Assembly: GCF_003841405.1 (NCBI RefSeq)
Contig: NZ_PXYA01000002.1
Coordinates: 186,001 to 250,000 of the forward strand
Origin: Tetragenococcus halophilus subsp. halophilus DSM 20339
Lineage (GTDB): Bacteria; Bacillota; Bacilli; Lactobacillales; Enterococcaceae
Direction of reading: 5' to 3'
DNA: 64,000 bases
Part shown: piece after piece, positions 1 through 64,000 of the stretch
How the letters are laid out: every line of letters begins with the position of its first letter
Numbering within the stretch: position 1 is the first letter of the stretch
Program-made: the position numbers and the translations under genes
The notes under the pieces: generated by a model
Databases searched by the model: none
Seen by the model: only the letters and a program-made list of their open reading frames with translations
What the model was told of the DNA's origin: nothing

Positions 1-129
1 AATAAATGAAAATGGAATTAAAATAAAAGGACTTAAAAATATGTAACCAGCTATTGTAGCTAATAAAATTAAAGCCAAATCCACTACAATCAAAATTGCA
101 ATTTTTCTTTTTCGTGTCAAAGCAAACAC
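1..129 (-). CDS. N-terminus of a membrane protein of the capsule operon (partial)
   Basis: The reading frame runs off the left edge. It starts at a GTG at 127-129 behind an AAGGAG ribosome site, 13 bp after the cpsB stop. The 43 visible residues are a basic head (TRKRKIA) followed by one hydrophobic helix. This head-plus-helix is how membrane polysaccharide enzymes of the CapD/EpsC dehydratase type begin, and also some priming glycosyltransferases. Position after cpsB supports a sugar-processing role. Which of the two it is cannot be told from this fragment. Confidence 0.5.
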   Translation of the reverse strand, partial: MFALTRKRKIAILIVVDLALILLATIAGYIFLSPFILIPFSFI

Positions 130-141
130 GCCAACATCTCC

Positions 142-900
142 TTAAAACAAACCAAACTTTTTCTTTTTCACTTTTTCTGGAGAAGGATAACTTACCTCAT
201 CTCCATTAATTACATCTTTAGCTACTTGTTGCATTAACTCCGCTTTTTCATTTTCCATTCGCTCATAAGCTTCTTGCAGGTGAAACCTGCGTTTATTCAC
301 TCCGTGCGCATCCGAAGCTACCATCTGGACTAAGTTATGACCTACCATTTCTTGCGCTGTTTTTTGAATGGATTTGCCAAAGGTTCCTACCAAACTGGGG
401 GCCGTTAATTGCGCTAAACAGCCCATTTCTAGATAAGAGAGTAAACGATTGGGATCTTCCCTGAATTTGGCATTACGTTCCGGATGGACAATCACAGGGA
501 CCTTACCTTGTGTTCTTAATTCAAAAAAGAGTTCTTCTGTATATGCTGGAACATCCATTGTAGGTAACTCAATTAATAAGTAAGTATTCGATAAATCAGT
601 AAAAAGAATACGATCATCCTTGATTTCTTGCAATAAATCACCTGTAATACGAACTTCTTGACCTTCAAATAGCGTTAATTCAATCTGTTGCTTGTCTAAC
701 TCTGCTTGCAACAAAGCGACGGCTGGTATCACCGTCGCTTTTGAATTGTCGTAACGTCCATTATTATGGTGAGGTGTACATAAAATATGAGTAATGCCTT
801 GAGCGACAGCTTCTTTCGCCATCGCTAAACTAGTTTCCATATTACCTGCACCATCATCTACATTTGGTAAAATATGACAATGTAGATCAATCATAGCCAT
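142..900 (-). CDS. cpsB: Tyrosine-protein phosphatase CpsB/Wzb (PHP family)
   Basis: Manganese-dependent phosphotyrosine phosphatase that removes phosphate from the CpsD autokinase and so tunes capsule or EPS polymerisation and export. The 252-residue length fits the Gram-positive PHP-type family. The N-terminal metal motif DLHCHILP with DDGA, the CTPHH motif near residue 43, the IVHPERN motif near residue 140 and the late SDAH motif near residue 197 are all visible and supply the metal ligands. It follows cpsD by 12 bp with a GGAAGG ribosome site and is co-transcribed with the CpsC-CpsD kinase pair. A second in-frame ATG lies two codons downstream (MIDLH), so the exact start may shift by 6 bp. 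Confidence 0.93.
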   Translation of the reverse strand: MAMIDLHCHILPNVDDGAGNMETSLAMAKEAVAQGITHILCTPHHNNGRYDNSKATVIPAVALLQAELDKQQIELTLFEGQEVRITGDLLQEIKDDRILFTDLSNTYLLIELPTMDVPAYTEELFFELRTQGKVPVIVHPERNAKFREDPNRLLSYLEMGCLAQLTAPSLVGTFGKSIQKTAQEMVGHNLVQMVASDAHGVNKRRFHLQEAYERMENEKAELMQQVAKDVINGDEVSYPSPEKVKKKKFGLF

Positions 901-912
901 CGTTCCTTCCTG

Positions 913-1608
913 CTAATCCGAATAATAATAGTAGGCTTTATCTTTGTCTTGTTTTGCGCCATTATAAATGACGCCTAAAATACGAGCCTGAACTAAGTCT
1001 AAGGATTCTTTAGCTTGATTCAAAGCATCTTTTCTTGTCCAATTTTCCCGAGCAACAAGTAAGGTGCCATCTGCTTTAGAAGACATAATTTGCGCATCGG
1101 TTACCGTCACAACAGGTGGCATATCGAAGATTACCATATCAAATAAATGACGAGCTTCTTCCATAATTTGGTTCATTTTTTCAGAACCTAATAACTCAGA
1201 TGGATTTGGCGGCTTCGGCCCACTGGTCAATATAGATAAATTCTCTACCGGTGTTTCCTGCGCAGTTTCTTCTAAACTTACGCCTGTACTTAATACCGTA
1301 CTTAGCCCTGCTTCATTACTCCGTTGAAAAGTTTTATGAATGGTAGACTTACGCATATCCGCATCTACTAGTAAGACCTTTCGCCCTGTTTGAGCAAACA
1401 CTATGGCTAAATTTGCCGAAGTTAATGATTTCCCTTCACTTGGTCCAGAAGAAGTCACCACTAAACTTTGTACTTGCTGATCAGCTGAAGAAGCGAATTG
1501 TAAGTTCGTACGTATCGTACGATATTGCTCAGCTACAGGCGAGGAAGGATCCACTAATGAAATCAAGCTGACTGGTTGTGTTTTTGTATTTGTTCTTTCT
1601 TTTTTCAT
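913..1608 (-). CDS. cpsD: Capsular BY-kinase CpsD/Wze (cytoplasmic tyrosine autokinase)
   Basis: Cytosolic bacterial tyrosine kinase that needs the CpsC membrane adaptor for activity. Autophosphorylation of its C-terminal tyrosine cluster controls polysaccharide assembly. The sequence shows the Walker A motif SSGPSEGKSLTSANLA near residue 54, Walker A' LLVDADMRKST near residue 80, Walker B MVIFDMPPV near residue 158, and a tail AYYYYSD with four tyrosines. The 231 residues match the split Gram-positive form, where the membrane activator is a separate gene (the upstream cpsC, 17 bp away). CpsB next door is its cognate phosphatase. Confidence 0.95.
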   Translation of the reverse strand: MKKERTNTKTQPVSLISLVDPSSPVAEQYRTIRTNLQFASSADQQVQSLVVTSSGPSEGKSLTSANLAIVFAQTGRKVLLVDADMRKSTIHKTFQRSNEAGLSTVLSTGVSLEETAQETPVENLSILTSGPKPPNPSELLGSEKMNQIMEEARHLFDMVIFDMPPVVTVTDAQIMSSKADGTLLVARENWTRKDALNQAKESLDLVQARILGVIYNGAKQDKDKAYYYYSD

Positions 1609-1625
1609 TTTCCTATGCTCCCCTC

Positions 1626-2426
1626 CTATACCCGTGTGCGGCTACGACGTCCGCCACTTGTTGAGTTATTATCATTGTCATCTTGCTTATTACTTTGACT
1701 GCCATTACGTAATTTTTGTGTGGTCGCGTCAATTTCCTTTTGACTCAATTTCGGAATATTACCTAGAACAGTTAGCCCTAAATCATCAGTAATATAATGC
1801 GTATCCTTAATGGTACGGTCAAAAACTTCCCTTAAGAAGGCTATCGCAATCCCTACTAACAGACCCAAGATAAGACCGATCGCTAAATTCAAAGGACTAT
1901 TCGGCGAAACAGGTCGAGGACTAGCCGTCGCTCTTGAAACGATGGTCGTTCGATCCACGTTCGTTAAGACGTCTTGGACTGTTTCTTGAAAAACTTCCGC
2001 TGCCGTATTGGCAATGTGTTCGGCATCCGCTGAACTTTCGCCGGTTGCTACAATAGAAAACATCTGTGACTCTTCTGATTGCTCGACTTCCATGCTCTCT
2101 TTAATTTCTTGAATCGTCATATCTAAGTCATACTCCGAAGTTAGCCGATCTTGCACATTGGCTGCTAGGGCATCGCCTTCTTCAATGATATCCCTATAAG
2201 TATTTAGCATTTGTAAATTGTAATTGACCGCGTTCAAGCTTTCATCAGAACTCTCATCTTGAGGGGAGGCCACAATCAATTGGGCTCGCGACTCGTACTG
2301 AGGGGTCATAATGAAAAAAGTGATTACTGCGGCCAGGGCTAATCCAGCAAATAAACTGGTTAGAATGGTCGTCCAATGTTTTCTTAATACGTCGAAAATT
2401 TCTTTTAAACTAATCGTCTCTTCCAT
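1626..2426 (-). CDS. cpsC: Chain-length regulator / kinase adaptor CpsC (Wzz family)
   Basis: Polysaccharide co-polymerase membrane protein that sets chain length and activates the CpsD kinase. It has a Wzz-type N-terminus (ETISLKEIFDVLRKHW), a first membrane helix around residues 19-39, an extracellular domain, and a second helix near residues 180-200 preceded by the proline-rich ASPRPVSPNSP motif typical of the family. The cytoplasmic tail is longer than needed: an asparagine/aspartate-rich linker ends in a basic GGRRSRTRV. That tail could contact CpsD or membrane lipids, but this is inference. It lies between the LCP gene and cpsD in one operon. Confidence 0.92.
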   Translation of the reverse strand: MEETISLKEIFDVLRKHWTTILTSLFAGLALAAVITFFIMTPQYESRAQLIVASPQDESSDESLNAVNYNLQMLNTYRDIIEEGDALAANVQDRLTSEYDLDMTIQEIKESMEVEQSEESQMFSIVATGESSADAEHIANTAAEVFQETVQDVLTNVDRTTIVSRATASPRPVSPNSPLNLAIGLILGLLVGIAIAFLREVFDRTIKDTHYITDDLGLTVLGNIPKLSQKEIDATTQKLRNGSQSNKQDDNDNNSTSGGRRSRTRV

Positions 2427-2451
2427 TTGTTCTCCACTTTCTATTTTTTGG

Positions 2452-3381
2452 TTATTGCAATTGCTCTTGTAAAGTTTCTTGTACTTCTGCCAAGTTGTCT
2501 TCGTCTATTTGTTGGTAAGAAACCCCACCTTGCATGAAGCCTTCCCCTTCTAGTTGTAGTTGATCTACATTTGAAAAAGCTTCTCGATAGTCAAGAGCAA
2601 TCTCACGCATATTGGCAAAGCTTAGGTCTGTTCTCATATTGTCTTCTACAGCGTCTAGAATCCCTCGGTATTGAGTCACTCCTGAAAGAGATGTCGCTTG
2701 GTCAATAACTCCTTCGACCACAGCTTGTTGTCTCGCTTGACGACCGTAATCTCCTTCAGGATCTTCATGACGCATACGTAAGTAACCTAATGCTTCTTCA
2801 CCATTCAAATGTATTCTTCCAAAATTATAGGTGTGACCATCTTGTTCAAATTCCAAGTCATTATCAACGTCGACACCGCCAACAGCGTCCACCAACTCCT
2901 GGATCCCTTGCATATTAATCGATACGTAATGGTCTAAAGGAATATCTAAAAATTCGCTCACCGTATCCATGGCCATGGAAGCTCCCCCAAAGGCATAGGC
3001 GTGATTTATCTTGTCTTGTGTCCCTTCATCTGCGATATCCACATAAGTATCCCGTGGTATACTTACTAAAGTCGACGTATTTTCTTGCGGATTGACCGTA
3101 GCTACCATCATGGTATCTGAACGTCCTTGCTCATTTCGCCCTAAGTCACCTGTATCAATACCTAGCAACAAAACACTAAAAGGCTCTTCTTCATCAAAAT
3201 TGACCTCACGAGAGTCTGGACGATCTACGCTTTCATAGGTATTCCCCACAGAACCAGAGACATCTAAATACACCTTCACAGCTGCTCCAACAATTGCTAA
3301 AACTAAAATAAGTAATATAATTAAGACAATGCGTAAGATTTTCTTTCCACGCGAAGTTTTCCTGTGGCTTCTTTTTGCCAT
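2452..3381 (-). CDS. LytR-CpsA-Psr (LCP) family glycopolymer ligase
   Basis: Membrane-anchored enzyme that transfers undecaprenyl-linked glycopolymers (capsule or teichoic acid) onto peptidoglycan. A lysine/arginine-rich head and one membrane helix (about residues 16-37) precede the LCP domain. The domain shows the hallmark LLLGIDTGD, RSDTMMVATVNP and SIPRDTYV motifs, KINHAYAFGG, and the arginine-containing RMRHEDPEGDYGRQARQQ that binds the pyrophosphate. The 309 residues are normal. A GGAGG ribosome site precedes the ATG. As second gene of the cps operon it most likely attaches the polymer made by the downstream genes to the wall. Confidence 0.93.
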   Translation of the reverse strand: MAKRSHRKTSRGKKILRIVLIILLILVLAIVGAAVKVYLDVSGSVGNTYESVDRPDSREVNFDEEEPFSVLLLGIDTGDLGRNEQGRSDTMMVATVNPQENTSTLVSIPRDTYVDIADEGTQDKINHAYAFGGASMAMDTVSEFLDIPLDHYVSINMQGIQELVDAVGGVDVDNDLEFEQDGHTYNFGRIHLNGEEALGYLRMRHEDPEGDYGRQARQQAVVEGVIDQATSLSGVTQYRGILDAVEDNMRTDLSFANMREIALDYREAFSNVDQLQLEGEGFMQGGVSYQQIDEDNLAEVQETLQEQLQ

Positions 3382-3411
3382 ATCCTTTTCCTCCGTTTAA
3401 TGAAGCAATGG

Positions 3412-4284
3412 TTAATACGCTTCTGTATTTTCCTGTTCTACTTGTGCGCCTTGTTCTTCACCTTGTCCATCAACAATTGTTTCATCCTCGACAGCTGCAG
3501 AAGTTGTTGGAGCCTCTGCCGCCGCTGCCTGTGTAGAAACGCCAAAACGATCGCCTAATTCTTCTGCTGTTTCTTCAAATCTTTCTTGTTGCTCTGGGTT
3601 ACGAACCTCTTCGATTTGAGCAGCTAAAGCAGCATATTGCTCGTAGGTGATCTCTTCGTCTTCATACTGTGTTAACTTTTCTTGAATATCTTCCGTACTT
3701 TGGAATTGTTCATTCGCTTCTTGCGTATAAGATTGTGCGAGTTCTAACCATTGATCGTCTTCAAAAAATCCTAGGTTATCATTCACATCAGCCATGTCTT
3801 CTTCCTGCAAGTCTTCATCAGCTATAACGTCATCCTTATATTCTTGCCAGTCAGGCGTTTCTTCAGTGAAAAGACCGTCAATTTGATCTTGCATATGTAA
3901 CTTATCCTCTGCGTCTGTTAAACGATCAGACACTGACTCTTTTTGCTGAGCTAGCTCTTGAATGCCTTGAGGTAGTGCGTTTTCTTCGATTTGAAAATCT
4001 TCGGCGCTTACATCGATACGATGGACTTCATTTTTCAAGTCAGTTACATCAGATAGAGTTGTTTCTTCTTTTAAAAGATCTTGTTCATCTTCCAAGTAAA
4101 GTTCTTCTACCTGTTGTGCTAAATCATTAAGCTCATTTTCTTCTCTTGGCTGTGCTGCATTCGCATAAGCCACTCGTTGCTGGTATTGCCTTTGATTAGA
4201 CACATAAAAACCTGCCACACAGATTCCCAAGGCGAGAATACCTGTTACGTATACACTGGCACGCTTTAAAAATGGCTTTTCCAT
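3412..4284 (-). CDS. Membrane-anchored acidic coiled-coil protein, function unknown
   Basis: I do not recognise this family. The 290-residue protein has a short basic head, one membrane helix (about residues 11-28), then a long, very acidic outside region that looks helical and coiled-coil (EEL/QQ/EDL heptad-like stretches to about residue 250). It ends in a low-complexity Ala/Glu/Gln tail. It is the first gene of the cps operon, 30 bp before the LCP gene. This suggests an extracytoplasmic accessory or sensor role for polysaccharide assembly, but only position supports that. The acidic bias would suit a high-salt outside environment. Confidence 0.8.
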   Translation of the reverse strand: MEKPFLKRASVYVTGILALGICVAGFYVSNQRQYQQRVAYANAAQPREENELNDLAQQVEELYLEDEQDLLKEETTLSDVTDLKNEVHRIDVSAEDFQIEENALPQGIQELAQQKESVSDRLTDAEDKLHMQDQIDGLFTEETPDWQEYKDDVIADEDLQEEDMADVNDNLGFFEDDQWLELAQSYTQEANEQFQSTEDIQEKLTQYEDEEITYEQYAALAAQIEEVRNPEQQERFEETAEELGDRFGVSTQAAAAEAPTTSAAVEDETIVDGQGEEQGAQVEQENTEAY

Positions 4285-4342
4285 TAACCAATGAACACCC
4301 CTTTTTCACAGAAAATTCAATTTTTTATTACAAACATTTCCT

Positions 4343-4348
4343 AGTATA
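4343..4348 (-). promoter_or_regulatory. Candidate -10 element for the cps operon
   Basis: On the minus strand TATACT sits about 60 bp upstream of the first cps-operon gene, in an AT-rich non-coding stretch. No convincing -35 lies 17 bp further up, so this is a weak call. The rest of 4350-4510 holds only A/T runs. Confidence 0.35.
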
Positions 4349-4513
4349 CCTAATATAAACAAAAAAAAAGAGTTGTATAAAAGAAACTTCTTTTTTATTA
4401 GTTTTGTGAATTATAAAAAAACGAATGTCTTACTAAAAATTAGTGCTATTAAGCATCCTATTTATTTATAAATAACATGAAGTTTTATAATGCTTGTTAA
4501 ATTTTTTATTGAA

Positions 4514-4539
4514 AAAAGCAACCATTATAAGTTGCTTTT
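4514..4539 (-). terminator. Rho-independent terminator of the wall hydrolase gene
   Basis: A 9-bp stem (AAAAGCAAC / GTTGCTTTT, 8-nt loop) lies just after the stop of the hydrolase gene and is followed by a T run on the minus strand. Confidence 0.8.
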
Positions 4540-4548
4540 CCTAACCAT

Positions 4549-5571
4549 TCAGTTATTCTCCAACACCTCTATCGGATCAAGCAACTGCTCTTGTACTAAG
4601 CTTTGCGAACGATTAACCTCAAAATGTAGATGGGGGCCTGTACTATTGCCGGTACTACCTACTAGTGCGATTTGCTCGCCTTGCTGTACTTCTTGACCTA
4701 CTTGCACTAGATTTTTCTTACAATGAGCGTATAAAGTAGTCAGTCCATCTGGATGAAGGATCGTGACATAATTTCCCCAGGATGGATGAAATGCAGCGCG
4801 TGTCACTTTTCCTTCTCTGCTTGCTTTGATTTTTGTTCCTTGGGGTGCAGCTAGGTCAACACCTCTGTGAAAACTATCATTACGTTTGCCGTATTTTGAA
4901 GTCAATTTAAAAGAGTCTAGCGGTCGGATATAGTCAGCTTTTTCAGAAACTAAAGTCTGTTTATGGTCATAACGTGTGAGCTCATAGTCTTCGATCAGCT
5001 GATTTAACTTCTCATGATATTTATGGTCAGTCGCATAGCGGCCAGTTAAAAATCGTGTTGCCACACGGTAATTTTCTGCCTTTGTCTTCCAACTTCCTTG
5101 GTAAAAATTTTTATCGCCAATAATGCCATTTTTGATAAGTTTTACATAATCACGTAAAGAATCTTCGTAGTTATTATACTTTTTAAATGTTGTCTGTGTC
5201 GTATACATTTTCCCCTGGCTATCTTCTTCTAAAGTTTTGAAAGAAGCGCCTTGTCCTTTGACCCCAAATAAATTATAATAAGGTGCTTGACTCAGCTGGC
5301 TTTGCCCGCTATTTGATTCTAGAATGGCTTGAGCCAGCATAACTGAAGCGTATAGATCTTCTTCTTGCGCAATTTCTCTAGCCTTTTCACCTAAAGAAGT
5401 GATCAGTTGCCAAGTCGTTTGATCTCCTTTTTCTTTTTGATTTTTTGTTGCTGGTTGGCTCATTTTTTCTACGCTAGTTTCTTTAAACGAATCAGCCATA
5501 ACCCTAGTGGTGCCTGTTGAAAATTGCAATAATGCCAATAAACAACAACTCCATTTGATTGTTTTTTTCAT
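4549..5571 (-). CDS. Secreted peptidoglycan hydrolase: GH73 glucosaminidase + M23 endopeptidase
   Basis: Secreted two-domain wall hydrolase. The start is set at the ATG at 5571, which has a GGAGG site 8 nt upstream and opens a signal peptide of about 26 residues (MKKTIKWSCCLLALLQ). Upstream in-frame codons lack a ribosome site. A GH73 (LytG/flagellar-type) glucosaminidase domain spans roughly residues 55-195, with candidate catalytic Glu in QAILESNSG and the YNLFGVKG motif. An M23 lysostaphin-like domain spans roughly 215-335 with zinc ligands in FHRGVDL, LYAHC and HLHFEV. Its own terminator makes it monocistronic. The two activities would cut glycan strands and peptide cross-links in growth or separation. 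Confidence 0.93.
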   Translation of the reverse strand: MKKTIKWSCCLLALLQFSTGTTRVMADSFKETSVEKMSQPATKNQKEKGDQTTWQLITSLGEKAREIAQEEDLYASVMLAQAILESNSGQSQLSQAPYYNLFGVKGQGASFKTLEEDSQGKMYTTQTTFKKYNNYEDSLRDYVKLIKNGIIGDKNFYQGSWKTKAENYRVATRFLTGRYATDHKYHEKLNQLIEDYELTRYDHKQTLVSEKADYIRPLDSFKLTSKYGKRNDSFHRGVDLAAPQGTKIKASREGKVTRAAFHPSWGNYVTILHPDGLTTLYAHCKKNLVQVGQEVQQGEQIALVGSTGNSTGPHLHFEVNRSQSLVQEQLLDPIEVLENN

Positions 5572-5756
5572 AAATTCATCCTCCATCATTTTTTGCTTTC
5601 TTAAATAAAGTACGCAAAAGTTGCCATTTGCGTTTTTGTGGCAAATTTTTGATGAAGTGCGGATATTTATATTAAAAAACATGGAGAAAGAATCCGCTTT
5701 TCATTCTCTGTGTTAGACTATTTGATAAACTATTCTCGATTTTAAATGGCTATTGT

Positions 5757-5785
5757 TTGAGAATTTCTTTGTTTTTTCCTATAAT
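5757..5785 (+). promoter_or_regulatory. Sigma-A promoter of the AI-2E family gene
   Basis: TTGAGA and a perfect TATAAT are separated by exactly 17 bp, 36 bp upstream of the ATG at 5822, which has its own GGAGGAG ribosome site. Confidence 0.8.
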
Positions 5786-5821
5786 AATAATGTTTAACTA
5801 CTTTAAGGAGGAGCTTGGTAC

Positions 5822-6991
5822 ATGGAACAGAAAAAAACGAATCGTTTGATCCAGTTTTTAGGGGGCAAAACTTCCTATTATATCCTTGGATTAATTATCT
5901 TAAGTGCTATCGCTATTTTTCTTGTAAATAAGGTTTCATTTATTTTTGTACCTTTTATTACGATTTTACTCACCTTTCTACCCCCAATAATTTTTGCTAT
6001 TGTTATTTATTATATATTTAAGCCTTTTGTCAATTGGGTAGAAAAGAAGATGTCGCGTACCTGGGCGGTTACTTTAATTTATGTCCTGGCTATTTTGTTA
6101 ATTGGGGTGTTAGGATTTTTCGGGGTTCGTTCGCTGGTACGTGAAGGTCAAGAGTTAGTGCAGCAATTTCCTTCCATGTTAGACAGCGTGCAAGAAAATT
6201 TCCGATCCATTGTCGGACAGTTACCTTTCCAAGATCAATTAGATGATTTAGCCAACTCTGCTAATGATTTAATTAAAAACACGCTATCTGCTTTGGAAGA
6301 TAATTGGCAAGAAGGTTTATCTGGTTTAGGTAGTGTCTTTTCAGCCGTTTCCGCAACTGCTATGACCTTATTTATCGGTCCAGTGTTGGCTTTCTTTCTA
6401 TTAAAAGATACGGAAAGATTTTCCCAATCCGTCCTAAAAATTGTGCCACCCAACTTCCGGGATGATTTCACCATGTTAGTCAAAAAAAGTGATGAACAAC
6501 TCAGTGCTTACTTAAAAGGACAGCTTGTTTCCAGTGCTGTTTTAGGGATAATGTATTGGGTAACATTCTTATTAATCGGCTTAAATTACGCTACTGTAAT
6601 GGCCTTTTTAGTAGGGATTTTAAGTATTGTTCCATATGTCGGCTCAGTTATTTCCTTCTTCCCTGGTTTGATTATCGCTTTTCAACAATCACTTTTAGAA
6701 GCCGTCATCTTTGTGATCGCCTGGTTTGTGATTCAAGCACTCCATGGCAATCTTGTGATGCCGCGCGTGATGGGCGATAAATTGCAACTACATTTCCTTA
6801 CAATTTTGTTAGTTGTACTGGTTATGGGAGACTTGCTCGGTTTTGTCGGCGTCTTGTTCGGGATTCCGATTTACAGTCTACTTAAAATTGGCGTACAATA
6901 TCTTTTTGACCGCTTCAAGAAAAGATATAATCGTTTCTTTAGTGAAGATAAAGGGAGTTATGAAACACAAAAAGATAAACAAAGTGAGTAA
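5822..6991 (+). CDS. AI-2E family transporter (PerM/YdbI-like permease)
   Basis: Integral membrane protein of the AI-2E transporter (UPF0118/PerM) superfamily. Members export small solutes or act as Na+/H+ antiporters in halotolerant bacteria; the name AI-2 exporter applies only to a few. The 389 residues show two N-terminal helices (about 17-65), another at 75-95, a soluble amphipathic segment (about 100-160), and a C-terminal block of five helices with the family signature GILSIVPYVGSVISFFPG near residue 262. The tail is polar and lysine-rich. It is transcribed alone from a clear promoter. The substrate cannot be read from sequence. Confidence 0.85.
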   Translation: MEQKKTNRLIQFLGGKTSYYILGLIILSAIAIFLVNKVSFIFVPFITILLTFLPPIIFAIVIYYIFKPFVNWVEKKMSRTWAVTLIYVLAILLIGVLGFFGVRSLVREGQELVQQFPSMLDSVQENFRSIVGQLPFQDQLDDLANSANDLIKNTLSALEDNWQEGLSGLGSVFSAVSATAMTLFIGPVLAFFLLKDTERFSQSVLKIVPPNFRDDFTMLVKKSDEQLSAYLKGQLVSSAVLGIMYWVTFLLIGLNYATVMAFLVGILSIVPYVGSVISFFPGLIIAFQQSLLEAVIFVIAWFVIQALHGNLVMPRVMGDKLQLHFLTILLVVLVMGDLLGFVGVLFGIPIYSLLKIGVQYLFDRFKKRYNRFFSEDKGSYETQKDKQSE

Positions 6992-7047
6992 TCTTTTAGA
7001 AAGTCAATTGGCTTTTTCTGTCACTTTTAATGCCTGAAAATAACGAA

Positions 7048-7092
7048 AAAGCTCTATGAAGATGCTAATTCAGTACATCTTTATGGAGCTTT
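7048..7092. terminator. Bidirectional terminator hairpin
   Basis: A 17-bp imperfect stem (AAAGCTC.AT.AAGATG arms, 11-nt loop) sits between the convergent AI-2E and flavodoxin genes. The minus strand has the better downstream T-rich tract. Confidence 0.6.
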
Positions 7093-7134
7093 AGTTATAT
7101 AAAACGAGAATGAGTTGTCATATTTTCTAAAACT

Positions 7135-7584
7135 TTATGCATTGATTAAATTTATAACAAATTCTTTTAACACTCCTTTGTCTTTTTCATCCGCTTTATT
7201 GTCAATTTTTACTACATCAGCTCCTTTTTTCGCTCCTGCTTGCTTGAAATCTTCATCGAATGTATCGGCAGCAAAACAATAGGTAGCAAAATGATATTCT
7301 TTATCCCCGCTACCCACTACACCATAAATTTTTCCTTGCAAATCTTGTTCTCTTAAATTTTCTTTGAAGTAAACAAAGTTATACGGGACTTCACCATTAT
7401 TGTAAGTATAAGTCGCGATAACACAAATATCGGCGTCGGTAAAAGCTTCTTCGTCTGCGTCATCCGCGTCATCAGCCTCCATTCGTATGACTTCTACACC
7501 CTGCTGCTGGAATTCTTTTTCTAAAATTTCTGATATTTCTTCTGTATTCCCCGTCATGGTAGCGTATACAATTTTAGCTAACAC
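7135..7584 (-). CDS. Flavodoxin
   Basis: Small FMN electron carrier of 149 residues, the usual short-chain flavodoxin size. The FMN phosphate loop is visible as TMTGNTEE at residues 9-16. An acidic run (EADDADDADEE) precedes the first aromatic-rich loop TYTYNNGEVPYNF, and VVGSGDKEY marks the 90s loop. The start is a GTG at 7584 behind AGGAAGAG; no ATG fits. It has its own promoter space and terminator, so it is probably a single-gene unit. Electron partners are not in the window. Confidence 0.93.
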   Translation of the reverse strand: MLAKIVYATMTGNTEEISEILEKEFQQQGVEVIRMEADDADDADEEAFTDADICVIATYTYNNGEVPYNFVYFKENLREQDLQGKIYGVVGSGDKEYHFATYCFAADTFDEDFKQAGAKKGADVVKIDNKADEKDKGVLKEFVINLINA

Positions 7585-7743
7585 GTTAATCTCTTCCTTT
7601 CTAAAGTTAATTTTAACAAGTTTATTATATCACAATATAAAAGAAACTTTTAGAAAATCAAGTTGTCTTTTTTTAAATAGCTTGCTAAAGTAAATTTTTT
7701 ATTTCACAATAGATATGGAGATAAATTGAAGGAGGAAAAATAA

Positions 7744-8901
7744 ATGGCAGATGTAAAAAAAGAAGCGCTGAAAATTAGCCAAAAAAAAGGTGGGAAGCTT
7801 GAAATAAAATCTAAAGTTCCGGTACAAAGCCGAGAAGATTTAGCGATTGCTTACACACCAGGAGTTGCTGAAGTCAGTAGTACGATTGCCAAAAATGAAA
7901 ATGCAGTTTATGACTATACTTCCAAGAAAAATATGGTCGCAGTGGTTACGGATGGTTCTGCAGTGTTGGGTTTAGGCAATATTGGTCCGGAAGCTGCTTT
8001 GCCGGTTATGGAAGGTAAAGCGATTTTGTTTAAGGAATTTGCGGATATTGATGCGATTCCTATTTGTTTAGACACTCAAGATACTGAAGAAATTATTTCT
8101 CATATCAAAGCGCTAGCGCCTACTTTTGGTGGCATTAATTTAGAAGATATCGCGGCGCCACGTTGTTTTGAAATTGAAAGTCGTTTGAAAGAGGAATTGG
8201 ATATCCCTGTTTTTCATGACGATCAACATGGAACCGCTATTGTTGTTTTAGCTGCTTTATTTAATGCGCTAAAACTAACGAAAAAAGATCTTAGTGAAGT
8301 AGAAATTGTGGTTAATGGCGGTGGTGCGGCTGGTATTGCGATTACGAAAAAATTGTTAGCTGCTGGTGCTAAAGATGTTTTATTAGTAGATAAAACGGGA
8401 ATCATTTCATCCGACGCTTCTGATTTAGCAGAGCGTCATCGAGAAATTGCTCAGGTCACTAATTTATCTCATAAAAAAGGAGATTTGCACGAAGCGTTGA
8501 AGGGTGCGGATGTTTTCATTGGTGTTTCGGCGCCTAATGTTTTAGATCCAGAATGGATTCAAGATATGAATGAAAAACCGATTCTTTTTCCTATGGCTAA
8601 TCCAACACCTGAAGTGATGCCAGATGCCGCTAAAGAACATGGGGCATTTATTACCGGAACAGGTCGCTCAGACTTTCCTAACCAAATTAACAATGTCCTA
8701 GCTTTTCCTGGAATTTTCCGTGGTGCTTTAGATTCACGGGCGAGTGATATTACAGATGAAATGCAAATCGCCGCTGCTAAAGGAATAGCGGCTGTGATTT
8801 CTGAAGATGAATTGAGTACTGATTACATTATACCTGATGTTTTTCATCCCGATGTTGTAGATATTGTTGCCAAAAGTGTTTCGGATAGCGCAACAAAATA
8901 A
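7744..8901 (+). CDS. maeE: NAD(P)-dependent malic enzyme (malate oxidoreductase, decarboxylating)
   Basis: Converts L-malate to pyruvate and CO2 with reduction of NAD(P). The 385-residue length is the short bacterial form. Visible features are the N-terminal catalytic Tyr in [10 protein letters not shown] (residue about 39), [13 protein letters not shown], the lysine region [13 protein letters not shown], the metal-binding ED/DD of INLEDIAAP and FHDDQHGTA, and the nucleotide-binding [11 protein letters not shown] near residue 183. GGAGGAAA precedes the ATG. No maeP or maeKR genes adjoin it; the DASS carrier at 55997 is a possible source of dicarboxylate, but that link is inference. Confidence 0.93.
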
Positions 8902-8905
8902 AAAA

Positions 8906-8934
8906 GGATCGCCGTTGATTTAGCGGCAATCTCC
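8906..8934. terminator. Terminator hairpin between convergent genes
   Basis: GGAT.GCCG / CGGC.ATCTCC stem between the malic enzyme gene and the minus-strand pair. A TTTTTT tract follows the hairpin on the minus strand, so it best serves the 9120/8935 transcript. Confidence 0.6.
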
Positions 8935-9123
8935 TTAACTTCCCCAATCATTGGGGGACCAAAGCGTACCGTCCAATTGTCCTTGAATTTGTTCGGTACG
9001 TTTTTCTTGTTCTAAGAGTAAATCTTTTATCCCCATTAATAAGGCTTTTTGTTTATAGTCGTGGCTATCTTTTATTAATTGGTCCAGCTGGTCTAATGAC
9101 CATTGAATATTTTCTTCCATCAT
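8935..9123 (-). CDS. Small hypothetical protein coupled to the oxidoreductase gene
   Basis: A 62-residue, mostly helical, charged protein (WSLDQLDQLIKDSH...EKRTEQIQ) with no membrane segment or metal motif. Its ATG overlaps the stop of the upstream oxidoreductase gene by 4 nt (ATGA), which strongly suggests translational coupling. It may be a partner of that enzyme. Family not recognised. Confidence 0.7.
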   Translation of the reverse strand: MMEENIQWSLDQLDQLIKDSHDYKQKALLMGIKDLLLEQEKRTEQIQGQLDGTLWSPNDWGS

Positions 9124-9821
9124 AAAGACCCTCCTGCTTGTTCCAAATACATCTGGATTTCATCCAATTCCATGCGATTATCTTCGATCAATTCTTTGAT
9201 CTGATCTAAAATGAATTGGCTGCCATCGGGTAAAAATTTCTCATCCATATCATCAAGTTGTTGTAAGAACCAACTTTCTTTTGCTCGTAGGGTATCAAAG
9301 TTTTCAATCATCAGATACTGTTGATAGGCGATTAACATCCGCATTTTTTCGCTTTCTTCCATATAGTGGAATTGAAAAATGAGAAAAGGTTTTAAAAAGT
9401 TCATCTGTGTTTTTTTAGCCATCGCTTGATAAGGGGTGGTTAAAGCACTAAGTGTATAACCTTCATTACCACTGACCTGGTATTCTTTTTCGGGCATACC
9501 AATGACCAAAACTAATCCTAGTTCTTTATCTTTTAATTTGTTTCCGCCAAAGCCGTATGCAAAATTTTCAGTTAAGACTTCATCTTGCCAATGCTTTAGC
9601 ATAGGCGGCGAAGAATACCAGTACAATGGAAATTGGAAAATAATCCGATCGTGTTGTTGTAAGAGTTGCTGTTCTTGTTCGATATCAATCTTACCCTCTG
9701 GATAAGTTGATTCCAGATGATGAAAAGTAATGTCTGAAGAATTTGGCAAAGCTTCTTTTAAATATTGCTGGCTGCCAGATTCATCAATTTCCGGATGAGA
9801 TACGATAATAAGCGTCTTCAT
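9120..9821 (-). CDS. NAD(P)H oxidoreductase, flavodoxin-like fold (KefF/MdaB/YwrO type)
   Basis: FMN/FAD-dependent quinone or azo-compound reductase of the NAD(P)H dehydrogenase (quinone) family. The N-terminus MKTLIIVSHPEIDESGSQ is the flavin-phosphate loop. QFPLYWYSSPPMLKHWQDEV near residues 72-90 and FAYGFGG follow, as in KefF/MdaB. After the roughly 190-residue core there is an extra acidic helical tail to 233 residues. The start at 9821 is preferred over the upstream frame because AAGGAGG lies 12 nt before it and family members begin MKTL/MKIL. It is coupled to the 62-residue ORF downstream. Confidence 0.85.
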   Translation of the reverse strand: MKTLIIVSHPEIDESGSQQYLKEALPNSSDITFHHLESTYPEGKIDIEQEQQLLQQHDRIIFQFPLYWYSSPPMLKHWQDEVLTENFAYGFGGNKLKDKELGLVLVIGMPEKEYQVSGNEGYTLSALTTPYQAMAKKTQMNFLKPFLIFQFHYMEESEKMRMLIAYQQYLMIENFDTLRAKESWFLQQLDDMDEKFLPDGSQFILDQIKELIEDNRMELDEIQMYLEQAGGSL

Positions 9822-9891
9822 AACGTCCAAACGCCTCCTTGTCGTAAACATTATAACAGCTCACCCATCTTCCGTCAGTTGAACAGCTTGT

Positions 9892-10059
9892 TTATTTTCT
9901 AAAAGCTGAACGAATAGCTCCTATCATCGTACCTTTTCTTCTAGCTTGTTTTTTGCGTTGTTGTTTTGTCAGTTTTTTCTTCGATTGTGATTTTTGTCCG
10001 GTGCGCAGTCTCTTTGAAGCTTGCGCCCAGTTTTTAGTGGCTCGTCTTCTTCCTATCAT
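9892..10059 (-). CDS. Very basic 55-residue protein, unknown
   Basis: Short frame with an AGAGGTG ribosome site 6-7 nt before its ATG. The product is extremely rich in Lys, Arg and Gln (RRRATKNWAQASKRLR, SKKKLTKQQRKKQARRK) and has no acidic residues in the centre. Such composition suggests a nucleic-acid or ribosome contact, but no family is recognised. It lies between the oxidoreductase gene and a repeat array, on the same strand as both flanking genes. Confidence 0.6.
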   Translation of the reverse strand: MIGRRRATKNWAQASKRLRTGQKSQSKKKLTKQQRKKQARRKGTMIGAIRSAFRK

Positions 10060-10127
10060 TTCTGTCACCTCTTTTATTGTAAGCTAACAAGTCTAGCTAG
10101 AGCTGTCAATTTTTTGATTTTTGCTTA

Positions 10128-10415
10128 TTGAGTAGTGAAACACAGATCGTTTACTCAACATTTTCTTATTAAGTAACGCTTTAGCTTTTCTTTACTCGTT
10201 TTGTAAATATTGAGCAAGCTTTTCCATCTCCCTTACTCAACTTTCTCCGTTTCGCTTCGTTTTATCTACTTTCTTAAATTTTTTGAGCTTTTTTGAGTAA
10301 TGAAACGCAAATCGTTTACTCAACATTTTTTTATTGAGTAACGCTTTAGCCTTTCTTTACTCGTTTTGTAAATATTGAGTAAGCTTTTCCTTTTCCCTTA
10401 TTCAATTTTTTAAAA
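10128..10415. repeat. Tandem array of seven 41-bp inverted-repeat units (arms TTGAGTA / TACTCAA)
   Basis: TTGAGTA-like arms start at 10128, 10169, 10210, 10293, 10334 and 10375. Their TACTCAA partners start at 10152, 10193, 10234, 10317, 10358 and 10399. Spacing is exactly 41 bp inside each block, with one degenerate 42-bp unit at 10251-10292. Each unit is arm 7, loop 17, arm 7, spacer 10. Units 5-7 repeat units 1-3 almost base for base, so a three-unit block was duplicated. The array fills the gap after the NERD gene and covers its last codons. No repeat-spacer pattern of a CRISPR type is present. Confidence 0.9.
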
Positions 10416-11400
10416 TTGGAGTGCTCCAGTCTATTCTTTTCTCTAGTTTTTTAAAGTATCTTATTTTGTCTTCAAACCAATAATCAAATATTATTCCTTT
10501 GTTCTGATGGCCAAACTTCTTCTTAGGCGTACTTTTAATTGAAACAAAATGTCTTTTAAGTATATACTTCAAATAATGTTCATCCACCTGCTCGCCAAAA
10601 AATTCCTTTAGCTTTTTTAGCTTTAAATCTTGATCATGGAAAATAACGCCGAATTCGCAGATTGTGCGAGTATAAGCTGTTTCTTTGGGTTCAACATAAC
10701 CGCAATCGCATCTAACTGTATGTCTTTTATCCACCACTTTAAGCTGATGGCAGCGAGAGCAACGAATTCCTTTTTGTAATTGCTTTTCTTCTTCGATCGA
10801 TAAAGTACGTTGGCTACGATAGTTGTCTATCCGATACTGAAATAATACTGATTGACAATCATAGTAATATTCGTTGGCTGTTTGTTGATTTAACCCTAAT
10901 AGCCAGGCAGGAATTTCATTAAATGATAATACAGTTTCTGGGATTTGATCTTTTATTTGGATACTTGATTTTGGGTTCAAAAAAGCTAGTACGCCTTTTA
11001 CCTCCAAATCGATTTGCTGTTCTCTAAAAATATTGACGATTACCCGCATAGCTTTTCTTAATTGTTCCAAGATATTTGTAGTTAAAAACTTTCCGCCACA
11101 TATCCAGCTATTATTTTGTAAGATATAGTTGCCTTGATAAAATTTCACGTCAATGACATAGATAGTGTTTCCAATAATCAACAATTTATCAATTTGGACA
11201 ACTGTATTTTGGTATCGTAGTGTAATGTCATCTATGACAAGTACCTTCCCTGATAAAAACATTTCGGCAAGTTGGTCCATTTGCTGTTCTCCTAGAAATC
11301 CTTTTTGCGACCTTTGTAAAGCTCGTCGCTGTTCTTCAGTCAATTGTTTTCGTTGACTGACCGTTTCTAGCCATTGTAATTCGTGTGACTCTTTTCTCAT
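10402..11400 (-). CDS. NERD-domain nuclease-like protein with zinc ribbon
   Basis: Contains an N-terminal NERD (nuclease-related) domain at about residues 30-150: KGFLGEQQMDQLAE, VQIDKLLIIGNTIYVIDVKFYQGNY with the D...D-x-K pattern of a PD-(D/E)XK-like fold. A four-cysteine zinc ribbon follows near residue 220 (CSRCHQ ... CDCG). The remaining C-terminus is basic and aromatic. The start at 11400 is chosen because AGGAGG lies 7 nt upstream; the longer frame has none. The family is proposed to process DNA or RNA, but few members have a known role. It is preceded and followed by terminators/repeats, so probably monocistronic. Its end overlaps the 41-bp array. Confidence 0.8.
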   Translation of the reverse strand: MRKESHELQWLETVSQRKQLTEEQRRALQRSQKGFLGEQQMDQLAEMFLSGKVLVIDDITLRYQNTVVQIDKLLIIGNTIYVIDVKFYQGNYILQNNSWICGGKFLTTNILEQLRKAMRVIVNIFREQQIDLEVKGVLAFLNPKSSIQIKDQIPETVLSFNEIPAWLLGLNQQTANEYYYDCQSVLFQYRIDNYRSQRTLSIEEEKQLQKGIRCSRCHQLKVVDKRHTVRCDCGYVEPKETAYTRTICEFGVIFHDQDLKLKKLKEFFGEQVDEHYLKYILKRHFVSIKSTPKKKFGHQNKGIIFDYWFEDKIRYFKKLEKRIDWSTPILKN

Positions 11401-11471
11401 TTTGCGCCTCCTATTAAAACTCATTTATTAATAAGTACGCAAAAATAGCGTGAGAAATTTTTTTACATAAA

Positions 11472-11508
11472 AAAATCGTCTTGGCAAAAAACTGCTCAAG
11501 ACGATTTT
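11472..11508 (-). terminator. Rho-independent terminator after glsB
   Basis: Perfect 12-bp stem (AAAATCGTCTTG / CAAGACGATTTT) with a T7 tract on the minus strand just past the GlsB stop. Confidence 0.85.
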
Positions 11509-11513
11509 ACTAT

Positions 11514-11756
11514 CTATCTTCTACCTAAGAAAAATGATACGACAGCGACCACAATGATCGCGCCAATAATCGAAGGAATGACTGCCATTCCACCAATCGC
11601 AGGTCCCCAACTTCCAAAAAGTGCCTGTCCAAGTGAGGAACCAACAAGGCCTGCAATCACATTAAAGATAATGCCCATTGATTCACCTTTGTTAGCAATA
11701 GCGCCAGCGATCGCGCCGATCACACCACCAACAATAATTGTCCATAACCAACTCAT
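11514..11756 (-). CDS. GlsB/YeaQ/YmgE family stress membrane protein
   Basis: An 80-residue, three-helix, glycine-rich membrane protein with the family pattern WTIIVGGVIGAIAGAIANK ... GLVGSSLGQALFG ... IIGAIIVVAVVSFFLGRR. Enterococcal GlsB is a general-stress protein, and the family is often called transglycosylase-associated without enzymatic proof. It sits 21 bp downstream of the first pyruvyl transferase gene, so it may be read from that transcript. It ends at a strong terminator. Confidence 0.9.
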   Translation of the reverse strand: MSWLWTIIVGGVIGAIAGAIANKGESMGIIFNVIAGLVGSSLGQALFGSWGPAIGGMAVIPSIIGAIIVVAVVSFFLGRR

Positions 11757-11777
11757 AGTAAATCTCTCCTTTCTGTT

Positions 11778-12869
11778 TTATTTTTTAATCAAATCGATTA
11801 AAGCATCAAAACTATGCGAGAAATCAAGTTTATCTGAATGCTCGTATTTTTTCAAATCATTCCCCTTGGCTGCTAATTTTTTCGGATCTTTTTCTGTCGT
11901 GTACTGAATGTAATCCAAATCTTGCAGCCAATCATAGTAAAAAGCACTTGCTTTGCCGTAATTGTTATCAAATACAAGACATGGGGTTTGAGTAATCGCC
12001 GAAAAAATCATCCCATGCAAACGATCCGTTACTACCACTTCTTTGGCTTTGATCTGTTCTAATTTAAGTGACAATAACCAATGACGTTCGGATATTCTTA
12101 CAATATCAAGCGAAGGATTATTTTTCGATTTTACATCATAAGCTTTATAGGAAAGCACGGTATCTGTTGCTTCTACTTTAACCCCAGTGCTTTTTAAATT
12201 AGCAGTTAACTGCTCTATCAGCTTATCTGATGTAACTTTTTCCGCGTCTTCTCGCATGATAAACAGTACACCATCTCGCTTAGTTCCAGAAAGTTTTTCT
12301 TGTAATAATAAAACCATATCTGTCGTAAGAATAGCATCTGCTTTAAAATGATTTTGGAAATAACTTAGCGTTTGCGTATCTCTTGCAACTAGGGTTAAAT
12401 TCGAATTTTTATTATAAGCTTCCTGACTTTTGCGCAGTTCTGCTTGTCCTTCTTCTGTTTCTTCAAAATAGACAGACTGCGGAAAAGAGATCGTCTTATT
12501 GTTAACAAAAGTAGAAAAGACTTTGCGACGAACAATTTCATGCGTAATGTCCAAATTGCCAATATTTCCCCCGCCAACGTAACCAATCATATCATCAGAA
12601 CGCAGCAGTGGTAATAATTCTTCAATCGCCTGTTCTGTCTGCGGTTCGGTAATCTCAATATAGGTAATTTCTGGAAAGTTTTCAGCAAAGAATCGCTTCT
12701 GTGCTTCACTAATCGCTAAATCGCCTAAATTATTGTAAATAGGTGTGCCAAACATATAAAAGCGTTGTCGATCTTCTGGTAATTGTTTAATAAGCTCGGT
12801 TAAAGAAAGTTGTTCTATGGTATAAGCAAAATTTAAATTCGTTATTTCTGCTAAGGTGTTTGCTGTCAT
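11778..12869 (-). CDS. Polysaccharide pyruvyl transferase family protein (copy 1)
   Basis: Member of the CsaB/EpsO/YxaB (general stress protein 30) pyruvyl transferase family, which transfers pyruvate from PEP to sugar residues of surface polysaccharides. GT-B-like motifs are visible: FYMFGTPIYNNLGDLAI, GYVGGGNIGNL, ISFPQSVYFE, VARDTQTLSYF and the C-terminal VVTDRLHGMIFSAITQTPCLVFDNNYGKASAFY. The start at 12869 (MTANTLAE) gives 363 residues, equal to the neighbour, and has a GAAGGGAAG site; 14 upstream residues in frame are unlikely. It is a clear tandem paralogue of the next gene, probably over half identical. Confidence 0.87.
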   Translation of the reverse strand: MTANTLAEITNLNFAYTIEQLSLTELIKQLPEDRQRFYMFGTPIYNNLGDLAISEAQKRFFAENFPEITYIEITEPQTEQAIEELLPLLRSDDMIGYVGGGNIGNLDITHEIVRRKVFSTFVNNKTISFPQSVYFEETEEGQAELRKSQEAYNKNSNLTLVARDTQTLSYFQNHFKADAILTTDMVLLLQEKLSGTKRDGVLFIMREDAEKVTSDKLIEQLTANLKSTGVKVEATDTVLSYKAYDVKSKNNPSLDIVRISERHWLLSLKLEQIKAKEVVVTDRLHGMIFSAITQTPCLVFDNNYGKASAFYYDWLQDLDYIQYTTEKDPKKLAAKGNDLKKYEHSDKLDFSHSFDALIDLIKK

Positions 12870-12929
12870 ACTAAGATCTTCCCTTCTTTGAAGGTAACTG
12901 TCCGCAGACAAGTCAACATCAACAACTTT

Positions 12930-14021
12930 TTATTTTTTGATCAATTCGATTAATTCGTCATAACTGTGTGTAAAGTCATGATAATTCGAATGTTCATAAC
13001 CTTTTAATTCTTCAATCATAGGTGCTAATTTATCCGGATCATTTTCAGTTGTGTGCTTTATATAATCCAAATCTTCGAACCAGTTATAATAAGAAGCGCT
13101 CGCTTTACCATAACTGTTATCAAATACCAAGCAAGGCGTTTTGGTTAATACACAAAAGATCATGCCATGCAAACGGTCGGTTACTACAGCTTCACTGGCT
13201 TTAATTTCTTCTAATTTACGCTCGATCAACCAGCCACGTTCTGAAATGCGTACTTCATCTAAGTCGGGTGCAGTGTCCGCATTACTATCGGAAGCTTTAA
13301 AGGGTAAAACGGTGTCAGTTTGTTCTACTTCATCGCCAACGTTATTTAGTTTATAGCTTAATTGTTCTAGCAATTTTTCATTGATCACTTTTTCCGAGTC
13401 TTGCCGCATGATAAACAATACCCCATCGCGCTTGCCTTCTGACGGATCTGGTTTAAGTGAAGCGACAATATCAGAAGTATAGATAACATCTGCAGCAAAA
13501 TTCTTTTTAAAGTAATTCAACGATTGTGTTTCTCTAGCAACAATTGTCAAATTAGGATTTTTATTGTAAGCTTCTTGACTCTTCCTTAATTCTTCTTGCC
13601 CTTGTTCTGTGTCTTCAAAGTTCACAGATTGCGGGAAAGAAATGGTCTTATTATTTACAAAAGTAGAAAAGACTTTACGACGTGGTTCTTCATGGTCCAA
13701 ATAGACATTGCCTATATTTCCACCACCGGTATAACCGATCATGTCACTATCACGTAACAATGGTTTTAATTCATTAATTGCTTGGTCTGTTTGTGTTTCT
13801 AAAATTTCGATATAAGTGATTTCAGGGAAAACTCTTTTGAAAAAAGCTTTTTCTGCATAAGCGACTGCTTGATCCCCTAAGTTATTATAATTTGGTATTC
13901 CGAACATATAAAAACGACGTGGTTCTTCTGGTAATCGTTTAATTAGCTCAGTTAAGGAGACTCGTCCTAACGTATAAGCAAAATTTAAATTATCAATATT
14001 TGTCGCTCTTTTAATTGGCAT
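12930..14021 (-). CDS. Polysaccharide pyruvyl transferase family protein (copy 2)
   Basis: Same family and same 363-residue length as its downstream neighbour. The shared motifs are FYMFGIPNYNNLGDQAVAY, GYTGGGNIGNVYLDHE, ISFPQSVNFE, VARETQSLNYF and AVVTDRLHGMIFCVLTKTPCLVFDNSYGKASASYY. The GAAAGGAGAGG ribosome site is good. The pair likely arose by tandem duplication and could modify two related surface sugars, or form a heteromer; neither is shown. It is the first gene of a probable three-gene transcript ending with glsB. Confidence 0.87.
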   Translation of the reverse strand: MPIKRATNIDNLNFAYTLGRVSLTELIKRLPEEPRRFYMFGIPNYNNLGDQAVAYAEKAFFKRVFPEITYIEILETQTDQAINELKPLLRDSDMIGYTGGGNIGNVYLDHEEPRRKVFSTFVNNKTISFPQSVNFEDTEQGQEELRKSQEAYNKNPNLTIVARETQSLNYFKKNFAADVIYTSDIVASLKPDPSEGKRDGVLFIMRQDSEKVINEKLLEQLSYKLNNVGDEVEQTDTVLPFKASDSNADTAPDLDEVRISERGWLIERKLEEIKASEAVVTDRLHGMIFCVLTKTPCLVFDNSYGKASASYYNWFEDLDYIKHTTENDPDKLAPMIEELKGYEHSNYHDFTHSYDELIELIKK

Positions 14022-14107
14022 TTAAACCTCTCCTTTCTTTAATTAAAGGATAACTTTTAACAAAAAATCTGTCCATTAAAAACCATCACGACAGAAAAGC
14101 TTAAAAA

Positions 14108-14132
14108 AATAGAGCAGGAAGCCTGCTCTATT
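14108..14132 (-). terminator. Rho-independent terminator after opuABC-1
   Basis: Perfect 11-bp stem (AATAGAGCAGG / CCTGCTCTATT) followed by T7 on the minus strand, 11 bp past the stop of the fusion gene. Confidence 0.9.
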
Positions 14133-14142
14133 AAAAGTTATT

Positions 14143-15870
14143 TTATTCTACCCAGCTGTCTACCTTATCACGATTTTCATCGATCCAATCACTAGCAGCA
14201 TCTTCTGGGTCCGCACCATCTTCAATATCTAACATGATTGATTCCATGTCTGATGCTTCCCATTCAAAATTATCTAAGATTTGATAAGCTTCAGGCATGT
14301 CTTCTTCTAATCCTAAACGCGCTATAGTATCAATACTTTCAGCTTCACCCATGGTTCCTTTAGGGTCATCTAGATATTTCAAATCATAACGTTGGAATAT
14401 CCAGTAGGGATTCCAACCGGTTACGACGATTTCGTCTTCTGAGCTAATCGCACGTTCTAATTGTGCGTTCATTGCTCCAGTTGATGAAATGGTTTGCTCC
14501 CAATCGGATAAATTAGGATAAGCCTCTAACGTTTCATCGGTTGCGGACACAATACCGGCACCTGGTTCAATCCCTGTGATTTTCTGATTCGCTTGGTCAT
14601 CTAGATCTTCAATAGAATCCACGTCATCCATATAAGAAGGTACAACCAGCCCTAACTTAGCTTCTTTATCAATATGTGGGCCTAAATCATCCAGATCATC
14701 TTTAAACTCTTCATATTGTGCTTGGTGGGTGATCGGTAGCCAAGCTCCCGTGTTGGCATCTACTTGACCGTTAGCAACAGCTTGCCAAACCACTGGAATA
14801 TCTAATGAAGTCATATTCACATTGTAACCTTGCTCTTCTAAAACCTGAGCCATCACATTGGTTGAAACCACTTGGTCATCTTGTTGGGCATAACCAAGAG
14901 TGATGGTTCCTCGGTTAGAACCAGATGAAGCTTGATAAGCGCCATAAACGGCAAAGAAAACAATGCCAATCGCTACAATTCCATTAATAGCCATCCTTTT
15001 CTTCTTAGAAAGTCTTTGGCCTTGCTGAGAAGAAGGACGATTCATTGCTTGTGTGAAACGGTCCATAATAATCGCAAGAATTACAATACCCACACCGTAA
15101 ACAAAACCATTTCCCACATCAGAACGTTGTACAGCTGCTAGAACTCCAACGCCTAAACCTGGTGCTCCGATCATAGAAGCAATAACAACCATTGATAGAG
15201 CCAGCATAATTGTTTGGTTGATACCGGCAAAGATACTGCCTTTAGCTAAAGGCAAATCCAACTTGAATAACTTTTGCCAAGGTGTTCCCCCAAAAGAGTC
15301 TGAAGCTTCCACTAATTCAGTAGAAATTTGACGAATCCCTAAGTTGGTCATTCGAACAGTCGGCGGCAAGGAAAAAATCACTGAAGCAAATACGCCAGGT
15401 ACCATCCCTACACCAAAGAAAGCTACGGCTGGAATCAAATAAACAAAACCTGGCATAGTCTGCATAACGTCTAAAATCGGCTGAATAATGCTTTTGGCTA
15501 CTTCGCTTTTAGACATCAAAATACCTAAAGGCACGCCAATAACAATCGCCACTAGACTTGAAATAATTACCAGCGTTACAGTATTGAGTAAATCTTGCCA
15601 CATTTCTTGGTTGTAAATAAGTAATAACCCTAAAAAGACGATGATGGGAATCCACCACTTACGATGAAAAACAAAATAAGCTGTAATCGCTAGTAATACC
15701 ATCAATAATAACGGTGGAACAGCTGACAATGTATTGGTCATAAAATCCATTACTGCTTGCCCTACTGTTTGAAGGAAGGAAAAAAGCCCTGATAAATGTT
15801 GTGTTAACCAGTCTACCCCGGCATCAATCCATTGGGCAAGTGGGATTTGTTGTTGTAAAAAATCAAACAT
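14143..15870 (-). CDS. opuABC: Glycine betaine ABC transporter, permease + substrate-binding fusion (OpuABC/BusAB), copy 1
   Basis: Compatible-solute importer subunit in which permease and extracytoplasmic binding domain are one chain, as in lactococcal OpuA/BusA. An amphipathic scaffold segment (residues 1-45) leads to a membrane block to about residue 310. It includes the EAA-type loop ([32 protein letters not shown]) and the AIMDRFTQ end. The OpuAC-type binding domain (about 320-575) keeps tryptophans in VVWQAV, GAWLP and [11 protein letters not shown], candidates for the betaine cage. Its ATG at 15870 overlaps the ATPase stop by 8 nt, with the GAAGGAG site inside the ATPase gene, so the two are translationally coupled. 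Confidence 0.95.
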
Positions 15871-17125
15871 CTATGTCCACTCCTTCGTCCTCCGTCGTTT
15901 CGTTCTCATTCGTTGTTTCTTCTTTATTTTCTTCTACTTCACCAGTATCAGCCATTGCACCGATCACACTACCACGGACCACAACGCCTACAACACGGTC
16001 CTCTTCGTCAACCACCGCTAGTGGTGCCGGTGAATTATAAATCATATCGAAAATATCTGTAACTAAGGTATCTTTCTGTATTTTTCGTACATTTTCTTCG
16101 ACAACCTCTCTAAGAGGCTTCTCGTTTTTACGAGCGTCTAAAGCTTTTTCAGCAGTTAGACTCCCTTTTAAATGACGCTTTCTATCCACAGCTAGTAACA
16201 TACTAACTTCTTCTTTACGCATACGTTGTAAGGCAACATTGGGCCCATCCGTTTCGACATTACTAATAAGCGCAGGTTCCATAATATTTTCTGCTGTTAA
16301 AACCTTCGAACGGTCGATATCTTCGGTAAATTCACGAACGAAATCATTGGCAGGATGGGTTAGAATTTCTTCACCGGTACCAATTTGCATAATTTTCCCG
16401 TCACGCATTAAAGCGATCCGATCACCAATCCGTAAAGCTTCATCCAAATCGTGAGTAATAAAGATAATTGTTTTTTGTACTCTTTCTTGTAAATCTAACA
16501 AATCATCTTGCATATCCCGACGAATCAAGGGGTCCAAAGCAGAGAAAGCTTCGTCCATTAACAAGACTTCTGGATCATTCGCTAAAGCACGTGCTAAACC
16601 AACCCGTTGCTGCATCCCACCAGATAATTGATTGGGGTATTGATCTTTTACCGAAAGCAAGCCGGAATTATCTAGCGCTTCTTCTGCTTTTTCCCGGCGT
16701 TCTTCCTTATCCACGCCTCGTATCTCAAGACCATATTCGGTATTTTGTTGAATCGTCCGTTGGGGGAAAAGGCCAAAGTTTTGGAAAACCATGTTCATCT
16801 TGCTACGACGAACTTCCCGTAAATCTTCTTTTGACATCTGGGATACTTCTTGATCATCGATATAAACTTCACCTGAAGTCGGTTCAATCAAACGGTTAAT
16901 CAGACGAACCAAAGTCGATTTCCCACTACCAGATAGTCCCATGATCACAAAGACTTCTCCATTTTCTACATTAAAACTAACGTCATGCACACCAACTGTA
17001 GCGCCAGTTTCTTTTAGGATCTCTTGCTTTGATTTTCCTTCTTTTACTAGATCGAGTGCTTGTTGGGTTCTTCGACCAAATACTTTAGTCAGATGTTCTA
17101 CTCGAACTTTACTCAAAGTGATCAC
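15863..17125 (-). CDS. opuAA: Glycine betaine ABC transporter ATPase with CBS pair (OpuAA/BusAA)
   Basis: ATP-binding subunit for the adjacent OpuABC. Walker [16 protein letters not shown] is near residue 61, the signature [15 protein letters not shown] near 164 and Walker [15 protein letters not shown] near 184. Tandem CBS domains (about 275-390) and an acidic tail ([18 protein letters not shown]) follow. In lactococcal OpuA the CBS module and anionic tail sense internal ionic strength, so osmotic gating is likely here. The start may be the GTG at 17125 or the TTG at 17116, which is the one matching a relic ORF upstream of opuABC-2. It is the only complete ATPase gene for three fusions in this island. 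Confidence 0.95.
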
Positions 17126-17183
17126 TCTTCCTTTCTATATTGAAAAATGGAATATTTGCCATCAATTAATTAAGTTCGAGTTT

Positions 17184-17211
17184 ATCATACCATATTTTAA
17201 AATCTAGCCAA
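17184..17211 (-). promoter_or_regulatory. Promoter of the opuAA-opuABC operon
   Basis: TTGGCT (17206-17211) and TATGAT (17184-17189) are separated by 16 bp on the minus strand, about 60 bp before opuAA and just after the opuABC-2 stop. No terminator is seen between opuABC-2 and opuAA, so read-through is also possible. Confidence 0.6.
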
Positions 17212-17234
17212 ATGATAACGTTTGTTGCTCAAAA

Positions 17235-18965
17235 TTATTCAACCCATTCTTCCACTTTTTCTGGATTGTTATCTATCCAATGTTGGGCAGCTTCTTCTGG
17301 AGCATCTCCTTCTTCCATTTCTAGCATCACGGATTCAATATCTTCAACTTCCCACTCAAAATTATCTAAAATTTGATAGGCTTCGGGCATGTCATCTTCT
17401 AGACCTAATCTCGCCAAGGTTACAATACTTTCAGCGCCCCCCATGCCGCCTTCAGGATCTTCTAAAAATTTCACATCGTAACGTGAAAAAATCCAATGAG
17501 GGCTCCAAGCAGATACTACAACTTCTTCTTCTTGACTCATCGCTCTTTCAAGCTGAGTTGTCATTGCTCCAGCAGAAGAAGTAGCCAAATCCCAATCTGC
17601 CAAGTTAGGATAAGCCTCTAAAGTTGCTTTGGCCGCTGCGGTATTACCGGCACCTGGTTCCACGCCTGTAATAGTTTGATCCGCTTCATCTGTCAAGTCC
17701 TCAATAGAATCAACATCCATATACGAAGGAACCACAAGGCCATTTTGCGCTTGTTTATCTAAGCTGGGACCTAAATTATCCAGTTGGTCTCCTAACTGTT
17801 CATAATTGGCTTCATGCGTTGTCGGCAACCATGCGCCTAACATAGCATCTGCTTGACCATTGGCTACCGCTTCAAAAGTTACTGGAATATCTAAAGCTGT
17901 CATGGTCACATTGTAACCTTCTTCTTCTAAAACTTGTGCGGCTACAGTGGTTGATGCGACTTGGTCATCTTGTTCGGCATAAGCTAAGGTAATAGCTCCT
18001 TTATTTGAACTTCCCTGCGATACGCCTCCTATAATAGCTAAAACAACAAGCACAGCTGCTGTCAGACCACCTATAAATACTTTTCTTTTCTTGGACATTA
18101 CTTTGATTTCGTTCTGACTTTTTCCACGGTTTTTATTTAGACTTTGGGTGAAACGGTCCATCATAATCGCTAAAATCACTACAGCCACACCATAGATAAA
18201 GCCAGAACCAATTTGCGAGCGTTGTACAGCCGCTAATACTCCTTGACCTAAGCCAGGTGTTCCGATCATCGAAGCAATCACGACCATAGATAAAACCATC
18301 ATCGTGGTCTGATTAATACCAGCAAAAATATTTCCTTTGGCTAGCGGAAGTTCGACTTTGCTTAATTTCTGCATCGCCGTGCCTCCCAAAGAATCAGAAG
18401 CTTCTTTTAATTCGGTATCCACTTGACGAATCCCTAAATTAGTCAGTCGCACTGTTGGCGGTAAAGCGAAAATAACCGAAGCCACTGTCCCAGGCACTAT
18501 ACCAATGCCAAAAAATGCAACTGCCGGAATTAAATAAACAAAACTAGGCATGGTCTGCATGACATCTAAGATGGGTTTAATCACCACTTGGGCTTTATCG
18601 CTTTTAGCCATTAATATTCCTACAGGAACACCGACTGCAATTGCGATAAAACTAGAAACAATAACTAGCGTCAATGTGTACATGAGATCATCCCACATGC
18701 CTTGGTTATAAATAAGAACAAGCCCCAACAAAACAAATACAGGCATTTGCCACTTTTTATTAAAGACAAAATAAGCTGCAAGGGTCACTAGTAAAATTAA
18801 CAATATCGGAGGGATTGCCGCCAAAGTATTGGATAAGACGTCCATCACGCTCTGACCAATGGTTTGTAAAAGATTAAAAAAACCAGATAAATGTTCAGTC
18901 AACCAATCAACGATCGCATCTATTGCTTGAGCAATCGGGATTTTTTGTTGTAAAAAATCAGCCAT
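17235..18965 (-). CDS. opuABC: Orphan glycine betaine permease + binding-protein fusion (OpuABC), copy 2
   Basis: Same architecture as copy 1: amphipathic head, membrane block with the loop ELKEASDSLGGTAMQKLSKVELPLAKGNIFAG, and a C-terminal OpuAC domain. It has no ATPase gene of its own and must borrow one, most simply the OpuAA encoded just downstream. The first aromatic cage position differs: VTFEAVANG has Phe where copies 1, 3 and 4 have Trp, while GAWLP and SAWSPHWIFSRY are kept. This may change ligand preference. The ATG at 18965 has only a degraded ribosome site (GTAGTG) and overlaps the TGA of a 13-codon leader that has a strong one, so coupling to that leader is probable. Confidence 0.93.
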   Translation of the reverse strand: MADFLQQKIPIAQAIDAIVDWLTEHLSGFFNLLQTIGQSVMDVLSNTLAAIPPILLILLVTLAAYFVFNKKWQMPVFVLLGLVLIYNQGMWDDLMYTLTLVIVSSFIAIAVGVPVGILMAKSDKAQVVIKPILDVMQTMPSFVYLIPAVAFFGIGIVPGTVASVIFALPPTVRLTNLGIRQVDTELKEASDSLGGTAMQKLSKVELPLAKGNIFAGINQTTMMVLSMVVIASMIGTPGLGQGVLAAVQRSQIGSGFIYGVAVVILAIMMDRFTQSLNKNRGKSQNEIKVMSKKRKVFIGGLTAAVLVVLAIIGGVSQGSSNKGAITLAYAEQDDQVASTTVAAQVLEEEGYNVTMTALDIPVTFEAVANGQADAMLGAWLPTTHEANYEQLGDQLDNLGPSLDKQAQNGLVVPSYMDVDSIEDLTDEADQTITGVEPGAGNTAAAKATLEAYPNLADWDLATSSAGAMTTQLERAMSQEEEVVVSAWSPHWIFSRYDVKFLEDPEGGMGGAESIVTLARLGLEDDMPEAYQILDNFEWEVEDIESVMLEMEEGDAPEEAAQHWIDNNPEKVEEWVE

Positions 18966-18999
18966 GTGCAATCACTACTTCTATTCGGTTTTTATTCAA
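18958..18999 (-). pseudogene. Relic of an opuAA ATPase gene: 13-codon mini-ORF overlapping opuABC-2
   Basis: A perfect AAGGAG site lies 8 nt before a TTG that opens MNKNRIEVVIAHG and stops with TGA overlapping the opuABC-2 ATG. Its first six codons resemble the TTG-start version of opuAA (MSKVRVE). Its last seven codons align, one base different per codon or fewer in most, with the last codons of the two intact ATPase genes (GVNADA and GVDIDV followed by TGA). It looks like an ATPase gene reduced to head plus tail by an internal deletion, and may now serve as a translation leader. Confidence 0.6.
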
Positions 19000-19026
19000 T
19001 TTAGACACTCCTTATTTTTATAAAAC

Positions 19027-19059
19027 AAAAACTGCCAGAATTTTCATTCCTGCAGTTTT
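19027..19059 (-). terminator. Terminator after opuABC-3
   Basis: Hairpin AAAACTGC..GAAT / ATTC..GCAGTTTT immediately after the opuABC-3 stop, with a T-rich stretch on the minus strand. It separates copies 3 and 2 into different transcripts. Confidence 0.7.
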
Positions 19060-19072
19060 TTTCCGTTACGAC

Positions 19073-20821
19073 TTATTCAGTCCAATGCTCAACTTTTTCT
19101 GGATTTTCACTAATCCAGTTTTGCGCCGCCTCTTCAGGTTCAGCACCATTTTCTATTTCTAACATCACAGATTGCATATCGTCAATTTCCCACTGAAAAT
19201 TATCTAATATTTGATAAGCTTCTGGTTCGTCTTCTTCTAATCCTTCTCGTGCCATGGTTTCAATATTTTCAGGTTCTCCCATAGTTTCTTTGGGATCTTC
19301 TAACATCGTTAAATCATAACGCGAAAAAATCCAATGCGGGGCAAAGATTGAAACCACAATGGGTTCTTCTTGTTTAATCGCTTGATCTAATTCAGCAATC
19401 ATGGCTGCAGTTGAAGAATTAACTTGTTCCCAATCAGATAAATTCGGGTAAGCCTCAATCGTTTCATCAGTAGCGTCTGAAGTCCCTGTACCGGGCTCAA
19501 CGCCCACGATTTCTTGGTCAGCTTGGTCGGTTAAATCCTCAATACTTTCAACATCTTCCATGTAAGCAGGAACAACCAAACCAGTTTGGGCGCTTTTTTC
19601 TAAATTTGCGCCTAATTTATCCATTTGGCCGCCAAACATATCATATTGGGTTTGATTGGTTGCCGGCCAGGCACCAACCATAGCATCAGCTTCGCCGTTG
19701 GCTACAGCTTCCCACATCACGGGAATATCTAAAGCGATTGTATTTACTTCATATCCTTCGTCTCTTAAAACTTGAGCAATGACATTTGTCGAAGCCAACT
19801 CAGTATCTAAATTGATATAAGATAAGGTGATTGTGCCTTTATTTGAACGACCGGGAGCGGTTAAGCCAAGCACTGTAATCAAAGCAACTGCTGCAACAAC
19901 AAGTCCGCCAATCAATTGCTTACGTCGCTTCGTCGTTTTGGCAGTTAGATTGGCTTGTTTTTTACTTGGCTGGTTCATTCGTTGCGCCACACGATCCATT
20001 AGAATCGCTAAAATGACAATACCTACGCCATAAACAAAACCATTCCCAACTTCAGAACGTTGTACTGCTGCTAAAATGCCCTGTCCCAATCCTGGTGCGC
20101 CAATCATAGAGCTAATAACTACCATAGATAGACTGAGCATGATGGTTTGGTTAATCCCAGCAAAAATGCTTCCTTTAGCAAGAGGCATTTCTAGTTTATA
20201 AAGTTTTTGCCAAAGCGTTCCGCCAAAGGAATCGGAAGCTTCTTTTAACTCCTCATCCACTTGGCGAATTCCCAAGTTGGTTAATCTTACAGTTGGTGGT
20301 AAAGCAAAAATAACTGAAGCAAACACACCAGGAACCATACCAATGCCAAAAAAGGCGACTGCTGGTATCAAATAGACAAAACCAGGCATGGTCTGCATGA
20401 TATCTAAAATCGGTTTTATGACAATTTCTACTTTATTACTTTTAGCCATCAAAATTCCCAATGGTACCCCAATCATTACAGAAATTAAACTTGATAAAAT
20501 GACTAATGTCAATGTGTACATCAGATCTGACCACATGTCTTGATTGTAAATAAATAATAAACCAATCAAAACGAAGACGGGCATCTGCCACCGTTTTTTA
20601 AAAATAAAGTAAGTCGCTACCGTTAATAGCAAAATCATTATCATTGGCGGAATTACAGATAGTCCATTGGATAGAGTATCCATCACAAATTGCCCGATTG
20701 TTTGAATCATTGAAAAAAAGAAGGCAAGATGTTCAGTTAACCAATCAACAATACGATCTACCCAGTCAGCTATCGGTATCGAAGTTTCTAAAAAATTAAT
20801 AATGGGCGGACACCTCGACAT
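19073..20821 (-). CDS. opuABC: Orphan glycine betaine permease + binding-protein fusion (OpuABC), copy 3
   Basis: Third OpuABC fusion, again without an ATPase gene. The membrane block carries [32 protein letters not shown]; the binding domain keeps VMWEAV and GAWPATN. It has SIFAPHWIFSRY where the others have (G/A)W(S/N)P, so one cage Trp is replaced by Phe. The only in-frame ATG (20821) lacks a ribosome site. Aligned with copies 1 and 4, the normal start codon position is an ATT at 20801-20803, 7 nt after a GAGGTG site. Translation may therefore start at ATT or depend on the overlapping 16-codon leader. Confidence 0.9.
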   Translation of the reverse strand: MSRCPPIINFLETSIPIADWVDRIVDWLTEHLAFFFSMIQTIGQFVMDTLSNGLSVIPPMIMILLLTVATYFIFKKRWQMPVFVLIGLLFIYNQDMWSDLMYTLTLVILSSLISVMIGVPLGILMAKSNKVEIVIKPILDIMQTMPGFVYLIPAVAFFGIGMVPGVFASVIFALPPTVRLTNLGIRQVDEELKEASDSFGGTLWQKLYKLEMPLAKGSIFAGINQTIMLSLSMVVISSMIGAPGLGQGILAAVQRSEVGNGFVYGVGIVILAILMDRVAQRMNQPSKKQANLTAKTTKRRKQLIGGLVVAAVALITVLGLTAPGRSNKGTITLSYINLDTELASTNVIAQVLRDEGYEVNTIALDIPVMWEAVANGEADAMVGAWPATNQTQYDMFGGQMDKLGANLEKSAQTGLVVPAYMEDVESIEDLTDQADQEIVGVEPGTGTSDATDETIEAYPNLSDWEQVNSSTAAMIAELDQAIKQEEPIVVSIFAPHWIFSRYDLTMLEDPKETMGEPENIETMAREGLEEDEPEAYQILDNFQWEIDDMQSVMLEIENGAEPEEAAQNWISENPEKVEHWTE

Positions 20822-20846
20822 ATGGATCAGATTTGTCTGCTCTCAT
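20796..20846 (-). other. 16-codon leader ORF overlapping the start of opuABC-3
   Basis: ATG at 20844-20846 with GAGGAG 8 nt upstream opens MRADKSDPYVEVSAHY and stops inside opuABC-3. Its end sits in the same register as ATPase tails in the complete operons (GTG in the same place, stop just after the next gene's start position). It may be another ATPase relic used for translational coupling. Similarity is weaker than for the copy-2 leader. Confidence 0.4.
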
Positions 20847-21057
20847 AATAAACACTCCTCATTTTTAATTTAGCGTTAATACATGTCATTTAGAGTAACA
20901 AACATCCCGGTGACATGCAAATTTATTATGAATATTCTGTCATTTTTTATCGCTATTATCCCCACCATCAAAGAGTTCGAAAGAATTTTCAAAAAAATGA
21001 ATTTATTTGCTATTTTTATTCTTTCATTAAAAGTAAGCGTTTGTAATTTCATTATAA

Positions 21058-21097
21058 AAAAAGGCTTTGTTTTATCAAAATTTTTAGTAAAACAAAG
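21058..21097 (-). terminator. Terminator behind the AKR pseudogene
   Basis: Perfect 10-bp stem (CTTTGTTTTA / TAAAACAAAG) followed by T7 on the minus strand. The remainder of 20847-21122 holds only A/T-rich sequence and a possible opuABC-3 promoter (TTGCAT, 17 bp, TACTCT on the minus strand); I see no gene in it. Confidence 0.7.
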
Positions 21098-21122
21098 GTT
21101 TTTATCTGCCATATGTTCATTT

Positions 21123-22012
21123 CTATATCCTGAGCATTGATTTCAGCACATAAGTCTGAAAAAGGACTGCCCCCACTATTATATAAACTTCATATTCATT
21201 GGGATTTTGGCCTTCAACGCGGCCTCTTTCGCCTTGGACTAAGTCATCAATTTCATCCATATCTTCTTGAGCTAGTTCAAAGTCTAAATAGCGGAAATTA
21301 TCGTATTGATGTTTTTGGCTGGTAGACCTTACCACTGGAAAGATATGATGTTGATTGTCCCAGTTAATAATCACCTGTGCAGGACTACGATCGTATTTTT
21401 TCCGCAATTTCTTTTATCGTAGATTGGTTAAAGCATCATTGATTTCGTGGGCATAAGGACTCCAAACTTCAGAAACGATACCACGTTTGTCATTTTCTGC
21501 AATTAATTCCTTATTATTAAAATAAGGGTAACGTTCAATTTGATTCGTTGCTGGAGTTACATCCGTTGCCTCAATGATATTATCCAAATGTTCAGGTAAA
21601 AAGTTGGAAACACCAATCGTCTTAATCAAGCCATATTTCTGCGCAACCACCATGGCTTAGCAAGCTTTGACAAATAATTCTTCTTTAGGACTGGGCCAAT
21701 GGATCAAATACATATCGAAATAGTCTAAACCTGTGCGATAAAGTGATTCTTGAATGAGCGCGATCGCTTTATCGTATTTATGCGCTAATCCGGAGAGTTT
21801 ATCGCTTATATAAAGTTTTTTTTCTGGGAATAGAAGAGCTTCGAACAGCTTTATCCACCATACCTTCATTATTAATCTGTGGCGGTATCGAGAATGCGAT
21901 AACCCAAATGAGCTTGGTAAATACCTTTATCACCTTGAATATGAACTGTACCTAATCCAACATGGGGTAAAGTTGTGCCATCATTTAAATAAAATTTATC
22001 CTACAATGTCAT
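21123..22012 (-). pseudogene. Aldo/keto reductase pseudogene (decayed tandem copy)
   Basis: Begins with a good GGAGGG site and ATGACATTG at 22012, but codon 4 is TAG. Further stops and frameshifts break it into at least four pieces (TAA-TAA near 21869, TAG near 21655, a shift near 21410). The pieces follow the neighbouring intact AKR in order: GTTLPHVGLGT, RILDTATD, GLAHKYDKAIALIQESLYRTGLDYFD, GVSNFLPEHLDNIIEATDVTPATNQIERYPYFNNKEL, RSPAQVIINWDNQ, EGQNPNEYE. A short in-frame deletion near QAHLGYRIL is also present. The end reads into non-homologous sequence. Confidence 0.9.
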
Positions 22013-22035
22013 GATTACCCTCCTCGTAAATCCAA

Positions 22036-22068
22036 TAAAAAAAGCATGCCTAAACAGACATGCTCTTT
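22036..22068 (-). terminator. Terminator of the intact AKR gene
   Basis: AGCATG / CATGCT stem with 10-nt loop followed by T7 on the minus strand. Confidence 0.8.
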
Positions 22069-22076
22069 CTCATTTA

Positions 22077-22925
22077 TTAGACAAACTCTTCGTATTCATT
22101 TGGATTTTGACCTTCAACACGACCTGCTTCGCCTTTGTCTAAAGCATCAATTTTATCCAGATCTTCTTGTGCTAATTCAAAGTCTGTATAATGGAAGTTT
22201 TCGTATTGATGCTTAGGATCAGCTGAGCGAACAACTGGAAAGACATGATTTTGATTGTCCCAGTTAATAATCACTTGTGCAGGACTACGATCGTATTTTT
22301 CTGCAATTTCTTTAATCGTATCATTGGTCAATACATCATTGATTTCACGACCAAACGGACTCCATGCTTCAGATAAAATGCCACGCTTGTCATTTTCTTG
22401 AACCAATTCCTTATTATTAAAATAAGGGTGACGTTCAATTTGGTTGGTTGCCGGTGTTACGCCGGTTGCTTCAATAATGTTATCCAAATGTTCCGGTAAG
22501 AAATTGGAGACACCAACGATTTTGATTAAGCCATATTTTTGTGCATCAACTAAAGCTTTCCAAGCCTCAACATACAAACCTTCTTTAGGGTTGGGCCAAT
22601 GGATAAGAAACTTATCAAAATAATCTAAACCTGTGCGATAAAGTGATTCTTGAATAAGAGCGATCGCTTTATCGTATTTATGCGCTAATCCAGGGAGTTT
22701 TGCACTTACATAAAGTTGCTCTCTAGGAATCGATGAACGGCGAACAACTTCGCCCACCATGCCTTCGTTGTTATAATTGGTCGCTGTATCAAGCACACGA
22801 TAACCAACATCAAGTGCAGCGAGGGCTTGATGAAAACCTTTGCCACCTTGCAGATCGATTGTTCCAAGTGCAATGTGTGGTAAAGTCGTTCCATCATTCA
22901 AAAGAAAATTGTTATTCAATGTCAT
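22077..22925 (-). CDS. Aldo/keto reductase (AKR5-like)
   Basis: NAD(P)H-dependent reductase of the AKR superfamily (2,5-diketo-gluconate reductase/YvgN-like). The catalytic tetrad is visible as Asp in RVLDTATNYNNE (with Tyr of the same motif), Lys in VSAKLPG and His in FLIHWPNP. GVSNFLPEHL and NQIERHPYFNN form the cofactor and substrate walls. The start at 22925 is chosen over an adjacent upstream ATG because the spacing to GGAAGGA matches that of the pseudogene copy (MTL start), giving 282 residues. The substrate is not predictable. Confidence 0.9.
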   Translation of the reverse strand: MTLNNNFLLNDGTTLPHIALGTIDLQGGKGFHQALAALDVGYRVLDTATNYNNEGMVGEVVRRSSIPREQLYVSAKLPGLAHKYDKAIALIQESLYRTGLDYFDKFLIHWPNPKEGLYVEAWKALVDAQKYGLIKIVGVSNFLPEHLDNIIEATGVTPATNQIERHPYFNNKELVQENDKRGILSEAWSPFGREINDVLTNDTIKEIAEKYDRSPAQVIINWDNQNHVFPVVRSADPKHQYENFHYTDFELAQEDLDKIDALDKGEAGRVEGQNPNEYEEFV

Positions 22926-22974
22926 CATAAATCCTTCCCTTCTTATTTCTATTTCCATTATAAGAAAGAATCAC

Positions 22975-24144
22975 TTATTTTTTAAATAAAATGCCTAAAT
23001 CCTCTTTCCAAGCCAACACACGCTCAACTGAAGCGTCCAATTCTTCTTCTGCATAATCGCCGTCTTCCACTGCTTGAATGACTGCAGGAATTTGTGATTG
23101 ATAACTAGAAGACATCACCATATCATTCCCTGCTTTTAACGCCTCTAGACCAGCATCTTCTTGCGAAATAAAATCAGCTAATCCAGCCATATCCATATCA
23201 TCAGTCATGACTACGCCATCAAAGTTTAACTCTTCGCGCAAAATTTTATGCACTTCAGGTGAAATAGACGCAGGAGCATTTGGATCGATACTATTTACAA
23301 TATTATGAGAGACCAGCACACTATCTGCACCAGCTTTAATACCTGCTTCAAAGGGTAGAAAATCATTTTCGCGTAATTCATCTAAAGAACGATCATCTTC
23401 CACAATTTCTACATGGGAATCACGGTTATCGCCATAACCAGGAAAATGTTTTAAGGTAGAACCGCTTTGTGCTTCATTTAATGTTTCTACCACGTTTTTC
23501 ACATATTCACTTGTTCCTTTTGCATCCATTCCAATGGTTCGATCATAGATAAAAGACTCTTCATCTGTGGAAACATCAGCATCAGGAAACAGTCCAGCAT
23601 TAATACCTAAGTCCTCAAGAATCCCTGCCTTTTGTTTTGTATCTTGGATAATTCCCTGCCAACCGTCTTCTGCATATATTTCTTGCGGTCCTTTAAAAGG
23701 CTGATCCACTAATTCAGGATTATTGCTGATCCGTGTCACTGTCCCGCCTTCTTCATCCGAGCCAATTAAAAGAGGAATATCGCTTGCTTCTTGAAAAGAT
23801 TGAACTTTCTCTTGTAAGCTTTCTTTTGTCGCATTTTCCGTATCCTCACCAAATAAAACATAGCCGCCTAAATGATAATCTTCTAAATCAGACACTTGAT
23901 TTTCTTGTGGCGTCCGTGCAAAAAATAACTGACCGACCTTTTCTTCTAATGACATTTTATCGATCATTGTAGTAATATTATCTTCCTCTTCTGAACTACT
24001 AGTCATCGTTGTTTGTGAGCTAGAATTGCTTGTAGTACTTGTCGCAGTTTTTGTCTCCTGATTGCGAGTCATCGCCCAAACACTAGCCGCGCAAACCACC
24101 AACAAAACACCCACTAAACTAATAATAACGCCTTTTTTCTTCAT
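22975..24144 (-). CDS. Glycoside hydrolase family 3, NagZ-like beta-N-acetylhexosaminidase (exported, anchored)
   Basis: GH3 enzyme that removes N-acetylglucosamine from muropeptides or glycans. A single N-terminal hydrophobic segment (residues 5-24) followed by a Ser/Thr-rich linker to about residue 58 suggests an extracellular membrane-anchored or secreted form, unlike the cytosolic NagZ of Gram-negatives. It shows the NagZ-type His/Asp loop KHFPGYGDNRDSHVEI and the nucleophile region GVVMTDDMDMAGL. SHNIVNSIDPNAPASISP fits the substrate loop. No C-terminal GH3 domain is present, as in other 390-residue forms. It lies 49 bp upstream of the AKR gene on the same strand. Confidence 0.9.
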   Translation of the reverse strand: MKKKGVIISLVGVLLVVCAASVWAMTRNQETKTATSTTSNSSSQTTMTSSSEEEDNITTMIDKMSLEEKVGQLFFARTPQENQVSDLEDYHLGGYVLFGEDTENATKESLQEKVQSFQEASDIPLLIGSDEEGGTVTRISNNPELVDQPFKGPQEIYAEDGWQGIIQDTKQKAGILEDLGINAGLFPDADVSTDEESFIYDRTIGMDAKGTSEYVKNVVETLNEAQSGSTLKHFPGYGDNRDSHVEIVEDDRSLDELRENDFLPFEAGIKAGADSVLVSHNIVNSIDPNAPASISPEVHKILREELNFDGVVMTDDMDMAGLADFISQEDAGLEALKAGNDMVMSSSYQSQIPAVIQAVEDGDYAEEELDASVERVLAWKEDLGILFKK

Positions 24145-24231
24145 CTCTACTCTCCTAATTTTTAAGTATATCGTATATTGTCTTTTCTATTTTAACGTAC
24201 TTATTAACAAAATAACAAAATTTCATCTAAT

Positions 24232-24270
24232 AAAAACACCTTCTTATTATTAGATAAAGAAGGTGTTTTT
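24232..24270 (-). terminator. Terminator of folT
   Basis: 14-bp stem (AAAAACACCTTCTT / AAGAAGGTGTTTTT) about 45 bp past the folT stop; the arms supply the T tract. Confidence 0.8.
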
Positions 24271-24316
24271 CACCACAAAAAAATGCGGCAACTTTTGGAT
24301 GTTTTATTTCATTTAA

Positions 24317-24847
24317 TTAACGAACTGTTTTTAAGTAACTTTTCAATCGTTTCAAAGGTAGGGCACGTCCCACAACATAGTTCAAAATTGATTGAATCGG
24401 AAACATAACTAAAGCTTTTATAACTCTTGGGCCCCAAATTACTCCGCTGGTAATAGGTTGATTATACATAATCATTAACCAAATCGGTGTCAAAATCAAG
24501 CTGACAATAATAGTAATTGACAATGAGCAAAGAATAGCGTTTTTCCAAGTCACTTCTTTTTGATAAAAGAAATAACCATAAATTAGCCCCCCGATAAATG
24601 CATTCAATGTAAATCCAGGAAAAAACGCAGATCTAGCAAATAGCATCATACCAATTGTATCTGCTAACACAGCTCCTACTCCGGTCCAAACCGGACCAAA
24701 TAAGGCGCCCATAATAATTTTAGGGACAAATTCAAAAGAAATTTTGATAAACTGTGTTTCAAAACCGAAAATACGTGACAGAATAACAGTCAGTGCGATC
24801 AATAGCCCTAGCATGGTGATCATATGTGCATTGATCTTTTTTGTCAT
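24317..24847 (-). CDS. folT: Folate ECF transporter S component FolT
   Basis: Membrane substrate-binding subunit of an energy-coupling-factor importer for folates; it uses the shared EcfAA'T module encoded elsewhere. The 176-residue protein starts at 24847 (MTKKINAHMITMLG) with AAGGGG upstream. Longer frames would translate the riboswitch. About six helices are visible, with FVPKIIMGALFGPVWTGVGAVLADTIGMM and FFPGFTLNAFIGGLIYG typical of the FolT/ThiT-like fold. The assignment rests mainly on the tetrahydrofolate riboswitch in its leader, a known control for folT. Confidence 0.92.
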   Translation of the reverse strand: MTKKINAHMITMLGLLIALTVILSRIFGFETQFIKISFEFVPKIIMGALFGPVWTGVGAVLADTIGMMLFARSAFFPGFTLNAFIGGLIYGYFFYQKEVTWKNAILCSLSITIIVSLILTPIWLMIMYNQPITSGVIWGPRVIKALVMFPIQSILNYVVGRALPLKRLKSYLKTVR

Positions 24848-24902
24848 AACTAGCATCCCCTTTTTGCGACAAAAAATGCCGCCTAGAGCTGCTACATTAA
24901 AA

Positions 24903-25000
24903 ATGCAGCGAATGCGAAAACAAAACCGCGAACTTTCGTCCTTCGTCCAAAAGGCAACATCCCATCCTCTCGGCACTTGACGCTTCGTTTTCTACTCTGA
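24903..25000 (-). promoter_or_regulatory. Tetrahydrofolate (THF) riboswitch aptamer
   Basis: Minus-strand leader of folT contains, in order, the conserved THF-I blocks AGAGTAGA, GCGTCAAGTG, GGATGGGATGTTGCC, GGACGAA and TTCGCGG..TTTTCGCATTC, with pairing flanks (AAAACGAA...TTTTGTTTTCG). Order and sequence match the published folT aptamers of streptococci and lactobacilli. Between the aptamer and the start codon, GCTGCATT / AATGTAGC and later hairpins could act as the switch arm, near the AAGGGG ribosome site. The sequence suggests repression of folate uptake when reduced folate is high. Confidence 0.93.
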
Positions 25001-25119
25001 TTTATTAATGGAAGTTTTATCCACCACACAGACTATAGCACAGCTGTTGGTTAACTACAATGGATTTGTTTTTTTAAGAAGTAACTAATAACAAGAGAAC
25101 ACCAGAAAACATTAAAACT

Positions 25120-25290
25120 AGAGTTAGTCCGTAAAAGCAGCTAGTTTATTTGAATTCTTAAGTTAGTCTGCTAAACTAGATCTAGTTTTTTTAAAATCTT
25201 GAGTTAGTCCACCAAAGTAGATCTAGTTTTTTTGGATTCTTGAGCTAGTCCGCCAAAGTAGATCTAGTTTTGTACGAACTCTTGAGTACT
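25120..25290. repeat. Tandem array of four to five 41-bp units (CTAG/GTTAGTC words)
   Basis: CTAGTTT starts recur at 25141, 25182, 25223 and 25264 (41 bp apart). G(T/C)TAGTC words recur at 25123, 25162, 25203 and 25244. The first full unit can fold GCAG-CTAG with TTAGTCTGC; later units pair GA(T)CTAG with CTAGTC less perfectly, loop about 17-18 nt. Located between the folT riboswitch and iadA; the rest of 25001-25390 shows no gene. Confidence 0.85.
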
Positions 25291-25390
25291 AAGTCTATTT
25301 TGATAAAAAAAGAAACCACCTTTGTATTTAGGTCTATCGTAGTCTAATTACAAAAGAGTAGCTTCTCTTCAGTCATCTATCACGGCTCAT

Positions 25391-26578
25391 TTATGCTTCG
25401 CTTTTTTCAAATGTTCCCCACTTGACTGCTGTGCCTTTTTCTACCATCGTTTCTCCTTTAGCAATTACCGTATCGATGGTTAGATTATCCTCATCAAGTA
25501 AGACAATATCTGCGTCAAATCCTACTTTTAAATGCCCTTTTTTAGAAAACTTCAATAATTTAGCCGGTGCGCTGGTTATTGCACGCAAAGCAGTCTCTAA
25601 CGGAATATTTTCTTTTTCTACGCTTTCTTTCACGCCTGTTAAAAGTGATTTGGAGCTACCGACACCCATTTCTACAAAATGGTTATTCTCATCAAAAATC
25701 GGCAAGCTTCCTTGACCATCTGAAGTCATCGTGATGCAATCAGTGTCCAATCCTTCGTCGATCACCCGTTTTAGACATCTACGAAAAGGGATCGAACCAT
25801 CGAGTTCATAGGTCTGATCAGGATTCTCACTGCCTGTAATATCAAAAACGCCACCAGCTTTAGCAAAGGCAATCGCTTCGTCCAATAACGCCTCATTTCT
25901 TTCACAGTGGGTTGGATAAAAATTACTTACTGGAATATCGGTTTCTTCCAAAGCTTGTCGGATAAATGATAAACGTGATTTTCCGGGACCCACATGAATA
26001 TTGGTTACGCCGGCTTTACCTGCTAATAAACCGCCTACGCGCGCGTCAGCTGCCGCATGAGCAAATTCTGTAAAAGTAGGCGCGCCATTTCTATGATCTG
26101 CGATTGCAATTTCGCCAATACCGATCACCTTGTCAATGGCCATTAAATCTTTAATCACTGAATCAGTAAGTGTATTTACCGGCAAGCGATAGCTACCTAC
26201 ATAGATATAAGTGCTAACTCCTTCGGTTTCCAATCCCCGAGCTTTGCTCAATAAAGCCATATCATCACGACCTACGCCATCAGTACCTAAAACACCAACG
26301 ACTGTGGTTACACCCGCTGTCGTTAACTGAGTCAATTGCACTTCGGGTGTCCGATTGTGAAAACCATTTTCGCCACCGCCACCTAGTAAATGGAAATGGC
26401 TGTCAATAAAACCTGGCACGGCAACTTTTCCACTACCATCTATTTCTTCTATATTTATACCAGTGATTGAAGCATCGATATGATCTTCAATCGCAATAAT
26501 TTTATCATTAGCCAATAATATATCTTTTACGCCTTGGTATGCTGGCGCGTAAGTTGCAATTTGTTTAAGTAACTTCAT
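25391..26578 (-). CDS. iadA: Isoaspartyl dipeptidase (beta-aspartyl peptidase)
   Basis: Amidohydrolase-superfamily metalloenzyme that cleaves beta-aspartyl dipeptides from damaged proteins. It aligns along its length with E. coli IadA: PGFIDSHFHLLGGGGENG, RTPEVQLTQLTTAGVTTVVG.LGTDG, IADHRNGAP, VGGLLAGKAGVTNIHVG, PTHCERN, DITGS, SDGQGSLPIFD. One clear difference is the bridging residue: where E. coli has the carboxylated Lys (VKCAISDHR), this protein has Glu (GEIAIADHR), which can bridge the metals without CO2. It is followed after 13 bp (upstream) by the YfcC carrier gene, suggesting joint uptake and hydrolysis of peptides. Confidence 0.93.
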   Translation of the reverse strand: MKLLKQIATYAPAYQGVKDILLANDKIIAIEDHIDASITGINIEEIDGSGKVAVPGFIDSHFHLLGGGGENGFHNRTPEVQLTQLTTAGVTTVVGVLGTDGVGRDDMALLSKARGLETEGVSTYIYVGSYRLPVNTLTDSVIKDLMAIDKVIGIGEIAIADHRNGAPTFTEFAHAAADARVGGLLAGKAGVTNIHVGPGKSRLSFIRQALEETDIPVSNFYPTHCERNEALLDEAIAFAKAGGVFDITGSENPDQTYELDGSIPFRRCLKRVIDEGLDTDCITMTSDGQGSLPIFDENNHFVEMGVGSSKSLLTGVKESVEKENIPLETALRAITSAPAKLLKFSKKGHLKVGFDADIVLLDEDNLTIDTVIAKGETMVEKGTAVKWGTFEKSEA

Positions 26579-26591
26579 CTACATCGTCTCC

Positions 26592-28316
26592 TTAATGATA
26601 ACCAATCAATACTGCGCCGATAATAAAGGCACTGCCAATAATAAACAAAAATCCTTGCATCTTAATTTGAAATTTCGCCCACTGGCTCCAATCCATACGA
26701 GCGATTCCTAAAACGCCAATTAAACTAGCAGAAACTGGTGTAAAGGCATCGACAAAACCTGCGCCCAATTGGAAACATAGTACTGCCACTTGTCTTGTTA
26801 CTCCAGCTAAATCCGCTAATGGTGCCATAATAGGCATGGTCAATGCAGCTTGCCCTGAATTAGAGGTTACGATTAAGTTAAATAAACTTTGGAAAATATA
26901 CATAAACCAAGCGGCAATCATAGAAGGAACACCTGATAATAGTTCGCCTACACTGTGTAAAATTGTATTTAAAGCCGAATAACTGCCAGCATCTGAGCCG
27001 CCTAAAACCAGTAGGATTCCTTGAGCCATCCCTACAACGGCAGCAGTAGGTGCTAGATCTGCGACACCATCTTGAAAAGCGGTCGCTACATCGTTAATCT
27101 TCATTCCATTCACTTGCAAAACAATTGCGATAACGCCTGCGCCTAGTCCGATAACAAAAAATTGGGAGGCCATTTCCGGAATGGTAAATCCTTGCGCCAT
27201 TACGCCATAAACGATCCAAATCAGACCTACTAGTAATTCCAATAAAATGAGTTTATGTCCTATTGTAAATTCATGGTCAACTTCCTTTTGATTTTCCAGA
27301 TTCTTACGAAAGTAACCATCGGACTTATAAGTGACAGATTTTGTCGGATTTGCCTTAATTTTTCTAGCATAACGCACGGTATAACCACAAGCCAGCGTGG
27401 TAATAACAATCCACATGACAATTCTAAAACCTGCTCCTGATAAAGCAGGAAGTCCGGCTATTCCTTGTGCGATTGCGATACTAAATGGACTCATCCAGGA
27501 AGCAGCGTTTCCTATTTCAGCAGCGGCAATCGTAATAGTCACTGCCGTAATCGAATCATAACCTAGCGCAATCGTAAAAGGCACGATAATAATGGCAAAA
27601 GCAATCACTTCTTCAGAAGCACCAAATGTGGCGCCCATAAAAGAAAAAGCAACAAAGATTAACGGAACAGCTAAATGCTGCATTCCTTTAGCGTTACGTA
27701 AGAAAGCATAAATTCCAGCATCAATTGCGCCTGTACTCATAATAATCCCAAAAGCACCGCCGACCACTAAAAGCATGGCCACAATCCCGATGGCTGAACT
27801 AAAACGATCACCGGTGACTAACCCTTCAAATAAATAATTAAAAACACCAAAACCATAGTGATCTTGAGTTCCCCATACTTTTGCTGTTTTGTTCAATTTT
27901 TCCGAAGTGTCATAAACACTGTCGCCATAAAGTTCATAAAGCTCATCTTCAGAAAGACCAATCGCAGCTAACTGACTTAAGCTAATGTCTTGATTCTCAT
28001 CCAAAACTTCTGTTAAATCTTCTTGTTCTACCTGTATATTAGCTAAAGTTTCAGAATCTTGACTTAGATCCTCTAATTCTGTCCGTAAGCTATCTTGTTC
28101 TAACGGATGCATATAGCGAAAAGAATCTTGTTGCAAGACTTCTTGGGTTTCTGTTCCTCCGTCGCCTGTCTCGTATTCTACTTCTTCTGTGCTAAATTTC
28201 CCTGCCGGAATGACTAAAGTTAACAGCCAGGCAACAATCACAATGCCAAAAATAATGACATAAGTATGCGGCATTTGGAAACGTTTTTTATCCACTGTTT
28301 CTAACTCCTCTTGCAT
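26592..28316 (-). CDS. YfcC-family membrane carrier
   Basis: YfcC/DcuC-type secondary carrier, about 12-13 helices, 574 residues. The first helix (VIIFGIVIVAWLLTLVIPAG) with the following KFSTEEVEYETGDGG is the family hallmark. An extracellular insertion of about 110 charged residues (roughly 45-155) lies between helices 1 and 2. SNSGQAALTMPIMAPLADLAGV near residue 500 is the conserved late loop. Members are linked to amino acids, peptides or dicarboxylates. The operon with isoaspartyl dipeptidase downstream points to uptake of its substrate or exchange of its product, but this is inference. Confidence 0.85.
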   Translation of the reverse strand: MQEELETVDKKRFQMPHTYVIIFGIVIVAWLLTLVIPAGKFSTEEVEYETGDGGTETQEVLQQDSFRYMHPLEQDSLRTELEDLSQDSETLANIQVEQEDLTEVLDENQDISLSQLAAIGLSEDELYELYGDSVYDTSEKLNKTAKVWGTQDHYGFGVFNYLFEGLVTGDRFSSAIGIVAMLLVVGGAFGIIMSTGAIDAGIYAFLRNAKGMQHLAVPLIFVAFSFMGATFGASEEVIAFAIIIVPFTIALGYDSITAVTITIAAAEIGNAASWMSPFSIAIAQGIAGLPALSGAGFRIVMWIVITTLACGYTVRYARKIKANPTKSVTYKSDGYFRKNLENQKEVDHEFTIGHKLILLELLVGLIWIVYGVMAQGFTIPEMASQFFVIGLGAGVIAIVLQVNGMKINDVATAFQDGVADLAPTAAVVGMAQGILLVLGGSDAGSYSALNTILHSVGELLSGVPSMIAAWFMYIFQSLFNLIVTSNSGQAALTMPIMAPLADLAGVTRQVAVLCFQLGAGFVDAFTPVSASLIGVLGIARMDWSQWAKFQIKMQGFLFIIGSAFIIGAVLIGYH

Positions 28317-28445
28317 AATTATTTACTCCATTCTTTTTTTATCATTTCTATCATACGTTTGTTCATTCCTTTTTTCAATATTTTTTTAATTAAATTTCAT
28401 GAAAACAGTGAATATTAATATGCATAATTGTATAAATATAACTGA

Positions 28446-28490
28446 AAAACTCCCAAAAATAAGCTTTTCGCTTTTATTTCTGAGAGTTAT
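28446..28490 (-). terminator. Terminator downstream of the 28584 carrier gene
   Basis: AACTC..AAATAA.AGC / GCTTATTT..GAGTT long imperfect stem with a T5 tail on the minus strand. The gap 28317-28583 otherwise holds A/T-rich sequence and no gene. Confidence 0.6.
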
Positions 28491-28583
28491 TTCTAGTTTT
28501 CTTCCTTTTTTAAATACCGTTTTGTTCAGCTTTGTTATCTTCCATCCAAAACTATAAATTCGGCAAATTCCTTCTCTTCATCA

Positions 28584-29756
28584 TTAGAGCAATTGAAGAA
28601 GAATCGAAGCGATAATGATTGAGGCTACAGATACTGTAGCAAAACCTCCTACCAACATCTTAGGCATCATATGATCCGATAAATAATCGCGCTTTCTTTC
28701 ATCGCTTGTCAAATGTTGAATGACTTCTGAAGTTAAAATGTAATCTGATGGAAAACCACATAACGCCGTCAAAGAAGTAGCAAAAGCCATTGGTGTGCTC
28801 ATTTTCATCGACTTTGCTAAAAGTGAGGAAGCAATAAACATTCCTAAAACACCTAAAATGAGTAAAATTAAAATTTGCAAAATAATCCCTTTAAGTATCT
28901 GCGGAGTTACCGTATTTAATTGGGAAAAGATATAAGCCATCAAACCATACATCAACCAGTTAAAGACTTTGGCCTGGTTCAATACATTTTTTTCTAAAAA
29001 TCCTACTTGATGTCCGATAACACCCAAAACTAGCGCGCAAATACTCGAATCAATCGCTTCATTGGTTAGCTGTGATAAGCCCATTGCTAATAAGCCGACA
29101 AAGGCAACTTTGGCTAACACAAAGGCACTTGTTTTATATTGATTGGGCATTTTTATAAATTTCTGAGACTGCTTATTTTCTTTCTGTTCTTCTGTATTTG
29201 TAGCTGTTTGTGCTGTTGGATCGTATTCTTTTAACAAACGATTTCCTTCTTTTTTTAACATGAAAGAAACCATCGGGTAGCCAATAAAGTTTTGTAAAAT
29301 ATACATCGCTACGGGTAACGCAAGATACATTGTTAGTCCTTCTGCTTGCAATCCTTCTGTCATCAAAGCAGTGGAAACCACGCCACCGAGTAAAGGAGGG
29401 ATTGTGGCTGCAACTGTATGCCAGTCATATAAAATCGTCCCAATAACCATCGTTAAAATAGCAGCGCCCAGTGCTCCTGTTAAAGCAATCACGACGGCTC
29501 TCCATTGATCAGCAAGTTGTTTTAGATCCATCATTGTACCCAAATGAACTAATAATACAGGAACGATAATAGCGATAAATTCATCGCCAAAAGAAGCTTG
29601 TACTGCAATATCCTTCGGTAAAAACGTCCAAAACCCTATGATAAATAAAATGGCTGATATAAAAATTGATGGAATATAGGCCCTGGAAAAAGAGGACACC
29701 CACTCACCAATAAAAATAAATACCATAACAAGCAAAAAAGCTATTAAATATTTCAT
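28584..29756 (-). CDS. Sodium/glutamate-symporter-like membrane protein
   Basis: A 390-residue membrane protein with about ten helices resembling the GltS/ESS fold: VPVLLVHLGTMMDLKQL in the first half, PPLLGGVVSTALMTEGLQAEG resembling the glycine-rich first re-entrant loop, and ALCGFPSDYILTSEVIQ in the second half as the inverted-repeat counterpart. A cytoplasmic polar linker of about 40 residues (TAQTATNTEEQKENKQS) separates the halves. It precedes an amidohydrolase gene's terminator, so it is not in that transcript. I assign the fold with moderate confidence and no substrate. Confidence 0.65.
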   Translation of the reverse strand: MKYLIAFLLVMVFIFIGEWVSSFSRAYIPSIFISAILFIIGFWTFLPKDIAVQASFGDEFIAIIVPVLLVHLGTMMDLKQLADQWRAVVIALTGALGAAILTMVIGTILYDWHTVAATIPPLLGGVVSTALMTEGLQAEGLTMYLALPVAMYILQNFIGYPMVSFMLKKEGNRLLKEYDPTAQTATNTEEQKENKQSQKFIKMPNQYKTSAFVLAKVAFVGLLAMGLSQLTNEAIDSSICALVLGVIGHQVGFLEKNVLNQAKVFNWLMYGLMAYIFSQLNTVTPQILKGIILQILILLILGVLGMFIASSLLAKSMKMSTPMAFATSLTALCGFPSDYILTSEVIQHLTSDERKRDYLSDHMMPKMLVGGFATVSVASIIIASILLQLL

Positions 29757-29875
29757 AACACCCCACCTCCTCGTAAATATAAAATATATGGTAAAGCTAA
29801 TTTATTAGAAAGTAAATACTTTTGGGAATTTTCTTAAAATTGTTTATATTCTTTCATTTTAAAAGTAAATTTTCT

Positions 29876-29910
29876 GTAAAAAACGTCCAAGCATTCATAC
29901 TTGGACGTTT
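29876..29910 (-). terminator. Terminator of the amidohydrolase gene
   Basis: Perfect 11-bp stem (AAACGTCCAAG / CTTGGACGTTT) with T6 on the minus strand, 12 bp past the stop. Confidence 0.9.
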
Positions 29911-29921
29911 CACTTCATTTT

Positions 29922-31088
29922 TTATTTTATTTCTATGCCTTTTTTAAATACGGTTTTTTCTTTTTGCATCACTTTGATATCTTTAAGTGGATCTTCATCC
30001 AAAACAATAAAGTCAGCGAGTTTGCCTACTTCAATTGTCCCTGCTTTTTGGTCAATTTGCAATAATTTCGCCGCGTTGATAGTGGCTGCTTGTAATACTT
30101 GCAGATTTGTGACACCGGCATTTACCATCAATTCAAGCTCGATCGAAGAGTTTTGATCAAAGTTATTAAAAGCCGTACCGGAATCTGTTCCCATAGCTAT
30201 CGGAACACCAGCTTGAGCGGCTTTTCCTATGCTCTGGCTATGTGCTTCTGATAGTTCTAACGATTTTTGCACCATAAATCCAGGTAATTGGTCAGCTTCT
30301 TGAATCATCGCCCAAGGCGCAGTTAATGTTGGCACAATATAAGTTCCTCTTTGTAAGAACATATCAATTGTTTCATCATCTAGATAAACTGCATGTTCGA
30401 TCGAATCCACGCCTGCGCGCAAAGCATTCTGGATACCTTCTGTGCCTTGAGCATGCGCGTTAGCTGTTCGTCCTTTATGATGCGCTTGTTCAACAGCGGC
30501 CCGTAGTTCTGCTTCAGTTAATTGAATGTCATGAGGTGTTTCACCGTCAAAGGAGACGCCGCCTGTGGCCATTAGTTTCACGTTACCAACGCCTTTTTTA
30601 AGTAAAAGACGAGCGTATTTACGTGCTTCATCCACACCGTCTACTTCATAGGAGCCTTCACTGAAATGGCCACCTGTCATGGTCAGTGGGTAGCCTGAAG
30701 CTACAATCCCTGGAGAAAACAAGTCTCCTTGGCGTTCAAGTGTAGCTAATTCTATATCCACCTCAAATACTGATCCGACATCGCGGATATAAGTCACACC
30801 ATCTGTTAATAATTTTTGTAAATTGGATAAAGCCACAAAAGTATACGCAGGCGATTTTGTGGCTGTCGAACCTAAGGACGTAACTCTGCCATAAGGATCA
30901 GCCACAATATGAGTGTGAGCATTGATCATCCCAGGCATCACATATTTCCCAGCAAGATCGACTGTTTGATCCACTTTTTCATCTTCTACAAAGTTTCCCT
31001 TTTTGTCATCTACTACAAAATCTAAAGTTTCAAACTCTTCATTTTTTCCTGTAAATACCTTGGCATTTTTGTACAGTGTCTTTGTCAT
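29922..31088 (-). CDS. Metal-dependent amidohydrolase (Xaa-Pro/Xaa-Arg dipeptidase or imidazolonepropionase-like subgroup)
   Basis: Amidohydrolase-superfamily enzyme of 388 residues with the full binuclear metal set: HxH in PGMINAHTHI, carboxylatable Lys in VKLMATGG, His in NAHAQG and SIEHAVYLDD, and Asp in AMGTDSGT. The subgroup (COG1228) includes carboxypeptidases acting on Xaa-Arg or Xaa-Pro and imidazolonepropionase. No histidine-degradation genes are near, so a peptidase is more likely. The upstream leader (31089-31197) holds nothing obvious besides the niaX terminator. Confidence 0.85.
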   Translation of the reverse strand: MTKTLYKNAKVFTGKNEEFETLDFVVDDKKGNFVEDEKVDQTVDLAGKYVMPGMINAHTHIVADPYGRVTSLGSTATKSPAYTFVALSNLQKLLTDGVTYIRDVGSVFEVDIELATLERQGDLFSPGIVASGYPLTMTGGHFSEGSYEVDGVDEARKYARLLLKKGVGNVKLMATGGVSFDGETPHDIQLTEAELRAAVEQAHHKGRTANAHAQGTEGIQNALRAGVDSIEHAVYLDDETIDMFLQRGTYIVPTLTAPWAMIQEADQLPGFMVQKSLELSEAHSQSIGKAAQAGVPIAMGTDSGTAFNNFDQNSSIELELMVNAGVTNLQVLQAATINAAKLLQIDQKAGTIEVGKLADFIVLDEDPLKDIKVMQKEKTVFKKGIEIK

Positions 31089-31197
31089 ACTTTTATCAAT
31101 CTTCTTTCTTTACATTTTAAAAAATGTTATACCTAATTTTCAGGAATGTAAAGTTTTTTTCGAAATTTTCTTTCAATTTATTGAAAACAACGACTAT

Positions 31198-31236
31198 AGT
31201 AAAAGGACTTATCTTTTAACGACAAGTCCTTTTACT
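31198..31236 (-). terminator. Terminator of the niaX-like gene
   Basis: 13-bp stem (AGTAAAAGGACTT / AAGTCCTTTTACT) that starts right at the stop codon of the upstream gene on the minus strand. Confidence 0.75.
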
Positions 31237-31799
31237 TATTTATTGGATGCTTTTTTAAATATGGGAACCGGAAAGGATTTACTCAGTGTTTTTACAATAA
31301 AATAAGCAATATTATAATCGACTAGACTATGAATAACCCCACCAATACCAATAAAAGCAAATAATAAAGTAAACATTGAAGTATCATAACTTACTTGCGG
31401 ACTTCCGCCCAAAAGGAAAAAAGCTGCGACGACGATAACTTCAGCTACGGCATGAATCATGGCAATCATGAGGTTATATAGCTGAAATTTTTTAGGGTGA
31501 TTGACTATTTGTGGCCTTTTTTGTAAATATAACGAACCTAAAACAGCAAACAGTAGATGCGATAGCGCACGCAAAGCAATGATGAAAGGCGCGGTCAATA
31601 AAAAGCCAAAAGATGTTCCTAAAGCAACAACCATTGACATTTTTGGTGAAAAAAACATCGCTACAAACAAAGGCACGTGACTAGCTAAAGTAAAAGAGGC
31701 CGGACCAATCACAATCCGCGGCATAACCAAAGGAATCAATACACTTAAAGCAATTAACAAGGCTGAAAGTGTTAGTTGTTGTACAGGTTTTGTTTTCAT
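31236..31799 (-). CDS. niaX: ECF transporter S component, niacin type (NiaX-like)
   Basis: A 187-residue membrane protein with about six helices, starting at 31799 behind AAGGAG. The conserved N-terminal half (LTLSALLIALSVLIPLVMPRIVIGPASFTLASHVPLF, MSMVVALGTSFGFLL, IALRALSHLLFAVLG) is what I recall for NiaX-type S components that import nicotinate through the shared EcfAA'T module. The sub-family call is from memory of the motif; another vitamin cannot be excluded. It lies about 78 bp after rsmA on the same strand, separated by a hairpin. Confidence 0.7.
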   Translation of the reverse strand: MKTKPVQQLTLSALLIALSVLIPLVMPRIVIGPASFTLASHVPLFVAMFFSPKMSMVVALGTSFGFLLTAPFIIALRALSHLLFAVLGSLYLQKRPQIVNHPKKFQLYNLMIAMIHAVAEVIVVAAFFLLGGSPQVSYDTSMFTLLFAFIGIGGVIHSLVDYNIAYFIVKTLSKSFPVPIFKKASNK

Positions 31800-31862
31800 T
31801 TTTGTTCTCCTTATAAGTTGTAAGTTGACAAAACACCTTTGAATTGCGCTTAGTTTACCGGC

Positions 31863-31896
31863 AAAAGCACGAGCTGTCAAGACAACTCGTGCTTTT
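31863..31896 (-). terminator. Hairpin overlapping the 3' end of rsmA
   Basis: Perfect 11-bp stem (AAAAGCACGAG / CTCGTGCTTTT, 12-nt loop). The 5' arm is inside the last rsmA codons (EKHEL). The T tract after it is only four bases. Confidence 0.7.
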
Positions 31897-32776
31897 CTTT
31901 GTTTTCTTCCATTGTATTACTCAAACGAGCGAATTCTTCTAGTGATAAAGTCTCTCCACGACGAGAAGGTTCGATCGCGGCTTTTTCTAGACATTCTTGC
32001 AGCCAGGCTTTAGTTTCCGGCTCTTTGCCGTAAGTATGTTGCAGATTATTCCAAAGTGTTTTGCGACGTAACGCAAAAGCTGCTTTTGTGAGTTTGAAAA
32101 AGGCTTTTTCATTGATGAGTTGAACTTTAGCTTGTTCACGTCTTTTAAGGTTTAATATCGCTGAATCTACATTAGGTTGTGGTACAAAAACCGTTTTAGG
32201 CACGATAAAAGAAATTTCTGTTTCCATATAATATTGAACAGCAATCGTCAAAGAACCATAAGCCTTGGTTCCAGGCTCTGCATTGATGCGTTCTGCTACC
32301 TCTTTTTGAATCATCACAATCATTTCATCTACAGCTAATGATGACGTTAAAAAATGCATCATAATAGGCGTGGTAATGTAGTAGGGCAGATTGGCTACGA
32401 CTTTAAGCGGTAATTTTTTGGAAAAAACTTCATTAGTTACCTCTACTAAGTCCGTTTGCAAAACATCTTGATTAACGATTGTTACATTGTCAAGATCTTG
32501 CAAAGTATCCTCTAAAACAAGGAGTAATCGCTGATCGATTTCAAAAGCCAGAACCTGTGCGGCATTTTGTGCTAAATGTTCAGTCAAAGCGCCAATACCC
32601 GGTCCGACTTCGATAACGTTGGTTTCTTTTGTAATATTTGCTGTCTGTACAATTTTATGCAAAATATTAGGTTCAGTTAAGAAATTTTGCCCTAGACTTT
32701 TTTTCAAAGTGAAACCGTGTCGTGCTAAAATTTCTTTTGTCTTTGAAGGTACCGCTATTTCTCTATTATCTTTCAC
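31877..32776 (-). CDS. rsmA: 16S rRNA A1518/A1519 dimethyltransferase
   Basis: KsgA/RsmA methylates two adjacent adenosines in the 3' hairpin of 16S rRNA, a late ribosome assembly step. The 299 residues show the SAM site [16 protein letters not shown] near residue 49, AFEIDQRLL, the catalytic [11 protein letters not shown] motif near residue 128 and the C-terminal RRKTLWNNL. Its ATG overlaps the rnmV stop by 4 nt (ATGA), so the pair is translationally coupled, as in most Bacillota. Confidence 0.97.
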
Positions 32777-33339
32777 AAATTTTCCTCCACGATTTTCATA
32801 GCTTCTGCTAGTTCATCTTCTGTAATACGAAACATCGCTAAGCGTTTTTCGAGTTGTTTCCCATTGGTATAGCCGATCCGTAATTCATCGCCTAATAATT
32901 CGCGCCGTCTTTTTGCTTGTTTTCCACCTAATAAGCCATAGTCTAATAACATCTGCCTTGAAATTTTAAGAAGATCGTTTTCTTTAGAAGGGGTGGCGAC
33001 TTGTTGCAAGGCTGCTAAAATCGCCTCGTCACTTGCATGTTCCACCCCTAAACTAGCATATTTTTTCTTCCCACGAGCTTTATCACGAGGTAAAAAGGCA
33101 TGTTTAGCGTCTGGAATTTCTGCCATAATAATTTTTCGAATCTTTTCTCCTGAGTAATCAGGATCGGTAAAAACGATCACCCCTCTTGTTTCTTGCGCAT
33201 GAATAATACGTTCAATGATTTCCTCATTGATGGCAGAACCAATGGTTTCAATCGTGTCCGCCGATAGTACTTCTTGAATACGGCGAGTATCATCTTTTCC
33301 TTCAACAACAATGACTTCTTCAATGCTTTCTTGCTTCAT
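32773..33339 (-). CDS. rnmV: Ribonuclease M5 (5S rRNA maturase)
   Basis: TOPRIM-domain endonuclease that matures 5S rRNA with L18. The 188 residues show the TOPRIM Glu in [15 protein letters not shown] and the DxD-type motif in [18 protein letters not shown], then a C-terminal basic domain ([26 protein letters not shown]) that is diagnostic of RNase M5. It overlaps tatD upstream and rsmA downstream by 4 nt each, giving a tightly coupled tatD-rnmV-rsmA operon. Confidence 0.97.
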
Positions 33340-34106
33340 TGCTTAATACCAAATAACTTGTGAGCATTTTTCGTCGTTTGTATAGCTACATCTTCCACAC
33401 TAAGTTCTTTTAATTCCGCGATTTTTTCCACCACATAACGAGTGTAACCCGGTTCGTTTTGTTTTCCTCGATAAGGAACGGGTGCTAAATAAGGCGCATC
33501 AGTTTCTACTAACATCCGATCAAATGGCATCTTTTGCGCCGCTTCTTGTACATCCAGCGTCTTCTTAAAAGTGACTACACCACTATAAGACAAGTGCATT
33601 CCCAGATCTAAAAACCGTTGGGCCCATTCATAGTCTCCATTAAAACTGTGCATGATGCCACCAATATCTTTAATTTTTTCATCTTTTAAAATTTGGTAGG
33701 TATCTTCCATGGCTTCTCGGTTGTGTACACTAAATGGCAGACCCATTTCACGCGCAATCGCAATTTGACGACGAAATATTTTTTCTTGAACATCTTTAGG
33801 ATCTTCCATCCAGTGATAGTCTAACCCAATTTCACCTAGAGCTACGACTTTTGCTTTATCTAATTCTTTTTGTAAATAGCTTTCGACCTCTTTGTTATAG
33901 CTTCCAGCTTCAGTTGGATGCCAGCCGACAATACTGTAAATATTATCATATTCTTGGCTTAATTTTTTCGTTTTTTCAATTGTTGGATAATCAAAACCGA
34001 CAACAGCCATTTCATTAACGCCTAATTCTTTAGCGTGTTCAACCGTCTCTTTTTCTATCCCTTCAAATTGTTCAGCGTTCAAGTGTGTATGTGTATCAAA
34101 AATCAC
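33336..34106 (-). CDS. TatD family metal-dependent deoxyribonuclease (YabD-like)
   Basis: TIM-barrel nuclease of 256 residues with metal ligands in FDTHTHLN (HxH), [10 protein letters not shown] (Glu), VHNRE, MHSFNGD (His) and [10 protein letters not shown] (Asp). A GTG at 34106, 7-8 nt after GGAGG, is the start (I assign Met-Ile-Phe-Asp). First gene of the tatD-rnmV-rsmA operon, a conserved order in Bacillota. The role in DNA repair or 3' processing is inferred from the family. Confidence 0.93.
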
Positions 34107-34313
34107 AAAGATTTCCTCCTTTTATTTGAAAATCCGTTTGAATTCCTTATATATCCTAGCATATTTTTCTTAATTTTAGAACTAAGGGCTTTTTTTATTA
34201 AACACAAACAATATGTAAGTTTTCTGCTTTGTTCGATTGCAATTTTCTCTTATTTCCACTATTATTCTATATATAGTTGTGTTAAAAAAATGGCAAAGGA
34301 GACCTATTAACAT

Positions 34314-35189
34314 ATGTACATGTACATTATTTGGGGAATTTTATTCCTGTTGTTTTGCCTGTTCTTTTACATGGTCTTCATTGAGCCACGTCGTTTAAAA
34401 GAAAAACATTATTTTATTAAAAAAAATAAAAAAAAAGTATTGGATATTTCCAATGCCTTCGATCTTTATGAAAATGATTCTAACATCGTTATTTGTCATT
34501 TAAGTGATTTCCACTTTTCCCGCTATTTTAAACCGCAACGTATTAATCGTGTTATTCGTTCTATTATGGATATTGCCCCAGATCTAATTGTCTTTACCGG
34601 CGATTTGATTGATAATTATGAAAAATGGCCGCATAAAGAAACGCAGCGTTTAGTTGAGAAACTAAATAGAATGACTGCTCCTATGGGTAAAATTGCTGTT
34701 TTAGGAAATCACGATTATCGAAGTGAAGGCTATTATTTTGTCAAAACAGTCCTAAGCGAGGGCGGTTTTACTGTTTTAGAAAATGAAGAGATTTTTGGTT
34801 CAAATGACGAAGTTTCCATTAATATTGCTGGAATGGATGATTGTTTAAGCGGAAATCCAAAGTTCAGTTTTGAACGTACCTTGGCCCAGTGGCATCTTCT
34901 TTTAGTTCATGAACCTGACGGTGTATTAGATACTGAAAACATTCAAAACTTTGACTTAATCCTAGCAGGACACAGCCACGGTGGTCAAGTTCGTTTGCCT
35001 TTTCTTTTTTATAAAATAAAGGGATCTATTACCTATACTCATGGTTTGTATTTGTTAGGTAAAAAAACATTACTTTCTATTAGCAATGGAATCGGCACCT
35101 CACTTTTTCCCATACGCTTTAGAGTCCCACCCGAACTTATTTATTATCATTTAGCTAAAAAACCGGCAGAAGTAGAACAAGAAAAATAA
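34314..35189 (+). CDS. Membrane-anchored metallophosphoesterase (YkuE/YaeI-like)
   Basis: Calcineurin-type phosphoesterase of 291 residues, with one N-terminal membrane helix (residues 3-23) that anchors it facing out or in. All metal-ligand motifs are present: SDFHFSR, TGDLIDN, LGNHDYR, VHEPDG and AGHSHGGQVRLPF. The YkuE/LpxH-like subgroup acts on phospholipid or nucleotide phosphoesters; the substrate here is unknown. It is the only plus-strand gene between 9 and 43 kb and has a GGAGAC site and its own terminator. Confidence 0.9.
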   Translation: MYMYIIWGILFLLFCLFFYMVFIEPRRLKEKHYFIKKNKKKVLDISNAFDLYENDSNIVICHLSDFHFSRYFKPQRINRVIRSIMDIAPDLIVFTGDLIDNYEKWPHKETQRLVEKLNRMTAPMGKIAVLGNHDYRSEGYYFVKTVLSEGGFTVLENEEIFGSNDEVSINIAGMDDCLSGNPKFSFERTLAQWHLLLVHEPDGVLDTENIQNFDLILAGHSHGGQVRLPFLFYKIKGSITYTHGLYLLGKKTLLSISNGIGTSLFPIRFRVPPELIYYHLAKKPAEVEQEK

Positions 35190-35230
35190 CTCCCGTGGCA
35201 CCGAAACAGTGCTGCTTGGGGGTTATTTTT
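35183..35230 (+). terminator. Rho-independent terminator of the phosphoesterase gene
   Basis: AAAATAACTCCC / GGGGTTATTTT outer stem with a GCAC/GTGC inner helix and terminal T5, beginning at the stop codon. Confidence 0.9.
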
Positions 35231-35303
35231 GTCTCATGGAATCATTAAATCTTTTAAATTCAATACTTATAAAGTCCATACAAATTTGTTGAACTTGAGA
35301 CAC

Positions 35304-35493
35304 ACTTTAGTCCAAAAGACAGGCTAATGGTCTCTTCTTTGTTAAACTTTGGGACAATTACTCTGTTTATGGCCTCTTCTTTGCCTGACTTAGGGACAAA
35401 TGCTAATTATTTGGCCCCTCCTTCTCCATACTAAAGGACAATAGTCAAAGTTTTGGCCCCTTCTTTATCTGACTTTGGGACAAAAACTACTTA
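35304..35493. repeat. Tandem array of four 42-bp units (arms TTTGGCCC / GGGACAAA) plus half unit
   Basis: Units start at 35326, 35368, 35410 and 35452, each exactly 42 bp. A half unit (CTTTAGTCC...) precedes them. The best unit, at 35452, is arm 8, loop CTTCTTTATCTGACTTT, arm 8, spacer 9. It lies between two terminators of convergent genes, so it is probably not part of either mRNA. Homologous to the inverted array at 51282-51449. Confidence 0.92.
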
Positions 35494-35513
35494 TAAGACG
35501 TCATTTGTATACA

Positions 35514-35547
35514 AAAAGCACCGCTGTAAAAACTACAACGGTGTTTT
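35514..35547 (-). terminator. Terminator of the manganese transporter operon
   Basis: AAACACCG.TGTA / TACA.CGGTGCTTT stem followed by T5 on the minus strand. Confidence 0.8.
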
Positions 35548-35553
35548 ATTGTA

Positions 35554-37320
35554 TTAATCTTGTGTCAATCCTTCGTGAATCTTATCGATATTCCATTTCA
35601 TCATCGAGTAATAACTATCGCCTTCTTCACCAGGTTCAGCTATTGAATCGGTAAAGATTTCAGAATGAATTGGTATCCCCGAGTCCTGCGAAACGCTTTG
35701 CATTGGGCTCTTATTCACACTTGTTTCAACAAATAAAGATTTGACATTGGTCTCATCAAGTTGGTCCACCACTCTTTTTGTTTGTTCTGGTGTGCCTTCT
35801 TCTTCAGTATTGATTTCCCAAATATAAGTAGCAGATACATCATAAGCGTCAGAGAAGTATTTAAATGCCCCTTCGCTTGTTACTAGTAATTTTTCATCAT
35901 CAGGAACATCATCAAATTTATTCTTGGCTTCTTGGTCCAAGTCATCTAATTCGTCTAGATAGTCGTTCAAGTTTTCTTCATAGTAATCCGCATTTTGCGG
36001 GTCTTTTTCGCTAAGTTGTTTTTCAATATTTTCAGCATAAGTCATTCCATTTTCTAGACTCATCCAAGCATGAGGATCTTGCTGTCCTTCATCTTGGCCT
36101 TCTTCTAGATAAAGCGGCTCAACACCATCACTTACTGCAAAGTAATCTTCGCCTTCTTCTTTATCCGCATTTTCCATCAGGTTATTAAACCAAGCGTTAC
36201 CGCCTGTCTCTAAGTTTAAACCATTATAAAAAATAACGTCAGCTTCAGTCGATTCTTCAATATCTTCAGGAAGCGGCTCATAATCATGAGGGTCTCTTCC
36301 ATAAGGAACGATACTGTGTAAATCAATTCGATCTCCTGCAATTTCTTTGGTCATATCGCTGATAATCGAATTCGTTGCAACAACATCTAATTTATCATCA
36401 TCTTGACTAGCGCTTGAAGACTGTTGATAAGCATAAAAACCGATGCCACCAGCAAATAGTGCCGCGATTAACACAACAATAAAGTAAGCTTTTTTGCCGT
36501 GTTGCAGGCGTTGTTTTGGTGATAAGAAGAAACCAATAACAAACATAAATGCTGCTGTTAATACGATACTAGAACCAGCTGCAATATTAAAACTATAACC
36601 GATGAAAAGTCCTAGGAATGAGGAAACACCACCTAAAATCGCAGATATTACAATCATCGTTTTAAGCCGTTTAGTGTAAAGATAAGCAGTAGCTGCTGGT
36701 GTTACTAGCAGCGCAACAATCAAAATCGTTCCGACACTTTGCATAGCTGTAACAGAAACGAGTGTCAATAGAATCATCAATAAGTAATGATAAAATTGTA
36801 CGTGCATACCAAAAGCCTTAGCCATATTGGAATCAAAAGATGTGATTAAAAGAGAACGATAAAAGATAATAACTAAAGCAATAACAAATACTGCAATGCC
36901 AATCGTCAACCATTTATCTCCATCTTGTACTGCTAGCACATTCCCAAATAAAATATGGAACAAATCCGTCGAACTGTTTGCTATACCAATTAAAATAACA
37001 CCTAAGGCTAGAAATGAACTGAATGTAATCCCAATCGCTGTATCACTTTTAATGGTACTATTTTGCGAAATATAGGTGATCAATATCGAAGCCAAAACTC
37101 CAAATATGACCGCTCCTATAAAATAATGAACACCTATAATAAAGGATAATGCCACCCCGGGCAAAACTGCGTGAGAAATGGCGTCTCCCATTAATGACAT
37201 TCCTCTTAAAATAATAAAACAACCAATTACACCCGCTACGATACCAATGGCAACCGAGGTCACTAAAGCATTTTGTAAGAAATGATAATCCATCAATCCT
37301 TCAATAAAATTACTAATCAT
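35554..37320 (-). CDS. Manganese-type ABC transporter: permease fused to substrate-binding protein
   Basis: One chain joins an ABC-3 metal permease (residues about 1-275, eight to nine helices; [17 protein letters not shown] signature) to a cluster A-I binding domain (about 310-588) tethered by a helix near residue 290. The binding domain has the ligands expected for Mn-type PsaA/EfaA proteins: His in GRDPHDYEP, His in DPHAWMS, Glu in IWEINTEEE (Zn-type proteins have His) and Asp in [10 protein letters not shown]. The start at 37320 follows GGAGG and overlaps the ATPase gene by 8 nt. Usually these are two genes; the fusion mirrors the OpuABC layout. Confidence 0.88.
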
Positions 37321-38044
37321 TTGACTGACCTCCTCCAACAAATATCGTATCGCCAAAGGCTTGTTTCAAATTCTTTTCCGTAAAAACTTCTTCTGTTGAC
37401 CCTTGAGCAATCAGTGTTTTATTTAAGATAACTAATTCATCAAAATATCTTTCAACTTTACTTAAATCATGATGAACAATAAATATTTCTTTTCCTCTTG
37501 TTTTAAAATCGTTCAAAAGCGCCATTATAATTTGTTCACTGTTGGCATCAATTCCTACAAATGGCTCATCCAGGAAAATAAAGGTCGCATCTTGAACAAA
37601 AGTACGAGCGATCAGGATTCTTTGAAATTGTCCTCCAGATAATTCGCTAATTTGACGATTCTTAAAGTCTTCCATCTTTACTAAACTCAAAGCATGATCA
37701 ACTTTTTTCCAATCCTCATTTGTTATCCGTTCAAAAAAACGTTTGTCCGGATATAAACCTAAGGAAACACATTCACGAACTGTTATCGGAAATGTATAAT
37801 CGATATCACTTTTTTGTTCTACATAAGCGACTTCTTTTTGTCTTTTTTGTAGAGCCTCTCCATCTACTGTGGTTGTGCCCGTTCCTTCAATCAATTGTAG
37901 GGCAGCTTTGATAAAGGTTGATTTACCAGCGCCATTAGGACCAATAATACCGATAATCGCTGGTTGATCAATGGTAAAAGTCACATCTTCCACTGCTTGA
38001 TGAACACCGTCATAACTAGCAGATATCTTATCAAATGCTATCAT
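37313..38044 (-). CDS. Manganese-type ABC transporter ATPase
   Basis: ATPase of the metal importer encoded downstream. Walker [16 protein letters not shown] is near residue 34, Q-loop [16 protein letters not shown], signature [15 protein letters not shown] and Walker [13 protein letters not shown]. The start at 38044 is chosen because GGAGGAAG lies just upstream and because the longer frame would run through the operator-like box at 38071. The 243 residues match EfaC/PsaB/MntB-type ATPases. Confidence 0.92.
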
Positions 38045-38070
38045 CGTCTTCCTCCATACTGTGTATTTTT

Positions 38071-38082
38071 TAGGTGTACCTA
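38071..38082 (-). promoter_or_regulatory. DtxR-family (MntR/EfaR-type) manganese operator
   Basis: TAGGT-GT-ACCTA, a perfect 5-bp inverted repeat inside a T-rich/A-rich frame, 27 bp before the ATPase ATG. It resembles enterococcal EfaR and related Mn-repressor boxes (TTAGGTnnACCTAA). It supports manganese as the metal and repression when Mn is plentiful. Confidence 0.7.
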
Positions 38083-38277
38083 ATTTTATCTTTAAGTCCA
38101 TTATAAAATCTTCTTTTATTTTATGCAACAAAAAATCCCTGTTTTTCTTAATTTGTTAAGAATTCGCTTACAAAGTTTCGTGGATAGTCTTCTGGTAAAT
38201 AAATAAAAAAATATTACTTATCTTAATTTCAGAATATAAAGACAAGTAATGAATATTAATCGACAAATAAAGTAGCC

Positions 38278-38525
38278 AAACATGAGGAGTAAAGGACTAA
38301 TTTGTTCCCCATGTTCGTAACATCAGGGAATGTTTTTCAATAACACTCCCTGTCTTTTTGAAAAATCAAACAAAATATAAGAGAATCAGCATAAAAGTGT
38401 TAAACATTAGGTAATGAAACAACAATTCACTCCTCATGTTTGGAATATCAGGGAGTGTTTTTTAATAACAACCCTCGTTATGCTAAAGTTGGGGAAAGGA
38501 TCCTAGAAACACTCCCTGTCTTTTT
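38278..38525 (+). repeat. Two tandem structured modules, each ending in a terminator-like hairpin
   Basis: Module A (from 38278) and module B (from 38402) share an AAACAT.AGG...CATGTT hairpin followed by CAGGGA.TGTT...ACACTCCCTG and TCTTTTT. In A the second hairpin is compact (38324-38352); in B about 40 nt are inserted in its loop (38449-38518). AAACATGAGGAG of A and CTCCTCATGTTT of B are exact reverse complements. Only minus-strand genes flank it, so plus-strand terminators here have no known gene to end. Candidate small RNAs or a mobile repeat. The remaining gap (38100-38277) shows no gene. Confidence 0.65.
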
Positions 38526-38540
38526 CGACAAGTGCTATTT

Positions 38541-38738
38541 CTACTTATCATCTTTTCCGCCAAAAGAAACATAAAGGACGATTAAACTAACAACAAATAT
38601 AGCTAATGATCCCCATGCTACCATTCTTGCATTAGGAATAAGGTCTAAAAATCCTAAAATAGCTATAATAGGGAAAATAAAAATACCTCTGACTAATTTG
38701 CGGTAACGTGCGTGGTGGTCTCTATCTTTAAAAGACAT
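38541..38738 (-). CDS. Small two-helix membrane protein, unknown
   Basis: A 65-residue protein with a charged N-terminus (SFKDRDHHARYRKLVRG) and two hydrophobic helices (about 19-36 and 42-59), ending GGKDDK. AAGGAGGG precedes its ATG at proper distance. No family recognised. It stands alone between two non-coding regions. Confidence 0.75.
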   Translation of the reverse strand: MSFKDRDHHARYRKLVRGIFIFPIIAILGFLDLIPNARMVAWGSLAIFVVSLIVLYVSFGGKDDK

Positions 38739-38868
38739 AATATAAGCCCTCCTTTTATTTTGTATAAGTATACCATAGGCTCAGTTATTCATTAAAATAT
38801 AATCTTTGCGACTAGCGCACAAAAAAATACGCATAAACTATCAGATAAAAGTTCATGCGCGTCCTTTA

Positions 38869-40197
38869 TTAATCTTTTGTATAGCCTTCTAATAATCGAT
38901 TTTGTCCGCGGATTTTTTGTATATCTGTGATATCTTGTGTCACTTCTAAACAGCCTAGATACTGCTCTTCTTGATTTTTCAAGGCAAAATAGCGAATATA
39001 GATTTTACGTTCATTGATATCTATCCAAAAATCCGCCGTATCATTGCTTCCTGCATGAAAATCTTCTAATATTTTTTCGACCATGTGCATACTTTTAGGT
39101 GGATGACAGTTGACAACTTCTCGACCAATGATCGATTTTGTCCGCGGAAATACGCGATTTCTTCCTTCTGAGAAAAAACGAACACGGTCATTATGATCAA
39201 CAAAAGTTAAATCCACTGGCAGCACCTCAAAGATAGCGAGTAATTGATCTAGTTGTAAAATGCCAGTAGGGAGTACAACGGTATTCTCAGAATCAACGTT
39301 TTGCCAATCATACATTTCTTCTTCCAATGTTTCTGTCTCATTTAAACCTTTTGCAATTTCTTCGGTGGTTGCTTTTGCTTGTTGGATAGCTTCCTGTCGT
39401 TGAGGTTCGCGTTCTTTTTCCTTAGCGTAATCATTAGGACCTGCTACCCACATAGGCGGCTCAGAGATATAGGCAAAACCAATATCATAACTATCTTCTG
39501 CGATATTTTCCCAGTCTTTTAAACTAAAAACATCTAGTGTCATGGGTGTCATGATCTCTTCTTCTTTAAAAATCATCTCTTCAATTTCATGTTTTACAGT
39601 TTCCCATTTTTCAAAAAGAGGATTAAACACTGCTTTAGGATTTTCTACATAAGTAAGTAATTCTTTGATTTGCGCTCTGATCTCATCATCAACACCCCAC
39701 ATGACTTGGGGAGGCGCTGTAATCCCGTATTTTTCCATATAAGAAAATATTAGTGTTTCTTTACGAGCATAATGTTTATCAATTTGTTTTAAGTCCTTTA
39801 TTGCGGCAACTAATTGGTCTTTTTTCTGCCAATCTCCCTTTTTGATTTTTTCCATCAAATCGTCAATTTCATCGGTAATTAATGATTGTAAAACTTGGTT
39901 TTCTAATTTTAATGTATGAATTGGATGTCCAGGCTGACCATAAGCTTCATCAGATTTATGAATATCGTTGATTGAACCTTTAAAAACTGAAGAATGAATA
40001 TTACATAATTTTTGAATTTCTTCTGCTTTTAAGCCGCCTTGGATCAAGGATTTTTCTGCCGAAGTAATTTCCGTTACATCTACTCCATCAAATTCTTCGT
40101 TAAATAAACGTTTGGCTTCTTCAAATGTCCCTTCTTCATGTAGCATCGAAAGAATTTCTACGATACGCTTTTTTCTTTCTTCTTTGCTGCGCGCCAT
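38869..40197 (-). CDS. DUF438 / PAS domain protein
   Basis: Cytosolic 442-residue protein with an N-terminal DUF438 domain (about 1-75, RIVEILSMLHEEGTFEEAKRLFNEEF), a central hemerythrin-like helical region with spaced His/Glu (HPIHTLKLENQ about 92, KHYARKE about 141), and a C-terminal PAS domain of the PAS_10 type (about 315-440, DLTFVDHNDRVRFFSEG, REVVNCHPPKSMHMVEKIL). Such proteins are thought to sense oxygen, iron or redox state. It is one base from the upstream DUF1858 gene, a common pair in Lactobacillales. No output domain is present. Confidence 0.85.
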   Translation of the reverse strand: MARSKEERKKRIVEILSMLHEEGTFEEAKRLFNEEFDGVDVTEITSAEKSLIQGGLKAEEIQKLCNIHSSVFKGSINDIHKSDEAYGQPGHPIHTLKLENQVLQSLITDEIDDLMEKIKKGDWQKKDQLVAAIKDLKQIDKHYARKETLIFSYMEKYGITAPPQVMWGVDDEIRAQIKELLTYVENPKAVFNPLFEKWETVKHEIEEMIFKEEEIMTPMTLDVFSLKDWENIAEDSYDIGFAYISEPPMWVAGPNDYAKEKEREPQRQEAIQQAKATTEEIAKGLNETETLEEEMYDWQNVDSENTVVLPTGILQLDQLLAIFEVLPVDLTFVDHNDRVRFFSEGRNRVFPRTKSIIGREVVNCHPPKSMHMVEKILEDFHAGSNDTADFWIDINERKIYIRYFALKNQEEQYLGCLEVTQDITDIQKIRGQNRLLEGYTKD

Positions 40198-40198
40198 T

Positions 40199-40426
40199 TT
40201 ATTCTACTCCTTTTACTTCAAAACCATGTGCTTCAAATGCTTCAACCACTTGTTCTAACGGAATTTTTTTCATCTTGGCGCCTTTGGGAATGGTCATATA
40301 ACGTCCTGCTGTCTGTAGCATGCCCGGCTTATTAATATCTGAAAAACCTAGTTCAATCATGATTTCCTTGGTTACTGGGTACTCTTTGACTAAAGTAGCC
40401 AAATTTTTAGAAAAATCGATTTCCAT
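40199..40426 (-). CDS. DUF1858 domain protein
   Basis: A 75-residue DUF1858-like protein (SKNLATLVKEYPVTKEIMIELGFSDINKPGM), which in larger proteins precedes hemerythrin/ScdA-like iron-sulphur repair domains. It lacks the usual conserved Cys, so a redox role of its own is doubtful. Its stop is 1 bp from the DUF438 start, so the two form an operon and probably one functional unit. Confidence 0.82.
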   Translation of the reverse strand: MEIDFSKNLATLVKEYPVTKEIMIELGFSDINKPGMLQTAGRYMTIPKGAKMKKIPLEQVVEAFEAHGFEVKGVE

Positions 40427-40445
40427 CCAACTAACTCCTTACTAA

Positions 40446-40462
40446 AAATGATTCTCAATTAC
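40446..40462 (-). promoter_or_regulatory. Possible Fur-type box
   Basis: The minus-strand sequence TTGAGAATCATTTTTAG lies 20-36 bp before the DUF1858 ATG and resembles one and a half arms of a Fur box (TGATAATnATTATCA). The match is partial. Confidence 0.25.
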
Positions 40463-40533
40463 TTTGATTATACCTTAACTTGTAGAATTATTCACTAACC
40501 CTTTTAAAATAAGTATAGCAAAATCATTAATAT

Positions 40534-40568
40534 ACAAAAAAATACTCTCAGAAAATAATCCTGAGAGT
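40534..40568 (-). terminator. Terminator of the permease-isomerase operon
   Basis: Perfect 8-bp stem ACTCTCAG / CTGAGAGT followed by T7 on the minus strand. Confidence 0.85.
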
Positions 40569-40574
40569 CTCTCC

Positions 40575-41408
40575 TTAAAGTGCTGCTGGCCAATTTTTGC
40601 TTAAGATCTCGGCTGTACGTTCATAAAGATAATTAGCAGCTGTTTCGACGCCTTGATTTAATAATTGATCGCTTACGACCTCGATACCAATAATTGCAGG
40701 GTTTACCCCAGCATTTTTTACCATAGCGGTAAAGGTCGCTAGATCAATTGCACCATCACCAGGCGCTAGGCGATCGTGCATCGCTTCTTGGCGCAAAACC
40801 ATGGATGCGTACGGACGTTTGTAAGCATCATTTAACTGAATAGAATGAATTAACTTGGCATCTTCTGCTGTTAACTGATCAAATGTTTGATCGGCGCGAA
40901 ACCAATGCCAAGCGTCTAAAATAATACGAGCGTTAGTTGCTTGCGATTTTTTAATGAGCGCTTTAGCTGTAGCAAAATCAACTATACCGCTATACGGCAT
41001 CGGCTCTATTGCAATCAGAAGATCGCCTGCTCTTTGACACAATTGGGCTAATTTTTCTGCCATATAGGCAAGTGAGCAACTCTCCATTAAAGCCACATTC
41101 ACTTGTTTGACGCCAAATAGATGGCACATATGAAAACAAATTTGTTCTTTGAATTTTTCTTCATAAGAGCGGTTTTCCGCTGCCCAAGCTTGCACACATT
41201 CAATCTCTGTGACTTTCATTTGATATTTTTTCAGTATTTGCAAAAGTTCTTCATCGCTATACCCTTCTGCTAGCGCGTCAACATAAGCTTCTGCGGTAAG
41301 GCCGATTCCTGCAAAACCAGCCCTAGCTGCAACCCGCACTCTTTTTTCAAAAGAACATTCAGAGCCTAGTGTTAAAGAACTGATCGTCAGTGGCATCTCC
41401 TTTGACAT
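40575..41408 (-). CDS. Sugar phosphate isomerase/epimerase (AP endonuclease 2 TIM-barrel family)
   Basis: TIM-barrel protein of 277 residues of the xylose-isomerase-like family (IolE/IolI/hydroxypyruvate isomerase relatives). Metal-ligand regions are visible: IAIEPMPYSG (Glu), IILDAWHWFR (Asp-His), IHSIQLNDAY, and IIGIEVVSD (Glu). The start is the ATG behind GGAAGCTTG. It lies 28 bp after the amino-acid permease gene and likely forms an operon. The substrate is not evident; the pairing with a permease is unusual for a sugar enzyme. Confidence 0.8.
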   Translation of the reverse strand: MSKEMPLTISSLTLGSECSFEKRVRVAARAGFAGIGLTAEAYVDALAEGYSDEELLQILKKYQMKVTEIECVQAWAAENRSYEEKFKEQICFHMCHLFGVKQVNVALMESCSLAYMAEKLAQLCQRAGDLLIAIEPMPYSGIVDFATAKALIKKSQATNARIILDAWHWFRADQTFDQLTAEDAKLIHSIQLNDAYKRPYASMVLRQEAMHDRLAPGDGAIDLATFTAMVKNAGVNPAIIGIEVVSDQLLNQGVETAANYLYERTAEILSKNWPAAL

Positions 41409-41436
41409 AAAATCAAGCTTCCTTTCTTTTAACTGT

Positions 41437-42753
41437 TTACCTGCTTTTTTTCATATAATAATAGACAGGAACACCGATAGCTGTCACGCCAATACCAGTT
41501 AAGGCTAAACCGGGTGTTGTAATCAGAGTCATCATTAAAATAAAGCCGCCACCTAGCATAGCAATTAATGGTACGATAGGATACAGCGGTACTTTATAAG
41601 GTCGTGGCATTTCTGGCGCTTTCTTGCGTAAAATAAAGACTGCCAAAAAAAGCAACATACTAAAAGACCACATGACAAAAATCAGCATATCTGTCAGTAA
41701 GTCAAAAGTTCCTAAAGTCATCATAATACAAGCAATAGCCAATTGTACAAGAGCCGCTACAAAAGGAACCTTTGTTTTTTTAGAAACTTTTTTCAAATAT
41801 TTACTAAAAGGAAACTCATCATTTAAAGATAGGGCAAAAGGCACCCGGATTCCGGTCATAGTGTACCCATTCAAAGCGCCATAGACTGAAATCAAAATAC
41901 CTATGGTGACAATTTTACCGCCCATATTAGCAAATAACTGATTGGCCACCTCAGAAGAAGCGTTGAGATTCCCCGCAATTTGGTCGGCAGGCAAAGTTTT
42001 TAAATAAACAAAATTAATGATCCAATAAACAACAGCTACAGAACCCAACCCTAGGATAATGGCTTTAGGTAAGTCTTTTTCCGGTTGTTTCATTTCACCT
42101 GCAATATTGCCTACATTTAACCAGCCATCATAAGCAAATAGTGTTGCTAATAAAGCCGCGCTAAAGCCTGAAGCCCAAGAATTATCGCCGCCTATACTTA
42201 AATCAGCTACACCAACCTCAACCTGACCGGGTTGAATGATTCCTGCCACTACGATCACTAAAATTGGCAAAAGCTTGATAAAAAGTGCAGCGGATTGCAC
42301 ATTTGCAGCAATTTTAGTACCTAATAAATTAATCCCTGTCACACTGACTGCTGTAATCATCGCCAGAGGTATTAAGATATGATCATTTAACTGAAAAAGA
42401 TGAATAAATTGCGTCGCAAAAATAATACTCAAAGCGGCGATGTTTGCAGGAAAATAGATAATCGTTTGTGCCCAGCCTAATAAAAAGGAAGGCATCTTCC
42501 CGTAGGTAACTTCGATATAGCGGATAGGACCGCCAGTTTTAGGAATAGCTGTTGCTAATTCAGCTACAGTTAGACCCCCACAAATCGTCAAAAAACCGGC
42601 AAATAACCAAGCAAATAATGTTAAACCAGCAGATTGTGTATGGGAAACAACCGCTGCCGCTTTAAAAAATACGCCTGCGCCAATCACGGTTCCCATGACT
42701 GTCGATAACGCACCGGAAAAAGAAATTTCTTTTTTTAATGGATTTTCCGCCAA
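41437..42753 (-). CDS. APC-superfamily amino acid permease (LAT/SteT-like)
   Basis: Membrane carrier of 438 residues with 12 predicted helices. The helix-1 unwound motif is clear (VMGTVIGAGVFFKAAAV), and helix 6 has ATLFAYDGWLNVGNIAGEMKQPEKDLPKAI, the LAT-family substrate and coupling region. SteT-type members exchange serine, threonine or aromatic amino acids. A downstream TIM-barrel gene shares the transcript. The 5' gap (42754-42857) contains no obvious regulator site. Confidence 0.88.
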   Translation of the reverse strand: MAENPLKKEISFSGALSTVMGTVIGAGVFFKAAAVVSHTQSAGLTLFAWLFAGFLTICGGLTVAELATAIPKTGGPIRYIEVTYGKMPSFLLGWAQTIIYFPANIAALSIIFATQFIHLFQLNDHILIPLAMITAVSVTGINLLGTKIAANVQSAALFIKLLPILVIVVAGIIQPGQVEVGVADLSIGGDNSWASGFSAALLATLFAYDGWLNVGNIAGEMKQPEKDLPKAIILGLGSVAVVYWIINFVYLKTLPADQIAGNLNASSEVANQLFANMGGKIVTIGILISVYGALNGYTMTGIRVPFALSLNDEFPFSKYLKKVSKKTKVPFVAALVQLAIACIMMTLGTFDLLTDMLIFVMWSFSMLLFLAVFILRKKAPEMPRPYKVPLYPIVPLIAMLGGGFILMMTLITTPGLALTGIGVTAIGVPVYYYMKKSR

Positions 42754-42857
42754 GTGAATACTCCTTTACTTTTTTATTATTTAAGAAAATTATGATCAAT
42801 GATTAGGAAATATTTCTATGTAAATATACTGGAGTTTTCTCATGATTTCAAAATTTC

Positions 42858-43005
42858 GGACACTACGTCCGCTTCGATCTCATCAAGGGTCTACTCTCAG
42901 CTCCCTTTGGTCGCTGAACCGTAGTGATTCGATTTGGGGAACTACGCTCATTCTTCTCGCCTAGTACTGTTCATCTCTTCGCTTTCGCTTCGATTCACAG
43001 CAAAA
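42858..43005. repeat. Intergenic repeat of the 92-bp family (rearranged copies)
   Basis: Shares blocks GGACACTACG, CTACTCTCAGCTCC, GTCGCTGAA, CGTAGTGATTCG, CTAGTACTGTTCATC and GATTCACAGCAAAAAA with the tandem pair at 55769-55952. Here the blocks are partly reshuffled over about 150 bp. ACTACG and CGTAGT ends can pair. Located between two minus-strand genes. Confidence 0.8.
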
Positions 43006-43034
43006 AAGAAAGAGGAGCGCTCTTTCTTTTTTGC
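43001..43034 (-). terminator. Terminator of the 43039 AKR gene
   Basis: AAAAAAGAAAGAG / CTCTTTCTTTTTT perfect stem, self-supplying T tract on the minus strand, 4 bp past the stop. Confidence 0.85.
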
Positions 43035-43038
43035 TTAC

Positions 43039-43872
43039 TTAGAACTCTTCGTATTCAGCTGGATCTTGGTCGTTAGTACGACCATTTTCTTTGGTTAAAC
43101 CATTGATTCTTTCCATATCTTCTTTACTTAACTCGAAATCAAATATAGCAAAATTATTGACTTGTCGCAAGTAATGTGAAGCTTTTGGAATAGGCAAAAC
43201 ATTCAACTGTACTTCCCAACGCAAAATAATTTGTGCAATGCTTTTATCATATTTGTCTGCAATTTTTTGAATCGTTTCATTCTGCAAAATTTTAGAAGCA
43301 CGACCTAAAGGACTCCAAGCTTGCGTAACAATTCCCTTAGAAGCGTCAAATTCACGTTGTGCTTGTTGATTAAATTCCGGATGTAGTTCTACTTGATTAA
43401 TCACTGGTAAAACGCCTGTTTCTTTTTCCAAGCGATTGATATGTTCAGGCAAAAAGTTACTTACACCGATGGAACGAACTAATCCCGTTTTTTGGGCGTC
43501 GATCAAAGCTTGCCAAGCTTCTACATATTTATCTTCTTTTGGATTAGGCCAGTGAATTAAATACAAATCAATATAGTCCAAATTTAGGCGAGAAACAGAT
43601 TCTTCAATAGTTGTTAACGCGTCTTTGTAAGAATGATAGCGTCCTGGCAATTTTGAAGCCACCGTTAGCTGGTCACGGGCAACACTACTATTTTTAATCG
43701 CACGCCCTACAGCACCTTCATTTTCATAATTAAAGGCCGTATCAAGTAAACGATACCCCACCTGCAAAGCTTGTTCAATAATCCGCGTGCCATGCGCACC
43801 ATTTAATTTATAAGTTCCAAAACCTAGTTTAGGAATACTAAAGCCGTCAGTTAATTCATAAATTTCCTTCAT
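43039..43872 (-). CDS. Aldo/keto reductase
   Basis: Second intact AKR of the window, 277 residues. Catalytic motifs are Asp and Tyr in RLLDTAFNYENEG, Lys in VASKLPG and His in LYLIHWPNP; GVSNFLPEHINRL and NQVELHPEFN complete the family pattern. It shares the C-terminal DPAEYEEF ending with the 22077 gene (NPNEYEEF) but is clearly diverged from it, so the duplication is old. Monocistronic. Confidence 0.92.
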   Translation of the reverse strand: MKEIYELTDGFSIPKLGFGTYKLNGAHGTRIIEQALQVGYRLLDTAFNYENEGAVGRAIKNSSVARDQLTVASKLPGRYHSYKDALTTIEESVSRLNLDYIDLYLIHWPNPKEDKYVEAWQALIDAQKTGLVRSIGVSNFLPEHINRLEKETGVLPVINQVELHPEFNQQAQREFDASKGIVTQAWSPLGRASKILQNETIQKIADKYDKSIAQIILRWEVQLNVLPIPKASHYLRQVNNFAIFDFELSKEDMERINGLTKENGRTNDQDPAEYEEF

Positions 43873-43962
43873 ACTATCGCCTCCTCATATAAATCATATC
43901 ATATCTGCTTTTAATTGAAAGTAAATAGATAATGTTTTTATTCGCATTCCTTTCTCACTCCT

Positions 43963-43971
43963 TGTTATAAT
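43963..43971 (+). promoter_or_regulatory. Extended -10 promoter of the fructosamine kinase operon
   Basis: TGTTATAAT (TG-n-TATAAT) about 20 bp before the ATG at 43992. No good -35 is seen, which is normal for extended -10 promoters; the short leader leaves just a GGAGG site. Confidence 0.65.
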
Positions 43972-43991
43972 AAAAAGTGGAGGTGGATAAA

Positions 43992-44858
43992 ATGTTAAGT
44001 AAACAATGGACAGAAGAATTGCCGGTCGATGGCATTAAAAAAATTCGTTCTGTAGCAGGTGGAGATGTCAATCAAGCTTATCAAGTGGAAACCTCAGAAG
44101 GTCCGTATTTTTTGTTAACGCAACCGAACCGTTCCGGTGATTTTTACCGAGGTGAGATTGCTGGATTAAAAGCTTTGGAAAACGCTGGTGTTACGGCGCC
44201 TCGTGTTATTGGCAGTGGACAAATTGAAGGCGATGCTTATCTTTTACTTACCTTTTTAGAAGAAGGAAGAGGAAAAGGCAGCCAAAGGGATTTAGGGAAA
44301 TTAATTGCTAACATGCATCAACATTACAGCCCGAATGGCAAATTTGGATTTGATGAACCCTCAACTAGTTCTGATATCACCTATAGTAATGAGTGGCGCG
44401 ATACTTGGCGCGAATTATTTGTCGATCAAAGAATGGACGAATTAGCTGATAAGCTGATACAAAATGGTTCATGGAACAAAAAGGAAGAACAACAATATCA
44501 AAAGGTACGAGCAGTAATGAACGAAGAACTAACAAAACACCAAAGCAAACCTTCTTTACTTCATGGGGATTTATGGGGAGGAAATCATATGTTTTTAACA
44601 GATGGCACCCCGGCTTTATTTGATCCCAACGCTTTATATGGAGACCGTGAATTTGACTTAGGTTGTAGTTTGGTATTTAACGCATTTAGCGATGAATTCT
44701 ATCGCGCTTATCAAGAAGTTTACCCGCTTGGTCCTGGTTACGAAAAAAGATTAAACTTTTACAGTTTGTATCTTCTAATGATTCACCAATATAAGTTTGG
44801 TCCTATCTATGCAGGTGGCGTTAACCGAACGATGAATGAGATTTTAACAAATGCATAA
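43992..44858 (+). CDS. Fructosamine kinase family protein
   Basis: Phosphorylates protein- or amino-acid-bound ketosamines (or ribulosamines) for deglycation. The 288 residues begin at the ATG at 43992, 8 nt after GGAGG. The N-lobe has GGDVNQAYQVETSEGPYFL with the nucleotide-binding pattern, the middle has the family TFLEEGRG, and the catalytic loop is LLHGDLWGGNHMF followed by LFDPNALYGDREFDLG. First of a three-gene plus-strand operon with an SDR and a PHP hydrolase, which may process released sugar derivatives. Confidence 0.92.
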   Translation: MLSKQWTEELPVDGIKKIRSVAGGDVNQAYQVETSEGPYFLLTQPNRSGDFYRGEIAGLKALENAGVTAPRVIGSGQIEGDAYLLLTFLEEGRGKGSQRDLGKLIANMHQHYSPNGKFGFDEPSTSSDITYSNEWRDTWRELFVDQRMDELADKLIQNGSWNKKEEQQYQKVRAVMNEELTKHQSKPSLLHGDLWGGNHMFLTDGTPALFDPNALYGDREFDLGCSLVFNAFSDEFYRAYQEVYPLGPGYEKRLNFYSLYLLMIHQYKFGPIYAGGVNRTMNEILTNA

Positions 44859-44878
44859 CTAAGAAGGGATGACAGAAC

Positions 44879-45670
44879 ATGGATTTAAATTTAGCCAATA
44901 AAACCGTACTTATCACAGGTGGCGGTTCTGGTATTGGCTTAGCAACTGCTAAATCATTAAATGAAGAACAAGCAAGAACTGTACTATTTGATAAAAAATT
45001 CGACCAATTTCAAGAATCAGAATTTACCCATCCGCAACTAGTAAAAACCGTGACAGGCGATGTACGACATCCAGAGGAACTTGCTAAATTGCACCAAGAT
45101 TTAAAAACGCAGAATAAGGCTGTAGATATTATTATTAATTGTGCTGGTATTACCGGTGCACAAGGCGATTTTTCCGATATTTCATTGGAGGATTGGCAGG
45201 AAGTATTTGATATTAACCTTTTTGGCTCTGTGAATGTAACAAAAGAATTTCTTAGTGATTTGCAAGAGAAAAAATGGGGCCGCGTCCTTTTCTTAGCTTC
45301 TGAGGATGCAATGCAGCCTTATGATGATGAAATTCCTTATTGTGCAACCAAAGCGGGAATCTTAGCTTTATCTAAAGGTCTGGCCAAAACACTCGGGCCA
45401 CAAGGAATTACTTCAAATGCAGTTTCGCCTGCCTTTATCAATACGCCAATGACCGATAAGATGATGCAAAATCGGGCAGATGAACTAAATGTTTCTTTTG
45501 ACGAAGCGATTCAGTCCTTCTTAAAAGAAAGAAGACCCTTTATGACCAGTTCCAGACGTGGCTATCCAGAAGAAGTGGCTAATGTGATTACCTTCTTGTG
45601 TTCAGAAAAAGCCAGCTTTGTCAACGGTGCAAACTACCGTGTGGATGACAATTCAGTAGGAACGATTTAA
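44879..45670 (+). CDS. Short-chain dehydrogenase/reductase (classical SDR)
   Basis: NAD(P)-dependent oxidoreductase, 263 residues. The cofactor motif TGGGSGIGLA, the acidic residue in LFDKKF (favours NAD), NCAGITG, and the catalytic set Ser in FLASEDA, Tyr and Lys in YCATKAG are all visible. The tail (FLCSEKASFVNGANYRVDDNSVGTI) has the usual substrate-loop end. It starts 20 bp after the kinase gene with AAGGGATG. The substrate is unknown; it could act on a sugar alcohol made in the same operon. Confidence 0.9.
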   Translation: MDLNLANKTVLITGGGSGIGLATAKSLNEEQARTVLFDKKFDQFQESEFTHPQLVKTVTGDVRHPEELAKLHQDLKTQNKAVDIIINCAGITGAQGDFSDISLEDWQEVFDINLFGSVNVTKEFLSDLQEKKWGRVLFLASEDAMQPYDDEIPYCATKAGILALSKGLAKTLGPQGITSNAVSPAFINTPMTDKMMQNRADELNVSFDEAIQSFLKERRPFMTSSRRGYPEEVANVITFLCSEKASFVNGANYRVDDNSVGTI

Positions 45671-45690
45671 CTTAATTAGGAGGAAATAAC

Positions 45691-46473
45691 GTGAAATATT
45701 ACGATCAGCACCTGCACACTTTTTTATCTTTTGATTCCAAAGAGATCTTTGAAAATTACCTATTAAATAAACCGCCCTATTTTGTGGCTACCGACCATCT
45801 AGATTTGCGTAATCCAGGGGATAACTTTCAAGATGATATTCCTGATTATGATAAGTTAGCACAAAAGTTAAGCGAATTAGAAGCTAATTATCCGACCACT
45901 TTTTTAAAGGGTGTTGAAATTGGCGTTGTTCCCGGTCAAGAAGAACAAATTAATGCTTATCTTAACGATCACCCTTATGACTTAAAGCTGTTAAGTATTC
46001 ATCAAAATGGGAAATTTGACTATATGGATGATGTCGTTTTGAGTAAAGACAAATATAAAGTTGCTAAAATGTACTTTGACCAAATGGCGCAAGTTTTAGA
46101 TACTTTTTCAGGGGCACAAATTTTAACTCACTTTGAATACGGTCTTCGTCGACTTGATTTTACCGCAGAAGACTTAGAAGAACACTTTGAAAAAGAATTA
46201 ACTACTATTTTGAAAAAAGTCATTCAAAAAGAAATGGCGTTAGAAATCAACGCAAAAAGTTTTGGTTATTATCAAAATGCCAATCTTTATCGCTATATTA
46301 TCCCACTGTATAAAAGCTTGGGCGGAACATTTTTCACTTTAGGCTCAGACGCCCATCAGGCTAGTGACTATGAAGCACTTTTTCCTGAAATGTCAGGTTT
46401 ATTAAAAGAATTCGGTATAAACTTTCTAGTAACTTTCCAAAAAAATGACCGTTTTCTGACAGAGTTGCCTTAA
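45691..46473 (+). CDS. PHP-domain hydrolase (histidinol-phosphatase-like)
   Basis: PHP-family phosphoesterase of 260 residues with metal motifs YYDQHLHTFLSFDS, VATDHLD, GVEIGVV, SIHQNG, LTHFEYG and GSDAH. It resembles HisK-type histidinol phosphatases, but no his gene is near, so another phosphate ester is likelier, fitting the upstream fructosamine kinase and SDR. The start is a GTG at 45691 behind AGGAGG. Last gene of the operon before a shared terminator. Confidence 0.85.
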   Translation: MKYYDQHLHTFLSFDSKEIFENYLLNKPPYFVATDHLDLRNPGDNFQDDIPDYDKLAQKLSELEANYPTTFLKGVEIGVVPGQEEQINAYLNDHPYDLKLLSIHQNGKFDYMDDVVLSKDKYKVAKMYFDQMAQVLDTFSGAQILTHFEYGLRRLDFTAEDLEEHFEKELTTILKKVIQKEMALEINAKSFGYYQNANLYRYIIPLYKSLGGTFFTLGSDAHQASDYEALFPEMSGLLKEFGINFLVTFQKNDRFLTELP

Positions 46474-46485
46474 AAAATTCATAAT

Positions 46486-46516
46486 AAAAGCAGGAAGTTT
46501 TTGGCTTCCTGCTTTT
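46486..46516. terminator. Bidirectional terminator
   Basis: Perfect 12-bp stem AAAAGCAGGAAG / CTTCCTGCTTTT between the PHP gene and the convergent small ORF. Confidence 0.85.
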
Positions 46517-46517
46517 G

Positions 46518-46691
46518 TTATTCTTCTGTTTTTTCGACTCTTTCTTCGTCGATTTTCTCGGAATCAACAACATCATTTTTAGCGGCTTCTTTTTGGGCTT
46601 GTTTAAATACTTTTTCTTTTTCTTCTTTATAATCACTTTGACGTTGTGCGTATACTTCTTCTTTGCTTTTTTCTTTTTTGTCTTCTGTCAT
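46518..46691 (-). CDS. Highly charged 57-residue protein, unknown
   Basis: Short frame with a strong GAGGAGGG site before the ATG and a terminator directly after the stop. The product is almost entirely Lys/Glu/Gln/Asp (EDKKEKSKEEVYAQRQSD, EEKEKVFKQAQKEAAK), predicted as one long helix without hydrophobic core. Such composition is typical of small stress or unstructured proteins. No family recognised; not a shadow, because codons and signals are consistent. Confidence 0.65.
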   Translation of the reverse strand: MTEDKKEKSKEEVYAQRQSDYKEEKEKVFKQAQKEAAKNDVVDSEKIDEERVEKTEE

Positions 46692-46787
46692 GCAAATCCC
46701 TCCTCAGTTAATTTAGGGGTTTAGCTCTACTTTTACTATAAAGAATTTTTTTTATTTTGTAAAATATAACAACTTGAAAACGGTGTC

Positions 46788-46796
46788 TGTTATAAT
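46788..46796 (+). promoter_or_regulatory. Extended -10 promoter of the pRiA4b gene
   Basis: TGTTATAAT about 30 bp before the ATG at 46827; same element as at 43963. Confidence 0.6.
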
Positions 46797-46826
46797 GAAA
46801 TAAATACTGAAAGGATGTGTATTTTA

Positions 46827-47879
46827 ATGGCTTCTTTAGATGATATCATTGATAATTTTTTTCAAATGAAAATCACTGAACTTAATGACTATAATGAACA
46901 TATCGACGACCCTGCTAGCTTAGTAAAAATCATCGCTGAACTGACCGATAGAATGCAGGACACACAAGACTTTTCTGATAAAGGGCAACTTGAGCAATAT
47001 TATCTTACTGATCTACCTGAAAATATGGTTGTTTTTCCCGATGAAGTGCTTGCTATTCATGAAGTACTACTTGATTTTTACCAATTTCTGCAAGAAAACG
47101 GCTATTTAACAGCAGCTGTATACAAAGATCTATTACTCTTTTTGCAAAAAAATAAACATCGCTTTATCAATCGTATGCACGACAAGCAATTTTGGTCCCA
47201 GGAAAAAAGAACGAGCATGGAAAATCTTGATCAGGAAATGATGGATGCCATGCCGCCTGAAGTAAATGACCTTTTCCAAAGTTTAAACAATATCTTTCAA
47301 GAAGAAGCAAATACTGAGCAAAAAGATAATGTGATCGATTTTCCTTCCAACAAGGGAGAAAAACTAACAAATGCAGCGCCTTATGCCATTCAGCTGAGAA
47401 TCGACTTATTAGGCTTTAAACCACCAATTTGGCGGCGTGTATTGGTGCCTTTTGATTATACTTTAGCTGATTTGCATGAAGTCATTCAAACTTGTTTCGA
47501 ATGGGAAGATGAACATTTACACCAGTTTATCGTCGGCAGAATGTATTATGAACCTGCGGGAATGGATTTCGATGATTTTGGTGATTTTTTCACTGGCGAT
47601 ACTTCTTCTATAACTGTTGGAGAAGTCTTCGAACAATTTAAATCGATCGATTATATTTATGATTTTGGCGATGACTGGCAACATAAAATCAAATTTGAAG
47701 CAAATATCCCCTTTGCCGAATTGCCTAAAGCTAAGGGCGCATTAAGTACTGTCGAGCCTGAACAACTTCCAATTTGCCTTACTGGACGACAAGAAGCTCC
47801 TTTGGAAGATTCAGCAGGCCAAGAAGAATTTGCTCCTTTTGATATAGATAGAATCAATAAAAATTTATCGGATATTTGA
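46827..47879 (+). CDS. pRiA4b ORF-3-like domain protein with N-terminal extension
   Basis: The C-terminal half (about 185-330) is a pRiA4b ORF-3 (IS1096 TnpR-like) domain: YAIQLRIDLLGFKPPIWRRVLVPFDYTLADLHEVIQ, WEDEHLHQF, YIYDFGDDWQHKIKFE. The N-terminal 180 residues are helical and acidic and I do not recognise them. The start at 46827 is preferred because AAAGGA lies about 11 nt upstream; the ATG four codons earlier has no room for a site. The domain is often near mobile elements but has no known enzymatic role. Confidence 0.85.
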   Translation: MASLDDIIDNFFQMKITELNDYNEHIDDPASLVKIIAELTDRMQDTQDFSDKGQLEQYYLTDLPENMVVFPDEVLAIHEVLLDFYQFLQENGYLTAAVYKDLLLFLQKNKHRFINRMHDKQFWSQEKRTSMENLDQEMMDAMPPEVNDLFQSLNNIFQEEANTEQKDNVIDFPSNKGEKLTNAAPYAIQLRIDLLGFKPPIWRRVLVPFDYTLADLHEVIQTCFEWEDEHLHQFIVGRMYYEPAGMDFDDFGDFFTGDTSSITVGEVFEQFKSIDYIYDFGDDWQHKIKFEANIPFAELPKAKGALSTVEPEQLPICLTGRQEAPLEDSAGQEEFAPFDIDRINKNLSDI

Positions 47880-47925
47880 TTTTTTGAACAAATAAAATTG
47901 TTTTGTCGCACCGATCTTTACGCTT

Positions 47926-48039
47926 ATTGGCGCTAACTTTCTCTACTAGTCTCCAATAACTTGTCAATTGGTGGGACATCCAAGCTTTTGCCACCAATCC
48001 CTTTTCGATTGGCGGCACATTATCTGACTTAGCGCCAAT
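47926..48039. repeat. Tandem array of three 41-bp units (arms ATTGGYG / CRCCAAT)
   Basis: ATTGG starts at 47926, 47967 and 48008; CCAAT starts at 47953, 47994 and 48035, all 41 bp apart. Unit 2 pairs ATTGGTG with CACCAAT and unit 3 pairs ATTGGCG with CGCCAAT, a compensatory change; loop 18 nt, spacer 9 nt. The unit-3 loop contains TTATCTGACTT, also seen in the 42-bp array at 35452. The gap 47880-48137 holds this array and a terminator only. Confidence 0.9.
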
Positions 48040-48088
48040 ATCTTGTTATTTCAGATCTGCATTCTTTGGTTTAGCGTACTTAAGCATT

Positions 48089-48135
48089 AAAAAAGTTTCT
48101 GTACTATATTTTTCATATCATACAGAAACTTTTTT
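48089..48135 (-). terminator. Terminator of the nrnA operon
   Basis: Perfect 15-bp stem (AAAAAAGTTTCTGTA / TACAGAAACTTTTTT) directly after the nrnA stop; the arms give a T6 tail. Confidence 0.9.
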
Positions 48136-48137
48136 CT

Positions 48138-49094
48138 TTATTCATCTTTAGTAAAATCAAGGCAGACCTTTTGTAACTCTTCATAAAGCTTTTGTGCTTG
48201 CTCCAAGTCAGCTACATTGGCGCCACTAGCTAGCGCATGTCCACCTCCATGGTAACGTTTGGCGATTTCATTGATCGCAGGACCTTTAGAACGCATGCGC
48301 ACACGATAATAACCTTCCTTTTGTTGGACAAAAATCGCCCAAGCTAATACACCTTCAATAGCACCAGGCAGTGGAACAACCCCAGAAGTTTGTGCATCAG
48401 AAACACCAAATTCGTCTAACATTTCGGTACTAAAAGTTACTCGTGCAGCACCTGTTTTATCCATCTGTAGATTCTGATAAACATAACCCGATAAACGGGC
48501 GACATTACTTGAAATTTCTTCGATACGTCGATTTAACCCAGCGTAATCAAAACCAAAGTCAATCAAATCAGCTGCAATTCGTAAAGTATGAGAAGAAGAT
48601 GCTGGATACAAAAAACGTCCAGTATCTCCAACAATACCAGCATATAACAAACGTGCAGCGTCTTTTGTCATATGTAGTTCTTCTTTAAACATTTCCCAAA
48701 AATCTGCGATAATTTCACTACAGCTAGACGCATTATCTTGTACCCACATTAAATCACCATAAGGTTCATCGTTGGGATGATGATCAATTTTAATTAATTT
48801 AGTGCCTAAATTAAAACGATCGTCACTGATTCTTGGCGCATTTGCTGTATCAGTGACAATAACTAAAGCATTCTGGTAAGTAACGTCATCGATGGTTTGC
48901 ATGTCAGCCAAATATTCCAAGCCTTCTGAAGGCCCACCCACTTGATAAACTTTTTTTCCAGGAAAACTTGCTCGCAATAGTTCAGCCAAACCAACTTGTG
49001 AGCCTAGGGCATCGGGATCAGGGCGCTTGTGCCGATGAATAATAATTGTATCAAAAGCTTTAATTTCAGCTAAAATATCTTCTTGTACGCTCAT
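48138..49094 (-). CDS. nrnA: DHH-DHHA1 nanoRNase/pAp phosphatase (NrnA family)
   Basis: Degrades short oligoribonucleotides and 3'-phosphoadenosine-5'-phosphate. The 318-residue chain from the ATG at 49094 (GAGGAAC upstream) shows the DHH motifs HRHKRPDPDALGSQ, VTDTANAPRI, KIDHHPND and DNASSCSEII, and the DHHA1 substrate motif YHGGGHALASGAN near the end. The gene order ytkL-ytoI-nrnA is the same as in B. subtilis, and the three are spaced 6-19 bp apart, so they form an operon. Confidence 0.95.
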   Translation of the reverse strand: MSVQEDILAEIKAFDTIIIHRHKRPDPDALGSQVGLAELLRASFPGKKVYQVGGPSEGLEYLADMQTIDDVTYQNALVIVTDTANAPRISDDRFNLGTKLIKIDHHPNDEPYGDLMWVQDNASSCSEIIADFWEMFKEELHMTKDAARLLYAGIVGDTGRFLYPASSSHTLRIAADLIDFGFDYAGLNRRIEEISSNVARLSGYVYQNLQMDKTGAARVTFSTEMLDEFGVSDAQTSGVVPLPGAIEGVLAWAIFVQQKEGYYRVRMRSKGPAINEIAKRYHGGGHALASGANVADLEQAQKLYEELQKVCLDFTKDE

Positions 49095-49113
49095 CTTGTT
49101 CCTCTTTTCTAAA

Positions 49114-50445
49114 TTATGGACGTTCCATAACTTGGCAAACGACAATCGCTTTAGCTACTAATGAATTTTCGATAAAGACATTAATATCCAATTTAGCTGA
49201 ACGTCTACCTAGTTCTAAAATTTGTGGTTCTATTTTTAATTCACTTTCTAACTGAATTAAATGAAAATAATGTAAACTTACTTGTTCAATCCAAGCGTTC
49301 CGCCGATTATTCACATCCATCACTCGCTTAGTAACGTTTGCGATAACTTCATTTAACACACCAAATGAAATGGTCCCTAATTCATCCACCATTTGCGGTG
49401 TGACACCAAAGGTAAATTGCGGTGTTGATAATTTATTACCTTCAATATCTTGTTCGATCGATTGAATTTCGCCAGTAATTTGATCAGAAATCGTATCTGA
49501 TAATTGCGGTTGACGTTGCACTAACTGCATAGCTTTCATAACATCTTGCCGAGTGACAATACCCAGAAGTGATAAGTCATCTGCGACAACAGGCATAACC
49601 TCCAAACCATCCCAAATCATCTGGTGACTGACTGAAGCTACACTCATTTCTTTTTTTACTCTACGTGGGTCTTTAGTCATTACCCGCTCAATCAGTTGTG
49701 TATCAGCTTTTCCTAATACATCTTTGGCCGTGACAATCCCCACCACCCTTGTGTTTTTATTAACCACAGGATAGCGCGAGTGTTGGGCGGCATCAGAAAG
49801 TGCGCGATAATCTTTAATCATATCAGAAGTCGTTAAATAGCTGGTTTTTTCAAGCGGCATATAAATATCGCCCACCAATAAGATATCTTTTTTAATAAGT
49901 TGATCACTCATGGCACGATTTATCATACTTGCCACAGTGAAGGTATCATAAGTTGTCCGCAAAATCGGCAATGCCAACTGATCAGCTAACGCTCGAATTT
50001 CTTGTGAAGTATCAAAACCACCGGTAATTAATACGGGTGCACCTTCTTTAAGCGCTAATTTTTGCGCATCCAACCGATTACCGACAATCATCAAAGAACC
50101 AGGCGTGATGTAGCGTTGCATGGCCTCTTCAGTCATCGCTCCGATCACGAATTTATTTAAATCCTTTTCTAGGCCGTTAGCACCACCTAAAACGTCGCCT
50201 TCAATAATACGCACAACTTCTCCAAAGGTTAATCTTTCAATATGCTTTTTAAGTTTTCGTTCGATTCGAATCGTTCCCACACGCTGGATCGTGGAAACTA
50301 GTCCGATATTCTCAGCATCTTTGATTGCTCTATAAGCGGTTCCTTCGCTAACGTCTAAACTTTTAGCAATTCCTCGAACAGAAATTTTTTCGCCTACTTG
50401 TAAACTTTCAATGTGTGCCAAAATCAAATCATGTTTTGTCGCCAT
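49114..50445 (-). CDS. ytoI: YtoI-like protein: HTH + DRTGG + CBS pair + hotdog domain
   Basis: Multidomain cytosolic regulator-like protein of 443 residues. An N-terminal winged-helix/HTH (SVRGIAKSLDVSEGTAYRAIKDAENIGLVST) is followed by a DRTGG domain (about 75-185), a CBS pair (about 190-315: SRYPVVNKNTRVVGIVTAKDVLG, LEVMPVVADDLSLLGIVTRQDVMKA) and a C-terminal hotdog (4HBT-like) domain. The domain set and position between ytkL and nrnA match B. subtilis YtoI. The ligand is likely an adenosine nucleotide, which would fit with nrnA, but it is unproven. Confidence 0.92.
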   Translation of the reverse strand: MATKHDLILAHIESLQVGEKISVRGIAKSLDVSEGTAYRAIKDAENIGLVSTIQRVGTIRIERKLKKHIERLTFGEVVRIIEGDVLGGANGLEKDLNKFVIGAMTEEAMQRYITPGSLMIVGNRLDAQKLALKEGAPVLITGGFDTSQEIRALADQLALPILRTTYDTFTVASMINRAMSDQLIKKDILLVGDIYMPLEKTSYLTTSDMIKDYRALSDAAQHSRYPVVNKNTRVVGIVTAKDVLGKADTQLIERVMTKDPRRVKKEMSVASVSHQMIWDGLEVMPVVADDLSLLGIVTRQDVMKAMQLVQRQPQLSDTISDQITGEIQSIEQDIEGNKLSTPQFTFGVTPQMVDELGTISFGVLNEVIANVTKRVMDVNNRRNAWIEQVSLHYFHLIQLESELKIEPQILELGRRSAKLDINVFIENSLVAKAIVVCQVMERP

Positions 50446-50451
50446 TATTTT

Positions 50452-51132
50452 CTACACCTCAATTGCCTCTCCACTATTCATTACTTTTCCTACACTCGTT
50501 AATTGTTCTACAAATTTTTGCGGATCTTGTTTGATTTGTGGGAAAGTATTGTAATGAATAGGTACAACCGTCTTGGCTTTCAACCGATTAGCCGCACGAA
50601 GCGCATCCTCTGGTCCCATCGTAAAGTTATCGCCAATTGGCAAAAAGGCAACGTCAATATCATATTGTTCGCCTAATAAAGATAAGTCACTATAATCTGC
50701 TGTATCTCCAGCATGATAAATCGTTTTTCCTTCTGCTTGCAATAAAATACCAGCAGGTTCGCCCATATAGATCATTTGCCCATTTTCTTGATAACCAGAA
50801 CTATGTTGTGCATGGGTAAATTTCACGCGTCCAAAAGGAAAGTCATAGCCACCGCCAATATTCATGCCGTGAGTATTTTCAATCCCTTTACTAGCAGCAT
50901 AAGTACAAACCTCAGGTAAACCTATAACTGTTGCATTATTTTTCTTAGCGATCGAAACCATATCACCTATGTGATCATCATGTCCGTGAGTAATCAAAAT
51001 ATAATCCGTTTCAACGTCTTCAGCAGAGATATCCGCTAAAGGATTTTGTGAAATAAACGGGTCAAATAACAAACGAATGCCCTCATCCAATACTACAGAA
51101 AGAACAGCATGTCCATGATACGTGATCTTCAT
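50452..51132 (-). CDS. ytkL: UPF0173 metallo-beta-lactamase-fold hydrolase (YtkL)
   Basis: Metal-dependent hydrolase of the UPF0173 family, 226 residues. Ligands are visible in ILITHGHDDHIGD (HxHxDH), FTHAQHSSG, YHAGDTADYSD and VVPIHYNTFP. The N-terminus MKITYHGHAVLSV is invariant in the family. First gene of the ytkL-ytoI-nrnA operon; GAGGAG precedes its ATG. The substrate is not known. Confidence 0.93.
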   Translation of the reverse strand: MKITYHGHAVLSVVLDEGIRLLFDPFISQNPLADISAEDVETDYILITHGHDDHIGDMVSIAKKNNATVIGLPEVCTYAASKGIENTHGMNIGGGYDFPFGRVKFTHAQHSSGYQENGQMIYMGEPAGILLQAEGKTIYHAGDTADYSDLSLLGEQYDIDVAFLPIGDNFTMGPEDALRAANRLKAKTVVPIHYNTFPQIKQDPQKFVEQLTSVGKVMNSGEAIEV

Positions 51133-51281
51133 TTAAATCTCCTCACTTTATAATTTATTACCTACTCTTGTTTTAAAAAGTTATAACAGTATACACTCTA
51201 TATTGTAACAGATATCAAGTGATAAAAAAACAATGACGGGTGTAAGCCAAATCGTTTACAAGCTTAAAATTAAATAAGAAG

Positions 51282-51449
51282 TATAATGTTTTTTGACCTA
51301 AGTACAACGAAGGAAGGGCCAAATATTTAGCATTTGTCCCTAAGTTAGCTAAAGTAAGGGCCATTAGCAGAGCAACTGGTCCTAAGTTTAACAAAGAAGA
51401 GGCCATTCCCTAATCTTTTGGCCTAAAGTCAGACATAAGTAGGGCCAAA
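51282..51449. repeat. Tandem array of four 42-bp units, inverted relative to the 35-kb array
   Basis: Read on the minus strand, units start at 51449, 51407, 51365 and 51323, each exactly 42 bp, with TTTGGCC/AATGGCC left arms and GGGACAAA, GGACCAGT or GGCCAAA right arms. The second unit matches the 35326 unit at about 34 of 42 bases. The frame through it happens to be open (MASSLLNLG...), giving a 14-residue repeat, but stops in sister units argue against coding. It lies between the nagB terminator and the ytkL promoter region. Confidence 0.92.
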
Positions 51450-51476
51450 CCAGACTATATCGCTTCTCATCTCACC

Positions 51477-51510
51477 AAAAAAACGCACAGAATAAATTCT
51501 GCGCGCTTTT
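51477..51510 (-). terminator. Terminator of nagB
   Basis: GCGCAGAA / TTCTGTGC stem with T7 on the minus strand, 12 bp past the stop. Confidence 0.8.
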
Positions 51511-51521
51511 ACTATTTATCA

Positions 51522-52223
51522 TTATAATTTACTTGCAGCGTCTTTATCGATAATGACGACTACATCGTCGTGTTTTTGTAAAACACTGGCCGGTAAGTCT
51601 TCTGTCACTTTTCCGTCGATCATGCCTTTAATCGCTTCAGCTTTCGCTTCTCCAAAGGCCATTAAAATGATTTTTTTACTTTTCATAATGGATTGAATGC
51701 CCATAGTCAATGCTCGAGTCGGCACATCTTCTACCTTGTCAAAATAACGTTTATTAGCGTTAACTGTTGATTCAGTAAGCTCAACAACATGTGTCGTTGC
51801 TTCAAAGGAAGTTCCTGGCTCATTAAAGCCGATATGTCCATTTTGACCAATCCCTAAAACTTGGATGTCGATCGGATTAGCGGCAATAATATCATCATAA
51901 CGTTGGCATTCTGCATCTAAATCTTGTGCTTTACCATTTGGAACATAAGTTTTTTCAAATGGTTTATGATTAAATAAATGTTGATCCATAAAATAGCGAT
52001 AGCTTTGTTCGTTATTGCCATCCAAACCTACATATTCATCTAAATTCACAGACACTTTATCAGAAAAATCCATCTCACTTTCAATCATGTAGTTATACAT
52101 TGTTTCTGGTGTGCTACCTGTTGCTAAGCCAAAAGTATCAGCGCCATTTGCAACGCCATCTTTGATGATTTCAAATGCTTCTTTGCCACCCTCATCGGCA
52201 TTTTTCACGCGAATAACATCCAT
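51522..52223 (-). CDS. nagB: Glucosamine-6-phosphate deaminase
   Basis: Converts glucosamine-6-phosphate to fructose-6-phosphate and ammonia, the last step of amino-sugar use. The 233 residues from the ATG at 52223 (GGGAGA upstream) match the short Bacillota form. Motifs: [41 protein letters not shown], and [19 protein letters not shown]. It follows the truncated mtlD by 90 bp on the same strand. The GH3 hexosaminidase at 22975 could feed this pathway. Confidence 0.96.
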
Positions 52224-52313
52224 AAAATAATCTCCCTCGTCCGTATTTTTGGTATAAACCAATTTTAGCACGGACTTTTATAAAAAACAAGATTATACGT
52301 TAACCATTTCACA

Positions 52314-53097
52314 TTAGCTATTTCTTACTTTTTCAACGATTTGGGCCACAAGTGTCGGTTCACTTAAGTTCGTTACCTCTTGGATCACTTCGGTCATTGT
52401 TTTTTCTTTTAACATTTCTTGTAAGCGCACGCTTTCTTCATCCTCGGGGTCATCGTATTGTAGGATCATCGCCACAACATCAACCAAAGCTTCATAAGAA
52501 AGTCCGTAATCTTTTGCTTCACGAATGGGACGAATAAAGCGTTCGTCATAACCTAGTTTTCGAATAGGTGTACGTGCTACTCGCGTAATATCATCTGAAA
52601 TATAAGGGTTTTTAAAACGATCGATAATTTTTTGAATATATTGTTCATGTTGCGGACGCTCAAACTGCCACTTAGCGATTAATAAATCGCCAGTTTCTTG
52701 TAAAACAGCCTTTAATTGATCCAATACTTTCCTATCTGCAACAGCTTCGCCAATAGTAGTATAGCCATAAAAAGCCCCTGTATAGGCAGTTGTCGCATGA
52801 CCAGTATTTACTGAAAATAGTTTGCGCTCGATGTAAGGCGCTAAATCAGACACATAACCTACATTATTCAAACGAATCTGTTTTGCCTTACTTTGTGTAT
52901 CATCTACTAACCATTCACTAAAAGGTTCAACAGAAACAAACAAAGGATCTTCATGTTGTTGAATAGGTACAATTCTATCCACAGCTGCATTAGGAAAGCC
53001 TACATAGCTATCGACATAATCCATATCATCTGCAGATAGAAATGGCTGAACTTTATCCAGTAAAAACTGACTACCGCCAATCATATTTTCACAGGCA
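52314..53097 (-). pseudogene. mtlD: mtlD (mannitol-1-phosphate 5-dehydrogenase), 5' end lost
   Basis: The reading frame encodes the C-terminal two-thirds of MtlD: ACENMIGGSQFLLDKV, YVDSYVGFPNAAVDRIVP, VSVEPFSEWLVDD, the catalytic helix with Lys in ERKLFSVNTGHATTAYTG and the tail EKVRNS. The N-terminal Rossmann domain (about 125 residues with the NAD motif) is missing: homology starts at about 53097, just inside the end of an IS200-type element, and is not found beyond the element either. An in-frame TGA precedes ACENM. No other mannitol genes are near. The remainder could still be translated from an internal ATG but cannot bind NAD. Confidence 0.9.
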
Positions 53098-53099
53098 AA

Positions 53100-53815
53100 T
53101 CATAACCACCCTTCAAAAGGGTGGTTTGCTCTGGGGCTATAAGCCCCCAATACTAGCCAGCGTCTCAAGACGCTGGCTTTCACTTTGTTCAAGCCACACT
53201 GGTTTTGTCGCTTTTGCTACCTCTCAAGAGGTGTTTTTATCACTCTCTAACCCTTAAAAGGGTCTGCATATTCTCGAACACTTAGTTTATCTAAGGCCAT
53301 ATCATGTTTTTCTTGCTCTTGAATATATTTCTTGATGGTTGCCTCATTAAGACCCACTGTGCTCACATAATAACCTTCTGCCCAAAAATGACGATTCCCA
53401 AATTTGCACTTCAAATTGGTATGTTTATCAAACATCATCATGGCGCTTTTTCCTTTTAAATACCCCATAAAGCTAGAAATACTTATCTTCGGTGGTATAC
53501 TTACGAGCAAGTGAACATGATCGGGCATCATATGTCCTTCTAGGATTTCTACACCTTTATAACTGCACAATCTTTTGATAATCTCTTGTAGACTTGCTCT
53601 GTATTGATTATAAACAATTTTTCTTCTATACTTGGGGGTGAATACAATATGGTATTGCATAACCATTTTGTATGGGCTAAACTATTTGCTTTGTTAGCCA
53701 ACTGAATCTCTTCCTTTCATTACCATGTAGCCTGAACAACTACATTGTAACGCTAGTGAAGAGATTTTTTTAGTATAACTTTTTCCTTTCCACCCGCATA
53801 GCGGGTGGTTTTTTG
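53100..53815 (-). mobile_element. IS200/IS605-family insertion sequence
   Basis: About 0.7 kb with a single Y1-type transposase and no terminal inverted repeats. Instead each end carries a subterminal hairpin, ACCACCC..GGGTGGT (53105-53125) and CCACCCGC-ATA-GCGGGTGG (53790-53808), as expected for elements moved as single strands. No tnpB is present. The element replaces the 5' part of mtlD, so insertion was accompanied or followed by a deletion. Exact tips cannot be fixed without an empty site. Confidence 0.85.
53247..53702 (-). pseudogene. tnpA: tnpA, IS200-type Y1 transposase with N-terminal frameshift
   Basis: The main frame has the HUH motif HMMPDHVHLLVSIPP, VFTPKYRRKI and the catalytic tyrosine region EGYYVSTVGLNEATIKKYIQEQ. 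The usual N-terminus (ANKANSLAHTKWLC) is present upstream from a TTG at 53702 behind GAAAGGAAG, but in another frame. One A is missing where WLC-K-YHIVFTP should join (TGCAATACC for TGCAAATACC). An internal ATG (53666) could give a product lacking about 12 residues. Activity is therefore doubtful. Confidence 0.8.
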
Positions 53816-53857
53816 TTTCGCACGCTACGCGAGCTCAACCCGGTCTAAAGACTTAAT

Positions 53858-53890
53858 AAAAAGAAGCTAGAATTCATCCAGCTTCTTTTT
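53858..53890 (-). terminator. Terminator of rnjB
   Basis: Perfect 11-bp stem AAAAAGAAGCT / AGCTTCTTTTT just after the rnjB stop. Confidence 0.85.
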
Positions 53891-53897
53891 GTGTACT

Positions 53898-55592
53898 TTA
53901 GGATTTTCTTTTCTTACGTTTTTGGCTTGATTCCATAATTACAGGTAGAATTACAGGTCGTCTTTTGGTTTGTTCAAATAAATAACGACTTAGTTTTTCA
54001 CGAATTTCTTGTTTTAATTTACTCCATTCAAAGTCATTGCTGTGTAAATGCTTGTCAACAATTTCTTCTACAATATCTCCGCCTTCTCTTAAAAGATCTC
54101 GGCTGGCTTTAACATAAACAAAGCCGCGGGAGGTAATTTGTGGCTTTGAAACAATTTGTTTTTTCCGTCGATTGATCGTCACTACAGCAACAAAAACGCC
54201 ATCTTCTGACAAAACTTTCCGATCTTTTAAGACAATATTTCCGATATCGCCTACGCCAATACCGTCTACCATCACATTATCAGAAGGGATAGTACCACTA
54301 AGTGTCATTTCTCCTTCTTTGTACTCCAAGATATCTCCAGGAGCGGTAATAAATATGTGATCTTTAGGAATACCTACAGCCTCTGCTAAATCAGCATTGG
54401 CTATCAAAAGACGATATTCTCCTTGTACTGGAACAAAATATCTCGGTTTTAACAAATTCATCATCAACTGTTGATCTTCAGGATTGGCATGACCTGACAC
54501 ACGTAAATTATCCGAAATATTTTTGACCGTGCCACCTGCTCTATAAATCATGTCCTCGGCTTTAGCAACATAAGTTTCCATTGCAATCGTAGGTGTTGTT
54601 GTAATATAAACCAGATCGCCTTCTTTGATACGTAAAGTTCGATGAGCACCGCTAGCCATTTTTTGCAAGGCTTTGATAGGTTCACCCATCCGACCTGTTT
54701 CTAAAATAATCAGTTGATCATCATTATATTTTTTCATCGCTTTTTGCGTGATTAAAATATCTTCATCTGGTAGTTCCAATTTACCTAATTTCATAGCCGT
54801 ACGAATAATACGCCCGAAATCTTTACCGGTTAAAACAATCTTTCTTCCTGCACGATAAGCTGCATCAATCAACTGTTGTACACGTTGTAAATTACTAGCA
54901 ACACAAGCAACAATAATACGTCCTTCCCAAAAACCGATATTATCGTATACTTCTTCGCCAATTTGTTTTTCAGAAGCAACTGTTTCTGGATTTTCAGCAT
55001 TACTTGACGTACTTAAAAGTGCTAAAACACCTTCGCTTCCAATTTCAGCTAAACGTCCAAAATCGGTACGATAAGATGAAACAGCTGATTGGTCAAATTT
55101 GAAATCTCCAGTATAAACGATATTTCCTTCCGATGTTTTCAAAGAAACGCCCACAGAATCAGGAATCGTATGTGTTGTTGGAAAGAAACTTACGACAGTT
55201 GATTTAAAATCAATCTCGGTATCTTCATCAATTACATGAAATCCTTTGAATTTTTTGGTTGGCTCATAACGATGTACCGACATTTTTGCCAATTCAATCG
55301 TCAATTTTGTCCCAAAAACGGGCGCATCAATTTTTTCTAAAAAATAAGGCAGTGCTCCGATGGCATCTGCGTGTCCATGTGTTACAAAGACTCCGGCTAC
55401 GCGATCCGCATTTTCTTCTAAGTAAGTAAAATCAGGGATGACTGTATCAATCCCAAATAATCCATCTTCTGGATAGCTTAAGCCGCAATCTAACACAAAA
55501 ATATCTTCCCCCACTTCAGCGATATACAAATTTTTTCCATTACCTCGTACACCACTAAGAGGGATAATTCTTATTTGTGCCAAATTTTTCAC
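53898..55592 (-). CDS. rnjB: Ribonuclease J2
   Basis: Metallo-beta-lactamase/beta-CASP ribonuclease of 564 residues that pairs with RNase J1 in mRNA decay and rRNA maturation. The metal site reads THGHADAIGALPYFL where active J1 enzymes have HGHEDHIG. The second metal-site His is Ala, a change typical of the weakly active J2 subunits of Bacillota. Other motifs are DCGLSYPEDGLFGIDTVIPD, beta-CASP region STSSNAENPE..., and VSGHANPEDQQ. A basic tail ends the chain (KRKKRKS). A good upstream space without partner gene suggests it is monocistronic. Confidence 0.92.
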   Translation of the reverse strand: MKNLAQIRIIPLSGVRGNGKNLYIAEVGEDIFVLDCGLSYPEDGLFGIDTVIPDFTYLEENADRVAGVFVTHGHADAIGALPYFLEKIDAPVFGTKLTIELAKMSVHRYEPTKKFKGFHVIDEDTEIDFKSTVVSFFPTTHTIPDSVGVSLKTSEGNIVYTGDFKFDQSAVSSYRTDFGRLAEIGSEGVLALLSTSSNAENPETVASEKQIGEEVYDNIGFWEGRIIVACVASNLQRVQQLIDAAYRAGRKIVLTGKDFGRIIRTAMKLGKLELPDEDILITQKAMKKYNDDQLIILETGRMGEPIKALQKMASGAHRTLRIKEGDLVYITTTPTIAMETYVAKAEDMIYRAGGTVKNISDNLRVSGHANPEDQQLMMNLLKPRYFVPVQGEYRLLIANADLAEAVGIPKDHIFITAPGDILEYKEGEMTLSGTIPSDNVMVDGIGVGDIGNIVLKDRKVLSEDGVFVAVVTINRRKKQIVSKPQITSRGFVYVKASRDLLREGGDIVEEIVDKHLHSNDFEWSKLKQEIREKLSRYLFEQTKRRPVILPVIMESSQKRKKRKS

Positions 55593-55768
55593 CTCTTCAA
55601 TAATTTTATATCTTTTTATTTAACGTTTTTTTCAAACATTTACTAAAAGCAAACGTTCTTTCCGAGCCAAAAACATCCTAGCATAGTATAACACAAAATA
55701 GCCCGACAATACATTTTCGCGAATGATTCCCTTAAAAACTTACTTTTCACTTAATGTTTAAAGGTAAA

Positions 55769-55952
55769 GGATACTACGCCTCGCTCTCGCTCGCCCTAGT
55801 ACTGTTCATCAGCTACTCTTAGCTCCTTTTAGTCGCTGAATCGTAGTGATTCGAAATAAAGGACACTACGCCTCGCTCTCGCTCGCCCTAGTACTGTTCA
55901 TCATCTACTCTCAGCTCCTTTTAGTCGCTGAATCGTAGTGATTCACAGCAAA
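55769..55952. repeat. Tandem pair of 92-bp intergenic repeats
   Basis: Two copies (55769-55860, 55861-55952) about 90% identical. Shared blocks are GGA(T/C)ACTACGCCTCGCTC, CTAGTACTGTTCATC, CTACTC, GTCGCTGAATCGTAGTGATTC. The ends ACTACG and CGTAGT pair. A related reshuffled copy is at 42858-43005. The gap 55593-55768 has a T-rich leader and nothing else recognisable. Confidence 0.88.
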
Positions 55953-55986
55953 AAAACTGATGAAAATATTTCCACCAGTTCTTTTA
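55950..55986 (-). terminator. Terminator of the DASS carrier gene
   Basis: AACTG(G/A)TG stem with T7 on the minus strand, 11 bp after the stop. Confidence 0.75.
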
Positions 55987-55996
55987 ACTAAACGAT

Positions 55997-57412
55997 CTAA
56001 AAACTGAAAATCATCGGTTGTAAGACATAGACTGCAAAAACGATCACAACGATACCAAACATATTTAACCAAAAACCAGCTTTTATCATATCTTTAATCG
56101 CTAATTCTCCAGAACCAAATACAGCAGCGTTAGGCGGTGTTGAAATAGGCAACATAAATGCACAGCTAGATGCCAAGGCAACAATTGCCATAATGCCAAA
56201 AGGTTCTGCGCCGATTCCAGCAGCTAGTCCTACACTGATTGGCATCAACATATTGGAAACAGCTGTATTGGACATAATTTCGGTCATAAACAAAATAGTT
56301 ACAGTCAAAATAACAACGATATAGAAATAATTGAATTGTTCAAGTCTAGTTAACAGCTCGCCAAACCAAGCCGTCAGTCCGGAATCTTCAAAAGCTGCAG
56401 CTAAAGATAAACCACCACCAAAAAGCAGCAGTAATCCCCAAGAAAGATTTTTCATGTCCGCCCACTCTAGAATCCGACCGCCCTTAGTATTTGGGATCAA
56501 AAACATTGCGCTGGCGCCAAATATAGAAATCGTGGTATCCGATAAGGTCCATGGCAATAGACCGCCAAAAATCCACATAAAACCAACAATAACAAAAATT
56601 GTTAAAACACTTTTTTCCTCTGTTGACATTTTGCCTAATTCTTTTAGTTGATCTTGTGCAAATTTAGTGGAAATATTTTGATCTTGCTCTACCTTAAATT
56701 GAAATTTTGTAATATAAAAGTACATAAATACCATTAAAAGAACGGTAACGATCGAACCGAATAAGAACCAATTAGCAAAGGTAATCTCAACGTCCAACAT
56801 GTTATTAGCTACAGCCACTAAAACTGCATTAGGCACTGACCCAATAATCGTTGCCAGTCCGCCAATAGAAGCAGAATAAGCTACGGTCAATAAAAGACCT
56901 TTTGAAAAGTTATCAAAAGACGTTTCATTTAACAAGCGCTTTTCTTTGATTTCTTTAATCAATGCCATCGCAATGGGCAGCATCATTAAAGCTGTCGCAG
57001 CATTAGAAATCCACATTGATAACACCGCGGTCGCAAGTCCTACTGCCAGAATAATACGAGAACAACTTTTTCCTATTAGCGCTATAATCAGCATAGCAAT
57101 ACGTTTATGTAGTCCCCATTTTTCAATAGCTAGGGCAATGGTAAAACCTCCCATATACATGAAAACAATAGGATCGCCGTAAGCCATAGCTGCAGTTGCT
57201 TCATCTGTCCCACCTGTAAGTGGTAATAAAAAAATAGGCAGTAAAGAAGTCGCAGGAATCGGCATAGCCTCTGTTATCCACCAGGTAGCCACCCAGGCAG
57301 TAACAGCTAAAACTGCACGGGGTGCATCTTCCAATCCCGTTAAACTATTCATGAAATAAATTATCGAAAAAAATACTGGCCCTAAAATAAGGCCAACTTT
57401 TTGGAAGTTCAT
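55997..57412 (-). CDS. DASS-family (SLC13) sodium-coupled anion symporter
   Basis: Divalent-anion:Na+ symporter of 471 residues. Family signatures are visible: two SNT motifs (WISNAATALMMLPIA near residue 124, EIMSNTAVSNMLMPI near 379), TWWITEAMPIPATSLLPIFLLPLTG, and the C-terminal SSCAFMLPISTPPNAAVFGSG. Start at 57412 (MNFQKV) is preferred because AGGGG lies 9 nt upstream. Likely substrates are C4-dicarboxylates or citrate; with the malic enzyme at 7744 malate use is possible but not shown. Monocistronic. Confidence 0.92.
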   Translation of the reverse strand: MNFQKVGLILGPVFFSIIYFMNSLTGLEDAPRAVLAVTAWVATWWITEAMPIPATSLLPIFLLPLTGGTDEATAAMAYGDPIVFMYMGGFTIALAIEKWGLHKRIAMLIIALIGKSCSRIILAVGLATAVLSMWISNAATALMMLPIAMALIKEIKEKRLLNETSFDNFSKGLLLTVAYSASIGGLATIIGSVPNAVLVAVANNMLDVEITFANWFLFGSIVTVLLMVFMYFYITKFQFKVEQDQNISTKFAQDQLKELGKMSTEEKSVLTIFVIVGFMWIFGGLLPWTLSDTTISIFGASAMFLIPNTKGGRILEWADMKNLSWGLLLLFGGGLSLAAAFEDSGLTAWFGELLTRLEQFNYFYIVVILTVTILFMTEIMSNTAVSNMLMPISVGLAAGIGAEPFGIMAIVALASSCAFMLPISTPPNAAVFGSGELAIKDMIKAGFWLNMFGIVVIVFAVYVLQPMIFSF

Positions 57413-57650
57413 CTCTACCATCCCCTATGTATCAATCTAACATCAAAAGTAAAAATACTAGAATAAAATTTTTAGTGATAATAGCATACCATATTTCGAT
57501 TTCAAGCAATAGATTTTAATATTATATTATGCAAAAACAAACGTGAATCATTAAAATTTTCATAAAATTCTAATATTTATTGAAATAAAAAAGAGCAGAA
57601 CACTTTTACTAAAAAGCATCCTACTCTCAAATCATTTTAAACCATTATTT

Positions 57651-57790
57651 TTAAATCAGTCGATGACCGCCTTCATTGTGGATAATTTTCCCTGTAACAA
57701 AACTATTTTTCATAAGATAAATCACGCTATCAGCGACATCACCTGCTTGTCCTACCCGTTTTAAAGGAAGTTGTAATGCCAACTCAAAAC
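57651..57790 (-). pseudogene. C-terminal remnant of a short-chain dehydrogenase
   Basis: Translating 57775-57651 on the minus strand gives LQLPLKRVGQAGDVADSVIYL, then MKNSFVTGKIIHNEGGHRLI and a stop, the classic SDR tail. Nothing upstream continues it: a hairpin and the 3' end of another gene follow. It is not a copy of the SDR at 58866, whose tail differs. Confidence 0.8.
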
Positions 57791-57811
57791 TTACTGAAGT
57801 TGAGTTGGCAT
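57776..57811. terminator. Strong hairpin after the Zur-operon ORF
   Basis: Perfect 12-bp stem (ATGCCAACTCAA / TTGAGTTGGCAT). T tract on the plus strand; on the minus strand it follows the 57832 gene stop by about 20 bp. Confidence 0.65.
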
Positions 57812-57831
57812 TTTATTTCGTATTATTCCTT

Positions 57832-58212
57832 TTATCGTTCTGCTAAGTATTCTTTAATTTGTATTACTTCATCATAATCAAATTTACTTTCGGATATTTC
57901 TTGTATTAGTTCTTCTTTAAACCTTATAGTAATCTCCCAAAAGCCATCAATAATTTGAAAGAGCTCTGGGTCATAATTTTTAAAAACAGGATAAATTTCC
58001 AAAAAATCTTCAAAAGAAAGATGCTCATCCTCATAGAAATCTTTGACCCAACCATTCTCTAAGGCATAGTCTGTAGGCAAGCCGTTTTCTGTAAGGATGC
58101 CTTTTTCAACCATCGAACGATACATCTCAGCTTTACTGATTTTTTTTTGTTCATTTCCTTGTGTATAGTATTGTATACTTTGTTCAACTAACGGCGGGTA
58201 GATAATTTCCAT
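57832..58212 (-). CDS. Hypothetical protein, third ORF of the Zur-box operon
   Basis: A 126-residue acidic, helical protein (IIYPPLVEQSIQYYTQGNEQKKISKAEMYRSMVEKGILTENG...). I do not recognise the family. The start at 58212 has GGAG 8 nt upstream, 15 bp after the L32 stop, so it is read with rpsN and rpmF and may respond to zinc. No Cys and only one His, so it is not itself an obvious metal protein. Membership in the operon is inferred from spacing. Confidence 0.7.
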   Translation of the reverse strand: MEIIYPPLVEQSIQYYTQGNEQKKISKAEMYRSMVEKGILTENGLPTDYALENGWVKDFYEDEHLSFEDFLEIYPVFKNYDPELFQIIDGFWEITIRFKEELIQEISESKFDYDEVIQIKEYLAER

Positions 58213-58227
58213 CTTATTCACTCCTCG

Positions 58228-58395
58228 TTATTTAGCCACTTTCTTTCCTTTATAATACCCATTAAGAGATACACGATGACTATGGCGGTATTCTCCTATA
58301 CTTTCGTCAAAAGAAATTTCTGGTTTTGCATGATTTTGATGCGCACGTCGTATCCTCTTTTTAGCTTTTGATGTTTTTCTTGCAGGTACTGCCAT
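58228..58395 (-). CDS. rpmF: Zinc-independent 50S ribosomal protein L32
   Basis: Short frame encoding 55 residues beginning [17 protein letters not shown], the invariant L32 head. The usual zinc ribbon (two CxxC pairs) is absent: the chain has no Cys at all and continues [22 protein letters not shown] to a KGKKVAK tail. It is thus the C-minus form that replaces zinc-loaded L32 when zinc is scarce. GAGGAA precedes the ATG. It is 37 bp downstream of the likewise zinc-free S14. Confidence 0.92.
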
Positions 58396-58432
58396 TTCCT
58401 CATCCCCTTGTACTATTTGTTTGATTTACAAT

Positions 58433-58702
58433 TTACCAACTAGCTTTTTTTACACCCGGTATTTTCCCTTGGTGCGCTAACTGACGAAATTTAATCCGAG
58501 ACATACCAAACTTACGCATGTAACCCCGTGGTCTACCATCAATCGTATCGCGGTTTTTATGATGATTAGGATTGGAATCTTTAGACAACTTTGCGAGTGC
58601 TTGATAATCACCAGCTTCTTTAAGTTCCTTACGTAAATCAGCGTATTTTGCAATTAATTCCTTTTGTTTATTAGCTTTTGCAATTTTTGATTTTTTAGCC
58701 AT
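58433..58702 (-). CDS. rpsN: Zinc-independent 30S ribosomal protein S14 (long form)
   Basis: An 89-residue S14 without Cys, the long C-minus type (as YhzA/RpsN2), in contrast to the 61-residue zinc-binding form in the spc operon. [22 protein letters not shown] and [18 protein letters not shown] are the family signature. AAAGGAA lies before its ATG. A Zur-type palindrome sits 27-49 bp upstream, so it is expected to be expressed only when zinc is low. Confidence 0.95.
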
Positions 58703-58728
58703 AAAATTTCCTTTCTGTTTCCAAGAAT

Positions 58729-58751
58729 TAAAACGTAATAATTACGATTTA
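58729..58751 (-). promoter_or_regulatory. Zur box (zinc-uptake regulator operator)
   Basis: CGTAAT-A-ATTACG (58734-58746) is a perfect 13-bp palindrome, and flanks extend it to 23 bp with one mismatch. This equals the B. subtilis Zur consensus (TCGTAATnATTACGA) but for one T. It lies just upstream of rpsN, where it would block the promoter when zinc is sufficient. Confidence 0.9.
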
Positions 58752-58810
58752 CTAAAATTAGATTAGCATTCTTAAAAATTATTGTCAAGACAAAGTCCCA
58801 GGCCGCTATA

Positions 58811-58841
58811 AAAAAAGGGCAATGAAAAGCTGAAATAGCCC
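58811..58841 (-). terminator. Terminator of the SDR gene
   Basis: GGGC / GCCC short stem (17-nt loop) followed by T7 on the minus strand. Confidence 0.5.
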
Positions 58842-58865
58842 AACATTGCATCGCTAGTTTTATTT

Positions 58866-59465
58866 TTAATAAATTTCGTAACTTTGCCCAGTTTGGATAC
58901 CTTCAACGCTCTTTTTAAACGCTAAAGCTACTTTACTCAGTGGTGTTGGTTCAAAACCTGGGAAAAACATTTTTAAGTCTTTCGAAGATTCCTGAAATAC
59001 TGTAGGACTCACGCTATTTATACGGATTCCTCTAGGTGCTTCAGTGGCTGCTGACTTGACAAAAGCTTTGACTGCACCATTGGCCATTGCAGAAGAAGCC
59101 CCTTGATAGATAGGTTCATCCATAATGATCCCTGTTGTTAACGTAAAACTTCCGCCGTCATTAATATAGTCCATACCAAGTAACACAAGATTTACTTGTC
59201 CTTTTAACTTGCTTTCAATCGTTACTTCATTGAGTTCTGGCGTAATTTTTTCTAAAGGACCAAAGTGTGCATCTCCTGCGGCACTAATCACGGCATCTAC
59301 TTTACCAACGCTTTCAAACATTTCCTTGATACTGATCGGCTTAGTAATGTCTACCTCCACATCAGTATTATGACGCGCAGCTTGGATAATTTCGTGTTCG
59401 GGTTCTAATTCTTTCTTTATCGCTGTTCCTAAAAGTCCTGTAGCTCCAATTAATAAAATTCTCAT
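58866..59465 (-). CDS. Short-chain dehydrogenase, NAD(P)-binding
   Basis: Small SDR of 199 residues starting MRILLIGATGLLGTAI, an atypical GxxGxxG nucleotide motif. It has SAAGDAHFGPL and a shortened catalytic region (TGIIMDEPIYQGASSAMANGAVKAF): the usual YxxxK is not present (Gln-Gly-Ala-Ser-Ser...). This pattern matches the SDR sub-family of about 200 residues annotated as YdfG/UcpA-like or flavin-type reductases. Two ATGs compete: the upstream one (59474) is too near the GAGGAG. It stands alone with own terminator. Confidence 0.8.
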   Translation of the reverse strand: MRILLIGATGLLGTAIKKELEPEHEIIQAARHNTDVEVDITKPISIKEMFESVGKVDAVISAAGDAHFGPLEKITPELNEVTIESKLKGQVNLVLLGMDYINDGGSFTLTTGIIMDEPIYQGASSAMANGAVKAFVKSAATEAPRGIRINSVSPTVFQESSKDLKMFFPGFEPTPLSKVALAFKKSVEGIQTGQSYEIY

Positions 59466-59634
59466 ATAATTCATTTCTCCTCTCTTATTTTTCCTTCGAT
59501 ACTTCGAGTATATAATAAGGATAACAAACAGTAAAACAAGTGGTTTTTGACAAGCGGGTAATAACTTGACATCCCTTGTTTATAAGGTAAGCTATAACTA
59601 ACGCCAGTTTATTGGGGGGGAGTGGCAAACAAAC

Positions 59635-60788
59635 ATGAAGAAAATTATTTTATCGCTATTATTCATTCCAATATTTTTCTTAGTAGCTTGCAATAATGAG
59701 GATACCACCCCAGCAAATACTAGCTCATCTAGCAGTATTTCACATTCGAATGTAAGCGATACCGGTAGTAGTCAAATAGAAACAACTGATGAAACTTCTA
59801 CAACAAATTCACCTGAACAAACATTTCAACAACTAGATGAGATTGTAGGTGTCTGGACTAACAAAGAGGAGGAACAAACTTTTGCAGTGACAAACCGTGA
59901 CTATATGAAAGAAGACAAGAAATACGTCATCACGGGTGTTGATTTGAATAAAGAAGAGGAAAAAGTAAATATGTCATTTCCTGGGATCCTGAATTATTTG
60001 TTGAAGAATATGGGAAACCAAATACCTTCAACCCACAGCCTTTCATGTATGATTATGATAACAAGCAAGATACCCTCAGTACTTCTATCACCTTTCAACG
60101 TCAAAGTAATAGCAAACAAGTTGACTATATAAAAGATAAACTAGCTGGATATGAACCAATCAACTTAGAACAACTATTGGATGTCGATGATCAACACTTA
60201 TTGGCATATTGGTATAAAGCCACTGCTGAATCAGATAAGTTGGAAGAACAATTAGCAACTGTCTACCAGGAAATTTCCATTGATTATCCTGACTTAAAGC
60301 TTTTAACAGACAAGGAATACAAACAATATCAGTCAATTGCTAAAGAAATCGAAGAAAATTCCGACTACTCTTTTTCCGATTTGAATACAGCTCTTCCCCG
60401 AGACATTTATCGCTGGTATACAGAAACGGATAAAAAAGAAGTCACAGAAGAATTATTAGCAAAAATAGAAGATGCAAGAGAACAATATTTTGAAAGAAAG
60501 AATAATAGTAAGCAAGCTTACCTAGAGAAATCAGACAAAAACAAAAACGGAGAAACTAAAAATAGCACCAATGAAGATGCGCTCGATGAAGAGTTGGAAA
60601 AGCATATTCACGAGAAGATCAAAAAAGAGTTTTCCGAGGATATTCCTAAGGACCACATTGTATATGATATGTCCTTAGAAGATGACCATATCAATATAAG
60701 AGTTTACCAGAATCAAGATAAAAAATTGCAATATGAAATAGGTTTTAACTATAATATTGCACGAGACCAACTTACTAAACAAGAATAA
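59635..60788 (+). pseudogene. Lipoprotein gene with a single-base frameshift
   Basis: Begins with a signal peptide and lipobox (FFLVACNN) and a Ser/Thr-rich linker, at first in one frame. After ...VNMSF (about 59980) the coding potential continues in another frame: DPELFVEEYGKPNTFNPQPF and on to residue about 384 (NIARDQLTKQE). One missing T in TTTCC would restore SFSWDPEL. The downstream piece is acidic and helical (DUF4767-lipoprotein neighbours often carry such a partner) but has no recognised domain. The gene is probably inactive, unless this is a sequencing error. Confidence 0.8.
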
Positions 60789-60795
60789 AATACTC

Positions 60796-60841
60796 GCTCC
60801 TCATTATCATTAGGAAAACTTTTTCACTGATAATGAGGAGC
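60796..60841. terminator. Hairpin between convergent lipoprotein genes
   Basis: Perfect 14-bp stem (GCTCCTCATTATCA / TGATAATGAGGAGC), 18-nt loop, weak T tracts on both sides. Confidence 0.65.
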
Positions 60842-60891
60842 ATTCAATTCCGTAAATTAGACAGATATAATTTTTTCAGGTTATTTCATTA

Positions 60892-61704
60892 TTACTGATA
60901 ATCCTGTAATATTTCTTGCCAAGCTTCTTGTGCATCAGTGTCATCCGAAACTTTAAAAGTGTAGTCAGCTTCGATATCTTTTGTGCGACCATCATCGTTA
61001 TATAAACCAAAACCTGCTTGATAAGCTCTGAGCTCCTCCACACTTCCAATTAATTCATAAACAACGCCATTATCGCCTAATAGATACTTATGAATTGGAT
61101 AATCATCATCTGCTTGGCCACCATAATCTCGTCCGCCTCCAACACCTCCGTGAGTTTCGCCAGGTTCTTCATCATACCCGGTAACACCAGAAGTAGAAAC
61201 ATAAAACACGACACCTTTTAAGGCATGAATATCATAAGCATCATAACCCGGTAGTTCCTCTTGCGTTGATTGCTGTTGTACTTGTATTTCTCCATCTTCG
61301 GTTTCAGCGAACCAATCTCCTGAGCCTGAAGCACCATGGTCAAAATAAGTATCTGTCACAGCCATTCCGCCTTCTTCTGCTCGAGGAATCGCCCAGTCTA
61401 AAAACGCTTGTTGAAGCTCATCTTTTTCTTCTTCTGAATATTTTCTAACTGGAATAGTTTCTTGCTCTTCTTGTTTTCCATCAGAAGAAGATTCTGTCGA
61501 ACGACTTGTGGTTGTTTCAGTTGTGACAGATTCGCTAGTTTCAGCTAAACTCTGACTTTCAGTTGATTGATTGATTTCTCCTGAAGTAGAAGTCTCTGTC
61601 GAAATACTCGTATTGGAAACTGTTTCTTCATTATTCTGTGAACAACCGAATAAAACCAATCCAAAGATTACAGCTAACATCGACAAGATATTAATTTTTT
61701 TCAA
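60892..61704 (-). CDS. DUF4767 lipoprotein
   Basis: Secreted lipoprotein, 270 residues. The start is a TTG at 61704, 7 nt after GGAGG, which opens a signal peptide ending in a lipobox (GLVLFGCSQ). A Ser/Thr/Glu-rich linker to about residue 90 precedes a C-terminal DUF4767 domain (EELQQAFLDWAIPRAEEGGMAVTDTYFDH, GVVFYVSTSGVTGYDEEP, HKYLLGDNGVVYELIG). The domain is common in Lactobacillales lipoproteins and has no assigned role. The convergent lipoprotein gene at 59635 is a possible functional neighbour. Confidence 0.88.
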   Translation of the reverse strand: MKKINILSMLAVIFGLVLFGCSQNNEETVSNTSISTETSTSGEINQSTESQSLAETSESVTTETTTSRSTESSSDGKQEEQETIPVRKYSEEEKDELQQAFLDWAIPRAEEGGMAVTDTYFDHGASGSGDWFAETEDGEIQVQQQSTQEELPGYDAYDIHALKGVVFYVSTSGVTGYDEEPGETHGGVGGGRDYGGQADDDYPIHKYLLGDNGVVYELIGSVEELRAYQAGFGLYNDDGRTKDIEADYTFKVSDDTDAQEAWQEILQDYQ

Positions 61705-61794
61705 TTTTTCCCCTCCTTTCAAAAGAGATCGCTTTCTTTCTAGTTTAACAATAGCATAAGTTACTTTTTTGAGCGAATTATATATAACTAAAAA

Positions 61795-61827
61795 AAGCAA
61801 TTAGACGCCAATCACGTCTAATTGCTT
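61795..61827 (-). terminator. Terminator of the fourth opu operon
   Basis: Perfect 13-bp stem (AAGCAATTAGACG / CGTCTAATTGCTT) followed by T6 on the minus strand. Confidence 0.9.
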
Positions 61828-61845
61828 ACTTTTTGAAGAAAAGTG

Positions 61846-63609
61846 TTATTCTTCTACCCACTCTTCAACTTTATCTGGATTATCATCAATCCAATCTTGA
61901 GCTGCATCTTCAGGAGATGTGCCTTCTTCAATATCTAACATAACATTTTCCATATCTTCTGTATCCCAGTTAAAGTTATCTATTATTTGATAAGCTTCTG
62001 GCATATCGTCTTCTAAGCCTTCACGAGCTAATGCATCAATATGCTCTTCTTCTCCCATCGTTCCTTGTGGGTCATCCAGATATTTTAGATCATATCTTTG
62101 GAACATCCAATGTGGAGACCAGCCAGTGATAACGATAGGATCCTCATTATTGATAGCACTACCTAATTGTGAAGTCATCGCACCGCTAGAAGATGGTGTT
62201 ACTTCCCAATCAGATAAGTTATCATAACTTTCAACTGTATCTTCTGCTGCAGAAACGACACCAGCACCTGGGTCGATACCGATAATTTCTTGATCTGGTA
62301 CTTGGTCATCTAAATCTTCAATCGAATCTACGTCCATGTATTCTGGCACAGCAAGGCCAAGATTAGCACCTTCTGTATGTGGACCTAATTCATCTACTTG
62401 ATCTTTAAATTGATCATATTGCGCTTTTTGCGTCACTGGTAACCAAGCAGAAAGTGTCGCATCAGATTCTCCATTAGCTACAGCTTCCCAGTTTACCGCG
62501 TTATCCAAAGGCGTTTGTGTGACATTATATCCTTGGTCTTCTAAAACAAGTGCTAAGACATTGGTTGAAGCGACTTCTGTATCCCATTCAACATAAGAAA
62601 GGTTAATATTACCGCCCTCTTCAGAGCTAGCACCACTTGAATCATTACCTGACATACTTGTATAAGCAAAGATCGCTGCAATAACGGCTGCTACAACAAC
62701 AACGCCAGCAATAATCTTATTACGTTTTGATTTTTTAGTGGACGCATTTTCACTCGTTTTAGCTTTACTTGAATTCAATTTTTGTGTAAAACGGTCCAAA
62801 ATAATTGCTAAAATAACAACTGCGATACCATAAACAAAGCCGCTACCTACTTGAGAACGTTGTACAGCGGATAATACGCCTTGTCCAAGTCCAGGTGCTC
62901 CGATCATTGAAGCAACAACAACCATGGATAATGCTAGCATCATCGTTTGGTTAATGCCGGCAAAGATATTGCCCTTAGCTAGGGGTAATTCTAATTTAAA
63001 TAATTTTTGCCAGTTCGTACCACCAAATGAATCCGAAGCTTCAGTTAATTCAGTTGGCACTTGGCGAATACCTAAGTTTGTCATCCGTACAGTTGGCGGC
63101 AAAGAAAAGATCACTGAAGCAAATGCCCCAGGAACCATCCCAATACCAAAGAAAGCAACTGCTGGGATCAAATAAACAAAGTTAGGCATAGTTTGCATAA
63201 AGTCCAGAATCGGCGTAATAATATTCTTTGCCGTTTCATTTTTAGACATTAAAATTCCTACTGGAACTCCGATAATTATTGAGATCACGCTAGCCACAAT
63301 AACCAATGTGACTGTATTTAACAGATCGCTCCATAAACCTTGGTTATAAACAAGTAGTAAACCGAGCAATGTAAATGTAGGCAATTGCCATTTTTTTCCA
63401 CCAAGGAAAAATGCAGCTATAGTAGCTAATACAATAAAAAGCAATGGTGGGATAAATGACAAACCAGAGGTCATGCCATCCATGATGGTTTGTCCCAACG
63501 ATTGTAAGAATGAGAAAAATGCCGCCCAATGTTCGGTTAACCAATCAACGCCATTATCTACCCATTCTGATAAAGGAATCTCATTTTGTAGAAAATCAAG
63601 CATCTGCAT
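61846..63609 (-). CDS. opuABC: Glycine betaine permease + binding-protein fusion (OpuABC), copy 4
   Basis: Fourth OpuABC, this one with its own ATPase directly upstream. Architecture as in copy 1: EWVDNGVDWLTEHWAAFFSFLQ amphipathic head, loop [32 protein letters not shown], membrane end RFTQKLNSSKAK, then the OpuAC domain with tryptophans in VNWEAV, SAWLP and GWSPHWMFQRY, all cage positions kept. Start is probably the ATG at 63603 (GGAG 9 nt before it) rather than 63609. It overlaps the ATPase stop by 8-14 nt. This is the complete system most like copy 1. Confidence 0.95.
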   Translation of the reverse strand: MQMLDFLQNEIPLSEWVDNGVDWLTEHWAAFFSFLQSLGQTIMDGMTSGLSFIPPLLFIVLATIAAFFLGGKKWQLPTFTLLGLLLVYNQGLWSDLLNTVTLVIVASVISIIIGVPVGILMSKNETAKNIITPILDFMQTMPNFVYLIPAVAFFGIGMVPGAFASVIFSLPPTVRMTNLGIRQVPTELTEASDSFGGTNWQKLFKLELPLAKGNIFAGINQTMMLALSMVVVASMIGAPGLGQGVLSAVQRSQVGSGFVYGIAVVILAIILDRFTQKLNSSKAKTSENASTKKSKRNKIIAGVVVVAAVIAAIFAYTSMSGNDSSGASSEEGGNINLSYVEWDTEVASTNVLALVLEDQGYNVTQTPLDNAVNWEAVANGESDATLSAWLPVTQKAQYDQFKDQVDELGPHTEGANLGLAVPEYMDVDSIEDLDDQVPDQEIIGIDPGAGVVSAAEDTVESYDNLSDWEVTPSSSGAMTSQLGSAINNEDPIVITGWSPHWMFQRYDLKYLDDPQGTMGEEEHIDALAREGLEDDMPEAYQIIDNFNWDTEDMENVMLDIEEGTSPEDAAQDWIDDNPDKVEEWVEE

Positions 63610-64000
63610 TCACTCCTTTCTTATCATCCGCTTCTTGGCTTTCTTTCAATTCCTCGCTATCATTTGTGTCTGTATCAGTCATAGCCCCAATGACGCTACC
63701 ACGAACAATAACACCAACGACACGGTCATCGTCGTCTACAACGGCAAGAGGAGCTGCAGAACCTTCAATTATATTAAAGATATCAGTCACTAAGGTGTCT
63801 TTTTCCACTTTTTGCACGTTTTTATCCAAGACGTCTTTTAATGTCTTGTCATTTTTACGAGCGTCTAAAGCTTCTTCAGCTGTTAGACTCCCTTTCAAGT
63901 AACGTTTACGGTCAACAGCTAGTAACATACTAACTTCTTCTTTACGCATTCTTTGTAAGGCTACATTTGGACCATCTGCTTCTACATTGATTGTCAAAGC
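63596..64000 (-). CDS. opuAA: OpuAA ATPase C-terminus with CBS domains (partial, runs off edge)
   Basis: The visible 134 residues are the CBS part and tail of an Opu[67 protein letters not shown] and an acidic tail (DTDTNDSEELKESQEADD). They match the ATPase at 15863 at most positions. The ATP-binding domain lies outside the window. Its end contains the GGAG site for opuABC-4, so the two are coupled. Confidence 0.95.
   Translation of the reverse strand, partial: ALTINVEADGPNVALQRMRKEEVSMLLAVDRKRYLKGSLTAEEALDARKNDKTLKDVLDKNVQKVEKDTLVTDIFNIIEGSAAPLAVVDDDDRVVGVIVRGSVIGAMTDTDTNDSEELKESQEADDKKGVNADA

Follow-up and report, generated by a model that had tools for sequence, protein, structure and literature searches.

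Intergenic arrays of inverted words on a 41-42 bp lattice recur across Tetragenococcus and may be mobile protein-binding sites

Introduction

What are the short tandem repeats that fill five non-coding gaps in one stretch of the chromosome of Tetragenococcus halophilus, and why do their units have the same length when the words that they repeat differ? Tetragenococcus is a genus familiar from soy sauce, and we find that short non-coding arrays are numerous in it, each carrying a recognition-like word in both orientations at intervals of 41-42 bases. Comparing sequences from the window (the whole 64,000-nt stretch of T. halophilus subsp. halophilus DSM 20339 analysed here), from the rest of the genome and from related genomes, we arrive at a tentative answer, to which we give a probability of about 45%: the arrays may be mobile double-stranded protein-binding lattices that form a genus-wide superfamily.

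Results

Each of the five gaps in the window contains units in tandem, 41 or 42 bp long, as the original prediction had it, and the effect is stronger than was then claimed. The first array (family F, word TTGAGTAA/TTGAATAA) lies at 10109..10459 on the minus strand and has about eight units of 41 bp, one of them decayed. A family A array (word CTAGAG/CTTGAG) at 25112..25287 (plus strand, about four units of 41 bp) sits between the 3′ end of a beta-aspartyl-peptidase gene and a THF riboswitch, which belongs to a folate ECF transporter gene. Two convergent gaps hold a family B array (word TTTGGNCC; 35304..35493, minus strand, about 4.5 units of 42 bp) and a family C array (word ATTGGNGG; 47926..48051, minus strand, about three units of 41 bp), each with a terminator-like hairpin, recognized by eye, whose T-run points toward the array (35513..35548 and 48089..48136, respectively, both on the minus strand). 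Word TTTGGNCC returns at 51283..51463 (plus strand, about four units of 42 bp), so the arrays at 35304 (minus) and 51282 (plus) are one family on opposite strands; the accompanying terminator-like hairpin at 51477..51513 (minus strand, by eye) lies behind a nagB-like gene, and its A/T-run recurs on either side of a family J array in the same gap of genome G008 (also by eye). The orientation of the units relative to the genes is mixed.

The enrichment extends well past these five loci. In 1.93 Mb of Tetragenococcus sequence, strong tandem repeats (counted without four duplicates) gave 45 rows at period 41 and 25 at period 42; the next commonest periods were 82 (9 rows) and 84 (8 rows), and each remaining period had at most five. 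A 360-kb sample from 18 other genomes of the same bacterial family contained no strong repeats at 41-42. Among 204 intergenic gaps (in the window plus 18 other stretches), windowed self-identity of at least 0.62 was reached in six gaps at lag 41 and five at lag 42, and in none at either lag when the gaps were resampled five times with a first-order model; the signal is far above chance. When rows at 41/42 are merged, 65 places result, a few of them coding (e.g., L159 and L160), and 55 of the 58 merged arrays are intergenic. Removal of three matches, coding or at edges, left the 55 arrays used below, a set that includes some false members (L113 14583-14773 consists of tRNA genes by eye) and doubtful short ones (e.g., L146 6689 and L147 3407). 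A facing terminator-like hairpin lies within 40 bp of 25 of the 55 arrays, as compared to 17% of 330 random placements, and arrays occupy 16 of 75 convergent gaps versus 34 of 382 others (p = 0.004).

Since searches with single units (nhmmer) were too strict for 41-bp queries (none found for families D and F, one unit each for E and G), we used wraparound alignment for seven families. There are about 11 word families, which recur at several loci and in several species; families A, B, C, D, F, G, I, and J are each found in at least two species (G and I judged by eye). The arms, which had been taken as locus-specific, are therefore specific to families, and families whose words are unrelated have the period in common, which bears out the proposed fixed geometry. 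The expected layout of the unit held roughly for the arms (7-8 bases) and the spacer (8-10), but not for the inner segment, which ranges from 12 to 20 bases in the ten families that we tabulated (family E was left out because its register is unclear). In every family the arms are inverted, and across the ten tabulated families they are complementary at 6-8 positions while their words differ; the complementarity is imperfect, with one inner position free in some families (ATTGG-N-GG, TAA-N-CACA). That the arrays are not CRISPRs, as had been argued, agrees with our results: units abut, with 8-10 bp between the arms of neighbors and no unique spacers of 20-40 bp, and no cas model is among the matches listed for ten flanking ORFs in an NCBIfam scan. 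The inner core is partly shared, being AAGTCAGGCAAAG-like in six families. Loop similarity across families has a z of 6.3 for A, B, C, D, J, and L, 4.1 for ten families, and 1.9 among F, G, I, and K (arms, -1.0 to 1.6), values that are suggestive only, because each family is represented by a single consensus, whose orientation and register we set by eye.

Words, unit length, and the spacing of A/T-runs look conserved, less so in families D and J. In the families scored (A, B, C, and J), the arms carry 0.86-1.54 bits per column and the spacer 0.37-0.86. Of 184 units, 132 have exactly the length of their family's period, at about 28% substitution; this regularity is partly ascertained, because the arrays were found by it. 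Arrays have 10.9 substitutions per gap event (15.5 without J) versus 7.1 in 50 array-free orthologous gap alignments scored identically, although these controls are more alike than the arrays (identity of 0.87 vs. 0.72). Indels are rarer than in array-free gaps for families A, B, C, F, and G; no such contrast holds for D (93 substitutions and 20 events) or for J (922 and 132). An initial control per gap position (1.48 in 23 pairs vs. 4.7 to 72 in arrays) was replaced by this count of gap events, because long gaps were counted many times and the contrast was overstated. Relative to array-free gaps, A/T-runs are spaced 20-21 bp apart 1.7-2.1 times as often and 41 bp apart 3.6 times as often, with lesser peaks at 13-14, 27-28, and 55 bp.

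These data bear on a neutral explanation, in which slippage or unequal recombination duplicates units and the 41/42 bp length is merely a legacy of an ancestral unit. A single ancestor could indeed underlie the families with a similar core, species differ in unit number, and D and J show no deficit of indels; but words and core are conserved above the spacers in A, B, C, and J, indels are reduced in five families, and unrelated words share the period, so that we consider this explanation improbable. The period may be kept through descent alone.

We then asked whether the arms are conserved as pairs, as expected if the arrays act as RNA or single-stranded DNA hairpins (the serial RNA hairpins once suggested, or REP/attC-like substrates). 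Inverted arms in each family, complementary despite differing words, are expected under this model too. Parsing by the best inverted repeat is ambiguous, because arms pair both within their own unit and with the next, and we compared pairing with the own partner to pairing with arms of other arrays: the values are nearly the same in families A (.733/.720), C (.801/.802), D (.818/.794), and J (.713/.716). In family F, pairing with the own partner (.738) is above that with other arrays (.638), but not above that within the own array (.740). Only the arms of family B covary (.606 own,.628 adjacent,.536 other arrays). Thus, in five of six families (A, C, D, F, and J) arm changes are random with respect to pairing and there is no covariation beyond the shared word, although single pairs in J and F surpass shuffles (z of 2.7-3.4). 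The mismatches show no excess of G.U overall (112 vs. 102 A.C), but family A alone has 31 G.U versus 4 A.C. In addition, no Rfam family matches the arrays at gathering thresholds (the window and eight loci), unit orientation relative to genes is mixed, and the only Y1 transposases found with PF01797 are IS200-like. Selection on pairing is thus not borne out, and hairpins seem to us the least probable of the explanations considered, family B notwithstanding.

The arrays behave as blocks that move, turn over, and give way to other families, which the original prediction had not foreseen. The 190-bp B array at 35304..35493 has two near-complete copies (87%) whose ends coincide with its own, at G000:C3:372651-372840 and at C1:488495-488685, and empty sites are seen in three comparisons. 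The gap of the A array at 25112..25287 holds A in G001, B in G002, L in G005, and a remnant in G007; that of the C array at 47926..48051 has C in decayed form in G002 but family A in G005; and that of the B array at 51283..51463 is occupied by B in both G001 and G002, by J in G008, and by an E-like stretch in G003, and is empty in G004 and G005. Unit number also differs between species. In a first comparison of 55 gap pairs, arrays co-occurred at orthologous gaps in 3 of the 10 listed, which is not significant alone. Repertoire and positions shift between species, unlike an essential host function.

Such behavior raises the possibility that the arrays are purely selfish non-autonomous elements, whose lattice consists of transposase or recombinase sites, one enzyme per family, without a host function; positions beside terminators would then be places where insertion is tolerated or targeted. 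Consistent with this, besides the block copies and empty sites, short direct repeats flank some inserts (TAAAAAAGA, ATAAAAAAAC, and ACAAATTA), the G lattice lies within a dispersed, sharp-ended element of about 276 bp with nine long matches in the genome (including the query and an identical copy) and an 8-bp direct repeat at the sole insertion compared, and the genome carries several copies of IS4, IS1380, IS200, and group II introns. However, for B and J the direct repeats (at one insert each) sit in A/T-runs and may be chance, L241 has no clear one, and we saw by eye no terminal inverted repeats at B, J, or G ends. Among the first 40 of 58 matches, non-orthologous arrays share no end beyond the lattice, except the G element and a short motif at its end; this motif is near 9 of 55 arrays vs. 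22 of 505 array-free gaps, in part owing to G itself. Where arrays match sequence flanking transposase genes, the matches are weak and short, the exception being the G element beside an IS4 gene, and of the 55 arrays one is no more than 700 bp from a clustered transposase or RT gene of the G000 sample. Family A has no match in plasmids or phages, and family B none in plasmids. We find this selfish reading plausible, if somewhat less likely than the protein-binding lattice. IS ends and group II introns were also considered as parents of the arrays, and no convincing link emerged.

Discussion

The DNA-protein lattice best fits the data among the roles first suggested; geometry, wide enrichment, and the distinction from CRISPR stand from that interpretation, and RNA hairpins and locus-specific arms do not. 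The lattice itself is plain in the sequences: a word of 6-9 bp alternates in orientation, units are 41 or 42 bp long (about four turns of the helix), and A/T-runs are about two turns apart. In the mechanism that we propose, the lattice would act as double-stranded DNA, and a DNA-binding protein, most likely dimeric or multimeric, would fill its sites along a single face of the helix, each word family being a separate binding specificity. Such a protein would account for the conservation of words and unit length in arrays whose spacers drift and whose pairing is not maintained. The arrays would be copied blockwise, as wholes, into intergenic DNA, often directly beyond intrinsic terminators, and would there gain and lose units, decay, and give place to other families. 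The likeliest effect on the host may be architectural or topological insulation between transcription units, comparable to that proposed for BIMEs in E. coli. A set of about eleven paralogous DNA-binding proteins is not obvious in an all-against-all comparison of 727 ORFs (31% of the genome), whose three largest clusters are ABC-ATPase-like (by eye) and IS4 transposases.

We found no matching description of such arrays in the open-access literature searched, in agreement with the earlier remark that no described family of this design was known. REP and BIME elements lie near gene 3′ ends. They are described as extragenic, short inverted elements, alternating and regularly spaced, several per array and many per genome, which bind gyrase and IHF and are likened to non-autonomous transposable elements (PMC2817692, PMC2267715). 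The Tetragenococcus arrays are likewise regular, alternating, and extragenic, but they place about 11 words on one 41/42-bp lattice and, in five of the six families compared, do not keep pairing past the word. Moreover, REPs are tied to a cognate RAYT, whereas PF01797 finds only IS200-like genes here (six matches of 144 or 156 aa in the own genome, IS200-like by length; none in G006 and G007, with nine genomes searched with this profile only). The lattices are thus best read as BIME-like in design, but with no transposase set of the REP kind. BOX elements of Streptococcus pneumoniae are also small interspersed repeats of a low-GC Gram-positive bacterium with variable numbers of an inner tandem unit, but have defined end modules (boxA-boxB-boxC) (PMC3049150), which sets them apart from arrays with many word families and, except for the G element, no shared end seen outside the lattice. 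Like MITEs as defined in the same source, the arrays are non-coding, short, dispersed, and discrete insertions (PMC3049150), and the direct repeat of the G element may be a further likeness. They differ from MITEs in a body that is the lattice and perhaps also in their ends, since by eye no terminal inverted repeats were seen at those of B, J, or G. Plasmid iterons and other helically phased arrays also have tandem recognition words at whole turns, with a replicon-specific word; the Tetragenococcus words are similarly phased but inverted, and the arrays are chromosomal and dispersed over many loci.

A more speculative extension, which we regard as doubtful, is that these word lattices are an undescribed class of elements, in which interchangeable inverted words, each with its own paralogous protein, would bridge or insulate chromosomal sites as address codes. 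Some Bacillales records contain arrays of inverted words at 52 bp (five turns) and of direct words at 20-21 bp (two turns), which may be analogous; if so, the length of the lattice would be lineage-specific and the principle general in Bacilli. For a low-GC Gram-positive genus with abundant interspersed repeats, a fixed four-turn lattice with swappable words lies outside the REP/BIME and BOX models. Because several words have a geometry in common, and sister species may have, lack, or exchange an array at the same gap, the arrays offer a ready natural experiment on what an intergenic lattice does at gene ends, and on how a protein family could diversify its DNA specificity under a constant array architecture.

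Regular arrays in Tetragenococcus genomes

The five intergenic gaps of the window for which tandem units of 41 or 42 bp had been predicted (arrays at 10109, 25112, 35304, 47926, and 51283) do contain them, by both Tandem Repeats Finder (TRF) and direct reading, each unit comprising an inverted word (two arms), an inner segment, and a spacer. The window is from a Tetragenococcus genome; one of its proteins shares 97% identity with a protein of T. halophilus subsp. flandriensis. The original prediction also looked for an excess of this spacing in other intergenic regions, and two surveys bore it out. In a self-similarity scan of 204 intergenic gaps from the window and 18 further stretches (identity of at least 0.62 in a 60-bp window, lags 20-99), lag 41 passed the threshold in six gaps, lag 42 in five, lags 82 and 84 in four each, and every other lag in at most one; in five first-order resamplings of these gaps, one lag reached the threshold, once. 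Over 1.93 Mb from nine Tetragenococcus genomes (repeat score at least 100; four duplicate rows from overlapping stretches removed), period 41 was found 45 times, 42 25 times, 82 nine times, 84 eight times, and any remaining period at most five times; the 41- and 42-bp rows merge into 65 places, a few of them coding.

Lag-41/42 matches are present in eight of the nine Tetragenococcus genomes, with 26 in 813 kb of the window's own genome (G000), whereas 18 other genomes of the family, sampled over 360 kb, gave none at this threshold; G007 has zero in 100 kb, yet one array by TRF. Tetragenococcus is not quite alone in having repeats of about this length: among the homologue loci compared, a 40-bp inverted array occurs in one Enterococcus, E. 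asini, and rows of 40-42 bp composed of 20-21 bp words occur in some Bacillales. The E. asini array (L060:8174-8311) repeats a palindrome resembling TTTCCAGTATACTGGAAA and is operator-like in appearance. Some Bacillales loci have inverted-word arrays with a 52-bp period, or five helical turns (L055:8899-9691, L064:1341-1496, L082:2981-3357, and L076:3261), whose words differ (GTCGCAT, GAGGGA, GAGGACA, TCTACGT) and which may be an analogue built on a different lattice length; others have direct-word arrays of 20-21 bp, or two turns (L056:3366-3476, L070:3509-3697, L062:5724-5811, L073:4717-4830, L090:1522-1637, and L089:870-977), with words CGCACGAT, CGCCGATA, GGCCAGTAA, and others, some of which appear at period 40-42.

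Word families and arm pairing

Eleven words are distinguishable, in a grouping of our own: CTAGAG (family A), TTTGGNCC with the sub-word CTGACC (B), ATTGGNGG (C), AAATGAAG (D), TCCCTAT (E), TTGARTAA (F), CGGAYAAT (G), GAATGAAC (I), TAASCACA (J), ATAGCACA (K), and AGGACATA (L). The same words recur across species; J, for example, is found in G000, G003, G004, G005, and G008, and several of the ten J arrays inspected have a composite form near 272 bp, in which a connector of about one unit joins two sets of three units. Six families share an inner core (TTAGTCTGGCAAAGTAG in A, TAAGTCAGGCAAAGAAG in B, GAAGTCAAGCGATGTG in C), with orientation and register chosen by us. Rfam gave zero matches over the arrays of the window and eight loci; searches of plasmids and phages with family A, and of plasmids with family B, likewise found nothing.

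If the arms were stems, as the original prediction allowed, a change in one arm should track a change in its partner. This was not borne out in families A, C, D, F, and J, where the own partner pairs about as well as arms of other arrays or, in F, as other units of the same array: Watson-Crick fractions with the own partner and with arms of other arrays are.733 and.720 in A,.801 and.802 in C,.818 and.794 in D, and.713 and.716 in J, while F has.738 with its own partner,.740 with other units of the same array, and.638 with other arrays. Of these families and B, B is the only one whose own (.606) and adjacent (.628) arms pair better than arms taken from elsewhere in the array (.512) or from other arrays (.536), alike in both registers, a pattern that fits blocks of sub-words. 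Per-pair shuffles agree in the main with the partner comparison (observed/expected totals: A 140/138, C 146/147, J 531/524, F 138/128, B 316/280), although a few individual pairs of families J and F score above the shuffles. Mismatches are about equally G.U (112) and A.C (102) overall, though within family A the counts are 31 G.U and 4 A.C. One inner position is free: in family C, column 6 is paired in 5 of 22 units against an expected 5.7, and in family J, column 4 in 12 of 81 against an expected 19. The pairing results match the behaviour of recognition words on duplex DNA.

Unit length and A/T runs

Unit length equals the family period exactly in 132 of 184 units. Per gap event, the arrays have 10.9 substitutions (15.5 when J, whose connector adds gaps, is left out), versus 7.1 in a control set of 50 alignments of orthologous gaps free of arrays. 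The contrast is modest: the controls are more similar than the arrays (identity 0.87 vs 0.72), the arrays were themselves ascertained by regularity, and families D (93 substitutions over 20 events) and J (922 over 132) do not show it. For the four families scored (A, B, C, and J), information per column is 0.86-1.54 bits in the arms and 0.37-0.86 in the spacers. Relative to array-free gaps, A/T runs are enriched at spacings of 20-21 bp (1.7-2.1x), 41 bp (3.6x), and 61-62 bp (1.6-1.7x), with minor peaks at 13-14 bp (1.3), 27-28 bp (1.2), and 55 bp (1.7), and depleted at 10-12 bp (0.6-0.7x).

Placement, mobility, and turnover

Arrays are found in 16 of 75 convergent gaps, in 28 of 286 tandem ones, and in 6 of 96 divergent ones. 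By our own hairpin detector, a facing terminator-like hairpin lies within 40 bp of 25 of 55 arrays; when 330 placements were drawn at random in array-free gaps of matching type, the share was 17%. For 17 of the 55 arrays the gap has no such hairpin at all. Units stand in both orientations with respect to the genes, so the arrays do not consistently form part of 3'UTRs.

The 35304 array occurs twice more, in near-complete copies that share its ends and are 87% identical. At L241, the locus of one copy, both G001 and G002 have a clean empty site (246 bp vs 2 bp). The site lies immediately behind the T-run of a terminator whose hairpin was read by eye, and its flanks are 93-94% identical. A G002 B array absent from G000 has TAAAAAAGA flanking both sides, and in the gap at 51133 ATAAAAAAAC stands on each side of the G008 J array and is single in the empty G005. 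The contents of a gap also change between genomes: the 24977 gap holds A in G000 and G001, B (about 11 units) in G002, L in G005, or, by eye, short remnants in G003, G007, and G008; the 47880 gap C, decayed C (G002), or A (G005); the 51133 gap B, J, an E-like stretch, or nothing; and the 16328 gap of L149 in G001 A (G001, G002) or J (G003, G004, G005). The flanks of an A array at L004:17740-17932 in G000 are 98-99% identical to L251 of the otherwise distant, slightly contaminated G008, which indicates recent transfer or contamination.

The G lattice, three 41-bp units, sits within a dispersed element of about 276 bp with ends CTAAGTG and CTTTATA. Nine long matches to this element lie in G000 (L018:14552-14828 and eight others), and two of the nine are identical; the one insertion that was compared carries an 8-bp direct repeat. 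The motif at the element's left end also terminates a second short repeat, found at L106 upstream of an IS1380 gene and at L154 of G002. Group II introns with reverse transcriptase/maturase genes lie at L002:5762-7568 and L112:17599-19390, with several copies in the sampled genome. Some group II introns favour terminators; for the copying mechanism of the arrays they are a lead, not evidence.

Other features of the window include a 92-bp tandem repeat (55765-55944; two copies, 96% matches), whose G001 copy is matched at 90% by a 91-bp piece at 42885-42975; a THF riboswitch (24904-25001) upstream of a folate-family ECF transporter gene; and, at 10402-11424, 11778-12911, and 12930-14021, a gene whose MAD6 kinase match is weak and falls below the cutoff, near two adjacent ORFs. 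These ORFs are probably paralogues, because one belongs to a cluster of two members, which are 66% identical and have lengths of 363 and 377.

Relation to known repeats

An open-access literature search found no description of such arrays, and the word Tetragenococcus is absent from PMC12306157, PMC2267715, and PMC3049150. Closest in design, as far as the relevant passages of PMC2817692 describe them, are BIMEs, in which protein-binding REPs stand at regular spacing and alternating orientation. REPs are linked there to RAYT transposases, whereas the Y1 transposases found here have the length of IS200-like ones, and two of the nine genomes lack them; the window has one such gene at 53247-53666 (PF01797 match, G000:C2:239313-239663). 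BOX elements, in the account of them in PMC3049150, resemble the arrays in their tandem inner units but differ in having fixed end modules. Our best reading is that the arrays form one mobile superfamily across the genus, made up of lattices of inverted words on duplex DNA; proteins would read the words, and the effect would be architectural.
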